64,000 nt of DNA from Symbiodinium natans. Taxonomy: Eukaryota > Sar > Dinophyceae > Suessiales > Symbiodiniaceae. Each line of letters starts with the position of its first letter. Within the stretch, counting starts at the first letter, position 1. Of the stretch, positions 1 to 64,000 are shown one piece after another. The stretch is taken from assembly GCA_905221605.1 (NCBI GenBank), contig CAJNDS010000020.1:1-64000 (forward strand), in the 5' to 3' direction. The notes below the pieces were generated by a model that made no database searches, was not told the DNA's origin, and saw only the letters and a program-made list of their open reading frames with translations. A program made the translations under genes and the position numbers.

Positions 1-140
1 GAGAGAGAGAGAGAGAGAGAGAGATAGAGAGAGCGAGCGAGAGAGAGAGAGAGAGAGAGAGTGCAAGAGAGAGAGAGAATGAAGGAACACAGAAAGCAAG
101 AAAGAAAGAAAGCCAGAAAGAACGAAGGAAAGAGAGAAGA
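1..140. repeat. GA / GAAA microsatellite
   Basis: Almost pure GA dinucleotide to about 80, then GAAA/GAAG-like purine repeat. Nothing coding is visible. Confidence 0.9.
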
Positions 141-346
141 CAGAGCTAGAATAAAATATGAGGCCTGGTAGAAGGGAACAGGGCGCGCTGGTTGCGCCTG
201 CGAATTGACCAGACCTTGACCTCGGATTAGCGTGCCACAACTCCACTGCTTGGACTGGTTTCTCAGATCCATGGCAGAGAAGTCAGACCGGCCAAGCCTG
301 AACTGCAAAACTACCGACTCAATCTCGAGCATTAGATCCAGCAGCA

Positions 347-830
347 TCATGTGGATATATATATATACAGATATATATATACATATATATATATCATATA
401 TCATCTATCATATACATAATATCTGTCTATATATATATATATAAGGCAAGCCATGTGTGCATGTACATGTGTTTCTTGTGCTCAGCTCACACCATGTCTG
501 CAGGACACATCTTCATGAACACGGTTGACTGCCAAAGACATGGACAGCAAGGCAGGCAAGGGGGGCGGGCACCTGCCAAGGATTTCTGCTTCTTGTACTC
601 GTGCTCAGTTGAAGTGGTAGCACCTGCATTCAAGGGAACACACAGACACACATGCACATCTACATATATATATATATATATATACAAGTATTGCATCGAT
701 CTCACACACTCTCTCTCTCTCTCACAATGGTCATGCACGACATATGATACATATATATATATATATATACATAAAGAATGAGCACACACATGGATCTGTA
801 CATGCATATATATATATATATATCAGCCAT
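347..830. repeat. TA-rich microsatellite cluster
   Basis: Several (TA)n runs (about 353-445, 660-685, 748-772, 805-825) and a CT run near 707-722 separate short mixed-sequence stretches. The reading frames across it consist of Tyr/Ile runs and are judged spurious. The runs resemble those that fill the introns of the minus-strand gene to the right. Confidence 0.85.
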
Positions 831-879
831 CTCTTGAAGTGGGTTCGTTCGATCCTGCTTTTGGCTTTGGGCTTGCTGT

Positions 880-1950
880 TTGCTGTCTCTGCAGTCTCTC
901 TTTGGCAAAGGCTTTGTGTCCCAAAAAATTGGTTTCCCAGAACAACTGGTTTTTAGGACATTCTGGTTTTTTTGTCCTTCGTTCCGTCTTGCTTCTGCTT
1001 TCTGGTTGTGGTCTTTGGGCAGGGCCTTTGCCTACCAAAAGAATGGTTTTCCGGAACAACTGGTTTTTCGGACATTCTGGTTTTTCTCTTCTTCGTTCTG
1101 TCTTGCTTTTGCTTTCTGGTTGTGGTCTTTGCGGTGTCTTTGGGAAGGGCTTTTGTGTAAAAAAATGGTTTTTCGGAACAACTGGTTTTTCGGACATTCT
1201 AGTTTTTTCTCTTCTTCGTTCTGTCTTGCTTTTGCTTTCTGGTTGTGGTCTTTGCGGTGTCTTTGGGAAGGGCTTTTGTGTAAAAAATGGTTTTTCGGAA
1301 AAACTGGTTTTTCGGACATTCTGGTTTTTCTCTCCTTCGTTCGGTCTTGCTTTTGCTTTCGGGTTGTGGTCTTTGCGGTGTCTTTGGAAAGGGCTTTTGC
1401 GTACCAAGAAAATGGTTTTCCAGAACAACTGGTTTTTCGGACATTCTGGTTTTTTTTTGTTCTCCTCGGTCTTGCTTTTGTTTTCTGGTTGTGGTCTTTT
1501 ATGGTGTCTTTGGACAGGCCTTTGCGTACCAAAAGAATGGTTTTCCGGAACAACTGGTTTTTCGGACATTCTGGTTTTTTTGTTCTCCTTCGTTCGGTCT
1601 TGCTTTTGCTTTCTGGTTGTGGTCTTTTGTGGTGTCTTTGGGAAGGGCTTTTGTGGAAAAAAATGGTTTTTCGGACATTCTGGTTTTTTCCTCCTTCGTC
1701 CAGTCTTGCTTTTGCTTTCGGGTTGTGGTCTTTGCGGTGTCTTTGGAAAAGAGTTTTGCGTACCAAGAAAATGGTTTTCCAGAACAATTGGTTTTTCGGA
1801 CATTCTGGTTTTTTGTTCTCCTTCGTTCGGTCTTGCTTTTGCTTTCTGGTTGTGGTCTTTTGTGGTGTCTTTGGAAGGGCTTTGGCACGAAAAGGATGGT
1901 TTTCTGGAACAATTGGTTTTTCAGCTGGGCTCTGGAAAATTGGTTTTAAG
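880..1950. repeat. Eight-unit 109-125 bp tandem repeat, open in several frames
   Basis: The marker GGACATTCT recurs at about 956, 1070, 1192, 1314, 1439, 1564, 1673 and 1798, giving spacings of 114, 122, 122, 125, 125, 109 and 125 bp. Each unit is T/G-rich on the plus strand. Frames stay open for more than 300 codons on both strands: plus 839-2206 and 880-2124; minus 823-1803 and 1032-2018. The minus frames give basic Lys/Pro/Arg-rich repeats (for example KSKTERRR and PECPKNQLF). Most spacings are not multiples of three, so each frame cycles through the unit's three phases. It may be the 3' part of the minus-strand gene or non-coding minisatellite DNA; I do not recognise a protein family. Confidence 0.8.
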
Positions 1951-2394
1951 GAAAACTGGTTTTCCAAGATTTTCTGCAGCTTCCTGGTCTCAAAACCCAA
2001 GAATAAAAATCTGCGCAATTCTGCGCTTTTTTTCTTGTTTTCTGCGCCTTTTTTCTTGTTTTCTGCGCTTTTCCGCGTCTCCTATTCGGGTGCTTTTTTT
2101 TCCGTTTTCGTATGTTTTTCTTGATAGCACGAAGATAAAGTTCTCTCACAACAGTGACATAGTTGCCATCAAGTGTCTTTGTGTGTTTTTTGACAAGGGC
2201 ATATAAAAAGATCATGACAGCGCAATGCATGTAGCTTCTTTCCATACACCAAAGGAAGTTCAGACTTGGTTGTACCAGATACCGCCTCTCACTATATATA
2301 CATAAAAGTATGGTGAAACTACCTCTTCTATCAATACATACATACAGATATATATGTATATATATATATATGAACATCACATGACATGATTGCA

Positions 2395-2490
2395 GGTCAG
2401 GGCTTGCGAAGACATGATCTTCTTGAAGTGCAGCACTTAGCAGCAATTTTCGGGCCATGAAGAAAAAGGCAGAAGTGGCGAATCCTCGTC
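2395..2490 (-). CDS. Candidate exon, product unknown
   Basis: The minus strand reads FATSAFFFMARKLLLSAALQ followed by EDHVFASPDLQ without stops before entering a TA microsatellite. It lies downstream of the methyltransferase-like gene on the same strand. It could be a UTR, a further exon or chance; no homology is recognised. Confidence 0.25.
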
Positions 2491-2620
2491 GTCGAATTAT
2501 CGAACATAATTCACATGCACTGTATAGACCTTGTCGGCAGCCAACCATGTGTTCCTCTTCGTCGAATTATGCAACATAATTAACATGCACTGCACGTACC
2601 CTTGTCAGCAGCCAACCATG
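2488..2620. repeat. Tandem duplication of about 66 bp
   Basis: The stretch with GTCGAATTAT, ACATAATT, ACATGCACTG, CTTGTC and CAGCCAACCATG occurs at about 2,491-2,549 and again at 2,558-2,620 with a few substitutions. Neither copy has an obvious role. Confidence 0.8.
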
Positions 2621-2635
2621 AGTGCTTGCAGCATG

Positions 2636-4750
2636 CTAATCCATGCCAAGCACAGATCTTATGGCAGGAGGGGCCACCAAGGATGACGATGCCCGAAGAT
2701 AGGCAACCACACTCTCCATGTCCGCGTCTTCCCAAAGGTCTTCATCGGCCTTCAGCACATGCAGCAGGTGTACCACATTGGCGCCCGCATCATCCTCGTG
2801 AGCAGGGCATAATATATATATATATATATAAATAAGATATATTTATATATATATATATTTATATATTTATATATCTATATATTTATATATTTATATATTT
2901 ATATATTTATATATTTATATATTTATATATTTATATATTTATATAAGCTATTACGCACTGCCAAGTGCCTCTAACAAATCAATTCATAATTACCAATAAC
3001 AGTACTGGTTGCCAGAAGCTCACCTGCCCCACTCGAAGACCTTTGATTCCCTCATGCATGTCTGGGATGAGCTCAGCTAACCGGTATCCGAATGCACAGG
3101 TGTATTGCCTCAGCAATCTTTGCACATCATTGCATGGTTCTGCCCTCAATGCAAGAGTCACCTGTCAGCTGAGGTGGGCTCTGGCTGGTTTTCAAGCGCT
3201 TCTTGTCCCCTGTCGAGCATTTTTTGCCACGGGAATCCACATGATATTTCGCGACAGGCACCTTGTTCTTCCGGCTCTCCTGAGCTGCATGTATATCTAT
3301 ATTTATATATATGTAAAAATAATCATTTACCCAGAGAAACCTGTTTATGTCAGTCTCTATCTATCCCTCTCTATCTTTCTCTCTCTTTATCTTTTTCTCT
3401 CTATCTCTCTGTCTCTCTCACTCTGTGTCTCTCTCTCTCTCTCTCTCTTTCTCACTATCTTTCGTCCTTTTCATGTCTGGCTCTATCTTTCTCTGTTTCT
3501 CTATCTCTTTCTATCTCTGTCCCTCCATCCATCTCTTTCTCTCTCTCTCTCTCTATCTTTTTCTTTCTCTTTATCTGTATCTTTCTCTTTCTCTTTCCCT
3601 CTTTCTCTCTCTCCCCCTTTCTCTGTCATGACAGATATCTTTGTTATATAATACTATACCCTGGTGTATACATGAGCCACAATCATCTGCATGCCATTTC
3701 TGCACATGCTTCATGAGGAATGGGTCCACGATTCAACAAACCAACATGCGAGGAATTCGACCACAAGCACGTTGGCTTCACACTTGCCGATCCATATGCT
3801 CCCATGGAGACTTTCTGCTTAAACACCTGGGGATATGGCTGTCTTGAAACATTGAAGAAGCTTGGGATGCATATACATATATATATATATGTATTTTAAC
3901 TCCACCAGGAAGGATAGAAAACTAACAAGGCTTGCCAGAAAGCAGAGACACGTAGCAAACATTCTCAACAAAGTGGCGCCAGCGCGGCAAGTCGCCGAAA
4001 CATGCACTGGACGGCTGCTCGATTATGAAGGTGTGTCCAAGAGACGCTGCCAAGTGTACCAACAGAATGACCCTCAGCAGGGAGCTGGGAGAACCACACA
4101 TGTCTCTAAGTCCGATAGTATATTAGATACAGTCACAACAGGAGACACCTCAGGTGTAGCAATCTTTGAAGTGACACACCTGTTGGCCATGCAATTCCCT
4201 CGCTGCACCCACTCTTTGTCACAAGCGCCCAAGGGCGCATACCAGCATCGTTGAGACCCGCTGCTGCTCATCCACGAGAAGCTGCTGCAATCAGGAGCCA
4301 TGAGCAAGACACTTTGGGGGCAAAGCCGAAGGACAGAAAGAAGGGCTAGCCTCAGGGACCCAGAGCTGGCACATGTAAGCTTTGCTGCAAAAATGAACAT
4401 AAATACATATATAGAAGTAAATCCATAAAGGGAGAGATGTGTATATATATATATAGATATATACATATATCTATATATATATATGTATATACCTATCTAT
4501 CTATCTATCTATCTATATACATATATATATATATACATATATATGCATATCCTTCTCACCATTTACATAGGACATGTAATTCGCAAGGCACGCATAGCCA
4601 GGAGCTGTGAGGAAGTTTTGACAGACTCCACCATAATAGTTCTTGTCGAGCTTAAAGGCAGGGAAGCCAGACAGCTTCACAGCAAATGTGACATTGGCTG
4701 CTCCAGCGAAGCATTCCCCAAACCTGTATGCCTCAGCTGCCATGTCCAAG
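2636..4750 (-). CDS. DNA-methyltransferase-like gene, seven exons
   Basis: Proposed exons in transcription order are 4750-4567, 4379-4180, 4072-3952, 3814-3688, 3284-3182, 3108-3024 and 2794-2636; the joins keep frame. Exon 1 has FGECFAGAANVTFAVKLSGF, like motif I (FAG) of C5-cytosine methyltransferases. Exon 2 has LRLALLSVLRL and MAPDCSSFSWMSSSGSQR, where PDCSSFS sits like the catalytic P-C motif. Exon 3 has LVHLAASLGHTFIIEQPSS, where EQP sits like the E-N motif. Exon 4 has VSMGAYGSASVKPTCLWSNS. The last exon has WEDADMESVVAYLR and runs to a TAG at 2636-2638. The exon 2/3 join makes NCMANR-VILLVHL; the exon 3/4 join makes VENVCY-KVSMGAYG. The domain order matches a gene type common in dinoflagellate genomes whose function is, to my knowledge, unproven. 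The N terminus probably lies in exons further right. Introns hold TA microsatellites. Confidence 0.65.
2815..2945. repeat. TATATATTTA tandem repeat
   Basis: A pure A/T tract of roughly ten-base units (TATATATTTA) lies in the intron between the exons ending at 3024 and starting at 2794. Confidence 0.9.
3109..3181 (-). other. 73-nt intron with probable GA-AG ends
   Basis: Joining the exon ending AAAACCAGCCA to the exon starting GCAATACACC gives LKTSQQYTCAFGYRLAEL in frame; the intron then starts GAGCCC and ends GCTGAG. Without splicing, stops close the frames. Noncanonical GC and GA donors are established for dinoflagellates. A different pairing around the repeated CAG is possible. Confidence 0.45.
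3345..3630. repeat. 286-bp polypyrimidine tract (CT/CTTT)
   Basis: Nearly every base on the plus strand is C or T (TCTC, TTTCTC, TATCTC), so the minus-strand transcript has a polypurine tract here. The Ser/Leu-rich frames across it are artefacts of composition. It lies inside an intron of the methyltransferase-like gene. Confidence 0.9.
4440..4553. repeat. TA and CTAT microsatellite
   Basis: TA runs, a (CTAT)n run at about 4,493-4,516 and TATACATA runs lie in the first intron of the methyltransferase-like gene. Confidence 0.9.
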
Positions 4751-4983
4751 CTATATATACATATAAATCTAAGGAAACAAATACATACACCCCAGCAGAA
4801 TCCAGACAAGCCAATGCATCGTTTGAGTCCCAACGGCAAATTCCTTGTCTACTCTGTCATTGAAGACAAGGAATATGAGAGCGACGCAAAGTACCTTGCA
4901 TGCATGCACACACATGTGCAACAACACATCGACTCGACACACTCTACATATGTTACTGTCTGATTACACAATCCCACACAAAC

Positions 4984-5098
4984 CCTATCCCAGAGAAACC
5001 TTGCAGACAGCTGCAGCCGGAAGTCATAAGGAACTCCAGCATGGAAAAGCCGTCGCAGAAGCAAGTCCACACCCCATTCGCCCATGGCAGCACAAGCA
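4984..5098 (-). CDS. Candidate exon upstream of the methyltransferase-like domain
   Basis: The minus strand reads MGEWGVDLLLRRLFHAGVPY, DFRLQLSARFLWDR and then GTTTGTGTGG, a usable donor. It sits directly upstream of the FAG exon on the same strand and could be part of the same gene, but its phase does not obviously match the next exon, so an exon may lie between. Confidence 0.35.
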
Positions 5099-5654
5099 AG
5101 TGTAAAAAACTATACGCAGGTGTGGTATGTAGAGAAAGATAAAGAGGCAGAGATGTGTGCATGGGTGTCTGTGTCCTGGCACATGATAATACATCCTGAC
5201 ACATACAATTCTACATGTATATTTACATAAACACATATATATATACATATATATCTATATGTATTTTAAAGGTTGACATACAGGGTCAGTTTCATATGGT
5301 CACATTATTTAGCATGCGACTACAGCACCTGCCCACTGCAGCGGTTGCACTAGACTGACTCACACACACACACACACACACCCATGCACCTATTCTGCAT
5401 CCAGCATTATCCCTGTGCACCTGATTCATCAGTCGGATGGCTTCTTGAACCTTGGACAAAGCTGAAACATGCTCCTAAGCACAAGTGGTTTCACTCTCAC
5501 ACATGTTTTGCACTTTACGCAGAATTATATACTGCTGCTTCACTTTGGCACTTTACATATCCCCTGAGCAGAAACATGGCACAGCAGCTGCTGGGCGCCG
5601 GACCAGACGAATCGGGAACACTTGCTTGTCTGCGGAGGTAACCTGCACATAAAT
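5099..5654. other. No supported gene; microsatellites
   Basis: Contains TATATACATA runs near 5,235-5,262, a (CA)n run at about 5,362-5,382 and mixed sequence with short frames only. No coding segment can be argued on either strand. Confidence 0.5.
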
Positions 5655-5817
5655 GGTTGCTGCCCCCCCCCACCCCCTCCACCCTCCCCCCATTCCACCC
5701 TCCCCCCCTGCCCCCCCCCCCCTCCCCCCACCCCCCCCCCCTCTTTTCTTTTTTCCCCCCCCTTTTTTTTTTTTTTCCCCCCCCCCCTCACCCCCTCCCC
5801 TCCCCCCCCCTCCCCCC

Positions 5818-5848
<31 letters not shown>

Positions 5849-6050
5849 CCATCCCCCCCCCCCCCCCAAACCCTCCCAGCAGGCTGTAGCTTGGTTTTGG
5901 GCTTTCGGAATATAGGGTTTATATGGGGTTTAGGGTTTCAGGTTGAAGGCTTTACGGTTTAGGATCTATGTAGGGTTTAGGCCTTTATAGGGTTACAGGG
6001 TCAGGGATTAAGGTTTAGGGGGTTTATGGGGGGGGGGGGGCATAGACAAT
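5655..6050. repeat. C-rich tract followed by degenerate TTTAGGG repeats
   Basis: 5,660-5,875 is almost pure C with T interruptions; 5,895-6,040 contains scattered GGTTTAGG, GGTTTAGGG and a G run. The same pairing of a C run with degenerate telomere-like repeat recurs at 7,715-7,920, so the repeat type of the 49 kb block also occurs, decayed, inside introns of the minus-strand gene. Pro- or Gly-rich frames here are spurious. Confidence 0.8.
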
Positions 6051-6189
6051 GAGGGGGTGCATGGATAGAGAGCAGACAACGTTTTGGATAGAATATTCAT
6101 GCAGCTTCACAACCTTTGTACATATATATATACATATATGTATATATAAATATGTCTTTGCAGATAATGACAAGAAGGTGGGCGTTTAG

Positions 6190-6480
6190 ATACCATTCAT
6201 GCAGCTTCACAACATGGAAAGGCTCCATCACATGTGCAGCAGCAACAGGCCTGCTTCATCATCACATACACCACGCAGAAGGCGCTTGTTGCCACGGGGC
6301 ATACAGGCCTCGAGTTGCACCAGGAAGCACTGCATATACCAGCTGTTTTAAATGCAGCACCAAAGCAGTCGAAGCAGAACACATTACCAATTTCACACTT
6401 TGCGCACAGTCTGACGGGGAAGAGCCTTTGGCACCTAAAGCTTGCAATGCAAACTCCCATGAACCAGTCAGCAGCACTTG
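6190..6480. other. Possible exon region, strand and frame unresolved
   Basis: Open on the plus strand (Gln/His-rich, 6,234-6,728) and in two minus frames, one Cys-rich with CAKCEIGNVFCFDCFG. Neighbouring exons are on the minus strand, so minus is more likely. No family is recognised. Confidence 0.3.
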
Positions 6481-6499
6481 GCGACTGGCTCTATAGCAG

Positions 6500-6610
6500 C
6501 AGGATACCTAAAGAGCCTTGTCGGCGACTGGCATGTGCAGCCAAAATTGACATGGCTCCCACCCACTGCCCCACACGCCACAGCAAACGCAAGCTACAGC
6601 CACACATCTA
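6500..6610 (-). CDS. Candidate exon, product unknown
   Basis: The minus strand reads SLRLLWRVGQWVGAMSILAA and HASRRQGSLG without stop, with plausible exon composition and the same strand as its neighbours. Splice sites are not certain. Confidence 0.3.
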
Positions 6611-6907
6611 TAGTGCGCAACACCTCCCCTGGATCCACAGTTCTTGCAGACTGACGATCATGTCTACACAGCTTGCACAGACCAAGATGTGTATATATAT
6701 ATGTACATATGTATATATATATATATGAACTAAAATATTTACACATGGGTGCGTCTCGGTACAATTGTACACATCTACACATGAATTTCCATCATATACC
6801 ACCACGCAGGCATGTAGATCCCAGGCACATGTAAACAACAGTCACACATATGGATGATCAAAGATGCAAAATGCATCATCTACCAGCCAGCCATGTCTCC
6901 AACTCAC

Positions 6908-7011
6908 GGCCAATGAGCGCCATGCCGCTCATACAGCTCATCACGGACACCGAAGATCCTGTTGCGATACGTTTCCTGCTGCACAGGCACTCCACGGTCG
7001 CAGGCTTCTGC
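6908..7011 (-). CDS. Candidate exon, product unknown
   Basis: Follows an acceptor TTCTCTCAG and reads EACDRGVPVQQETYRNRIFG, VRDELYERHGAHWP, ending at a strong donor GTGAGT. A second frame is open too, but this one uses both splice signals. The exon at 7,061-7,245 lies immediately upstream. Confidence 0.45.
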
Positions 7012-7060
7012 CTGAGAGAAGCATATGCATTCACAAAACCAGCCCTCAAGGACACAAGCC

Positions 7061-7245
7061 CCTGGCAATTCCAGCAATCAGCCGAGACGCAACTTCATTG
7101 GCAACCATGATGCCAACCCTCATGTTGGTGAAGTGCATGGACCATACCATCGGGCCATTCTTGCGACGCACACTGACAATGTCACGGGTCCAGTAGACCT
7201 CAATCCTGTGATCAACTCCATGCTCAATCAGCCTCAAGATCTTCT
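7061..7245 (-). CDS. Candidate exon, product unknown
   Basis: Begins after the acceptor CAACTGCAG and reads KILRLIEHGVDHRIEVYWTR, then DIVSVRRKNGPMVWSMHFTN, then MRVGIMVANEVASRLIAGIA. It is coding-like, with helical amphipathic stretches. The donor near 7,061 is unclear and may be GC. No family is recognised. Confidence 0.45.
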
Positions 7246-7479
7246 CTGCAGTTGCAATCCACACAACCACACAGCATACATGTACTGCGCCACGCACGGG
7301 AACAATCACCATTTTTTCATACGATACAGGCATATACATATATATATATATACATATATACATCGAGTATCATGATACTTTTTGAAATACATATCATTTT
7401 CTTTCGTAAGCATGTGCACATTTAGGCGCAGATATTTATAGTAGAAACAAGAATGTATCTGTAAGTGCATATGTACATA

Positions 7480-7975
7480 TGCATGTATGTATGTGTGTAT
7501 GTATGTATGTATTTGTACGTATGTGTGTGCGCATGTTTCTGTGTATAGATCAAATTCACCACATATTTATGTACACAGAAGGGCATCTTCTAGACAACAA
7601 ATCTCGAATGAGCTGACATATGTCTATAATATATATATATATATACATGGTTGTGTAGTTCTCCAACACACCTGCCCAATGTCTATGCTTCCGCCCCAGC
7701 ACAGCCACATTTCCCCCATTCCCCCCCTCACACCCCCTCACACCCCCTGCCCCCCCCCCCCCCCCCCCCCCCCTCCCCTCTGTGTGGTGGTGTGGGCATG
7801 GGTTGGCTTCATAGGGTTTGCAGTTGTAAGGCTTTGGGTTTTCCAGGGTTCTATAAAAGGGGTGAAGGGGGTAAAGGGGCAGGGAGAAACCAAGGGGGTG
7901 GGGGGGAGGGGTGGGGGTGACACGGTTACAAATAGATATAGATAGATATATATATATATATACATATGTATATAT
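7480..7975. repeat. GTAT microsatellite, C run and G-rich degenerate repeat
   Basis: (GTAT)n at about 7,480-7,512, TA run at about 7,630-7,647, C run at about 7,748-7,772 followed by G-rich degener­ate GGGTTT-like sequence to 7,920, then TAGATA/TA repeats. This is intron-like filler between minus-strand exons. Gly- or Pro-rich frames here are spurious. Confidence 0.8.
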
Positions 7976-8286
7976 ACATTTATACACATACTTGTATGTG
8001 TATAGCTGATGCAGCTTTTGTGCTTACTGTGCGATAGATACTCCTGTCTGATCATCATATATGTACTATATATACATATACAAGGTACACATGTATCTAA
8101 AGAGTCTAAGTAAGGCCTGAAATGCTCATGGCTCATGATATATATATATATATGCATTATTTGACAACATATATATTTGTATGCACACAAAAACAATCTA
8201 AAAGCTCAACTCACAAAGCACACACACACACACTTTCTCAGTCAAATCACAGGAAGCAAGCAGTTCACACAGTTCTGCCAAGTCAC

Positions 8287-9464
8287 TCCTTGCAAAGCTT
8301 GCGGTCATGAGGGCCCAGGCCTCGGGCAATCTGCGGATTCGCCTTTGCCTTCGCCACAGGCGCTGTGGCAGCCTCACTGGCCACAGAGATAGGCAGCGCA
8401 GCCACAGGCTCAGAGCCCACATCAGCCATAACATCTTCACTCTCATGGGCCACACTGGCCTCACTGGCACCAGCCCCAACAGCTTCACCGATCAGCTCAG
8501 CTGCTGCTGCTGCTGCTTTGGCTTTGGCCTTTCCACGTGCCTTTGCCTTGGCTTTGGCCTTCCCTTTTGGCAGGGCATCTGTGTTGATCCGGGCTTTCTT
8601 TGCTGGGCGGGGAACAGTGGCCTCCTCACCATCACTGGCCCCAGGCTCCCCACGATTGGGGTTCGAAGCCTTTGCATAGGCCACCTCCACCGGGGTCTCT
8701 TCAGGCCTCACAGCCGTACTTGGTTGCGGGGTTGTGCATTCAGCGCCCACCTCTGGGGCTTGCTTGGCAGCCTGACCTCTCCCCCGCCCTCGGCCCCGGC
8801 CCCTGCCGCCACGCTTCTCCTTTTCCTCCGCCTGCTTCACTGCACGCAGATTCACCTGCTCTCTGTGGGAAAACGCTGGGCCTTCATCCTCATCAACCAA
8901 CAAATCGCCGGCACCTGAGGCCACACCCTCCATGGAGGCCACTCGATCTGGAGCAGCACCTGATGCAAGGGCAACATTCGAGGCCACCTCGACTGAGGCC
9001 ATTGGTCCAACCATTGGCTCCAGGGCAACACCTGAGGCCACACACTCCACTGGCACCAGAGGCTTTGTCGCCACAACATCAGGATGAAGTCCCTGAAGAT
9101 CAGCAGACTCAGAGTCAGCAGCAGCCATGGCCATGCATTCGATTTCAGGCCTGGCACCATCTGGGCCTTCCACCTGCTTGGCATTGCACTGCATCAAATC
9201 GAACTCAGCATCAAAGCAGCCACGCAGCGAGCGGCAGGCTGAACTCATTGGAACAGGCGACAGATCCTTGCCCCCAGCTTTCATGACCATGTCCTCATCC
9301 CAGAACTCTGTGCGGTCCCCCCCACTTGGCTGCTCAACTTGCGTGTCAGCCCAGGCCAGGTGAGCACAGTCATCACCATTTGCTGCAGCGTGGGCATCCT
9401 CAGAACAGTCCGACCCATTCCACCGCGATCCATTCCATCGCGACGGGGTGGTTGGCAGCCTAAG
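8287..9464 (-). CDS. Long exon coding a low-complexity Lys/Ala/Arg-rich region
   Basis: One minus frame is open for 392 codons, from an acceptor TTGTCAG at 9,465 to a donor GTGACT at 8,286; unspliced, the frame stops immediately after. It starts LRLPTTPSRWNGSRWNGSD, continues through an acidic part (TEFWDEDM) and Ala/Val-rich repeats (VASGVALEP, VASNVALASG), then GGRGRGRGRGRGQAAK and KGKAKAKAKARGKAKAK, and ends GLGPHDRKLCK. It looks like an intrinsically disordered, possibly nucleic-acid-binding region; basic K-A repeats are frequent in dinoflagellate proteins. Shorter frames on the opposite strand are shadows. It probably belongs to the same minus-strand transcription unit as the methyltransferase-like exons, but this is not proven. 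Confidence 0.6.
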
Positions 9465-9594
9465 CTGACAACCGAAAGCACTGAATTTGTTCGGCCAAAC
9501 AAATCAACGACAATCGTGCAGCCATGAATCTCAGATTTCTCTGGGGAATCTGGGATGACGACACAGCTTGGAAATGCCTGCTACAAACCAACAC

Positions 9595-9650
9595 ACACAG
9601 TACACACACACACACACACACGAGAGAGAGAGAGAGAGAGAGAGAGAGCA
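9595..9650. repeat. (AC)n-(GA)n compound microsatellite
   Basis: About 25 bases of AC followed directly by about 30 bases of GA, in the intron next to the 9,716-9,800 exon. Confidence 0.95.
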
Positions 9651-9715
9651 GGATACACAAAAACAAGAAAACACAAATCGAACAGACTATATCGACATGG
9701 GCCCTGCAGCCCTAC

Positions 9716-9800
9716 CTCACTTTCGGATCCATCCAGCAGACGGCTGCGCGCCAACACCTCCTTTTCACCATGGAAGCACACGACATCTCTCTCCAGAGTT
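9716..9800 (-). CDS. Candidate exon, product unknown
   Basis: Acceptor TTCTGGAG, then TLERDVVCFHGEKEVLARSR and LLDGSESE, then donor GTAGGG. Length and signals fit an internal exon upstream of the long low-complexity exon. No family is recognised. Confidence 0.45.
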
Positions 9801-9990
9801 CTCCAGAACAGAAGCAACATAAAACACCAACAATCTACAATACAACCTGATAGTTTGGACATGACACCTCAGCTTGGTCTGCACTCATCGGACACGTGTC
9901 CACATTGTCTGCGCATCCCCAAAGCAGCCTGCGACACAGCACTTCAGCACAGAACCCCCTGCATGGCTAATGATATATGCGTATATACAC

Positions 9991-10048
9991 AGCGGAGCAA
10001 AAGCCTTTGTTGACTCTCCCTGATCTTGTTGAGCAAGAGCTGCTTCAC
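9991..10048 (-). CDS. Candidate exon, product unknown
   Basis: After GAGGAG the minus strand reads VKQLLLNKIRESQQRLLLR and reaches a donor GTGTATAT. The segment is strongly helical. A second frame (ESGGGEAALAQQDQGEST) is also open, so frame choice is uncertain. Confidence 0.35.
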
Positions 10049-10288
10049 CTCCTCCACTCTCGAGCTTCCTCAAATGAATTCATGAACTATTAAGAGAGGA
10101 CATATACTGTCTACAGATACAATCTCTCTCTCTGTATATATGTATATGCAGTCGTTCTTATATAGATTATATACATATATAGTATTTCAACACATATATA
10201 ATTAAGCTGCGATGGCACTTTTCACACTCAGACGTATGTATAATATAAATAAATATATATATATATATCTATCTATTGGAGAGAGAAT

Positions 10289-10307
10289 ACACACACACAC
10301 ACGCAAA

Positions 10308-10343
<36 letters not shown>

Positions 10344-10345
10344 GA
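10289..10345. repeat. (CA)n microsatellite
   Basis: Interrupted CA/CG repeat on the plus strand, in an intron of the minus-strand exon series. Confidence 0.95.
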
Positions 10346-10409
10346 CACATATTTCCACAAACATGTGCATGTCTGGGTACCTGGCACCTGCACATGTGTG
10401 TCTATACAC

Positions 10410-10493
10410 CTGCACACATGTCGTTTTGTTTGCTGTGGGCTCCTGCATTCGCACGACGACTCTTATGCCACTGCACAGCAGGGTGTATCCCAC
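10410..10493 (-). CDS. Candidate 84-bp exon, product unknown
   Basis: Acceptor TGTGACAG, then GYTLLCSGIRVVVRMQEPTA and NKTTCVQ, then donor GTGTATAG. Both splice signals are good. No family is recognised. Confidence 0.4.
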
Positions 10494-11031
10494 CTGTCAC
10501 ACACACATGTGTGTATATATATATACATATATATGATTTATATTTATAGATACACCTGCCTGAGAAACATGTGTTTGTGTATGTATATATATATATATAT
10601 GTATGTATGCACATTGTTTTACCTGTAAGTAGCACACGCTGCAAGACACCAACCTGTTTGCACACATGAATGATGCATGCATGTGTATAGAGAGAGAGAG
10701 ATGTGTAAGGTTTGACATCATGTACTGCAATGTATACATGTCACACACTGGAATGCAGTGTACATATGTGTGTCTGTGCATGTCTGCACACTTCTGACCT
10801 ATCGGTTTTTTCAACAACATGCAGTGAATATGGGTCATGCACATGCCACTCAACATCAACCATGCACCGACAAGTCTGCGCAATGCAAACATGACACCTG
10901 CAGCAACACTGGGAGGCACAGCTGGACTTGCATCTTCTTGGATGCACTTTGGTGGGCATCATGTTGTTGCCACACACCGACTTCCAGGTCATAGTAGTGG
11001 CCTTCCCGCGCAGCACACATGAGACTCTCAC

Positions 11032-11722
11032 CTGCAGGTCGGCCATAGTCACGCGAGAGAGGCCCAAAGCGATCACCTTCACTTTCGTGCGCAAGGCAAG
11101 CAACCTCAACGGCAGGCCCCACATCACCAACCAGCCCAGCCTGAGGCCCCACCTCAGGATGGCCTGCATCAGCAACAACCAAAGGCCCCACTTCAGGAAA
11201 AGGCCCTGCACGAGCAAGAGAAGGCTGGCCCTCACACTCGGACTCCTCACCATCCACATAGGTGGAGTCCGACTCCTCATCGCTGAAAGCATCGTGGTTG
11301 GACTCATGATCCAAAGGAAGCCCTCTGTGCAGCTCAGGCTTCCAGCCAGCAGGCCACTCATTTGGCGGTGGCGGGAGGGCTGGCTCACTGACCACAGGCC
11401 CTGCTTCGTGAGCAACCAACCCAGCCGAAGGCACCAACTCTGGAACAGGCCCAACCACATTCACAGGAGGCCCACCCTCCACCACTGCATCATGCAGAGG
11501 GGCAAGATCTCCATCCAAGCCATCCTCACCTGCTCGCTCTGCCACACCATCCTCCCCAGCACCGACAGGCACTGGCAGAGCCATATGCTCCTCCCTCCGG
11601 ACTGGGGGCAGATACAGCCTGTGAGTGCGGAGGGCAGATGGTACACTGGGCTTTTTGGTCATCTTCTTGACAAACGCAACTGCTTCATCTTCAATCAGCT
11701 TGGCAACATTGCGCATGCGAAC
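11032..11722 (-). CDS. Acidic, Pro/Gly-rich exon of the minus-strand gene
   Basis: After an acceptor TGCTAAG the frame reads VRMRNVAKLIEDEAVAFVKK, MTKKPSVPSALRTHRLYLPP, then a Pro/Val/Gly/Glu-rich disordered part with ESNHDAFSDEESDSTYVDGE, down to SRDYGRPA and a donor GTGAGAG. The frame remains open to about 10,856 (CAAREGHYYDLEVG follows), so a later donor is possible. A plus-strand frame across the same region is judged a shadow. Similar disordered segments precede the low-complexity exon at 8,287-9,464. Confidence 0.55.
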
Positions 11723-11785
11723 CTTAGCACTCCTATGATTTAAGAAGAAGTTCCACCACATGCATATATGCAACACATACAGGAC

Positions 11786-11880
11786 CATGCCAAAGAGGTG
11801 CCGTGAGTTGCTGCACATCTGCATCCCTCTGCGCATCGGACCGATCAGCCAAACCTTGAGAGACGAGGCAAATCTTCAAC
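11786..11880 (-). CDS. Candidate exon, product unknown
   Basis: Reads LLKICLVSQGLADRSDAQRD and ADVQQLTAPLWH, then a donor GTCCTG or GTATGTG slightly later. The acceptor is probably the AG after TTGTTGA. Confidence 0.4.
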
Positions 11881-12072
11881 AACATTGTCCAGTCAAGAAG
11901 TGCACACAAAACGACCCTTCCGATTCAGAAATAAATATGCATAGAGAAAAACAAGTATACGTATAATTGCGAATATGTATATATCTATATTAATGTAATT
12001 CAATATATAAATATTTTGATACATATTTGTTTATTTATGCTTACACACACACACACCCAGACACACATACAC

Positions 12073-12224
12073 TGGGCAACAACACTCCTTGCACACAAAT
12101 CTGCTACTCTTAGCATGAAAGCTGGACTGAACTCTCCAGACAACACCAAGCAGCGCCGGTGGCAAAACACTAAGGCTTTCATAGCATGGGCATCAGGATT
12201 GATGGTGGCGCAATTGATCTTCAC
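12073..12224 (-). CDS. Candidate exon, product unknown
   Basis: Acceptor CTGCCACAG, then VKINCATINPDAHAMKALVF, CHRRCLVLSGEFSPAF, MLRVADLCARSVVA and donor GTGTATG. It joins in phase 0 to the exon at 12,294-12,350. Confidence 0.5.
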
Positions 12225-12293
12225 CTGTGGCAGTACTATATATACATTGTATATAGATGCATAGATGGATAGAGTATCCTCTCCACCCACCAC

Positions 12294-12350
12294 CCACTGA
12301 ACGAACATATTGGCCTCTTTGATTCCTTGCTCATCCTCAATCCGGTTGAC
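12294..12350 (-). CDS. Candidate 57-bp exon, product unknown
   Basis: Acceptor GGCAAAG, then VNRIEDEQGIKEANMFVQW, then donor GTGGTG. Phase 0 at both ends; joined to the next exon it gives NMFVQW-VKINCATINP. Confidence 0.5.
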
Positions 12351-12424
12351 CTTTGCCTAGCAACAGACACATTTGCGTGTAAACAAAAGCCTTGAACAGC
12401 CTGGAGCAAAACAAACAAACACAC

Positions 12425-12534
12425 ATCCCAGCCTTGACTGCCTTTCGAAATCTGGTGAGCATGAGCTCCAACGAGCTGACATAAAGCAGCCCATGGTGCT
12501 GCAAACTCCGGCCCACCAGAGGGCTGAGCAAGTT
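12425..12534 (-). CDS. Candidate exon, product unknown
   Basis: Acceptor AACTAAG, then NLLSPLVGRSLQHHGLLYVS, SLELMLTRFRKAVKAG, then GATGTGTG. The exact donor is unclear: a GT two bases on gives a phase that does not match the next exon, so a GA donor is possible. Confidence 0.45.
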
Positions 12535-12722
12535 CTTAGTTCATGGTCACATGTTGCTATATAAATAAATAAATAAATATATATATATATATATGCACAT
12601 GTCCATATACATATACATATATATATAGAGAGAGACATATTTTATAGATATACATGCATGACAAGACATGTTTTTCCCCGAAATGATGGCAGTACATGAG
12701 CATCGCATCCTGAGCAAAGAAC

Positions 12723-12845
12723 CTTGTTCAGCTTCACTGCCAAAGCATTTGGCTGGCGCTTTCGTCCCTTTTCATCTGCCGGCCATTGGATGAAGCATGA
12801 ATCAGTCACGCAGAGGGACTTCAGGTCCGGAAAGTCCGTCCACTC
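12723..12845 (-). CDS. Candidate 41-codon exon, product unknown
   Basis: Acceptor TTGTATAG, then EWTDFPDLKSLCVTDSCFIQ, WPADEKGRKRQPNALAVKLN, K, then donor GTTCTT. Length is exactly 123 bp, phase 0 at both ends. It joins in frame to the proposed first exon. Confidence 0.5.
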
Positions 12846-12913
12846 CTATACAATTTCATGTGTGCCTTCTGCAATCCTGCCCAACCAAGAAACCACCTAC
12901 AGCAGTCCTTCAC

Positions 12914-12988
12914 GACTTCTTCACTCAGGAGAGTGAGCAGCTTGCTTGACTGCTGCTCATCCATCTCACTGATCGGCCCAGGATCCAT
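12914..12988 (-). CDS. Possible first coding exon of the minus-strand gene
   Basis: An ATG in a good context (CCCACCATGG) starts MDPGPISEMDEQQSSKLLTL LSEEV (25 codons) and reaches a donor GTGAAG, phase 0. The frame is open upstream, and an acceptor-like TTTCTTCAG lies just before the ATG, so it could be internal. If this is the start, the minus-strand gene would span about 13.0-2.6 kb. Confidence 0.4.
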
Positions 12989-12999
12989 GGTGGGCTGAA

Positions 13000-13647
13000 G
13001 AAACAAAGCTGGATTCAAAACCAAACAGGGCTGCACAAACATAGCATGTTGCAGCGTTGCAGCTTTCACATGCACAAACCCAGGCCAACCAGCATCTCAT
13101 ACCTCCCTTCCCCCCCTCCCCCTCGCCACACTGGGCGCCCGACAGGCGTCGGCTTGAGCTACCAGAGAGCCCATCATGCTGCATGTCTCTCATACATTTT
13201 GGTTACTCTGCCATGTGCATGACGATCATATGCACAGGGCCACATGGAGCTGCTTTCTGTTGAATCAACTGCCAGGCCACAACTCCATACAATGGCAATT
13301 AACATTCCATGCATTTGACAATCAACTGACAAGCCTGAACTCCGAAGGCAACAATCCATGCGATCCACATATATATATATATACGTGGACAGAACATAAG
13401 ATAAACTGATGTATGACAGTTCATGAGATACATATTTTTCAAGAATGGTTTTGCACCCATAGCATTTTTAGCACTTTTGGAATTTGTGGTTTTCCGTTCC
13501 TTGGATCATACATACATTTTTCTTTAGAATGGTTTTCTGTTCTCGGCTCATCCAAGAACATCCAAAACAAAACTAGAATAGCATCAAAACTAGAAGTTGA
13601 GCCAAAAATGCATACAACCACAAAAAGGAACTACATACCCATGTCCA
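13000..13647. other. No supported gene; possible upstream exons
   Basis: 13,130-13,380 is open in two minus frames (for example SGSSSRRLSGAQ and VDSTESSSMWPCAYDRHAHG) without clear splice sites. 13,430-13,640 is A/T-rich unique sequence that ends CCATGTCCAG directly before GTAAACCCTAAACC, so a plus-strand donor could coincide with the first base of the telomere-like block. Confidence 0.35.
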
Positions 13648-14017
13648 GGTAAACCCTAAACCCTAAACCCTAAACCCTAAACCCTAAACCCTAAACCCTA
13701 AACCCTAAACCCTAAACCCTAAACCCTAAACCCTAAACCCACCCTTTCCCCAAACCCGCAAGCCAAAAGCCGTGGGAGCCTCAAGCAGAAAAGCCTTCAA
13801 ACCCTGAGATCCGTAGCGCCCCTTGTACCAATCGTAACCACTCCACCCTAGACCCTAAACCCTAACCCTGAACCCTGAACCCTAAACCCTAAACCCTAAA
13901 CCCTAAACCCTAAACCCTGAACCCTAAACCCTAAACCCTAAACCCTAAACCCTGAACCCTGAACCCTAAACCCTAAACCCTAAACCCTAAACCCCACCCT
14001 CCCCTTCCACACTGGAG

Positions 14018-14115
14018 GCCCTGGGCCTGACTGCGTCCCCGACGGCAGACTCCGCCAAAGCCGGCGTGCTGGCAGGCGAGGCCCTAGAAACTCTGCAGTC
14101 GATACACCCTACAGG
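14018..14115 (+). CDS. Putative mini-exon, (CCCTAAA)/(TTTAGGG)-flanked
   Basis: After ACACTGGAG the frame reads ALGLTASPTADSAKAGVLAG and EALETLQSIHPT, ending at GG|GTTTAGGG. A second plus frame is open. Product unknown. Confidence 0.4.
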
Positions 14116-15180
14116 GTTTAGGGTTTAGGGTTTAGGGTTTAGGGTTTAGCCCCACACCCCGACTCCGAACCCTTGAATTTGTTGGAAGGTTTTGATTTTG
14201 GGGGAGTTTGTCTCAGTAGGATTTTTCTGTTCTATGAATGGGCTACACCATCGAGTTCAAGGGGGAGGGTTTGGAGTTTAACGCTTACAGGATTTCGGGC
14301 TCAGGGCTTTTCGGCCAGCTTTCATTCTGTGCCCCTGCAACCCTAAATGCGAAGAGCTCTGGACCCCTAGCCTGCGCCCGAGCTCAACTCCACACCCAAT
14401 TTCAAAAGTGATTGGGTGCTACAGGGTGTTGGAGGTACCTCATAAATGCGCGGATATTGTGGCTTTTTGAAAGCAGCCCAAAAAGATCGGTGCACATCCT
14501 CGGCGAGTGTTGTGGAGGTTAGCTCCAAACCCTCAACCCTGCCCCCCGACACCCTAAACCCTAAACCCTAAACCCTAAACCCTAAACCCTAAACCCTGAA
14601 CCCTGAACCCTAAACCCTAAACCCTAAACCCTAAACCCTAAACCCTAAACCCTAACCCTCTTTTTGTGCGGTTGAAGAGAAGCCCTGAAACTGCTTAGGG
14701 GTCATGGTTCAGAGTTTATAGGGTTTAGGGTTCAGGGCTTGGGGCAAACCCCAAGCTCGGAACCACGCAGCCTGCAAACTCTCACGAATTACCCTAACCC
14801 CTAAGCGGTTTAGGGTTTAGGGTTTAGGGTTTCGGGTTTAGGGTTTAGGGTTTCGGGTGATCAATGCTAAACCCTAAGCACTGAAGCCTCAGCTCCCTAG
14901 CCTTCATGCCACGCCAGGAGAGCAGCCGAACAAATGGGGCCCAAGTGGCCCGGTAACTCAGCCTTCCGGTGAGCAGGATTTGGGTGGGGGGGGCGGGGGG
15001 GCGGGGGGGGGGGGGTTTGGGGGTTTGGGGTTTGGGGTTTAGGGTTTGGGGTTTAGGGTTTAGGGTTTAGGGTTCCTCAGCCTTCAGCCTAGGTAGGCCT
15101 TTGGGACATTTCATATTCCCCCTTCTTGGGTTTAAGTGGATAATAATGTTTCGGGATCTTTTTTTGTCAGAGGGTTTTTT
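14116..15180. other. Array-rich stretch without resolved gene
   Basis: Contains arrays at 14,115-14,150, 14,550-14,660, 14,808-14,865 and 15,020-15,073, a G run at about 14,986-15,015, and one doubtful island at 14,880-14,970 (frame LHATPGEQPNKWGPSG, ending near GTGAGCAG). No other coding evidence. Confidence 0.4.
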
Positions 15181-15305
15181 CTTACTGTTGGTTAGCAGGG
15201 AATGAGGGAATTAATGAGGGCCATATATATATATATGTATACACCCTTTAAGGGAATACATAGGGTACGTCGTTCCCCCCCCATTCCCTGCGAGCCAACA
15301 GTAAG
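15181..15305. mobile_element. MITE-like element, family A copy 1
   Basis: 125 bp with 24-bp terminal inverted repeats (CTTACTGTTGG..CAGGGAATG, two mismatches) around a TA-rich centre. The inner GGGAATGAGGGAAT is shared with copies at 21,409, 40,745 and 54,500. No coding capacity, so non-autonomous. Confidence 0.75.
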
Positions 15306-15593
15306 TTTAGGGGTCATCCTAGCAGGTGATCAGGATGTGGAGGTTGAGCCTGCAAGGGTTTCGGGGGGCTTTGGGTTTTTGAGTTCAAGGTTTTTGGGTT
15401 TTCAGGGCTTTGGGTTTTTGATTTGGTCGGTTTAGGGTTAAGGGTTTGTGGGTTTGAGGTTTCGTGTTCTGGGTTTGAGGGATTTGAGTTTTGGATTCGG
15501 AAGGTTTAGGGTTTAGGGTTTACGAGTGTTGGGCTTTGGAATCGGAAGGTCAATATAGGGTTTGCGGGCTTTGGGGTTGGGCTTCGGAAGTTT

Positions 15594-15717
15594 TACAGGG
15601 TGGGGCCCCCTAGTTATAAGTAGAGTTATAAGGGCCCTAATTTGGGTTATAAGGACCCTAAGTTAGGTTATAAGTCCCTTAACTACAGTTAATATAGTAA
15701 GGGGGCCCCACCCTGTA
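15594..15717. mobile_element. MITE-like element, family C
   Basis: 124 bp with a perfect 18-bp terminal inverted repeat, TACAGGGTGGGGCCCCCT at the left and its complement at the right. The interior repeats GGTTATAAG several times. Single copy in this window. Confidence 0.75.
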
Positions 15718-16255
15718 GTAGTGTGTGGCTCAGGGATGTAGATTGGGATTTGGAAGGTTGAGGGTCCGTAGGTTGGTGTGGGCTTTAGGGCTTAGGGTTT
15801 ACATACCCTATACCTTAAACCCTAAAGGTTCAGAAGCCTAAGGGATTCGTTTTTTGTTCTTGTTTTTTTCACGGCTTAGGGTGAAGAACGCCCTTTTAGA
15901 CAACACGCTTTCGACACAAAATGTTGTCTAGTGTGGGCCTCTTCGAAGCCGGGCCCAATATCAAACCCCTGGCATGCCCCAAACCCTACATTCCTCTCAA
16001 GGAGAGAGTAGGTTTCCTATTCTTTCGTGCCCGCACCTGGTAGATACATACAGTGCCCTCCTTTCTATTCAAGAAAATGGCACAGGACTGACATCTGTGC
16101 CTAAAGCTCAGACGGTCTTCACCTACATGCTTGTCCCCTTCGTTTAGACCCTAAACCCTAAGCTAAACCCTAAACCATCGTTTGGATACTTTTTGCATCG
16201 ACTACCTTCATCCCTTCCTTCAGGCAGGCACGTCTAGCTATTGACAAGGAAGTCT

Positions 16256-16382
16256 TGGGATAATCCCCCTTATACTGACAGTCCTTCATGGGATAATGAC
16301 AAAAATCAGAAGAAGAACAATAACATGTAGGAGGTACTGTAGTCCCTATTAAGGAGCTGTTCGTATAAGGGGGAACATCCCA
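16256..16382. mobile_element. MITE-like element, family E copy 1, with empty-site evidence
   Basis: 127 bp. Terminal inverted repeats of nearly 40 bp start TGGGAT, then CCCCCTTATAC and ACAG. The flanks carry AAGGAAG on both sides (16,246-16,252 and 16,383-16,389), a 7-10 bp target duplication. The duplicated upstream region of the second ankyrin gene has a single AAGGACG at the matching place and no insert. It lies 25 bp before the start codon of the first ankyrin gene. A second copy is at 24,021-24,115. Confidence 0.85.
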
Positions 16383-16406
16383 AAGGAAGCATTCCCAGTC
16401 CATGCC

Positions 16407-17498
16407 ATGCTGTGTGTTTGGAGCGTTTCTGGGCAAGTGCTGGCCAGCGGCACGTTCGAAAACCTGACCGCCTTGAAACACCACTTGCGAAGCCAGCATG
16501 GCTTCCCGGCCTGCCTTCAACAGCTCCTACTGGCTGGTCGATGCTTGGACTCGGGTGATCCTCAGCCTCTGGTCGGGCCCGCTGACCTGCAGCTGGTACT
16601 GTTATCCACCCTCAGCCCGGAGCAGATGCCTCAGGCTGAAGACGAGTTTCTTGGGTATGCTGTCGACACAGGCCATGTGGAAGTTGGCAGTGCTTTGCTG
16701 GCAGCTGGTGTCGACAAGGACGTGCAGACCTGGGAGTGGAATGGCATGACCGCTCTCATGCATGGCTCTCAGAAGGGCAACATCGACTTTGTGCGTTTTC
16801 TGCTGGACGTCGGTGCTGACAAGGACTTGCAGGACGGGTCCTACCAGACCGCTCTCATGCACGCATCTGGCGAGGGCCACGTCGAGATTGTACGTTTGCT
16901 GCTGGATGCTGGTGCCGACAAGAACTTGCAGAGCAGATCGCGCGAGACAGCTCTCATGAACGCATCGTGCATGGGCCATGTCGAGGTTGTACGTTTGCTG
17001 CTGAACGCGGGAGCAGACCAAAACTTGCAGAACAGATCCTCTGTGACTGCTCTCATGCACGCATCTGGCAAGGGCTTTGTCGAGATTGTACGTTTGCTGC
17101 GGGACGCTGGTGCCGACAAGGACTTGCAGGACGGTTCCGGCCAGACCGCTCTCATAAAGGCATCGATCATGGGCAACATCGACACTGTACGATTGCTGCT
17201 GGACGCTGGTGCGGACAAGAACTGGCAGAACATGTCGGGCGAGTCACCTCTCATGAACGCATCGTTCAAGGGCCACGTGGGGATCGTACGTTTGCTGCTG
17301 GACGCTGGCGCCGACAAGAACTTGCGGAACAGATCGGGCGAGACAGCTCTCGTGCACGCATCGTTCATGGGCCACGTCGAGGTTGTACGCTTGCTGCTGG
17401 CGGCTGGTGCCGACAAGAACTTGCAGGACCAGTCCGGCCAGACGGCTCTCAAGTACGCATCTTCCGAGGGCCACTACGAGATTGCATGCTTGCTTTGA
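16407..17498 (+). CDS. Ankyrin-repeat protein with N-terminal ubiquitin-like module, copy 1
   Basis: Intronless, 363 codons, ATG at 16,407 and TGA at 17,496. Residues 1 to about 85 (MLCVWSVSGQVLASGTFENL, then LKHHLRSQHGFPACLQQLLL, DLQLVLLSTL) resemble the ubiquitin-like N-terminal module common on dinoflagellate ankyrin proteins. From about residue 100 there are eight or nine 33-residue ankyrin repeats of the form TALMHASGEGHVEIVRLLLD AGADKNLQ; the last is cut after EIACLL. Ankyrin repeats bind other proteins; the partner is unknown. There is no signal peptide or membrane segment. The other long frames over it, on both strands, are repeat shadows. It is a tandem duplicate of 18,453-19,565; the last three repeats are almost identical while the middle repeats differ. 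A MITE lies just upstream and another just downstream. Confidence 0.9.
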   Translation: MLCVWSVSGQVLASGTFENLTALKHHLRSQHGFPACLQQLLLAGRCLDSGDPQPLVGPADLQLVLLSTLSPEQMPQAEDEFLGYAVDTGHVEVGSALLAAGVDKDVQTWEWNGMTALMHGSQKGNIDFVRFLLDVGADKDLQDGSYQTALMHASGEGHVEIVRLLLDAGADKNLQSRSRETALMNASCMGHVEVVRLLLNAGADQNLQNRSSVTALMHASGKGFVEIVRLLRDAGADKDLQDGSGQTALIKASIMGNIDTVRLLLDAGADKNWQNMSGESPLMNASFKGHVGIVRLLLDAGADKNLRNRSGETALVHASFMGHVEVVRLLLAAGADKNLQDQSGQTALKYASSEGHYEIACLL

Positions 17499-17521
17499 GC
17501 TACAGTCGACCAAACAGCCCT

Positions 17522-17639
17522 CTTGGTAGCCCAGTGGTACCCTTTACCCTGTTTTTTTTTGGATTCTGGTTTGCCTTATAGAATGACCAACCCAAAAAAG
17601 AGGGTGCCCTTATTATAATATGGTTGCTGGGCTACCAAG
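17522..17639. mobile_element. MITE-like element, family F copy 1
   Basis: 118 bp with terminal inverted repeat CTTGGTAGCCCAG / CTGGGCTACCAAG and CCCT on both flanks as a possible target duplication. It begins 24 bp after the stop codon of ankyrin copy 1. The interior (GGTACCCTTTACCC, a T run, then GACCAACCC and GGGTGCCC) is shared with 54,040-54,140. Confidence 0.75.
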
Positions 17640-18452
17640 CCCTAATCTCCGAAGCCCAGCCCTGGCCCTAGGGGAAGCTTGTAGCCCTGTACGCACCCGA
17701 AAAGCATGGACCCTGAGATCAAGCCCTGTACGAACCTGTAGGCACAGAGGATCCCGCTGTTTCAAGGTGTTGAGGGCTCTTTTCCATGAGGGTTTAGGGT
17801 TTAGGGTTTAGGGTTTAACGGACTACTGTGTTTAGGTTGTAATCGGGTGGTTGGTGTTTGTTCCGGGTGGCCTGGATTCAGCGTCTGAGGGTTGGTCGCA
17901 GCTTCTGTCAACTCTCCCAGATATTCCTTACAAGGGCAATCTAAGGATTATTTGTCTTTTTGCATTCTTTTGGGGTTCTTTAGCAAGTAGTAGGTTTGAA
18001 GATCAGCCGCTTTGCATCTCAGCAACCTTTGCAAGGTTTTTTTTTGGAATCCTGATCATGGTTTGAGGATCTGGGGGTTTTATCGTGTGGGCCTCTGCGA
18101 AACCGGGCCCAAAGCCAAACTGAAACCTTGAGCTCAATTGCCAACTAGGGTTTAGGGTTTAGGGTTTAGGGTTTAGCGCACGCCCGAAACCCTAAATTCC
18201 TCTCAAGAGGGGAGTGTAGGTTTCAGGTTCCTTCGCGCCCGAAACTGCTTGGCTTCAAGATAGCTACAAAGGACTGTCAAGAGGGAATGTTCAGCACGTC
18301 TTCCCTTCATTGCATATATAGATAATCAACATCTGTCATCTCTACCTAAAGCTCAGACAGTGCTAGCCTGCATATGTTTGAGATATTTGTTCACCGTTTA
18401 GTTTCATCCCTGGCGTCTAGCTATTGACAAGGACGCCCTTCAGGTCCACGCC
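17640..18452. other. Intergenic region between the ankyrin duplicates
   Basis: Contains TTTAGGG arrays at about 17,788-17,815 and 18,147-18,176, a family I fragment (17,921-17,993), and from about 18,085 a region matching 15,930-16,255 upstream of copy 1 (shared GTGTGGGCCTC, CCGGGCCCAA, TTCCTCTCAAG, TCTAGCTATTGACAAGGA). The duplication therefore includes more than 300 bp of 5' flank. Confidence 0.7.
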
Positions 18453-19565
18453 ATGCTGTGTGTTTGGAGCGTTTCCGGGCAAGTGCTGGCCAGCGGCACG
18501 TTCGAAGACCTGACCGCCTTGAAACACCACTTGCGAAGCCAGCATGGCTTCCCGGCCTGCCTTCAACAGCTCCTACTGGCTGGTCGATGCTTGGACTCGG
18601 GTGATCCTCTGCCTTTAGTCGGGCCCGCTGACCTGCAGCTGGTAGTGTTATCCACCCTCAGCCCGGAGCAGATGCCTCAGGCTGCAGACGAGTTTCTTGG
18701 GGCTGTCAACACAGGCCATGTGCAAGTTGGCCGTGCTTTGCTGGCAGCTGGTGTCGACAAGGACTTGCAGACCTTGGACTGGAACGTTCTCATGCGTGTA
18801 TCTAAGGAGGGCAACATCGACTTTGTGCGTTTGCTGCTGGACGCCGGTGCTGACAAGGACTTGCAGGACGGGTTCGGCCAGACCGCTTTAATGCATGCGT
18901 CTTGCGAGGGCCACGTCGAGATTGTACGTTTGCTGCTGGATGCTGGTGCCGACAAGAACTTGCAAAACATATTGGGCGGGACAGCTCTCATGATCGCATC
19001 TGGCCAGGGCTTTGTCGAGATTGTACGTTTGCTGCTGGACGCTGGTGCCGACAAGGACTTGCAGGACGGGGCCGAGCAGACCGCTCTCATGCGCGCATCG
19101 ATCATGGGCAGCATCGACACTGTACGATTGCTGCTGGACGCAGGTGCCCGCAAGGACTTGCAGGGCAGGTACGGCCAGACTGCTCTCATGCGCGCAACGA
19201 TGATGGGCAACATCGACATTGTACGTTTGCTGCTGGACGCTGGTGCGGACAAGAACTGGCAGAACATGTCGGGCGAGTCACCTCTCATGAACGCATCGTT
19301 CAAGGGCCACGTGGGGATTGTACGTTTGCTGCTGGACGCTGGCGCCGACAAGAACTTGCGGAACAGATCGGGCGAGACAGCTCTCGTGCACGCATCGTTC
19401 ATGGGCCACATCGAGGTTGTACGTTTGCTGCTGGCGGCTGGTGCCGACAAGAACTTGCAGGACCAGTCCGGCCAGACGGCTCTCATGTGTGCATCTTCCG
19501 AGGGCCACTACGAGATTGTACGCTCGCTCAGAGGTAAGTCCGCCAAGCACGAAGTATGTCCGTAA
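18453..19565 (+). CDS. Ankyrin-repeat protein with N-terminal ubiquitin-like module, copy 2
   Basis: 370 codons from ATG at 18,453 to TAA at 19,563. The first 85 residues differ from copy 1 at only a few sites. Ankyrin repeats 3-6 differ in order and sequence (ALMIASGQGFVEIVRLLL, ARKDLQGRYG, ALMRATMMGNIDIVRLLL), whereas the last three match copy 1 almost exactly, suggesting unequal exchange between repeats. Copy 1 ends EIACLL; copy 2 continues EIVRSLRGKSAKHEVCP. A consensus donor GTAAGT lies at 19,535 (after CTCAGAG), so the open-frame C terminus may be replaced by a spliced exon. No insertion precedes the start codon, unlike copy 1. Confidence 0.88.
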   Translation: MLCVWSVSGQVLASGTFEDLTALKHHLRSQHGFPACLQQLLLAGRCLDSGDPLPLVGPADLQLVVLSTLSPEQMPQAADEFLGAVNTGHVQVGRALLAAGVDKDLQTLDWNVLMRVSKEGNIDFVRLLLDAGADKDLQDGFGQTALMHASCEGHVEIVRLLLDAGADKNLQNILGGTALMIASGQGFVEIVRLLLDAGADKDLQDGAEQTALMRASIMGSIDTVRLLLDAGARKDLQGRYGQTALMRATMMGNIDIVRLLLDAGADKNWQNMSGESPLMNASFKGHVGIVRLLLDAGADKNLRNRSGETALVHASFMGHIEVVRLLLAAGADKNLQDQSGQTALMCASSEGHYEIVRSLRGKSAKHEVCP

Positions 19566-20357
19566 GTTTGAGCGTCTCAAAATCAAGGACGGGCAAGTGG
19601 AGAACATCCGAAGTGCTTGCCCAGGAGGGTTCCCTAAACCCTAAACCCAAGAACCCCTATCTCAGAGTTTCTGCGGGTTTCATTGTGGTACTTTACTGTA
19701 ACTTTAGATCCTTACCCTTTTTGGGTTCAGTGGGTTTCTTAATGAGGCAGCTAAAAGTTTAATTTTTGCTACCCTCCTGAGTGCAGCCAAGTCAGAGTTT
19801 CTGTGGGTTTCTTCGAATTTCCTGGGGCATGTCAAGGGTGCTTCTTTCTGGGCTTCTGAGGTGCAACTCAGACCCCCAAAATCCGTATTAGGGTTTAGGG
19901 TTTAGGGTTTGGGGTTTGGGGTTTGGGGTTTGGGGTTTGGGGTTTGGGTTTTGGGGTTTGGGGTTTGGGGTTTAGCGTTGAGGGTTTAGCGTTTAGGGTT
20001 TAGGGTTTGGGGCTTAGGGTGTGGGGCATTGCAGTTTATAAGGTTTGGAGAATTGGGGTTTAGGGTTTAGGGTCGGTCCATGCCCTGATGACCCACTTTC
20101 TTTGGAGATTCTGTTCGTAAACAAAACCCTAAACCCGAAACCCTAAACCCTAAACCCTAAATCCTAAACCCTAAACCCTAAACCCTAGAGAGTGAAGCTG
20201 GGACCAACCCTCAGCCCAGAATCCTGGACACGCCCTATTACACCCTAAACCCCAAGCCCGCAGCCCCGTTCTACCAGCCCCCGCCCCGAAAATCTCCCTA
20301 AACCCTAAACCCTAAACCTTAAACCCTAAACCCTAAACCCAGTCTTCTCACCCTCAG
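19566..20357. other. Array-rich stretch without resolved gene
   Basis: Holds family H repeat copy 1 (19,672-19,787), TTTAGGG/TTTGGGG arrays at 19,888-20,070, and CCCTAAA arrays at 20,125-20,188 and 20,298-20,340. No coding segment is argued. Confidence 0.5.
19672..19787. repeat. Dispersed repeat family H copy 1
   Basis: Shares ACTTTAGATCCTTA, CCTTTTTGGGTT, GGGTTTCT and CAGCTAAAA with 21,566-21,662 in the same order and strand. About 100 bp; no terminal inverted repeat was noted. Confidence 0.75.
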
Positions 20358-20447
20358 AGCACTGGAATCCTCTGGGATCCACTTCCATCCCCACCTACTT
20401 TCCAGCCCAAGGGAAGCTTTGTATTGCTTAAGGTGTCATTTTACAGG
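20358..20447 (+). CDS. Putative mini-exon, array-flanked
   Basis: A pyrimidine-rich TCTTCTCACCCTCAG follows the CCCTAAA array. The frame reads LESSGIHFHPHLLSSPREAL YCLRCHF to ACAGG|GTTTAGGG. Best example of an acceptor-array arrangement in this part. Product unknown. Confidence 0.45.
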
Positions 20448-20879
20448 GTTTAGGGTTAAGGCTTTAGGGTTTAGGGTTTAGGACTGCAAGGTTTATACAC
20501 ACCAAATTCCAGGGTTTACAGGGCACTGTACATGTTGCTGCGGGCTTCTGTAGGTTTAGGGCTTATGGGGTTCAGAGTTTCTGTGCTGGAACAGGGCGCC
20601 TCGGTCTTATAGGAAAGTCAACCGGGCCTCAAAAGCTCGAAGAGAGCCTCTCTCTCTCTCTCTTTCTTTTGTGCCGGGGTTAATTCTCGATGTTTTTGTT
20701 CAGGTGTTCAAAAGGTGTTGCTTAGGGCCCCCCAAGACCCTGAACCCGAAGCCCTAGACTACCCTAAACCCTAAACCCTAACCCCTGTTACATGACTGCC
20801 TTGCCACTCCTTTGACATCCGTTTCGACGACCTGCATCTAAAACCATGCCGAAGAATCATGCGTCTGTGGGTTCAGTAA

Positions 20880-20952
20880 GGCCCAGTGGCCACTTCGGCC
20901 TTTTCGAGTACAAGCGTCCTGGAGCTTGTGGACGAGTGCAAGGCGTCAGGGG
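20880..20952 (+). CDS. Putative mini-exon
   Basis: After CAGTAAG one frame reads PVATSAFSSTSVLELVDECK ASG and reaches GTGGGTTTGG. A second frame through the island (AGACGRVQGVRG part) is also open. Right flank is a degenerate TTTGGGG array. Confidence 0.35.
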
Positions 20953-21119
20953 TGGGTTTGGGGTTTGGGGTGTGGTTTATGGTTGGGTCCTTGAAACCGA
21001 ACCTTCAAGCCCCAAACCCTTTTTGGCGGTGCCTAAGAACCCTATAAGGTGTTTTTTGACTCTGTAACCACAACCTACACAAACGTAGATTTGGGCGTTC
21101 TTAAGGTAAACCCTAGACC

Positions 21120-21275
21120 CTCAATTCCCAGGATGTGGGATACTGGCTTCTGCTGCACATCGTGCCGCACGGTATGCCCAGGCTACTCAGCTTAGTTGCG
21201 AAGGGCTTTCGCTCTTCAGGTCTCAACGGCCACCCAGAGTCATACTATAGCTAGAAGTTCAACGTGTAGGGATTA
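21120..21275 (+). CDS. Putative mini-exon, boundaries unclear
   Basis: Frame GILASAAHRAARYAQATQLS followed by CEGLSLFRSQRPP is open; a second frame (LLHIVPHGMPRLLSLVAKGF) is open as well. Left flank CCCTAGACCC, right flank TTTAGGG array from about 21,275. Confidence 0.3.
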
Positions 21276-21408
21276 GGGTTTAGGGTTTAGGGTTTAGGCT
21301 TTAGGGCTTTTGGGCTGAGGGGCTTCGGCGGTTCAAACTTCTAGGGTTTTTTGGTTCGGGGTGATGGGGCTTTCAGGGTTGAGGCGGCGTAGGGTTCAAC
21401 CTGGCCCC

Positions 21409-21507
21409 CTGGCTCTTAGTGGGGGGATGAGGGAAGAAAGGGCCCTACAGAATCCCTTAAAGGGTCTATCTAGGGCCCGCATGTCCTCATTCTCTACTAA
21501 GAACCAG
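21409..21507. mobile_element. MITE-like element, family A copy 2
   Basis: 99 bp; left CTGGCTCTTAGT with GATGAGGG, right CCTCATTCTCTACTAAGAACCAG, forming imperfect terminal inverted repeats of about 25 bp. Confidence 0.7.
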
Positions 21508-21565
21508 CCAGCCTGCTTGGACCTTCAGGACATCCAAGGGACGACGAGGATGTGTCCGGTAGATG

Positions 21566-21662
21566 CTTTCCTTTGTAGTGCTTTACTGCAACTTTAGATC
21601 CTTAGCCTTTTTGGGTTTATTGGGTTTCTGAATATGTCAGCTAAAAACTTAATTTTTAGCCC
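21566..21662. repeat. Dispersed repeat family H copy 2
   Basis: Second copy of the repeat at 19,672-19,787 (TTTAGATCCTTAGCC, TTTTTGGGTTTATTGGGTTT, GTCAGCTAAAAACTTAATTT). Confidence 0.75.
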
Positions 21663-21855
21663 TCAACAACAAGCTTTGATGTGCGTAGAAAAGATGCCCA
21701 GTCTGTGGGTTTCGGGTTGTTTGCAGCCCTCTGGTTTCTTCATGAAGGCAAACCCTACTTTAACCCCTGAACGCAAAGCCCTAGACCCTGGTCCCCAAAC
21801 CCTAAACCCAAACTCCCCATATCCTGGCCCCCAAACCCTACACCCTAAATCCTAA

Positions 21856-21950
21856 AGCCAGGCTCAGTTCTGCGGAGTCTACAGGAATCGCAGTGGATGC
21901 TTGGGGAGGCCGCGTTTTGTAGGGCCCCTCACGCGGTTCGGTTTCGGTTT
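21856..21950 (+). CDS. Putative mini-exon, array-flanked
   Basis: Frame GSVLRSLQESQWMLGEAAFC RAPHAVRF runs from an AG near 21,860 to the TTTGGG/TTTAGGG array. Product unknown. Confidence 0.35.
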
Positions 21951-22303
21951 TGGGTTTAGGGTTTTGGGTTTCGGGTTTCGGTCTAGAGCTTTGAGGGGAT
22001 TATACGACTTTCTATCCTAAACCCTAAAACCTAAACCCTAAACCCCAATCCCTACAAGTTAATATACAGAGTCTCAAAGGCTTTTCAGTGGCTTTGTCGG
22101 CCTTAAGAGTTACCTGCTCAATGCTTGGGACATGTCGGACTTTTATCTTCTTTCGGCCGCTGGTGTTTTCGGGACCCCTGAACCCTAAACCCTAAACCCT
22201 AAACCCTAAACCCTAAACCCTAAACCCTAAACCCTAAACCCTAAACCCTAAACCCTAAACCCTAAACCCTAAACCCTAAACCCGAACCCCTAAACCCTAA
22301 ACG

Positions 22304-22378
22304 CAATCGCTGGAAGTCGCAGCCTCCTTGGCACTGGGCCCTCAGCGTCCCACTTCCCGAAGCATGAGCACGCAGAGT
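22304..22378 (+). CDS. Putative mini-exon, array-flanked
   Basis: Lies between a long CCCTAAA array and a TTTGGGTG/TTTAGGG array. Frame QSLEVAASLALGPQRPTSRS MSTQS ends at AGT|GTTTGGG. Acceptor is uncertain (TGGAAG). Confidence 0.4.
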
Positions 22379-22774
22379 GTTTGGGTGTAGGGTTTGGGGT
22401 TTAGGGTTGAGGGTTTAGGGTTTGGGGTTTGGGGTGTAGGATTTAGGGTTTAGGGTTTAGCCCCAAAGGTCGACCTTAAATCATTTGCTAGCCGGAAACT
22501 GGACAATAAGGTTAGCATCTGTAGTGATGCTCACTCGGCATGCTTCACATTGGGAGGTCTCGCACGAGCGCGTTTTGGGCAGAGAGTAGCCCCTCGCTTT
22601 GTTGCAAGAGGCATGTGGCAAGATGAACTTTGTGAACCCTAAGCCCTATAAACTCTAAAACCTCGACGCCCCAAACCCCAAACCCTAAAACCCCAAACCC
22701 TAAACCCTAAACCCTAAACCCTAAACCCTAAACCCTAAACCCTAAACAACCCTAAACCCTATTGCGCAGCTGGG

Positions 22775-22870
22775 TTTAGGGTGCCGACCTGAGAAAAAGC
22801 ACGCATGCCTGGATCCCGTCTTTAAACACCTGCCTTCAGTACCGCAGCTCCCGAAACCCATAAACCCCGT
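22775..22870 (+). CDS. Putative mini-exon, array-flanked
   Basis: Frame GADLRKSTHAWIPSLNTCLQ YRSSRNP is open between a CCCTAAA array and a TTTAGGG array. A second frame (LDPVFKHLPSVPQLPKPINP) is open too. Confidence 0.35.
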
Positions 22871-24020
22871 TTAGGGTTTAGGGTTTAGGATTTAGGGGTT
22901 GGGGTTTAGGGTTTAGGATTTAAGTATTAGGGTTTAGGGTGTAGGAATTTTGGGTTGAGAGCTCTCAGCCGTAAAGCGTTTTTGTTTCCAGGTTTTTGGA
23001 GTCTCGGGCGTATGTATACGCAGTATGATTTCATGGTGTAGGGCTTTTTGAGGCCTAAACCCTAAATAAACCTTAACCCTAAACCCTAAACCCCAAACCC
23101 TAAACCCTAAACCCTACAGCCTAAACCCTAAACCCTAAACCCTAAACCCTAAACCCTAAACCCTAAACCCCTTCAGGGCCTATAAGGGGTTTAGGGCAAG
23201 CAAGCAGGCTGGCAGTTGCTGGAATGGATTTGGTTCAACATGAGCCTTGGCTGAGCTTTGCTTAAACCCTACACCCGAGAACAGCCTCATCCCTAAACCC
23301 TCAAGTTTAGGGTTTAGGGATTTAGGGTCTAGGGTTTAGGGTTTAGGGTTTAGGGCTTGGGTGGGGCTTAGGGTTCAAGGTTTGGGGTTTGGGGATTAGG
23401 GTATAGCGTTTAGGGTTTGGGTGGGATTTAGGGTTTAAGGTTTAGGCTTTAATTTGGGGTTTAGGGTATAGGGTTTGGGGTTGAGGGTGCGCCACCTTGC
23501 TTAGCCAATAGCTGAAGCTTCAGCGTGTCGGGCTTAACTTACTTCTTTCGGAGATGCAAGCCTCTTCAGATCCCAGACGTAGCCTTCTTAGAGCTTCTTG
23601 CCCCCGAGAAGCGAACTTGTTTCCTGTTTTTAGGCTGGGGTTCCCGTATAATCCCCTTAAAATTTAAAAAGGGCACCGTGTTATTTCCTAGGTTGCCCCT
23701 GGGTCTAGGAAATCTGGGTTCTTCTCTGAAGGAGCTCAAGTTCAGTTACCAAAATCAGGCTCAGGGTTTGGAGTTCGGGTTTGGAGTTTAGGGTAATATG
23801 GATGCCCCATTTCTCGCAAGATAAATCTGTTTATGGCAATCTAGTACAAGTTCAATACCCTACGGATGACACGTGAATCTAACTCCACGACGAGAGCCCA
23901 GGGCTGGTGGGTTTAGGGTTTAGGGTTTAGGGTTTAGGGTTTAGGGTTTAGGGTTTAGGGTTTAGGGTTTAGGGTTTGTGGTTTGTAGGGTTTTGACGTT
24001 TCAGGGTTCAAGGGTTTGGG

Positions 24021-24115
24021 TTGGGATGTTCCCCCTTTTGCTAACAGTCCTTGATTGGGAAAATAAGCGGGGGTACTAGAATCCCTATTTAGGACTGTTA
24101 GTATAAGGGTCCCAA
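24021..24115. mobile_element. MITE-like element, family E copy 2
   Basis: 95 bp. TTGGGATGTTCCCCCTT at the left and AAGGGTCCCAA at the right, with inner TAACAGTCCTTGATTGGGA and TCCCTATTTAGGACTGTTAG. It matches the termini of the element at 16,256-16,382 but is shorter. Confidence 0.75.
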
Positions 24116-24224
24116 GGTGTAGGGTATAGCGTCAACCCGTAAACCCTAAACCCTAAACCCTAAACCCTAAACCCTAAACCCTAAACCCTAAACCCTAAAC
24201 CCTAAACCCCATGCGAACCTTAAG

Positions 24225-24314
24225 GAGCACCCCTTCCTTCCGGGCGGCCGTGGACGAGAACTTCCGACTCTTCGTGGTGATGGACGCCAGGCCGCGGTGG
24301 AGCGCATCTTCCGG
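24225..24314 (+). CDS. Putative mini-exon, array-flanked
   Basis: After CGAACCTTAAG the frame reads FRAAVDENFRLFVVMDARPR WSASS to GTTTAGGG. Another plus frame (FLPGGRGRELPTLRGDG) and a minus frame are open as well, so frame is uncertain. Confidence 0.35.
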
Positions 24315-24647
24315 GTTTAGGGTTTAGGGTTTAGAGTTTAGGGTTTAGGGTTTAGGGCCTGACCCTTGAGCCCTAAAGCCCTAAGCCTCATACCCCTGGT
24401 TTTCGCGGAGAGGTTGTAAGGTCTGAATTGAGGTGGCCTTGAAAAGCCCTTATGCCGAAAGCACCTGAACCCTACCTTGGCCCGCATGTTTGCTGGGCCT
24501 TAAACCTCAGACTCATAACCCTTCAATTCAAAAAACTCCGAAACCCCAAGCACCCCCCCCCCCCCCCCCAAACTCCCAAACCCTGAAGCCCTAAACCCTA
24601 AACCCTAAACCCTAAACCCTAAAACTCCGAAATTCCTTACGGTCCAG

Positions 24648-24719
24648 GGAGAGGTATATCGACTCCGCTCGGCGTGAGGTCCTTGCACGATGCGTCAAGA
24701 GATCAGCAACTTTCGTAGG
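24648..24719 (+). CDS. Putative mini-exon, array-flanked
   Basis: Acceptor TTACGGTCCAG, frame RYIDSARREVLARCVKRSAT FV, donor at the GT that starts a long TTTAGGG array (24,717-24,810). Confidence 0.4.
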
Positions 24720-25141
24720 GTTTAGGGTTTAGGGTTTAGGGTTTAGGGTTTAGGGTTTAGGGTTTAGGGTTTAGGGTTTAGGGTTTAGGGTTTAGGGTTT
24801 AGGGTTTAGGGGAGCCAACGTAGCAACAGCGTGGCACTTACATGGTTTAAAGGGCGCAGGGCGCCTGTAGGGTCAAGCGTGTCGCAGTTTCGAATCCATA
24901 TGGACTTCGAGAAAGGCGACCCCCCCAAAGCCACTATAACCCTCCTCTAAAGCCCTTATAACCCTCCTCTCCCCCCCTAAAGGCGCGCATGCCCCTATTC
25001 CATCAGGGTCTAGGGTTTAGGGTTCTTGTATTTAGGATTTAGGGTTTAAGGTTTCTTTCGGCCCCAACTCTAAACCCTAAACCCTGAACCCTGAACCCTA
25101 AACCCGAAACCCCTAGCCCCCTGAAGCCTGAAATCTGAACC

Positions 25142-25221
25142 CGGAGGTTGCCAGAGCTGCTGCCAGATTGGATCTTCCGCTCCAGCTGCAACGCCATCTG
25201 CCTCTTCGATAGCCAGACAGG
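25142..25221 (+). CDS. Putative mini-exon between two CCCTAAA arrays
   Basis: Frame LPELLPDWIFRSSCNAICLF DSQTGPCEA is open. The right flank is CCCTAAA/CCCTCAA rather than TTTAGGG, an exception to the usual order. The minus strand is open too. Confidence 0.3.
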
Positions 25222-25241
25222 CCCTTGCGAAGCCCTAAACC

Positions 25242-25273
<32 letters not shown>

Positions 25274-25664
25274 ACCCTAAACCCTAAACCCTAAACCCTA
25301 AACCCTAAACCCTAAACCCTAAACCCTAAACCCTAAACCCTAAACCCTAAACCCTAAACCCTAAACCCTAAACCCTAAACCAAGCCTTAGGGATGCTAGG
25401 AAATATTTTTAAAACTTTTGGGCACTATCATTCCTAAGAAGCAGCCAAAATCAATTCTTGCTGCGGTTCCAAGTTCAGTATAGAAGTTGGGTTGAGGGTT
25501 TAGAGTTTAGAGTTTAGGGTTTAGGGTTTAGGGTTTAGGGTTTAGGGTTTAGGGTTTAGGGTTTAGGGTTTAGGGTTTAGGGTTTAGGGTCTAGGCTTGG
25601 GGGCTGAGTGTGTAGGGTCTGAGGGCTTAGGGCTTAGGTTTTAGGGTTTAGGGTTTAGTGATGG

Positions 25665-25735
25665 GGTCTGGAAGGGTTTCGGCGATTCTGTGCAAGCGTG
25701 CGGCGTGCTGTCATGCCAGAAGGAGGAAAGGATTT
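25665..25735 (+). CDS. Putative mini-exon between two TTTAGGG arrays
   Basis: Frame GLEGFRRFCASVRRAVMPEG GKDLG is open between array segments. No clear acceptor. Confidence 0.25.
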
Positions 25736-26083
25736 AGGGTGTTTGGAGGGTCTGTTTAGGGCTAGGGTTTAGGGTTTAGGGTTTAGGGCTATGGGATTAA
25801 GGGTTTAGGGTTTTGCGGGTTTGGGTCATGGGTTATGGGATTCAATTGTTGTTTAGGTCCTTTCACATATGGGTCCTTTTTGTGGGTATGCTAAGAATAG
25901 GGCCTTCATGCAATGGCAGCCCAAAACGGTGCCATAATTTAGAGAACTGACCCTGAACTTGAGGGTTATGGGTTCAGGTTTAGGGTTTCGGGTTTAGGGT
26001 TCAACCCCAAACCCTACACCCTATACACCCTTCACCCTAAACCCTAAACCCTAAACCCTAAACCCTGAACCCCAAAGCTCCAG

Positions 26084-26162
26084 AGCATGCGGGGGAGGCC
26101 TCTCTCTGCGTCCATGGCTCGAGCTCTCCCTCAACTCGCTGCGGAGGCCCTATGCAGTTGGG
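26084..26162 (+). CDS. Putative mini-exon, array-flanked
   Basis: Acceptor CAAAGCTCCAG, frame MRGRPLSASMARALPQLAAE ALCSW, donor at GTTTAGGG. Confidence 0.4.
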
Positions 26163-26238
26163 GTTTAGGGTTTAGGGTTTGGGGTTTAGGGTTTAGGGTT
26201 TAGGGTCTAGGGTTTAGGGTTTAGGGTTTAGGGTTATC

Positions 26239-26446
26239 AGGGGTTCTCCTACTACCCCCCCCTATAAGGGTTTAGGGTTTCGGGTTTAGCTCTAGACTAC
26301 CACCCCCCCCCCCCCCCCCCCAAGGTTCCCCCCCATAATTCGGGCTAATTAAGGATAATTAAGCCTAGCTATGGTTATTTAAGGGGGGCGGGGGGCGGGG
26401 GGGGGGGTAGTAGGTAGTATAGAGGGGGGTAGTAGGGAACCCTGAG
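26239..26446. repeat. Nested palindrome with C-run and G-run arms
   Basis: Left TTCTCCTACTACCCCCCC and right GGGGGTAGTAGGGAA are inverted. Inside, a C run (about 26,302-26,320) faces a G run (about 26,398-26,409) around a TAATTAAGG-rich loop. A hairpin of about 200 bp is expected. It could be a further inverted-repeat element with expanded homopolymers. Confidence 0.6.
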
Positions 26447-27049
26447 GCTACTGTGTGATGAAGCCTTTGTACCTCAGAGTACTCGGTTGCTGCCTAGGAG
26501 CTTGCATAGTGTAATAATCAAGCTACCACAGAAGGGAGACCATGTTCATTGCTTCTTGTCCCTATCATGGCAACTTAACTAAAAACCAAGCAGCCGAGTT
26601 CAATAAGAGTCACTAGCACTCGGCTATGGACCACGCGCAACTTCGGCCTTGTATGGGTATCTCACAAAGAAAGGGTACCCCTTCCCCCCCCAAATAAAAA
26701 ATGATTATACATAACCCTTGCTACAGGAAACCTCAAGAAGGCCACCCCATACATACTAGGTAGGCCCTTGGGACGTTTCATATTTTCCCTCATTATTGGG
26801 TTTAAAAGAGGCTGGTGTTCAGAATCTGTTTCAGAGGGTTTAAGGCCGAAACCCTAAACCCTAAACCCTAAACCCTAAACCTTATGGGCCATCCTGGAAT
26901 ACGATCGGCGTATGCTCCCAACGGAAACTTCTCAGCGTGGAGCTGTCCCATCTTGAAACACTACACGGCTCCGGGGCCATTGAGATCCCAGCCCCCAAAC
27001 ACATTCTTGAATTTAAGGGTGGGGGTGGGTCCGAACGCTGATTTTGCTG

Positions 27050-27860
27050 AGGGCGCCCCTACCCCCCTGTGCTGAACCGCCTGTTTACGCTGTGCGGGTG
27101 GCGCGGTCCTCCACGAAAAAATTGTGCCCCCCCCCCCCCCCCCCCCCCCCCGCGTTTTGGGGGGTAAAGGAGGGAAAGAGGGAGGTTTTCACCTCCTTTT
27201 GCCATCCTACACGCCGCCAGGGTCGGCGGACCCTAAACCCTAAACCCTAAACCCTAAGCCCTAAGCCCTAAACCCTAAACCCTGAACCCTGAACCCTGAA
27301 CCCTGAACCCTGAACCCTAAACCCTAAACCCTAAACCCTAAACCCCCTAAACCCTAAACCCTAAACCCTAAACCCAAAACCCTAAACTCTAAACCCCCAC
27401 TCAAACCCCGAACCCCAAGCCCTAAAGTGCCGGCGTTCTTCGATCCCAGTGGTACGTGCTTTGTTTGTTTGATTTTCTTGTGCTTGGGGTTGGTGTTTGT
27501 TCCCTACCAACACATGAATTCCCTAGTTCTTTTCTGTTACCTGTGATCCCACTGACTGACTCCTACAACCTTGGGTACTGACGGCCCGAGTTACAGGTAC
27601 CCATGAAGCTCCACATACTCCTTAAACAAGATCTGACTTGAATCCTAAACCCTAAACCTAAACCCTAAAAACCCTACAAACCCTAAAATGTTTAAACCCT
27701 AAACCTTATAAACCCTACCATAAGCCCTAAAACCTAAACCCTAAACACTAGATCCCAAACCCCAAACCCCAAACCCCAAACCCCAAAGCCCAAACCCCAA
27801 ACCCCAAACCCCAAACCCTAAACCCTAAACCCTAAATCCTACCCCCCACGTCCCGCCTCC
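27050..27860. other. No resolved gene; C run and variant arrays
   Basis: C run at about 27,127-27,151; CCCTAAA with a CCCTGAA sub-array at 27,283-27,318; degenerate CCCTAAA at 27,640-27,750 and CCCCAAA at 27,752-27,815. A short frame PAFFDPS at about 27,435 ends at a consensus donor GTACGT. 26,880-27,040 is open in two plus frames but not convincing. Confidence 0.5.
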
Positions 27861-27863
27861 CAG

Positions 27864-27952
27864 GAAGTCGCCGCTGATGCCCGAGATCTCGTCGCAGGTG
27901 GCGACGCCGACGAGCAGCAAGGCCCGGCACCTGAAAAAGGGTGGAAGTTAGG
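27864..27952 (+). CDS. Putative mini-exon, array-flanked
   Basis: Classic acceptor TCCCGCCTCCCAG, frame EVAADARDLVAGGDADEQQG PAPEKGWKL, donor at GTTTAAGGG. A second plus frame (KSPLMPEISSQVATPTSSKA) is open. Confidence 0.45.
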
Positions 27953-28621
27953 GTTTAAGGGTTTAGGGTTTAGGGTTTAGGGTTTAGGGTTTAGTGCTTA
28001 GGGTTTTGGGTTTAGGGTTTGGGGTTTAGTGTTTAAGAGGGTGGAAATTAGGGTTTAGGTTTTAGGGTTTAGTGTTTGGGGTTTTGGGTTTAGGGTTTTG
28101 GGTGAAAAAGGTTTGGGTTTAGGGTTTTGGAAAAGGTTTGGGCGCTCCCAAAATTCCGCACAGACTCATGCACAGATGGATACACATCCAAAGGCTCTAA
28201 GCCACAAGCTCCCCCCCAAATTCCGACTTGTACCCAAATTTGCACGTACGGTCACTTATAACACACATGAACACACGTACCTACGTATATGTATTTACAG
28301 AAGCCAGCAGACAGCGAGAGAAAGAGAGAGAAAGCGTGGGGGCAGCCAGCCCAGAATGAGAGAGACGGAGAGAGAGGGAGAGCGAAAACCATAAGAGAGT
28401 CAAACAACAACCTGCACCCTAAACCCTACACCATGCACACCATCCAAACCCTAAACCCCAAACCCCAAACCCCAAACCCTAAACCCCAAACCCCAAACCC
28501 TAAACCCTAAACCCTAAACCCTAAACCCTAAACCCTAAACCCTAAACCCTAAACCCTAAACCCTAAACCCTAAACCCTAAACCCTAAACCCTAAACCCTA
28601 AACCCTAAACCCTAAACCCAG

Positions 28622-28698
28622 ACCCAGCGGAAAATAAGATGCACTTTCCTTGGCCGAAGGGCAAGTACGACCTCCTCGGCGGATTCAAGAGCCTCCAG
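28622..28698 (+). CDS. Putative mini-exon, array-flanked
   Basis: After AAACCCAG the frame reads PAENKMHFPWPKGKYDLLGG FKSLQ and ends at CAG|GTGCCATC before the TTTAGGG array. Both splice signals are good; residue mix is protein-like. Confidence 0.5.
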
Positions 28699-29431
28699 GT
28701 GCCATCACCCTAGGGCGTTGCTTGGTTTCGGGTTTAGGGTTTAGGGTTTAGGGTTTAGGGTTTAGGGTTTAGGGTTTCGGGTTTCGGGTTTCGAGTTTCG
28801 GGTTTCGGGTTTCGGGTTTAGGGTCTCTAAGGGGACTCAGGGATGGCTGAAGCACTCCAGCTCAACACGACGCCTCGCCGGATGACAGGATGCCGCCATG
28901 AACAGTCGACTCTCCGCCCAGGCCCGTTTAGGTTCTGGGGATTGGGGAGTGGGGTCTAGGGTTTGCGGTTTGGGGATTGGGTTTTAGGGAATGGGGTTTA
29001 GGGTTTTAGGGTTTAGGCTTGGGGTTTGGGGTTTTATGGTTTGGGGATTGGGGTTTAGGGTGTCGGGCTTGGGGTTTGGGCAGGATTTTGGGAGGGCTCA
29101 CATGTGGCAGAGCCTGTTGGGCTTCTGGTCAAAGGATCCCGGCTGTGCACCAGGGAAGACCTGCTAACCACCCTACAACCCTAAACTCTCGGGGCTCTCG
29201 GCCCCGGCAAGTGAAAGATTAGCAACTCTTGCCCGCTCTAGTGAGTTTACGGCTAAGTTTGGGTTTTTCTGATATTTTTAGTTCTGATTCCTGCGATAGT
29301 TGGTCATGATCTGCTTCTTTACTTTGCAGTGACGATGGTCATGATGGCTACTTGAGCTTGGAAGTAGCGTTAGAAGTACACTACATGAGGCTATACCATA
29401 GGAATGCCTGCCAGAACTTGAGGTACTTTCA

Positions 29432-29543
29432 ACTACTATTTGCTAAAGAACCCCAAAAGAACAAAAAAAATGATACTCCTCATATTACCCTAACAAGGAA
29501 GAATATTTTCTTATTCTTGGGGGGTTCTTAAGCAATTAGTAGT
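29432..29543. mobile_element. MITE-like element, family I copy 1
   Basis: 112 bp; ACTACTATTTGCTAAAGAAC at the left and GTTCTTAAGCAATTAGTAGT at the right form terminal inverted repeats. Related copies at 36,852, 55,712 and a fragment at 17,921. Confidence 0.75.
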
Positions 29544-29589
29544 CAACCATACATCTTCGGGAGCCAAAGTCTTCGACCCTACTTAGATG

Positions 29590-29690
29590 CCTCCACGAAC
29601 CTCCAAGTATGGGCAGGGGCGAATGGCCAGAATCACGTCCAGCACCGTGCTTTTCAGCCCCTCGGGCGGCACTTTTTTGAGATCCTGAGC
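29590..29690. CDS. Putative exon, strand unresolved
   Basis: Minus frame DLKKVPPEGLKSTVLDVILA IRPCP and plus frame GQNHVQHRAFQPLGRHFFEI are both open. Its left end abuts a piece resembling the family B terminus (GAACCTCCAAGTA). Confidence 0.25.
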
Positions 29691-30119
29691 CCCAAAAGAT
29701 CCTAAACCCTAAACCCTAAACCCTAAACCCTAGATTTCGTGTTCAGGGAGCTTCTGATTACGGGTTCGGATCTAGGGTTGAAGGGGTTCAGAAGTTGGGG
29801 GTGCGCACCTGACAAAGCGTACCCTTCAGGGTACGACTGAGCCTCGAGAGGCCCTTCGGGTCCCTAAACTCCTTAAACTCCCCGAACTCCCTAAACTCCC
29901 TACACTCCGAAAACCCTAATCTTTAGGCTGAAATATGTCAGGAGGGGATCTAGGGCTTCGGTCCCGGGGTTAGGGTTTATTGAAATGATTCAGGTTTCAA
30001 GTTCGGGGAATGCTTCGGGAGAATTTTCGAGGAGTTTCCAGGGAGTTTCAAAAATTGTGGGGAGTTTCAAACAAAAATCTACTTACAGGGCTTGAGGGCT
30101 TAGGGTTTATATGCTTAAG

Positions 30120-30235
30120 GCGGCATTTGGATTGTAGGAACAAGTCAGTGGACATGTGTCCAGGAAGCTGAGGCCCTGAATCTTTTTGACAAAAGCAACC
30201 TCCAGAAGCTCTTGGTCGTAGGGGTCTAGCTCCTT
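30120..30235 (+). CDS. Putative exon, boundaries unclear
   Basis: Frame GGIWIVGTSQWTCVQEAEAL NLFDKSNLQKLLVVGV runs to a TAG at 30,231. Not array-flanked. Confidence 0.3.
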
Positions 30236-30546
30236 TATACATAGTCCCCTTTAAGGGTGATGTAGAACCCCGAGGTGATGTAGAACCCTAAGGGCTGCAT
30301 ATCCGAATATCCTGAATCTTTCTAGGTGCCAGTCTCGAAACCTAACCCCCACACCAGACATGTTAAAGGCACTAAAGATTTACCGCTGGCTGTTCCTTAG
30401 CAAGAAGAACCTTGAACCCTGAATCCGAAACAGAGAGAACCCAGTGTAGCGTTCCTAAACCCCAAACCCCAAACCCCAAACCCTAAACCCTAAACCCTAA
30501 ACCCTAAACCCTAAACCCTAAACCCTAAACCCTAAACCCACTGCAG

Positions 30547-30668
30547 CGTTTCAGAGGGACCATGAAATCCTGACAGCCTCTCTCAAGACCATGCCCAGCA
30601 CCCATTCTGAGGTCGCCTTACGCAGCCCAGCTTCGCTCCTCTTCTGAACTGAGGGACTGGTTTGTACA
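30547..30668 (+). CDS. Putative mini-exon, array-flanked
   Basis: Acceptor CACTGCAG or the CAG eight bases on. Frame AFQRDHEILTASLKTMPSTH SEVALRSPASLLF. It meets a TGA at about 30,646, so the donor must be earlier (GAG|GTCGCC) or the island is not coding. Confidence 0.35.
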
Positions 30669-31136
30669 AGGGTTTAGGGTTCAGGGTTTAGGGTTTCGGG
30701 TTTCGGGCTTAGGGTTTGGGGTGTACGGTGTAGGGCCGCAGGGTTTAGAAGCTTTCGCGAGTTCTTGTTCAGGGCTTAGGACCCCTGGGTCATACTGTAC
30801 GAAATGGCAGGCCTCAACAGAGCCCGTAATCGTTGGTAGAATTCTTGTGTTCCTTTGGTGTTTCGATGTTTCGAACACAGTTCTCAAAGCTTCGGCTTGG
30901 ATTTTGGGGGGGTATTTTGGAAGTGCCCAGAGTCTCCAGCACCGCTGAATTAAGAACATTCCCTACATTGCAACAGGGCTCTTGTCTTATGTTCGTTCCT
31001 GAAGGGACATTGGGGTCTCCGGGCAAGTCCTGAACTTCCCGAAGCCCGTAACTCCGCCTAAACCCTAAACCCTAAACCCTAAACCCTACACCCTAAACCC
31101 TGAACCCTGAACCCTGAACCCTGAATCCGAACTGAG

Positions 31137-31209
31137 GTTCTGAAGCTTGGGCTCTCCGCGCTGCGGCTATCCCTGCAACTGGATCCTTGCCTGCAGATGT
31201 CTTTTGGGG
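31137..31209 (+). CDS. Putative mini-exon, array-flanked
   Basis: After CCGAACTGAG the frame reads VLKLGLSALRLSLQLDPCLQ MSFG and ends at the GT of GTTTAGGG. Confidence 0.4.
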
Positions 31210-31858
31210 GTTTAGGGTTTAGGGTTTAGGGTTTTTGGTTTAGGTTTGGGGCTGAGAGGGGGAGGGAAGGTGGTCACGTGGAAGCCTTCAGCCCTCTATG
31301 CACACTAAGGGAGTGGGGAGCATTGGGGAAGAATAGGTCACCTGTTACCCCAAGAGTCCATACTTGGGCCCTAAGGTACTTTAAGGTCCAAGTATTCCCG
31401 ATGTAGGTACATGGACCCTGTCTTGAGGCTTTGGAGATTACTGGGTTTAGGGCTCTAGGCCAGCATGCAGAGGCGACGCTGTTCATGAAGGTTTTAGGGT
31501 TCAGGGTTTAGAGGGTTTAGGTTGTGAGGATTTGCAGCTTGATGTCTTGGGCGCCCCAGATTTTTCAGGATTTCAGGTTTTGGGTTTTGGGTTTAGGTCT
31601 AGAGTTTCTGGTTTAGGGTTTATGCATGCATCCTTGTGGGCAGTTCCGGTTTAGGGTTAGGGCTCTCAGGCATGTTTCAGGGTTCTTGGGGGCCTCCAGG
31701 GTTTTTTGCTGGGCTAGTTTTTTTCCTTCTTATTCGGCCTTGAAAGGCTTCAGGGTTTAGGCTTCGGGGTTCCATCCCTAAACCCTAAACCCTAAACCCT
31801 AAACCCTAAACACTAAACCCTAAACCCTTGACGATGCCCTGAGTCCCTGTGACCTTAG

Positions 31859-31944
31859 GTACTGGCTGCGGTGGCCGCGTGCGAGCGCGCCACGTGCCTG
31901 CCATCCGCCTGGCTGATGCGCGCGCGGCCTCTAGGACGGGGAGG
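31859..31944 (+). CDS. Putative mini-exon, array-flanked
   Basis: Acceptor CTGTGACCTTAG, frame VLAAVAACERATCLPSAWLM RARPLGR, donor at GTTTAGGG. Confidence 0.45.
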
Positions 31945-32248
31945 GTTTAGGGTTCAGGGTTCAGGGTTCAGGGTTTAGGGTTTAGGGTTTAGGGTTTAGG
32001 GTTTAGGGTTTAAGTTTTGGCTTCAATAAATGTTTTTTGGGCTTTGGGGATGATAGGGTCTCTCTAACCCTGGCATGGTCTCAGGTGCATCTTGCTTGCT
32101 AAGACCCTAAACCCTAAACCCTAAACCCTAAACCCTAAACCCTAAACCATAAACCCTAAACCCGAAACCCTAAACCCTAAACCCTAAGCCCTAAGCCCTA
32201 AACCCTAAAACCCTAAACCCTAAACCAAAACCCTGAACCCTACAACAG

Positions 32249-32333
32249 AAGCAAACTTACCTTGCTGGCAAGGAGGCCTAGACGCAGACTTGGCAGATGA
32301 GGTCGGAGGGTCAGCTTTGCCTCACCAAGAGCG
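32249..32333 (+). CDS. Putative mini-exon, array-flanked
   Basis: Acceptor CCCTACAACAG, frame ANLPCWQGGLDADLADEVGG SALPHQE, donor at GTTTAGGG. Confidence 0.45.
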
Positions 32334-43212: not shown

Positions 43213-44044
43213 GTAACTCATGGGTTCTAGGGTTACTGTGTAGGGTTATGGAGGGCAAGATGCATGAAAGGCTATGCTCGCCAGCAAGTCTTGTGGCCGT
43301 CAGCCCTGAACTTACCCCGGACAGTAAACGCCGGATGCAAGGTTGTAGGGTGCTCGTTGTCCCTCATGGGACACTACCTTGGACCCCTAAGGTTGTGCTT
43401 TGCGGTTTGGGGCCCTTTTTGAGGATCCTCTAAGGGAATATCAGGACCGCACATTAGGAGAACCTCTTAGGGGGTACATCCTCAGGGGTCTGAGACTCCC
43501 TTGAGTCCCCAGCTCGAGGCGACTTGCATCACCAACCCTACCACACTATGTGCGAGGTAGGCCCTTGGGATATTGTATCTTCCCGTTCATGCTAAGAGGA
43601 TCAGGTTTATGTCGGTTTTGACGGGCCAAGCTGGTTTGCGGTATCCTCCCCCCCCCCCCCCCCCCCCCCAGGAGAATATAGAGCGTACATGAACGAGGTT
43701 GCCGAACTAGTTGTGGTCATACGAACCATATGAAGTAGGGTGTATATTCCTGTTATTGGTGAGTGTATATAAGGTTCCTTTTTAATATATTGACGAGTGT
43801 ACATACCGGGTGTCCCTTTGGGGGTACGAGAAATATATACCCTAAGTCAAAGGTTGCACAGGGTCCGCCGGTGCGCCAGAACCAGGTTTGTGGGTTTAGG
43901 GCGGGCGGGGGGGGAGGGGGGGTTTTGGGGGGGTTTGGGATTTTGAGCTCTTGGGGATGCCCTGAAACCCTAAACCCTAAACCCTAAACCCCAAACCCCA
44001 AACCCTAAACCCTAGCCCTAAACCCTAGCCCTAAACCCCACCAG

Positions 44045-44147
44045 AGCCATCCGGAGCTTTCTGGTGGCCAGGAGAGCCCGGCCAGCCTCTCCTCAAGGAC
44101 GAGGACGATGCGACGGCCATGACGGAGATCCTGAAGGCTTTGGTGGG
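44045..44147 (+). CDS. Putative mini-exon, array-flanked
   Basis: Acceptor CCCCACCAG, frame PSGAFWWPGEPGQPLLKDED DATAMTEILKALV, donor at GTTCAGGG. The minus strand is also open (RHGRRIVLVLEERLAGLSW). Confidence 0.4.
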
Positions 44148-44324
44148 GTTCAGGGTTTAGGGTTTAGGGTTTGGGGTTTGGGGTTTGGGGTTTAGGGTTT
44201 GGGATTTAGGGCGCCAAGTGTTTGGGGCCGTAGGGGCGCCTCGTTTGCATTGTTGACGGTGTCTGGGGCCGGCTTGGGGCCTCAGGGCTTGGGGCTCTCC
44301 TGTGCGTTGTGGGTTTAGGGTTTA

Positions 44325-44455
44325 GGGTTTAGGGGTTTAGGGGTTTAGGGGTTTAGGGGTTTAGGGGTTTAGGGGTTTAGGGGTTTAGGGGTTTAGGGGT
44401 TTAGGGGTTTAGGGGTTTAGGGGTTTAGGGGTTTAGGGGTTTAGGGGTTTAGGGT
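44325..44455. repeat. (TTTAGGGG)n octamer array
   Basis: About 15 nearly perfect octamers inserted in a heptamer array. Confidence 0.95.
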
Positions 44456-44599
44456 TTAGGGATTGCGACTTAGGGCCTGAGTGTTTGGGGCCTGAGATCT
44501 CAGGGTTTATCGTTTAGTGTTTCCTAGTTTTGGGGTTTGGTGGCTCAGGGCTTGGATCCTTCCTGCTATTTTTTACAGGACTTGTTGATTTTTACCTTC

Positions 44600-44810
44600 T
44601 AGCTATGGCCCTAAACCTAAAACCCTTCTTGGCATGGATACTCTGCCTTCTTGGCATGGATACTCTGGAACTGGTCAGCAGGAGGATGGATCAGACTGGT
44701 GGGGTTTCTGACTTTGTGGAAGCCTTTTGGGCAGAGGCACGGAGGGCGAGCAGTCCTGCTTTTGCAATGCTGTCACATTGCAGTTCCAGCAGTCTGTCAG
44801 TCTGACAGTT
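44600..44810 (+). CDS. Candidate exon with 22-bp duplication at its start
   Basis: Frame MDTLELVSRRMDQTGGVSDF VEAFWAEARRASSPAFAMLS runs to a TGA near 44,804. TTCTTGGCATGGATACTCTG occurs twice in tandem just before (about 44,626-44,669). A 120-codon minus frame overlaps, so strand is uncertain. Confidence 0.3.
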
Positions 44811-45600
44811 TAGCTGCAGATCTTGATGGCTGCCCACAACTACACAGTGGAGTATGAGGCGCAGCAGCGCGCAGGGAGGCTCCCAGATCAAGCTCCCTAC
44901 TATGTCAGCATCCATGGGTCGGGTAGAGCAGTCACAAAGAAGTCCACAGATGCAGTCCCAGGTCTCACGCTGAACACTAAGTTGCTTGTTTCTTGTTGAC
45001 ATGTGAGTTGTCCATGGTAGCTGGGCTGCCATCAACTTTCTCTCTTTGACCAATCGGGGCTCTCCATTTCTTAGTGGGCGTAGTTCGGGGCTTATCGAAG
45101 CTCTGCGCCGGGACCGAGAGCGTAGACCTTTGGGGCTTACTCCAAAAAGTTGGATCTACATCCACATACTCCAATATAAGTGTACAAAGGGGAATCGCAG
45201 CTCTAATCTTCCTGAAACCATGTTCCAGCTTTCTGGAGTTCAGTGTAGGCTTCTGTGTAGGTTTGGGACGTAAGGAATTCCCGATTTTTTGGGGGCTTGG
45301 GGCTCTTTTTTTTTGTTTGGGGGAGGAGGGGGGGAGTCAATGCAGTTCAGGACATTTCGTGGTACACGTAACCTGGATACTGTGGGTTTAAGAGTGGCTC
45401 TTCGGGTCATGAAAGGTAGGTCTAACCACTAAACGCCTACAAACCCTTTCAACCCTATTAATTAAACCTTATAAACCCGACCCTTTTCACCCTGTAAATC
45501 ATATAAACCACAAAAACCCCATAAACGCCATAAACCCTATAAACCCCATGAACCCTGCAAACCCTATAAAGCCCTACAAAGCAATCACAAACCCTAACCG
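44810..45600. other. No resolved gene
   Basis: Unique sequence free of long arrays, with several overlapping short frames on both strands and ACCCTATAAA-like degenerate repeats from 45,430. Confidence 0.4.
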
Positions 45601-45603
45601 CGG

Positions 45604-45685
45604 AGCTCCTGTGCAGCTCCTCCCCTTGGTGGACCACAACTCGACTGTGCGCCTTGCGGGGGCTTCGCCGCAGATCTTTGCGTTG
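45604..45685 (+). CDS. Putative mini-exon
   Basis: Frame APVQLLPLVDHNSTVRLAGA SPQIFAL ends TTG|GTGGGG. Acceptor uncertain (GTGCAG inside would shorten it). Confidence 0.35.
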
Positions 45686-46676
45686 GTGGGGGGGCCCGGT
45701 GCTCTTTTTTGCTTCTCCTTATTTAGGGGTGAGGGTTTAGGGTCAAGTTTAGGGATTAGGGTTTAGGGGCTATGGAGGCGGGGGAGGGTTGGGGGGGTTT
45801 GCTTGTTTTTGTGTTACCCGATTTCCAAATATCCCAAAGTAGGTATTCTTTGCAGACTTTAGACCCCAATGTAGGTCTTGCTTGTATACCTGGAGCCCTC
45901 GGGTTAGGGGTTAGGGTTCAGGGTTTAGGGGTTATGGGAGGGGGGGATGCGTTGGGGGTTAGGGCTTTAGGGACTCAGGGTCCTCTGTCAGCCTCGGCAC
46001 CTCAACAGAAGTAGAACTTCCCTGTAGGCACCTTATCTTCCTAGTTCTTACTACTGCTAAAGCCCCTGTACGAGCCAGTGACTTATGTGGGGTTTAGGGC
46101 TTGGTTGCTTGGGATTTTGGGTGCTTGGGAGTTTGCAGGGCTGGGGCTGAGCGACGTCTGAAGCGTCATAAGTTCGGCGGATGACTCTGTTCGGACATGA
46201 GCTAAGAGCCTCTGAGGGTAGTGTTTTGGGCCCTTGATATGGTCCCTAACGAACAAAGTAGCAAAACGGGGCCATAGTTCAGTTGGACAACCTCAGCCCC
46301 CTAACCCCAAACCCCCAAGAGCCTAAACCATAAATCCCTGAACCCCAAACCCCGACACCCTAGAAAAACCCAAACCCACAACCCCAAAACCCTCAACCCC
46401 CAAAACCCTCAACCCCAAACCCTAAAAGCCCCAAACCCCAAAACCCCAAACCCTAAAACCCTAAACCCCTAAACCCCAAAACCCCAAACCCTAAACCCTA
46501 AATGCCCTCAAGCCCCAAAACCCCTAAACCCTAAACCCTAAACCCTAAACCCTAAACCCTAAACCCTAAACCCTAAACCCTAAACCCTAAACCCTAAACC
46601 CTAAACCCTAAACCCTAAACCCTAAACCCTAAACCCTAAACCCTAAACCCTAAACCCTACACTTGGGTTTCCTGAG

Positions 46677-46753
46677 AGGCCTTGCCCTTCGCGCGGGCGA
46701 GGCCCGGCAGACTCTGGCTGTCTCCCCTGCCGTCGCTGTCGCTGAAGGACAGG
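46677..46753 (+). CDS. Putative mini-exon
   Basis: After GTTTCCTGAG the frame reads GLALRAGEARQTLAVSPAVA VAEGQ; the donor would be GC (ACAGG|GCTTTC). Preceded by a 160-bp CCCTAAA array. Confidence 0.35.
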
Positions 46754-46911
46754 GCTTTCAGATTTAGGATTATCCGGCTTGGGGATGCAAAAACGGACCC
46801 TAAACCCTAAACCCTAAACCCTAAACCCTAAACCCTAAACCCTAAACAGGTTGAGGGGTTTCGGGGCACACCCAGCCCTGAATCCCTAAACCCGAACCTC
46901 CCACCTGTAAG

Positions 46912-46971
46912 GAGCACAGCGATGCGTCTTCCTCCGCGTCCCTGCCAATGATGGAGGACGGAAGAATTGGG
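46912..46971 (+). CDS. Putative mini-exon
   Basis: Acceptor CACCTGTAAG, frame EHSDASSSASLPMMEDGRI, donor at GTTTAC. Confidence 0.35.
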
Positions 46972-47215
46972 GTTTACAAGCCATCCGAGCCATGAACTGC
47001 CTCCACCCATGCTGTGTGCAAAGGTGGTTTTTGGCAGCATAGGGATGTTCCGGATGGGTAGAATGAAGGGTTGAGTGATGCTCCCCTGAAACCCCAAACT
47101 CTTTTCCGTTTTGGGGTCTGGGGGGGGGGGGGGGGGGGGGGGGGGGAGCCTAAACCCTAAACCCGAAACCCGAAACCCTAAACCCTAAACCCTAAAGGCA
47201 ACTTGGCGCTTCAAG

Positions 47216-47308
47216 TTTTCGTGCATGCCGGGAGGATGAGTCGGAGGCGAGCGTGGAAGTCGAAGTCGATGAGGCCAGTGGAGGGCTCTCATGCGGCTAG
47301 CTACATAG
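47216..47308 (+). CDS. Putative mini-exon, array-flanked
   Basis: After GCGCTTCAAG the frame reads RACREDESEASVEVEVDEAS GGLSCG and meets a TAG just before the array, so an internal donor (GTGGAGGG) or another frame (QVFVHAGRMSRRRAWKSKSM) may be used. Confidence 0.35.
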
Positions 47309-47520
47309 GTTTAGAGTTTAGGGTTTAGGGTTTCGGGTGTCTGGGCGTAGTTTATCCCTATACCCTACACCCTCAACCCTAAACCCTACACCCTAAACCC
47401 CCGTAGCGCCGTCAGCAGCTCAGTTCATAGTTGCTTGGATCGCGAGAGAACCCTAAACCCTAAACCCTAAACCCTAAACCCTAAACCCTAAACCCTAAAC
47501 CCTGGCTTCTGGGGTGCAAG

Positions 47521-47585
47521 TCTCCCAAATACTCCACACCATCGAGCACTACAAGGAGGTCCCAAGGCTAGCTAGAGCTCTTTAG
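47521..47585 (+). CDS. Putative mini-exon, array-flanked
   Basis: After GGGGTGCAAG the frame reads SQILHTIEHYKEVPRLARAL; an internal donor GAG|GTCCCA is possible. Confidence 0.4.
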
Positions 47586-48020
47586 CCCCCTTTGGGTTTA
47601 GGGTTTAGGGTTTAGGGTTTAGGGTTTAGGGTTTAGGGTTTAGGGATTCTTAGCTTATCTATGTAAAACTGAAGGGACAAGTGATTTTTTTGTTTATCAA
47701 GGTTCTAAGGGGAGTATAGAAGTCGAGTTATAAGGCTTAGGGCTCAGGGTTCAGGGTTTAGGGTTCTTTTGCGTATAGCTTGGCTTTTTAACTACCCGTG
47801 CGCCTACAAGCAGCAACAGAAATTCTAGTGCCTGGACGGAAGCTTACTGGCCGTGGCGAGGGTGGCGTTTTGTCGATGGCGATGCTTGGGGGCTTAGGGT
47901 TTGGGGCCGCTCTGATTTCACAACTAAACCCTAAACCCTAAACCCTAAACCCTAAACCCTAAACCCTAGACCCTAAACCCAATGGGGTGTACATGATTTA
48001 GGAAAGTGTTGAGGGCACAG

Positions 48021-48087
48021 GCAATGACCCCCGAATCCCCGCAAAGAGCTTTGAAGAAACAGAGCTTCAACAAAAGCGCTCGTCGTA
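48021..48087 (+). CDS. Putative mini-exon
   Basis: Acceptor GAGGGCACAG, frame AMTPESPQRALKKQSFNKSA RR, donor GTA|GTGTGT. Confidence 0.45.
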
Positions 48088-48269
48088 GTGTGTTCTATCC
48101 CTAAACCCAGAACCCTTAAACCCGCAAGCAAAAGCAACCAACTCTAAGTTTAGCCCGACGACCCCCCCCCCCCCCCCCAAAAAAAAAAAAAACAAAAACC
48201 AACCCCAAGCCGGTTTAGGGTTTAGGGTTTGGGGTTTAGGGTTTAGGGTTTAGGGTTAACCCTAAACTT

Positions 48270-48346
48270 ATGGACCCTTCCATGACCGAGGTCCAAGCTG
48301 GCGACCCCGTCGGTCATGAAAAACGGAAGGCGACCACGATCTGCCA
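48270..48346 (+). CDS. Putative mini-exon between arrays
   Basis: Frame MDPSMTEVQAGDPVGHEKRK ATTIC lies between two TTTAGGG arrays and ends CCA|GTTAGGG. No clear acceptor. Confidence 0.35.
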
Positions 48347-48802
48347 GTTAGGGTTCAGGGTTTAGGGTTTAGGGTTTAGGGTTTAGGGTTTAGGGTTTAG
48401 GGTTTAGGGTTTAGGCTATAGGGTTTAGGGTTTAGGGTTACTATAAGGGTCGGAATAACTTCTAATAGCATTCCCTCATCGTCCCTTTACAGATATGCTG
48501 CAATATCCCCCCCCAAAACCCTATTCTAATCACCAAGGCCCTACATGACCCTAAGGTGTTTGGTTGTGGTTTGGTTGTGGGTTTAGGGTGTGTTTGTTTT
48601 CGTTGAGCATGTGCGGGGGTTGAGTGGGTTTGGGGCTTGGGTTTACAGTGCCAAACTCTAGACCCTAAGCCCTAACGCTAAACCCTACACCCTAAACCCT
48701 AAGCCCTAAACCCTAAACCGTAGACCCTAAACCCTAAACCCTAAACCCTAAACCCTAAACCTAAATCGCTTCCTTGCTCTTGGTCCTGCTATTTCGATGG
48801 AG

Positions 48803-48842
48803 GCTTCCTAGCCCAAGTACCGCGGAGTGCAAGGGTATGCAG
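48803..48842 (+). CDS. Putative mini-exon, array-flanked
   Basis: After CGATGGAG the frame reads FLAQVPRSARVC and ends CAG|GTTGGTTTAGG. The frame is open further left (SLPCSWSCYFDGG). Confidence 0.3.
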
Positions 48843-49019
48843 GTTGGTTTAGGGCTTAGGGCTTGGGCCTTAGGGTTTAGGGTTTAGGGTTTAGGGTCAA
48901 GGGTTCGAAGTTCAGGCTTCAAGGGTCCAGGGTTTAGGCTTCAGGGCTGGTACTTCATACGGAGAATTCTTCATGACAGCATGCAGTTCTCCAAAATGTA
49001 CTCACTTTCTTGATATGTT

Positions 49020-49060
49020 TGCATATATATATATATATATATGGTATATGATATATTTTC

Positions 49061-49092
<32 letters not shown>

Positions 49093-49095
49093 TCA
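49020..49095. repeat. TA microsatellite pair
   Basis: (TA)10 and (TA)14 runs separated by TGGTATATGATATATTTTC, able to form a hairpin; unusual within the heptamer block. Confidence 0.9.
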
Positions 49096-49369
49096 TCTGC
49101 ATGTAATATGTATAGGATTCCCAAGGTTCTGTACTGTATGATAACCTGCGAGCTCCAGGAAATGCGCCTTTTTCTCATGTCCAGGACCCCCCAATCCCCC
49201 CTCATCCCCCCCCAATCCCCCCTAATCCCCCTTTAACAAACCCCCCTAAACCCCCCTAATCCCTCCTAACCCCCCACCTCCCCCCCTAATCCCCCCTAAA
49301 CCCCCTTAATAAACCCCCCTAAACCCTCCTAACCCCCCCCCCCCCCCAAAACCCCCCCCAAACCCCCCA

Positions 49370-49441
49370 GGCAGCAGGGACCTCAAAAGGGGCCTCCATG
49401 TAGATACATCCATCGCAGCGGCAGTGGCAGCTGCCGTCCGC
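49370..49441 (+). CDS. Putative mini-exon
   Basis: After CAGGCAGCAG the frame reads DLKRGLHVDTSIAAAVAAAV RV up to the TTCAGGG/TTTAGGG array. Confidence 0.35.
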
Positions 49442-50369
49442 GTAGGGTTCAGGGTTTAGGGTCTAGGGTTTAGGGTTTAGGGTTTAGGGCTGTCGCAACG
49501 AGGTCTCCGGAGTGCAGACGCTTCAGTTGCTTGGCTTTTGTACTTCCTAAAGGGGTTTAGGGTTTAGGGTTTAGGGTTTAGGGTTTAGGGTTTAGGGTTT
49601 AGGGTTGCGACTTACAACGCTGTACTCCTTCGGTCCTTCGTGGCCTTCATATCTCTAAAGCTTCATCAATTCCCCAGCCCTTTATCTTAACCCTCCACCC
49701 AGACCTCTGCAAGCCCAAACCCACTGCAAACCCTAAACCCTGCAAATATTAAATCGCCAAAGCCCTGCAAACCCCAAACCCTGAACCCTAAACCCCTCAG
49801 TGATCCATGTGCAGGTCCCTTCTTGTAGCCCCCCCCCCCCCCCCCAACTCCCGGCAGCTTTGAATCTCCCAACTTCTTCCGCGCTGCCTAGCCCTACACC
49901 CTAAACCCTACTGTAAACCCTAAACCCTAAACCCTAAAACCCTAAAACCCTAAACCCTAAACCCTAAACCCTAAACCCTAAACCCTAAACCCTAAACCTT
50001 GACAGTCCGACCTTGGGTTCCTAAACCCCAAAACATAAACCCTCAGCCCAATAAACCCCCTATAAAAGCCTAGGGTTTTGGGTGTTGGGGGTGTTGGGTC
50101 GCCTTTAGAAAGCCGTATAGTCTACCAGAAACCTCTGAGAACCGGATCCCTAAACCCTACGTAGATACCACCCCAATCCCCTAAACCCCTAACACCCTAA
50201 ACCTACCCTACGACCCTAAACCCTAAAACCTAAACCGTAACCCCTAAACCCTAAACCCTAAACCCTAAACCCTAAACCCTAAACCCTAAACCCTAAACCC
50301 TAAACCCTAAACCCTAAACCCTAAACCCTAAACCCTAAACCCTAAACCCTAAACCCTAAACCCATCGAG

Positions 50370-50449
50370 GTTCCAGATTCCCTCCATGGGCGCGCTACCG
50401 AGCCAGGGCCCCAGCGGTGGTTGGGGAGTCGGTTGTCCCTTAGGACTGG
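50370..50449 (+). CDS. Putative mini-exon, array-flanked
   Basis: After CCATCGAG the frame reads VPDSLHGRATEPGPQRWLGS RLSL to a TTTGGGG array; preceded by a 120-bp CCCTAAA array. Confidence 0.4.
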
Positions 50450-50515
50450 GTTTGGGGCTTGGGGTTTGCGGTTTGGGGTTTGGGGTTTAGGGTTTAGGGT
50501 TCTGGGTTTTGAGTT

Positions 50516-50770
50516 TAGGACGCCTTGGGATGCGAGCTCGATGAAGTTACAAAGATGGCCCTCATGTCCTTGAAGGTGAACCGCGACTCACAGATTGCGA
50601 TGCCTGTGACAGACAGATATCCGTCACCATTGTACGCACCATCAGAACCACTCGTCAAAGCAGATGCCCAAGTGCTGCAGACGGAACTCAGAATTCCCGA
50701 AAAATCACGTGGACGCACTGAGACCCTCAACTGACGATCGACCAGCCTCAAATCGTCAACTCTCAAACCT
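50516..50770. CDS. Candidate longer exon, strand unresolved
   Basis: Plus frame DEVTKMALMSLKVNRDSQIA MPVTDRYPSPLYAPSEPLVK is open for about 70 codons. Minus frame DFSGILSSVCSTWASALTSG to LSVTGIAICESRFTFKDMRA is open for 83. Neither family is recognised. Confidence 0.35.
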
Positions 50771-51126
50771 ACGTCCTCGAAGCGTTGCCCAAACTCTCAA
50801 AAACCCATGCCCAAACTCAAAAACCCTAAGCCCCAAACACGCAAGCTCAACCTCCAAACCTACACCTAAATCCTAAACACTATACGCTATAAATCCTAGA
50901 CCCCGGAAGGGTGGAGCCTGTTCCAGTTCGGGTTTGGGTACTTGAGCCTAGAAGCCTCCAAGTTCCGCCCAAAAAACTCTAAACCTGAACTCTAAAACCC
51001 TAAAAACTGCCTGACAATCCCTAAAACCCTGAAACCTCCCTAAACCCTAAACCCTAAACTAAACCCTAAACCCTAAACCTTCTAACCTAAGCATCCCTAA
51101 ACCCCTGAAACCCGACAACCCCACAG

Positions 51127-51215
51127 CGTGACTCCAGGCAACTCGAGCGACGGGTCCCAGGAGGGGAGGGGTGAGTTCGAAATCTTCGACTGTGCCTCCA
51201 AAAGCTGGTCGGGGC
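51127..51215 (+). CDS. Putative mini-exon, array-flanked
   Basis: Classic acceptor CGACAACCCCACAG, frame TPGNSSDGSQEGRGEFEIFD CASKSWSG, donor at C|GTTTAGG. Confidence 0.5.
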
Positions 51216-51355
51216 GTTTAGGATTTAGGGTTTAGGGTTTAGGGTTTGGGGTTTAGGGTTTGGGGTTTAGGGTTTAGGGTTTAGGGTTTGGGGTTTAGGG
51301 TTTGGGATTTGGGGTTTGGGGTTTGGGGTCTGGGGTTTGGGGTTTGGGGTTTGGG

Positions 51356-51545
51356 GTGTAGGGCGGAATCCCCAAATACGCCAAGCACTTTGGAATGATT
51401 TGGGTTTATGGTTTGGGGTTTTGGTTTAGGGTATTAGGGTTTAGGGTACAGGGTTTAGGGTTTAGGGTTCAGGGTTTAGGGTTTAGGGTTTGGGGTGTAG
51501 GGCGGACTCCCCAAATACGCCAAGCACTTTGGAATGATTCGGGTT
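51356..51545. repeat. Direct duplication inside a TTTAGGG/TTTGGGG array
   Basis: GGTGTAGGGCGGA, TCCCCAAATACGCCAAGCAC, TTTGGAATGATT and GGGTTTA occur in order at about 51,356-51,407 and again at 51,493-51,547. Confidence 0.85.
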
Positions 51546-51654
51546 TAGGGTTCAGGGTTCAGGGTTAAGGGTTTAGGGTTTTGGGTTTAGGTTTGGGGTT
51601 TAGGTAGGGATTAGGGTTTAGAAGGGTTTAGAAGGGTTTAGAAGGGTTTAGAAG

Positions 51655-51948
51655 GGTTTTGGCTTTAGGCTTTAGGCTTTAGGCTCTAGGCTCTAGGCTC
51701 TAGGCTTTAGGCTTTAGGCTTTAGGCTTTAGTCTTTAGGCTTTAGGCTTTAGGCTTTAGGCTTTAGGCTTTAGGCTTTAGGCTTTAGGCTTTAGGCTTTA
51801 GGCTTTAGGCTTTAAGCTTTAGGCTTTAGGCTTTCGGCTTTAGGCTTTAGGCTTTAGGCTTCAGGCTTTAGGCTTTAGGCTTTAGGCTTTAGGCTTTAGG
51901 CTTTAGGCTTTAGGCTTTAGGCTTTAGGCTTTAGGCTTTAGGCTTTAG
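51655..51948. repeat. (TTTAGGC)n variant array
   Basis: About 40 heptamers with G to C at the last position, nearly homogeneous, next to four decamers GGGTTTAGAA (51,617-51,658). This unit is not the canonical telomere repeat. Confidence 0.95.
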
Positions 51949-52835
51949 GGGCGGAAAGGAAGCCGGGAAGGCAGCAAGCAGGAGAGTCTTCGGTTGCGCT
52001 GAACCCTGGCATCCTACACCCTGAACCTCTTAAGCTCTGGCGCCCAAAAGAAGCCCTGGGTTTAGGGTTTAGGGTTTAGGATTTAGGGTTTAGGATTTTA
52101 AGGAAATCCGACGTGCCTTGCCGCCAGGACGATGTGGAAGGCAAGGCGGCAAGCCAGGGTTTAGGGTTTGGGGTTTTGATTTTGGGGTTTAGGGTTTGGG
52201 GGTTAGGGTGTAGGGTTCAGGGTTTAAGTGTTAAGGGCTTTAAGGGTACAAGGACCCTTTGGGTTTAAGGGTTCAAGGGTTTAAGGGTGTAAGGGTTCAA
52301 GGGTTTCAGGGTTTAAGGGTTCAAGGGCTCAAGGATTTAAGGGTTTAAGGGTTTCAGGCTTTAAGGGTTCTAGGGTTTAGGGACTTTGCCGCCCACCTCC
52401 CCAATACTAGACGTTCTTAATGATGACTACATGAGTCATACACAAACGGAGTATTGGAGGGGTGATATCAACCCTGAACCCTAAAGCCAAAAGCCTAGAC
52501 CCTAAACCCTAAACCCTAAGCCCTAAACCCTAAACCCTAAACCCTAAACCCTAAAACCCCCCCCCCCCCAAAGCCCCAAACCCCAAGCCCCGGTTTTCGG
52601 GTCGTGTGGGGGGGCGCGTCGATGTTGCAGGACCAGGTCGCTGGTTCCCTATTCCCTGGTTTGCGCGGGGGGGGGGGCGGGGGGTGGGGGGCGCGTGGGC
52701 GCGGGGGGCGGAGGGGGGGGGTCTCCCCTAAACCTCCTCCCCCAAACCCCCGCAACCCTAACTAAACCCGAACCCCCGAACCCCCTAAGGCCCTAAACCC
52801 TGAACCTTAATTAACCCCTAGGCCCTAGACCACAT

Positions 52836-53119
52836 GAAGAGAGAGAGTTCAACGTGAAACCCAACGAGGCTTGGGGAAGCAAAAGCCCCGGCTCATCAGA
52901 AGTACGGGCGACAAAGGATGCGCCACGCACCTCTTCGACGCGGGAGTCCTGGAGAAGCTCATCTTCAGCGATCCGCTCTTCGAGTCACGCAGCATCAAGC
53001 ATGCCTCGATGCGCGAGCTCGCGAACGGGGTGCGGAAGAACATGAGGAAGTATGACTTCATGGCCTCAATGGACTTCGGTGCCTTTGACGGCTCCTGCAC
53101 ATCAGCTGTACGCGACTTT
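52836..53119 (+). CDS. RNA-dependent RNA polymerase-like fragment (virus-derived or RdRp-like gene)
   Basis: An open plus frame of about 95 codons. It contains QKPRLIRSTGDKGCA near the start, then LFDAGVLEKLIFSDPLFES, ELANGVRKNMRKYD and MASMDFGAFDGSCTSAVRDF. The D-x3-F-D-G pattern in DFGAFDGS matches motif A of positive-strand RNA-virus polymerases; the upstream PRLI segment, some 60 residues before, fits their nucleotide-binding region. The frame then meets GTGCACCCC, a possible donor, and runs into CCCTAAA-related sequence; motifs B and C (GDD) were not found nearby. Dinoflagellate-infecting RNA viruses have left endogenous copies in Symbiodiniaceae genomes, so this may be such a copy or one exon of a host RdRp-like gene. 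The minus strand frames look like shadows. Confidence 0.5.
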
Positions 53120-53149
53120 GTGCACCCCAAGCCCAACATGCCCTAAACC

Positions 53150-53815
53150 TTCAGCAGCCCGAAATCTTTAAACAGCCCTAAACTCTCCAAAGCCCCTAAA
53201 CCGCCTAAACCCCAAATCCCTTCCAACCTCAAACAGCCCTAAACTCTCTGAAGCCCCCCCCCCCCTGAGCCCTAAACCCCCCAAGGCCTTCAGCAGCCCT
53301 AAATTCTCTTGGCCCGAGAACCCTAACCCAGTTCCCTAAACCCTAAACCCTAAACCCTAAACCCTAAACCCTAAACCCTACCCCAAACTCTCCGGTCTCC
53401 TTAGCAGCCCATAGCTCTCTTGGCTCCTTAACCCAAAGCACAACCATCCACACCCTAGACCTTAAGCCCTACACCTTGAAAAACCCTAAGCCCCAAGCCC
53501 TAAAACCTTAAACAACCCTAAGCCCTAAGCCCTAAACCTTAAACAATCCTAAGCCCTAAGCCCTAAAACCTGAAACGACCCTAAACCCTAAGCCCTAAAC
53601 CTCAAACAACCCTACACGCCTGAACCTCCAACAGCCCCAAAACCCCCGAAACCTCAAGCGCCCCCTAAACCCTCCAAACATGAAACGCCCTAGCTAAACC
53701 TCCCCCAAAACCCCCACCAACCCGCAAACTCTCCCCTACACCCTACACCCCAAATCCTAAACCCTGAACCCTAAACCCTAAACCCTGAACCCTAAACCCT
53801 AAACCCTAAACCACA
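53150..53815. other. No resolved gene; degenerate CCCTAAA-related sequence
   Basis: Phrases AGCCCTAAACTCTC and CCCTAAACC recur irregularly, with true arrays at 53,335-53,378 and 53,757-53,812. No coding signal and no continuation of the polymerase-like frame was found. Confidence 0.5.
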
Positions 53816-53833
53816 AACTCCCTTGGCCCCAAG

Positions 53834-53913
53834 GGGTCCTGGAGAAGTGCCTGTTCGACCTCGAGAGCCAAACGGGCTCCAAAGAAGGCCTCGTCCATCT
53901 CCTCAAGGCCGGG
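53834..53913 (+). CDS. Putative mini-exon, array-flanked
   Basis: After TTGGCCCCAAG the plus frame reads VLEKCLFDLESQTGSKEGLV HLLKAG to GTTTGGGG. The minus frame LEEMDEAFFGARLALEVEQA is equally plausible. Confidence 0.35.
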
Positions 53914-54039
53914 GTTTGGGGTTTAGGGTTTAGGGTTTAGGTTTAGGGTTTCGGGTTTGGGGTTTAGGGTTTAGGGTTTGGGGTTTAGAGTTTAGGGTTT
54001 GGGGTTTAGGGTTTGGAGTTTAGGGTTTGGGGAAGGCTT

Positions 54040-54140
54040 GGAAGCCCAGGGGTGCCTTTTACCCCTTTTTTTGGGTTCTGGGTTCCCTTCTAAAGTCACC
54101 AACCCCGAAGAAGGGTACCCTACTTATGAGGTGGCTAGTG
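54040..54140. mobile_element. MITE-like element, family F copy 2
   Basis: GGGTGCC, TTTTACCCC, a T run, TTCTGGGTT, CACCAACCC and GGGTACCC occur in the same order as in 17,522-17,639; the termini are decayed. Confidence 0.6.
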
Positions 54141-54287
54141 AGGTTGCAGCGTTTTGGAGACTAGTCTTTGGGTGGAGGTGGTTGGGGTGGGGCGGGGGTG
54201 GGGGTGGTGGGTGGGGGGGGTTAAACCTAGCCCTCAACCCTAACCCCTAAATCCCGACACCGCACCGCACCCCACCCCCGCCACCAG

Positions 54288-54384
54288 CTGTCATATCCCC
54301 CGCCCAAGGCCACCATCACGTGCATCACCTCGAGCCATCTCTGTGAGGAAGACCCGGGGCCGGGGGGCCCAGAGGGTTCTCGGG
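54288..54384 (+). CDS. Putative mini-exon
   Basis: Classic acceptor CCCGCCACCAG, frame LSYPPPKATITCITSSHLCE EDPGPGGPEGS, donor at GTTTAGGG. Confidence 0.45.
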
Positions 54385-54499
54385 GTTTAGGGTTCAGGGT
54401 TTAGGGTTTAGGATTTAGGGTGGTTTAGGGTTCAGAGTTTAGGGTTTAGGGTTTGGGCTGGCAGGTCTTTGAAGTCGCTCTCCAGAATGGTGTTTTTAC

Positions 54500-54600
54500 T
54501 TCTTGGTTTCTTCGCAGGCAATGAGGGAATTAGGTGCCCTATAGAATTCCTTACGGGGATATAAGGTGCCTAGTTCACCCTTCCCTAAGAACCAGTCGGT
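54500..54600. mobile_element. MITE-like element, family A copy 4 (decayed)
   Basis: TCTTGGTTTCTT with GCAATGAGGGAAT at the left and CCTAAGAACCAG at the right; only partial inverted repeats remain. Confidence 0.55.
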
Positions 54601-54671
54601 TTAGGGCGTAGGGCTTAAGAGAGAAGCTGGGAGGTTAGGGCTTGGCGACACCGGGGGGGGTTAGGGTTTAG

Positions 54672-54775
54672 GGTGTAGGGTGTAGGGTGTGGGGTGTGGG
54701 GTGTGGGGTGTGGGGTGTGGGGTGTGGGGTGTGGGGTGTGGGGTGTGGGGTGTGGGGTGTGGGGTGTGGGGCTGG
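54672..54775. repeat. (GTGTGGG)n variant heptamer array
   Basis: About 14 heptamers GGGTGTG following GGGTGTA; it keeps the 7-bp period but has left the telomere sequence. Confidence 0.9.
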
Positions 54776-55589
54776 GGCTTAGGGCTTAGGGTGTGGGGTT
54801 TAGGACAGGGTTGGGGGTAAGGGATGACCGCGCTACCGTGCCACAAGCGTCACATCTGCGCGCGACATTGCCATGGGAAGCTCCAAGCTGAAGAGCTGCT
54901 ATGGAGCGCGCTGCGTACATGAATAGCCCTAAACCCTAAACCCTAAACCCTAAACCCTAAACCCCAAACCCTAAACCCTAAACCCTAAACCCTAAACCCC
55001 TTGTAAACCCTAAACCCTAAACCCGCAAAACCTCAACCCTATGCCCACCCATCGTTCCAGAAGTTGCCAGACTGGGGGTTCCTCGGTAGGGCTGAAGGCT
55101 GAGAATTCATGGCTTCCGCCGTGAACCGTTTAGGGTTTGAGGCCCAGAGGACGGCACCTTTTAGTGGAGTTACGGGTAGGGTAGGCCTTGGGGTTTAGGG
55201 TTTAGGGTTTAGGGTTTAGGGTTTAGGGTTTAGGGTTTAGGGTTCCGGGTATGTAAAACCCCTATCAACCCGATACTTATGAAATCGCCGTTCGCTCGCC
55301 GTTCAGCTCCTTCCACCCTGACGGCTAGCGGGCGGTGTAGAGTTTAGAATTTTGGGCTTAGGGCTTGGGGTTTGGGGTCTAGGGTTCAGGTTTTCGGACA
55401 ACTTCAGGCTTTGGTTCTCAGGGGTGTTTGGGAGCTTTCGGGGTTTCGGGCTCGAGGGGGGTTCAGGGGGCCATTGGGGGTGTGGAGGGGTTAGGGTTTA
55501 GGGTCTAGAGTTTAGTGTTTAGGATTAGGGGGTTTAGGGTTTAGTGTGTAGGGTTCGGGGCTTTAGGGTTTAGGGTTACAGTGCTGAAA

Positions 55590-55675
55590 TCTTTCCCCAC
55601 GCTTGGCACAGGTCCGTTGCCCTGGAGTCGTCGTTGCAGGTGCGACGGGTGGCGTCTCTGAAGTCTTACGCGGTT
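55590..55675 (+). CDS. Putative mini-exon
   Basis: Acceptor GCTTGGCACAG. Two frames are open: RCPGVVVAGATGGVSEVLRG and SVALESSLQVRRVASLKSYA. Left flank is a TTTAGGG array. Frame cannot be chosen. Confidence 0.35.
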
Positions 55676-55711
55676 GAGTGGTTTAGGTTTGAGGGGGTTT
55701 AGGGCTTGCCT

Positions 55712-55810
55712 CCTGATTGCTTAAGAATCCCTCAAAAATGTACTCCTCCTTGTAAGGGCAATATGAGGATTTTTATCTTGTATGTTCTGGGGTTCTTAAG
55801 CCACTAGTAG
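55712..55810. mobile_element. MITE-like element, family I copy 3
   Basis: CTGATTGCTTAAGAATCCC at the left and GGGGTTCTTAAGCCACTAGT at the right. The interior CTTGTAAGGGCAATATGAGG matches the fragment at 17,921-17,993. Confidence 0.75.
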
Positions 55811-55930
55811 TTTAGGACTTAGGACTTAGGGTGTAGGGGTTAGGGTTGAGAGGCACAAAACCATGCAAAGACATCGAATTCCGGGCTGCATGAGTCTTGC
55901 CCTTGGGGTGCCCCTAGTGTGCTACAAGCC

Positions 55931-56042
55931 TACTTGAAGGCTCATGCATACTTATAGGTAGGATTATAAGTACCCTAATGAAGGTTATAAGCATAGTTAC
56001 CCCAGATAACCCAATGAAAAAGTAACCGCGAACCTTCAAGTA
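55931..56042. mobile_element. MITE-like element, family B copy 1
   Basis: 112 bp from TACTTGAAGGCTCATGCATA to GAACCTTCAAGTA; decayed inverted repeats and shared inner TTATAAG words. Confidence 0.65.
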
Positions 56043-56315
56043 CCTGTTGCGCTCACTTCGCGCCGGGAAAGGGATACACCAGCTGCGCAAGTTAACTTCA
56101 AGTATGGCATCACAATAGGAGCCCACAAAAGGGGTACAACTTAACCTTTTCTTCGGAAGCCCAATATGGTCACTTTTTGAAAGCATGGTCCCTTTTGGAG
56201 GTCCTGATTGTAAGGCGGCCCTGCTATTTGGAGGGAACTCACCACATGTGTCTCCACAATGATGTCACCACCAGCACCATGATTTTCCCACTTTCGGTTT
56301 GTAGAGAATATCCCC

Positions 56316-56428
56316 TACTTGGAGGTTCGTGGCACTTATAAGTAGTGTTATGGGCAGGGTAATGACGGTTGTGACCTTACTTGGGGTACTTGTAACCTTA
56401 CCTATAAGTACCCATGAGCCTCCAAGTA
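56316..56428. mobile_element. MITE-like element, family B copy 2
   Basis: 113 bp; TACTTGGAGGTTCGTGGCAC at the left and ACCCATGAGCCTCCAAGTA at the right with inner CTTATAAGTAG / CCTATAAGTA. The best copy of the family. Confidence 0.8.
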
Positions 56429-56589
56429 TAGCTTGGGGTACCAGAAAGGGCCCATACTTTGGAAAGTAGAGGTCGACCCACCCCTGGCCCCATATAGCAA
56501 GCCCTCAACAGCATGTGATTAATAACCTAAACCCTAAACCCTAAACCCCAAACCCCAAACCCTAAACCCTAAACCCTAAACACTTGCGA

Positions 56590-56663
56590 CGACGATTCTG
56601 GATTCTACGCCCCGGAAGAACTCAGGGTTGAAGATTTGAAGATCGTTCAGGAGCTTTACGGCG
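56590..56663. CDS. Putative mini-exon, array-flanked, strand unresolved
   Basis: Plus frame CDDDSGFYAPEELRVEDLKI VQELYG and minus frame AVKLLNDLQIFNPEFFRGVE SRIVVA are both open across 56,581-56,670. The plus donor would be GC. Confidence 0.35.
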
Positions 56664-56794
56664 GCTTAGGGTTTAGGGTTTAGGGTTTAGGGTTTAGGGT
56701 TTAGGGTTTGGGGTTTAGGGTTTAGGGTTTAGGGCTTTAGGGTTTGGGGTTTTGGGTTTAGGGTTTAGGGTTTGGGGTGTGGGGACATGAGCAG

Positions 56795-56854
56795 GCCGAG
56801 TGGCGACGGCAGCGCCAAGAGATCGCCACCTGGGCCAATGGCATCTGCCGCGAG
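56795..56854 (+). CDS. Putative 20-codon mini-exon
   Basis: Acceptor ACATGAGCAG, frame AEWRRQRQEIATWANGICRE, donor GAG|GTGCCA; phase 0 at both ends. Confidence 0.4.
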
Positions 56855-57218
56855 GTGCCAGCTGTTCTTACTGTTGGTTACTAGGAGTTTAGGGTTTAGG
56901 GTTCATGGTTCAGGGACTAGTCTTAGGGTCTTAGGGATTTAGAGTCGTCGGGTTTTAGGATTTAGGGTCTTAGGGTTTTAGGGTTTTAGGGTTTTAGGGT
57001 TTAAGGTGCTAAGGGTTTAGGTCTTAGAGTTTTAGGGTTTCAGGGTTTAGGGTCCTGGGGTTTTAGGGTCTTAGGGCTCTATGGGCTAAGGGTTTAGGGT
57101 TTTAGGGTCTTAGGGTTTAGGGTCTTACAGGGTTTCAGGGTTTAGGGTGTAGGGTTTTCAGGGTTTAGGGTCGTGGGGTCTTTGGGTTTAAGGCTTGGGA
57201 ATGAAGTTTCAAAATCCA

Positions 57219-57285
57219 GGTAGGCCCTTGGGGCATTTCATATTCTCCCTCATTGGATTTAAGAGCATCATCTTCATTTCAAATG
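57219..57285. repeat. Dispersed repeat family G (one of four copies)
   Basis: AGGTAGGCCCTTGGGGCATT, TCATATTCTCCCTCATT and GGATTTAAG. Other copies: 15,093-15,150, 26,757-26,815 and 43,553-43,605. All share AGGTAGGCC..TTGGGA and are on the plus strand. Confidence 0.75.
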
Positions 57286-57539
57286 TGTTTACCCAAGGAG
57301 TGCGAGTCAAACCCTAAAACCCTAAAACCCTAAAACCCTAAGATAGCGAAGGTCACTCCCCCAGTGCCCTTCATGGTGGGACGCAGCTTACTTCCCTAGC
57401 GAGCTCCCTGCTAAGCCGGCCCTTCGGATGCCTACCAAGATGTACGCTCATCCTGTGTTACAGCATGGGTCTAACCCCAATTAAGATATACTAGGCTCTT
57501 GGTATATCCTCTGTCTCTAGGAGTTATTAGGGGCGGAAT

Positions 57540-57665
57540 TCTGGGGAGCGGATTCTCCGCGGATTTTTGCGCAAGGCCCCTCGGATTTTCTCGCGTATTT
57601 TCTTGCGGATTTTCTCGCGGATTTCGCGCGGATTTTTCTTAATACTTGTTTTCCTCTTTGAAAAA
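57540..57665. repeat. Short GCGGATTTTCTCGCG-type tandem repeat
   Basis: Units of about 15 bp containing GGATTTTCTCGC recur about five times. A minus frame reads KNPREIREKIRKKIREKIRG. The following 57,665-57,780 has CGACGTCAGCC twice. Function unknown; not telomere-related. Confidence 0.6.
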
Positions 57666-57779
57666 TCCCCGCCGAAATCAGCGCAAAAATCCCCGTGCGA
57701 CGTCAGCCCCGACGTCAGCCAACACATCCACGCGCCGGAACATCGAAAAAAACCCTGCAAAGTTTGCCCAGATCCCTAG

Positions 57780-58200
57780 TGCCAAGAGTTAATCTGTTGG
57801 GAAAGGTTAACCGCTCTCTGAATCGCCCCTACGAACCCAACATAGAAACCGAACCATCATGAGTCTACCTACGTGACAGGAACTCTCTTGACAAGGAACC
57901 CACCCTCGGGCCCCAACCGCCTGTCGAACCTTCCGGAATCTCCACACAGAACCCATAATATTAGTATTTTACCGGGGCAGCAACCGAATCATCCGGGTCT
58001 TTGAGCCACAGCCTCTGCCTCGAAGAGTTAATCCGGTAGCCCGTGGATTTACCGCTCAAAAAGGCCCTATCTTTGGGGGTTATGTGACCGTGTACAAGCC
58101 TGTCTTGTTCATGCGGTATGACTGGGCAGTAGACTTCTTTCTGGCGGTTGCAAGACTGAGCGAGGTGAGTGACAGCCGCGTGTTGGTGCCACCTCACGGT
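57780..58200. other. Unique sequence without resolved gene
   Basis: About 420 bp free of arrays. A 78-codon minus frame (58,197-57,961; SGKSTGYRINSSRQRLWLKD part) is possible but unsupported by splice signals. Confidence 0.4.
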
Positions 58201-58390
58201 AGTAGAGCCCTAAACCCTAAACCTTAAACCCCTAAACCCCTAAACCCCTAAGCCCGTAAGCCCCAAATCCCCAGATGCCTGACCCCACAGATCCACCCCC
58301 TAAGCCTGCACTTTTTCAGCCTTTAGGTTGCTTCAGGGGCATAAGCCTTATACACCCTAAACCCTAAACCCTAAACCCTACACCCTAAAC

Positions 58391-58500
58391 CCGAGGTTCA
58401 TGGGCACTTCTAAGTAGTGTTATGAGTAGGGTTCTTTATGGTTAGAACCTTACTTAGGGTACTTGTAACCTTACTTGTAAGTGCCCATGAACCTCCAAGT
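58391..58500. mobile_element. MITE-like element, family B copy 3, truncated by array
   Basis: GAGGTTCATGGGCACTTCTA at the left and AAGTGCCCATGAACCTCCAA at the right. The outermost TACTTG is missing at the left, where a CCCTAAA array directly abuts. Confidence 0.8.
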
Positions 58501-58738
58501 GCACCCGCAAGACTGCGCCCAGCATGCAACACCCTCTTTACCGGCCACTGCTACTCACTCAGGTCTGGAACCTGAAACCGCCAAACCCTAAACCCCAAGA
58601 GGCTCCGGATGCTTCAGAGTTTCGGGTAGGACGAGGGGGCCCCAAATGTTTAGGGTTTCGGACCGTTTATCGTATAGCATCCGTAAACCCTAAACCCTAA
58701 ACCCTAAACCCTAAGCCCTAAACCCTAAACCCTAAACC

Positions 58739-58861
58739 CTGACCTCCGGTGCTCCTTCGTGCGCGCTTGCCCGCGGCGCGTCCAGGCACGGAGCCTCCTC
58801 CGGGGACTTCGTGAAGGCTTCGACACGCTGAGCCTGCGGCTCACCCTGAAGCTGAGGCCGG
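58739..58861 (+). CDS. Putative mini-exon, array-flanked
   Basis: Frame DLRCSFVRACPRRVQARSLL RGLREGFDTLSLRLTLKLRP is open over the whole island to G|GTTTAGGG. The acceptor may be CGCGTCCAG inside. GC-rich; other frames are also open. Confidence 0.4.
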
Positions 58862-59921
58862 GTTTAGGGTTTAGGGTTTAGGGTTTAGGGGTTAGGGTTT
58901 AGGGCTTAGGGTTTAGGGTTCAGGGTTCAGGGTCTAGGGTTTAGGGTTTAGGGTTTACTGTAGGGTTTAGGGTTAGGGTTGCTTTGCTTAGTCGGTCATG
59001 TGCAAAAGACCTCTCTACACTTGCGAAAGGCCCCCAAGGTCAGATCCTGTACTGCGCCCTATGCTACTTTGAACCGGAAAAAGTTTATGCCCCCAAAGCA
59101 CTCTTTAGGGTTCATAAACGCCCCCCCAAGGGCTCTGCAAGCTGATGCGATATCCTCTAAATGAGGGCGTGCTTATAGTGGGGTTTCCTAAGTATGAAGG
59201 TCATGTATCATATCAGGGACCTCAGAAAGGGGACCGTCATTTAGGGCGCAGAAAAAGGTAGACAATAAACCCCCAAAGTTGTTCGGGGTTTGCAGAAACT
59301 CAGGCCGGGATTGTTTGCACATGAGGCTTTGAAGGATTGACCCCAAGAGGGGCTGTGTAGCCACCCCACTTTGCGGCCCAAGTATGCACCTGATGCCGGC
59401 GAAGCAGCGGGGATTTAGGGTTTAGGGTTTAGGGTTTAGGGTTTAGGGTTTAGGGTTTAGGGTTTAGGGTTTAGGGTTTAGGGCCGAGGGCCTGAGTGAC
59501 CGGAGCCACACCAGGCACAACTTGTGACATCAGCTGAACTTTCCGGTAGCTCAGTATATATAGGGCCTGTAGGCTTTTAGGCTTAAGGTTTAGCATTTAG
59601 GGAAGGAACTCGCACGAAACCCATTTACATCTGAGAACGGCTGGCAGGCTTCGCCCCCCAGCGCCTTAAACCCCTAAAAGGGCCAAAAAGCAAGAGCACA
59701 AGTCCAAGGTCTCAAACCCTAAACCCTAACCCTAAACCCTAAACCCTAAACCCTAAACCCTAAACCCTAAACCCTAAACCCTAAACCCTAAACCCTAAAC
59801 CCTAAACCCTAAACCCTAAACCCTAAGCCCTAAGCCCTAAGCCCTAAGCCCTAAACCCTAAACCCTAAACCCTAAACCCTACACCCTAAACCCTAAACCC
59901 TAAACCCTAACCACCCCAAAG

Positions 59922-59992
59922 GATCCTGCCACCGAGCCTTCAAGTTTCGAACTTTGATGTGGGCATTTCCAAATACTAGCCAAATACAGGGG
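59922..59992 (+). CDS. Putative mini-exon, array-flanked
   Basis: After CACCCCAAAG the frame reads GSCHRAFKFRTLMWAFPNTS QIQ and ends at GTTTAGG. Confidence 0.4.
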
Positions 59993-60324
59993 GTTTAGGG
60001 GCTTAGGGTTTGGGGTTAAGGGTTTGGGGTTTAGGGTTTAGGGTTTAGGGCTCATCTACCCCAAAAATAATAGAGTCCCCAACAAGGGTGCAACCTAATT
60101 TTTCTGAAGCTCATGTCGCATCTTTCATGTCGCATCTTGGTTGTTTGGTAACCTCGTCCAAGTCCCTCAATCCCTGTACACCCTTTACTGGGTTTTGGAG
60201 TTTTTGGAGTACTATACTTAAGTACATTCTTGTTGGTTCTGGGCTCCGATTATAGCTACGTATACCCAAAAAGTATATACTTTTGTTTTAGGGTTTACTC
60301 CAAAGTAGGGTTTAGGGGATAGGG

Positions 60325-60500
60325 ATTAGGCGCCAGGCACTTGCTTCATCTGGCACATGTCCGGGCCGCGCAGGCCATTCCCCAGGCCCAGACACGGAAC
60401 GGTCCCTAATTTTAACGCTACGCGACCCGCCTCGGCCCGGCCCAGCGCATCCGCGTGAGCATGGTGATTCCGCAGCGCCCAAGTCACTGGACCCCAAGCA
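60325..60500. CDS. Candidate GC-rich exon, strand and frame unresolved
   Basis: Plus frames ALASSGTCPGRAGHSPGPDT (55 codons) and PGTCFIWHMSGPRRPFPRPR, and a minus frame SDLGAAESPCSRGCAGPGRG, are all open, as expected at this GC content. Function unknown. Confidence 0.25.
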
Positions 60501-60689
60501 ATAAGGGTTGGGTTGAGGGTTGAGGGTTGAGGGTTCCGGGTTTATGGTTTATGGTTTGGGATTTGGGGTTGAGGGTTAGTTTAGGGCTCAAGGTTCACGC
60601 TTTGGGGTTGAGGGTTTTTTTGGGTTTAGGGTTCGGCTTGGAGTGATCGTAGGGTTGAGCCAGGCCCTTTAAGGTTTAAGGCGACTCTT

Positions 60690-60892
60690 CGGCATAGTGG
60701 GGAGGGGGGAGGTGGGGTGGGGGGAGGAGAGGGGGGGGGGGTGGGGGGGGGAGGGGGGGGGGGGGGGGGGGAGGGGGTAGCAGGGGGGGGGGGAAGGGGG
60801 TAAGAGGGGGGGGGGCGGGGGGCCCTGCTGGGAGGGGCTTCAACTGCCTCTGGGGCGGGGGGCCCTGCTGGGAGGGGCTTCAACTGCCTCTG
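60690..60892. repeat. G-rich tract and 38-bp direct duplication
   Basis: 60,700-60,817 is largely G. GGGGGCCCTGCTGGGAGGGG followed by CTTCAACTGCCTCTGG occurs twice (about 60,816-60,852 and 60,856-60,892). A Pro-rich minus frame across it is spurious. Confidence 0.85.
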
Positions 60893-60940
60893 GTCCTGGC
60901 GAACCGTCCGCTGGCGGAATCCGGGGGGTATTTATTTGAG

Positions 60941-61045
60941 GCCGGTTCCGAAAAAGGGCTTTGGGTGTGGAGGATTTGGAGGGGGGTGCCTGTACACCTC
61001 CGGCCCGAGGCCTCGGCGGATTCACATCGGCTATCCCTTTTTAGG
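60941..61045 (+). CDS. Putative exon
   Basis: After TTATTTGAG the frame reads GSEKGLWVWRIWRGVPVHLR PEASADSHRLSLF and ends near GTTTGGGG. Confidence 0.35.
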
Positions 61046-61149
61046 GTTTGGGGTTTCGGGTTTCGGCTTTAGGGTTTAGGGTTCATGTCAATCCCTTTCT
61101 TAAGGAATGACCCTCCAATCATATCCCCAGCACAAAGTACTTCTGAGGC

Positions 61150-61185
61150 ATATTCCCTCATTTTAGGGATGGTGTCCCTAAATGA
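61150..61185. other. Short perfect hairpin
   Basis: CCCTCATTTTAGGGA and TCCCTAAATGAGGG pair around GGTG; possibly a remnant of an inverted-repeat element. Confidence 0.6.
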
Positions 61186-61439
61186 GGGATAGTGGCGTCT
61201 CCGTGTCGCAGTACGGCACTGTGTGGATCCTAAACCCTAAACCCTAAACCCTAAACCCTCTATAGACCTAAACCCTAAACTCCACAGGGGGGCAGAAGTG
61301 TTAGGGTGGTGCATTATCCTACTGCAAGCCCGCCCTTAATAAGCCCGGGTAGCAGGTTCTGAAACAACGGCTTTTGGTTGTTGAACCCAGGTCCTGGAGT
61401 CCTTGTTGCTGAAGTTGGGGTTGGGTTTAGGGTTTAAGG

Positions 61440-61655
61440 TTTAGGGTTTAGGGTTTAAGGGTTTAAGGGTTTAAGGGTTTAAGGGTTTAAGGGTTTAAGG
61501 GTTTAAGGGTTTACGGGTTTAAGGGTTTAAGGGTTTAAGGGTTTAAGGGTTTAAGGGTTTACGGGTTTAAGGGTTTACGGGTTTAAGGGTTTAAGGGTTT
61601 AAGGGTTTAAGGGTTTAAGCGTTTAAGGGTGTAAGGGTTTAAGGGTTTAAGGGTG
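61440..61655. repeat. (TTTAAGGG)n octamer array
   Basis: About 26 octamers with occasional TTTACGGG; a homogeneous local variant of the block's unit. Confidence 0.95.
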
Positions 61656-61667
61656 AGGGTTTGAATC

Positions 61668-61735
61668 CGGCTTTTACCCTTGTAGAAGTGTTGCATAAAC
61701 GACATGAAGGCTCTGGCCGGAGAAAGCCCCTATGT
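61668..61735 (+). CDS. Putative mini-exon
   Basis: After ACCCTTGTAG the frame reads KCCINDMKALAGESPYVLSP EA, then TAA inside a CCTAAGCCC array. Left array is TTTAAGGG, right array CCCTAAG, so the usual order is reversed here. Confidence 0.3.
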
Positions 61736-61802
61736 CCTAAGCCCTGAAGCCTAAACCTTAAAAAACCCGAAACCTTAGACCTTATGCCTCAAGCAGAAAC
61801 TC

Positions 61803-61938
61803 TAAGCCCTAAGCCCTAAGCCCTAAGCCCTAAGCCCTAAGCCCTAAGCCCTAAGCCCTAAGCCCTAAGCCCTAAGCCCTAAGCCCTAAGCCCTAAGCCC
61901 TAAGCCCCAAGCGGAAGCCCTAAGCCCTAAGCCCTAGC
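61803..61938. repeat. (CCCTAAG)n variant heptamer array
   Basis: About 18 heptamers with A to G at the last position of CCCTAAA, homogeneous apart from one interruption. Confidence 0.95.
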
Positions 61939-62123
61939 CACCCTCAGCCCGAAAACCTTCTAAAGGTCAACACCCCCCCCCCCCCCCCTCTGACCCCTAA
62001 CCCTAAACCCTAAACCCTAAACCCTAAACCCTAAACCCTAAACCCTAAACCCTAAACCCTAAACCCTAAACCCTAAACCCTAAACCCTAAACCCTAAACC
62101 CTAAACCCCCCATTCGTCTTGAG

Positions 62124-62197
62124 GAGACGGCGGAGATCCGCCCGCCCGCCATGAGCCTCGGGGACTGCCCAGCAGAGGTGGCCCAAGGAGAGTTTTG
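62124..62197 (+). CDS. Putative mini-exon, array-flanked
   Basis: After CATTCGTCTTGAG the frame reads ETAEIRPPAMSLGDCPAEVA QGEF and ends TTTTG|GTTTAGGG. Confidence 0.4.
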
Positions 62198-62642
62198 GTT
62201 TAGGGCTTGGGGTTTAGGGTTTAGGGTTTAGGGTTTAGGGTTTAGGGTTTGGGGTTTGGGGTTTGTGGTTTAGGGTTTGGGGTGTAGGTTTTGGGGTTAA
62301 GGGGTTTGGGGGGTGTAGTCCGCTACCCAAATTAACGACGCTGAAAATTAGGGTTTAGGGGGCTTGGGTTTAACGTCGAAGTTCATCTCTGCTTAAACAG
62401 GGTTGTACAAGGTTGTAAGCAGAAACAACTACAAGTCGTGTCCGGCGACAACTTTGTTTATTCCGGGAACCAAGCCCCCAAGCCCTAAAACCAAACCCTG
62501 AGCCGATGACCATGAAGCTTGCGGGGCTCCCTTTGCTTTGTGAGAACCGGACAGAAAGGAACTGCTCTATCTTGGGATGATCCCCCCCCAGGTTCGAACA
62601 ATCCTAATAGGTAAACCCTAAACCCTAAACCCTAAACCCTAA

Positions 62643-62728
62643 TAGGGATCATAATCGGTGGGTGCTCTCCAGCGTTTGGGTTTACTCCATGGATAGTCCG
62701 GCCGAGGAGATCGACGAGTCCATGTACA
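62643..62728. CDS. Boundary exon, strand unresolved
   Basis: Plus frame DHNRWVLSSVWVYSMDSPAE EIDESM starts after CCCTAATAG and reaches GTACATG. Minus frame RRSPRPDYPWSKPKRWRAPT DYDPY ends at a TAG that is the first array unit. Since the exons to the right are on the minus strand, the minus reading as a C terminus is attractive. Confidence 0.35.
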
Positions 62729-62780
62729 TGTATATGTATGTATATTATAGATAGATAGATAGATAGATATATATACTAGA
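62729..62780. repeat. TATG / TAGA microsatellite
   Basis: TACATGTATATG and (TAGA)n mark the return of the microsatellite-type intron seen at 1-13 kb. Confidence 0.9.
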
Positions 62781-62939
62781 AGAGGGATGGCCCGAAAGCA
62801 TCGATTTGCCGTGCGTTGACTCCATGCACTTGATTCTTTGTAATCGAACTGTATGCACTTGGAGAAATGTATGCCCTTACATGGTTGCATAGTCACTTGT
62901 ACACTGCACTTGTATGCACTGGAACCGCATGGCATTCAA

Positions 62940-63060
62940 GTGTGTGGAGTTGAATGCCATGCACTTGTGGTCAACTCTGTAGACTTTTCATCGGCGTTGA
63001 AGACAACGCCGAGCTCCAGCGGCCGGTCGCGGCACGCACCTGCGCCGGTGCAAGGAAAGA
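62940..63060 (-). CDS. Candidate exon, frame uncertain
   Basis: After TTGCACCGGCGCAG two frames are open: VRAATGRWSSALSSTPMKSL and CRDRPLELGVVFNADEKSTE. The first joins in phase 0 to the exon at 63,143-63,211. Confidence 0.35.
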
Positions 63061-63142
63061 AGCAGAAACCACACAAGCACAAAAACAGACAAAAGAGGTG
63101 GAGTCTAAGTAAGGGCCGTGCATGTTGGTCGCCATGGAATAC

Positions 63143-63211
63143 CTGCGCGCAGAAAACAGCTTCACTTGCAAGTCGGTCGACAAAGGTGCCAATCGTCCCG
63201 GGCGGTCCTAG
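63143..63211 (-). CDS. Candidate 23-codon exon
   Basis: Acceptor GAAAATGCAG, frame LGPPGTIGTFVDRLASEAVF CAQ, donor CAG|GTATTC; phase 0 at both ends. It may follow the ASCH-like exon if that one uses an internal donor. Confidence 0.45.
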
Positions 63212-63485
63212 CTGCATTTTCACACACGCGTGCGTCGCACCGTCATATTAAACAGAGGTGGCCGCGCCGTCGTACTTTCGCAAGACAGCGTCCGTTTGGG
63301 GAACCCACATGTGTATTTGTCTGACATGTGGCACCCGCGCTCCGAATTGACACGCTGCCTTGCAGAGGCTAACCTTTTCATCGCAAGCGCGCCGTCGACT
63401 TGAAATCATGTGCGCCAGCTTCCCACTCCGGGTCGCGTCGCGCTTCCCTCTCCATTCCGGATTGACGTTACTACTTACTACAAAG

Positions 63486-63956
63486 CTACTCAGCAACTTC
63501 GAACTGAAAGGACAGCTCAACTGGCTTGGTCCAGCCCAGCATGGACCTTGGCCGCCCTCCCACCGACACGGGCATCTTGAAAGCCATGACGTCCAGGACC
63601 ACCCAGCCGAAAAACCGCTTAGCACCCGAGGACCACCAATCGAATGGACTGTCGACCTCGATGAGCGTATCCTGCCTGTGAGAGTCGAAGTCCCGATCGT
63701 CCAAGAACTCGGTCGCCCCAGCAAAGGTGATGATGCCCAGGACCTGAGCCCGTGAAGGAGGAGGGCCAATCTCCGTGTCCACGATGGCACCCTTGGTGGA
63801 CCCGGCGCCGACGGTCTCTATGAGGAAGAGCTGCTCGCCCTCCGAAAAGCACTGGTAGTGACCGAGGGCGTACTTCCTCACCTCCATCTTTTTGCGCCCA
63901 AGCATCAACAGCCGACTCCATGGGTACTGGACATTGAGGCCGCAAAGCGAGAGGCG
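63486..63956 (-). CDS. ASCH-like domain protein, C-terminal exon
   Basis: After a T-rich acceptor ending CGACTCAG the frame reads RLSLCGLNVQYPWSRLLMLG, RKKMEVRKYALGHYQCF, GEQLFLIETVG, AQVLGIITFAGATEFLD, then SPFDWWSSGAKRFFGWVVLD and MLGWTKPVELSFQFEVAE before TAG at 63,486. The order PWS..LL.G.K..EVRKY, G..L.LIET, V.G.I.F and GW.V is that of ASCH/PUA-like domains, which bind RNA or nucleotides; related proteins are frequent in dinoflagellates. The N-terminal part is outside the window. A donor (GAA|GTTGCT) close to the stop leaves open that the protein continues. Two other long frames over the region are shadows. Confidence 0.65.
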   Translation of the reverse strand, partial: RLSLCGLNVQYPWSRLLMLGRKKMEVRKYALGHYQCFSEGEQLFLIETVGAGSTKGAIVDTEIGPPPSRAQVLGIITFAGATEFLDDRDFDSHRQDTLIEVDSPFDWWSSGAKRFFGWVVLDVMAFKMPVSVGGRPRSMLGWTKPVELSFQFEVAE

Positions 63957-64000
63957 CTGAGTCGACAAAAAAACTTCATTGGACACCGAAGCAGGCAAGT

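Follow-up and report, generated by a model that had tools for sequence, protein, structure and literature searches.

Runs of G near donors and C-rich tracts near acceptors are intronic splicing elements, and another G-rich simple repeat is known to lie non-randomly near splice sites. Complementary AC/GT repeats, reportedly described by Lin et al. in Genome Res in 2016, are said to bridge intron ends and to replace U2AF2. In mammals, telomeric repeats also occur as short interstitial telomeric sequences (ITSs); 31% of human ITSs are intronic, a share that, according to the source, fits random insertion; its authors also raise a possible effect of such repeats on splicing (PMC7215372). Introners of Amoebophrya and other dinoflagellates are described as having inverted complementary sequence near their ends, with inverted repeats of 8-20 nt and direct repeats of 3-5 nt overlapping the boundaries, and the hairpin is said to let exon boundaries join (PMC7789003). 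In the dinoflagellate Polarella glacialis a (TTG)n expansion makes up about 19% of the genome, and the passages of that report dealing with (TTG)n do not mention exon-linked placement (PMC7245778).

The locus described here lies in a window of 64,000 nucleotides of Symbiodinium natans DNA. Its telomere-type arrays (CCCTAAA / TTTAGGG) resemble mammalian short ITSs in being tandem telomeric repeats at non-terminal sites, many of them intronic, but differ in that their position and orientation follow splice sites. With the AC/GT repeats they have in common that complementary simple repeats stand near both ends of one intron; here, however, the unit is the telomere heptamer, the two ends are statistically independent, and exon-enclosing stems compete. 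The other G-rich repeat is likewise placed non-randomly near splice sites, but its unit differs, and the S. natans repeat is strand-polarised between intron ends. As in Amoebophrya, dinoflagellate introns carry inverted complementary sequence near both ends, but the S. natans arrays are about 20-250 nt long and lie about 30 nt inside, and the introns have no common sequence by eye. P. glacialis is a related dinoflagellate in which one simple repeat has also spread through much of the genome, though the unit is a different one. The polarity is the same as for general G-run and C-tract elements, except that in S. natans tandem telomere-type arrays supply them at most introns of one gene. A literature search found no description of exons flanked by oriented telomere-type arrays.

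Results

An array scan found 186 merged telomere-type arrays of at least 14 nt in the window, in a zone (13649..62643, unstranded) coextensive with the exon-dense part of a gene; outside it (1-13648 and 62644-64000) there is no array of this length except one 16-nt stretch at 5924. The 254-kb contig carries 552 arrays of at least 21 nt, which are telomeric repeats at non-terminal sites, and the genome holds 852,709 + 853,942 overlapping 28-mer telomere-type matches, against 10 and 21 for a reversed-sequence control. The initial annotation, which rightly pointed to a dinoflagellate, had read GC-rich islands bounded by CCCTAAA (left) and TTTAGGG (right) as exons. The islands are real (45 in the window, 49-236 nt, under a size filter of about 30-258 nt), but only 25 of them, measuring 85-145 nt, hold a mapped exon; the remaining 20 (49-236 nt) do not. 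Conversely, 25 of the 45 window exons sit in such islands.

The chain of island-derived peptides matches one Symbiodinium protein, P0001 (E=8.7e-80), and spliced alignment gives a spliceosomal-type S. natans gene on the + strand that is split into 45 tiny exons (14018-62180, median 46 nt) and is collinear with P0001, with 562 of 703 aligned residues identical. Starting from P0001 residue 189, alignment to this protein places exons 1-9 of those mapped at 14018..14075, 14918..14947, 20881..20942, 21132..21181, 21862..21908, 23208..23241, 24225..24290 (exon 7, 21/22 residues identical), 25147..25220 and 26098..26146, and exons 10-18 at 27864..27921, 28660..28698, 28889..28921, 29617..29656, 30612..30634, 31137..31181, 31859..31934, 32273..32301 and 33834..33875. 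Exon 19 (35013..35069) comes from the same alignment and directly follows the start, at 35004, of P0005, a deposited S. natans protein that matches exactly (380/380 residues) across 25 exons, some of them as small as 13, 23, 23 and 28 nt. P0001 is joined by P0005, in an exact match, at exon 20 (35584..35629), and both proteins support exons 21-23 (36280..36310, 37405..37443, 38555..38615), exons 25-31 (40467..40502, 41584..41633, 42432..42471, 43174..43204, 44072..44136, 45617..45685, 46679..46747) and exons 35-42 (49503..49525, 23 nt; 50370..50401; 51138..51160, 23 nt; 52128..52140, a 13-nt microexon; 53834..53907; 54309..54358; 55612..55639; 56795..56854). P0005 supplies exon 24 (39318..39383) and exons 32-34 (46912..46956, 47235..47273, 48291..48329), and P0001 supplies exons 43 (58786..58856), 44 (60337..60385) and 45, the last in the window (62124..62180). 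The gene goes on past the window, with the next mapped exon at contig position 100401. The pipeline behind the S. natans proteins is described as drawing on Iso-Seq; a gene model was retained if it had support from transcripts or from two or more ab initio predictors (PMC8045281). The exact match to P0005 and the homologues P0001-P0004, which come from other sources, indirectly support removal of these introns from mRNA.

Searches of the PDB with the concatenated island translations gave no match, and single island peptides gave nothing convincing in Pfam. A guess that one exon resembles midasin or dynein is unsupported: no Pfam family reached its cut-off in P0001, P0003 or P0004, with Dynein_C at 13.7 bits against 25.7 needed (P0003) and MT at 14 against 24 (P0004). 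No PDB relative of a four-member family profile was found, nor any P0001 relative in the viral contigs scanned.

Donors in the window (n=44) are GC in 32 cases, GA in 6 and GT in 6, these three being the only ones permitted in the alignment. AG is followed by G at about 41-42 of 44 acceptors; the alignment demanded the AG, and the following G earned no credit. AG acceptors followed by G, with GT, GC or GA donors, are the signature of spliceosomal dinoflagellate introns. AG|G also occurs at 30/44 donors, and AG|G at both junctions is the usual dinoflagellate pattern. The initial annotation had exons ending at the GT of GTTTAGGG, which holds for 0/65 donors; the array begins a median 33 nt downstream of the donor, and GT is a minority form. 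Among the nine YAG acceptors it had named, four are exact (exons 10, 16, 21 and 24) and one is off by 2 nt (exon 18), but four are not acceptors of the gene (offsets 11, 24, 332 and 523 nt). The branch-point-like motif CTRAY is not enriched before acceptors (4/44 against 3.7 expected), leaving the idea that the arrays supply branch points unsupported.

At most splice sites a tandem array of the plant-type telomere heptamer stands just inside the intron: on the sense strand it reads TTTAGGG downstream of donors and CCCTAAA upstream of acceptors, and some 30 nt free of array separate it from the splice site. Around exon 7, a CCCTAAA array (24137..24211, - strand) ends 13 nt upstream of the exon and a TTTAGGG array (24312..24358, + strand) begins 21 nt downstream of the donor; in the intron between exons 20 and 21, a TTTAGGG array (35650..35717, + strand) begins 20 nt downstream of the donor and a CCCTAAA array (36068..36268, - strand) ends 11 nt upstream of the acceptor. 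Where an array lies within 100 nt, the nearest is TTTAGGG at 34/39 donors and CCCTAAA at 27/36 acceptors (34G/5C and 27C/9G, P=4e-8). The rule is confined to splice-proximal arrays, since intron-internal arrays have no orientation bias (38G/33C; 20G/18C in the early half and 18G/15C in the late half). The result changes little whether arrays of at least 14, 28 or 42 nt are counted, and restriction to the 23 introns of P0005 gives 18G/2C and 12C/7G (P=8e-4). A G array lies within 60 nt of 29/44 donors and a C array within 60 nt of 24/44 acceptors, against means of 6.9 (maximum 16) and 5.4 (maximum 13) in 5000 random placements, none of which reached the observed proximity.

Introns had been said to begin with TTTAGGG and end with CCCTAAA; this orientation stands far above chance near splice sites, but the arrays themselves lie inside the intron. 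The median spacer is 33 nt after the donor and 31 nt before the acceptor, and within the outermost 20 nt of introns array sequence makes up only 10-11% (G array 8.6% on the 5' side, C array 9.7% on the 3' side), so the introns do not terminate in arrays. Coverage by arrays is about one half at 20-100 nt from exons and falls below 1% at 2-5 kb. With arrays masked, introns of at least 300 nt still have GGG 126 vs CCC 41 of 1831 triplets near the 5' end and GGG 37 vs CCC 117 of 1778 near the 3' end, an excess that may in part represent decayed arrays. Arrays of the wrong orientation are evidently tolerated, because TTTAGGG precedes 9/44 acceptors within 100 nt. Arrays close to splice sites exceed internal ones in length (69.5 vs 54 nt, P=0.005) but not in purity, and therefore give no direct sign of selection on the arrays. 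The length of an exon is uncorrelated with that of the arrays flanking it (rho -0.03).

In held-out introns of the same gene (n=21) the pattern recurs, with 11G/5C at donors and 13C/2G at acceptors (P=0.003), although 5/16 donor-side arrays are in CCCTAAA orientation. Ab initio exons elsewhere on the contig (n=192) have 57G/31C downstream and 56C/27G upstream, counts diluted by false exons because, of the 84 exon starts that the gene finder predicts in the window, 30 are known ones; the best-scoring of these exons (score at least 9, n=25) have 4 arrays nearby and give no trend. Predicted exons on another contig (L032) have 7G/6C downstream and 11C/2G upstream (P=0.10), so the donor-side orientation is not replicated there.

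Spacing between arrays extends the comparison beyond the gene. On the whole 254-kb contig, 95/158 C-to-G gaps measure 80-139 nt, against 27/158 G-to-C, 33/128 G-to-G and 27/107 C-to-C gaps; in its part beyond the gene (127-254 kb), the figures are 47/90 C-to-G gaps vs 53/217 others (P=4e-6). C-then-G pairs outnumber the opposite orientation on the contig at gaps of 85-115 nt (58 vs 25) and 145-175 nt (288 vs 53), but not at 285-315 nt (60 vs 90) or 485-515 nt (78 vs 96). At four loci on other contigs (L029-L032), picked without regard to arrays and with gaps counted from a list, 9/11 C-to-G gaps vs 10/29 others measure 80-149 nt (P=0.012). The test was limited to these four because L033 came from the C-to-G match list and L001 from an array search; with both added, the counts are 19/23 vs 15/52. 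Genome-wide there are 107,320 overlapping CCCTAAA-gap-TTTAGGG matches, a count of that orientation alone.

Discussion

We favour, at somewhat short of an even chance, the reading that the arrays are telomeric repeats serving next to splice sites as G-rich and C-rich elements independent of each other. Interstitial telomeric repeats, already abundant in the genome, would have been kept or expanded where useful for splicing, telomerase-linked insertion and slippage being candidate origins. Post-donor arrays would supply dense GGG runs and pre-acceptor arrays a C-rich tract free of G, and therefore free of AG and of a donor dinucleotide. The two intron ends would act independently and mark very small exons among large introns; RNA pairing into a stem may occur, but the pattern does not require it. 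In this way the layout may help the cell to recognise very short exons.

The correct orientation on either side of an exon could also arise if telomerase had healed breaks in introns near exons, leaving TTTAGGG at the left end and CCCTAAA at the right, with the ends later joined with filler. Orientation would then be a by-product, and the arrays would need no function. Break-linked insertion of telomeric repeats has been argued in mammals (PMC7215372), and the S. natans genome is rich in arrays. We nevertheless consider such healing unlikely: direct TTTAGGG-to-CCCTAAA fusions are rare (gap below 20 nt in 4/158 G-to-C gaps), arrays in the interior of introns show no G-then-C order, arrays at opposite intron ends co-occur no more than expected, and uniform breaks do not predict so sharp a near-exon position. 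Self-comparison for empty and filled array sites gave one candidate only. Still less probable is that every intron arose as a transposable-element copy, its terminal repeats having turned into heptamer arrays, a possibility raised by the initial annotation; we give this introner origin only a very small chance. Recently active introners are reported from dinoflagellates (PMC11453091), certain families of introners carry inverted repeats at their termini (PMC9860276), and AG|G at the junctions resembles a short duplication. Against this, the terminal 20 nt of the introns are mostly non-telomeric, the arrays lying a median 33 nt and 31 nt inside, and intron ends share no sequence by eye.

Two further explanations invoke pairing, across the exon or across the intron. 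The flanking C and G arrays could pair, holding the exon within a loop of about 110 nt that might signal exon definition or give rise to circular RNA or to exon skipping. The tight C-to-G gaps on the contig and at L029-L032 agree with such a bracket, and the nearest possible stem does enclose the exon and not the intron (median loop 110 nt, n=21, vs 642 nt, n=20). We regard it as very unlikely even so, as arrays do not occur together on both sides of an exon significantly more often than expected (OR 2.15, P=0.26), their lengths do not correlate (rho -0.14), and barely more than half of the window exons have a C-to-G island around them. More unlikely again is pairing of the 5' G array with the 3' C array of the same intron, proposed earlier as a hairpin that closes the intron. 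The two sequences are complementary, and both arrays are correctly placed in 20/44 window introns (28/65 overall). But the ends show no excess co-occurrence (OR 1.10, P=1, in 65 introns, where only strong dependence is detectable), their array lengths are uncorrelated (rho 0.24, P=0.22, n=28), and the rival stem across the exon has the shorter loop, which together disfavour such a hairpin. Minimum-energy folding of 11 cases shows the G array pairing preferentially with the upstream C array in 6 and with the downstream C array in 3; in the other 2 it pairs with neither.

A bolder view, possible but on balance rather improbable, is that of a genome-wide exon-marking code in S. natans, with CCCTAAA before and TTTAGGG after exons, tens of nucleotides off, which the splicing machinery reads to define microexons. 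The reading could be through protein binding, a G-quadruplex or a duplex.

Conclusions

Dinoflagellate splicing is odd in its GC and GA donors and in its tiny exons within long introns, and the C/G bracket may aid microexon annotation in dinoflagellate genomes. Were the arrays no more than scars, so regular a placement would still bear witness to a striking process of insertion or retention. Marking of splice sites by repeat position and strand, if true, would link telomere repeat biology to splicing, a question posed for intronic telomeric repeats in mammals (PMC7215372). A true exon-marking code would mean that a chromosome-end sequence has been turned into a general splicing signal.

Gene model

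Candidate exon peptides were read on the + strand, mostly from islands, the short stretches with CCCTAAA to their left and TTTAGGG to their right (45 in the window, 49-236 nt), and were chained for protein search. Among the 7998 candidates scored there was one match at E up to 10, P0001, a 1311-aa homologue from Symbiodinium sp. CCMP2456 (E=8.7e-80, 39% identity, 99% of the query covered). A spliced alignment blind to the arrays placed residues 189-892 of P0001 collinearly over 14018-62180 (a low-identity extra exon, 63597-63647, was left out), and a second one, which used a profile of three homologues and rewarded AG|G, resolved 45 exons at an identity of 562 of 703 residues. A model built from the aligned exons then retrieved P0005, a protein deposited for S. 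natans (380 aa), whose contig is 254,257 bp long (the assembly is 759 Mb) and has the window as its first 64,000 positions. All 380 of its residues are identical to the window across 25 exons, with exons as short as 13 nt (one) and 23 nt (two) among them. According to the genome paper (PMC8045281), the S. natans pipeline drew on Iso-Seq data and retained models given transcript evidence or agreement of at least two ab initio predictors.

The final set for the window comprises 45 exons (median 46 nt, range 13-76 nt), taken from P0001 up to 33875 and at 35013-35069, from P0005 up to 56854, and from P0001 beyond. The exon at 48291-48329 was adopted from P0005, the weak P0001 exon at 49390-49426 was excluded because P0005 lacks it, and the final P0005 exon was excluded because it is not common to P0001. 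P0005 closes with this stop-bearing exon at 57352-57396, and P0001 goes on with exons from 58786; the deposited P0005 model probably lacks part of the gene at each end. The gene is incomplete within the window, where P0001 residues 1-188 and 893 onward have no convincing match, and it continues on the contig at 100401-126588. No Pfam family scored above cut-off in the family members scanned, and no PDB relative of the protein family was found.

Several other features were noticed. Two similar, uninterrupted ankyrin-repeat ORFs lie on the + strand inside the 5.9-kb intron 2 (16353-17498 and 18402-19565), with most of the second matching Pfam Ank_2 (1.4e-64). The stretch 52922-53137 is strongly coding on the + strand, falls outside both P0001 and P0005 and gave nothing convincing in Pfam; by eye, one of its motifs is reminiscent of an RNA-dependent RNA polymerase. 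The C-to-G islands at 56585-56662 and 24626-24714 look coding by eye and hold no P0001 or P0005 exon; they are possibly extra or skipped exons, or exons of another gene. Imperfect palindromes of about 100 nt in introns (29430-29560, 36850-36970 and 55710-55810) are MITE-like by eye and share similar ends of the CTTAAGAACCC...GGGTTCTTAAG type.

Arrays near splice sites

Joining telomere-type heptamer stretches of the same orientation lying at most 40 nt apart, with a minimum of 14 nt, gave 186 arrays in the window, 185 of them within 13649-62643. No array reaches 21 nt in the flanks of this zone (1-13648 and 62644-64000), where several of the long ORFs present run on the minus strand; one minus-strand ORF of coding-like composition (63489-63959) adjoins the array-free end and is ASCH-like by eye, with no Pfam family matched. 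The 38-kb intron after the last window exon is array-poor, so array density tracks exon density.

At least one array of 21 nt or more is present in 43 of the 44 introns of the window. Counting arrays of this length within 100 nt of a splice site, the first one past the donor was TTTAGGG in 34 introns and CCCTAAA in 5; for the last one ahead of the acceptor the balance was reversed, 27 CCCTAAA against 9 TTTAGGG (donors vs acceptors, Fisher P=4e-8). The pattern was similar at minimum lengths of 14, 28 and 42 nt (P 1.4e-8 to 1.4e-6). Arrays internal to these introns have no orientation bias (20 TTTAGGG and 18 CCCTAAA in the first half, 18 and 15 in the second). The P0005 introns alone (23) gave 18 TTTAGGG and 2 CCCTAAA on the donor side, and 12 CCCTAAA and 7 TTTAGGG on the acceptor side (P=8e-4). 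Position is also marked: median spacers are 33 nt past the donor and 31 nt ahead of the acceptor, a TTTAGGG array lies within 60 nt of 29 donors (random placement mean 6.9), and a CCCTAAA array lies within 60 nt of 24 acceptors (mean 5.4); neither count was reached when these arrays were repositioned at random within their introns 5000 times. Any constraint is soft, because TTTAGGG, despite containing TAG|G, is still near 9 of the 44 acceptors.

Replication and abundance

With the hypothesis fixed on the window, 21 introns downstream in the same gene were mapped afterwards, and these gave 11 TTTAGGG and 5 CCCTAAA on the donor side and 13 CCCTAAA and 2 TTTAGGG on the acceptor side (P=0.003). 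Pooling the two sets (65 introns) gives 45 TTTAGGG to 10 CCCTAAA at donors and 40 CCCTAAA to 11 TTTAGGG at acceptors (P=5e-10), with internal arrays at 55 TTTAGGG and 52 CCCTAAA. Binned by distance to the gene's closest exon, the proportion of bases inside arrays (contig positions 1-127500) climbs from 10% at 1-20 nt to 49% at 20-50 and 60% at 50-100, then falls through 25% at 100-200, 17% at 200-800 and 7% at 800-2000 nt to 0.6% at 2-5 kb, before a rise to 3% at 5-20 kb.

In the remainder of the contig (127-254 kb), coding scores are higher for C-to-G gaps measuring 60-160 nt than for other gaps (66 vs 75 gaps, P=2e-6), and a length of 80-139 nt is found in 47 of 90 C-to-G gaps vs 53 of 217 others. 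The 192 exons predicted ab initio in this part favour TTTAGGG downstream (57 vs 31) and CCCTAAA upstream (56 vs 27; P=3e-5). This trend fades as the score cut-off rises: 21/12 downstream and 22/12 upstream at scores of at least 3 (P=0.03), 7/3 and 6/2 at 6 (P=0.15), and just 4 arrays nearby at 9. Peptides predicted in this region match ResIII helicase and MOSC_N with scores that reach or exceed the Pfam cut-offs, and they also contain ankyrin-like stretches, so the pattern is not confined to one odd gene. Among four stretches of other contigs picked without regard to arrays, 9 of 11 C-to-G gaps vs 10 of 29 others measure 80-149 nt, a result that comes almost wholly from one of them, L032 (another, L030, is without arrays); predicted exons in L032 had 7 TTTAGGG and 6 CCCTAAA downstream and 11 CCCTAAA and 2 TTTAGGG upstream (P=0.10).

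With overlaps counted, the 28-mer (CCCTAAA)4 is found 852,709 times on the forward strand of the assembly and 853,942 times on the reverse; its reversed-sequence control has 10 and 21. Scaled roughly from one contig, this extrapolates to about 0.88 million arrays, or 8% of the assembly; exact matches by themselves set a strict minimum of about 12 Mb. The pattern (CCCTAAA)2-N85-115-(TTTAGGG)2 occurs 107,320 times genome-wide, a count of a single orientation that says nothing on orientation preference. Judged by title and the start of the abstract, none of the open-access matches listed concerns telomeric arrays flanking exons in dinoflagellates or Symbiodinium, and 'telomer' is absent from the main text of the paper most likely reporting the S. 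natans assembly (PMC8045281).

Candidate explanations: pairing, break healing and independent elements

The initial annotation had proposed that the inverted arrays at the two ends of an intron pair as a hairpin. If such pairing were important, the two ends of an intron should depend on each other, and this dependence was not found: a 5' TTTAGGG array and a 3' CCCTAAA array share an intron about as often as their frequencies predict (OR 1.10, P=1), and array lengths are uncorrelated (rho 0.24, P=0.22, n=28), with 65 introns giving power for strong dependence only. In the exon set of the second, AG|G-credited profile alignment, the nearest partner of the 5' TTTAGGG array is the CCCTAAA array across the small exon, with a median loop of 110 nt (85-134, n=21) vs 642 nt across the intron (87-5684, n=20). 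Minimum-energy folding, applied to 11 cases, favoured a stem around the exon in 6 and one closing the intron in 3, with no preference for either in the other 2. These results do not favour the intron-closing hairpin.

Arrays could also have been produced by telomerase healing of breaks, which accounts for their orientation but leaves unexplained both their position and the absence of the TTTAGGG-then-CCCTAAA order within introns. At C20:161120-161329 on the same contig, one copy of an ankyrin paralogue pair has a CCCTAAA array inside a 200-bp insertion that the other copy lacks, and the ends of the insertion look like an inverted pair by eye, a hint that some arrays are carried within mobile elements.

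With arrays masked, introns of at least 300 nt have 126 GGG and 41 CCC near their 5' end and 37 GGG and 117 CCC near their 3' end, the same polarity as that of the arrays, which may derive in part from decayed arrays. Overall, the data fit best with two independent preferences, one for G-rich repeats past donors and one for G-free, C-rich repeats ahead of acceptors, and these G-rich and C-rich repeat elements may act in splicing.
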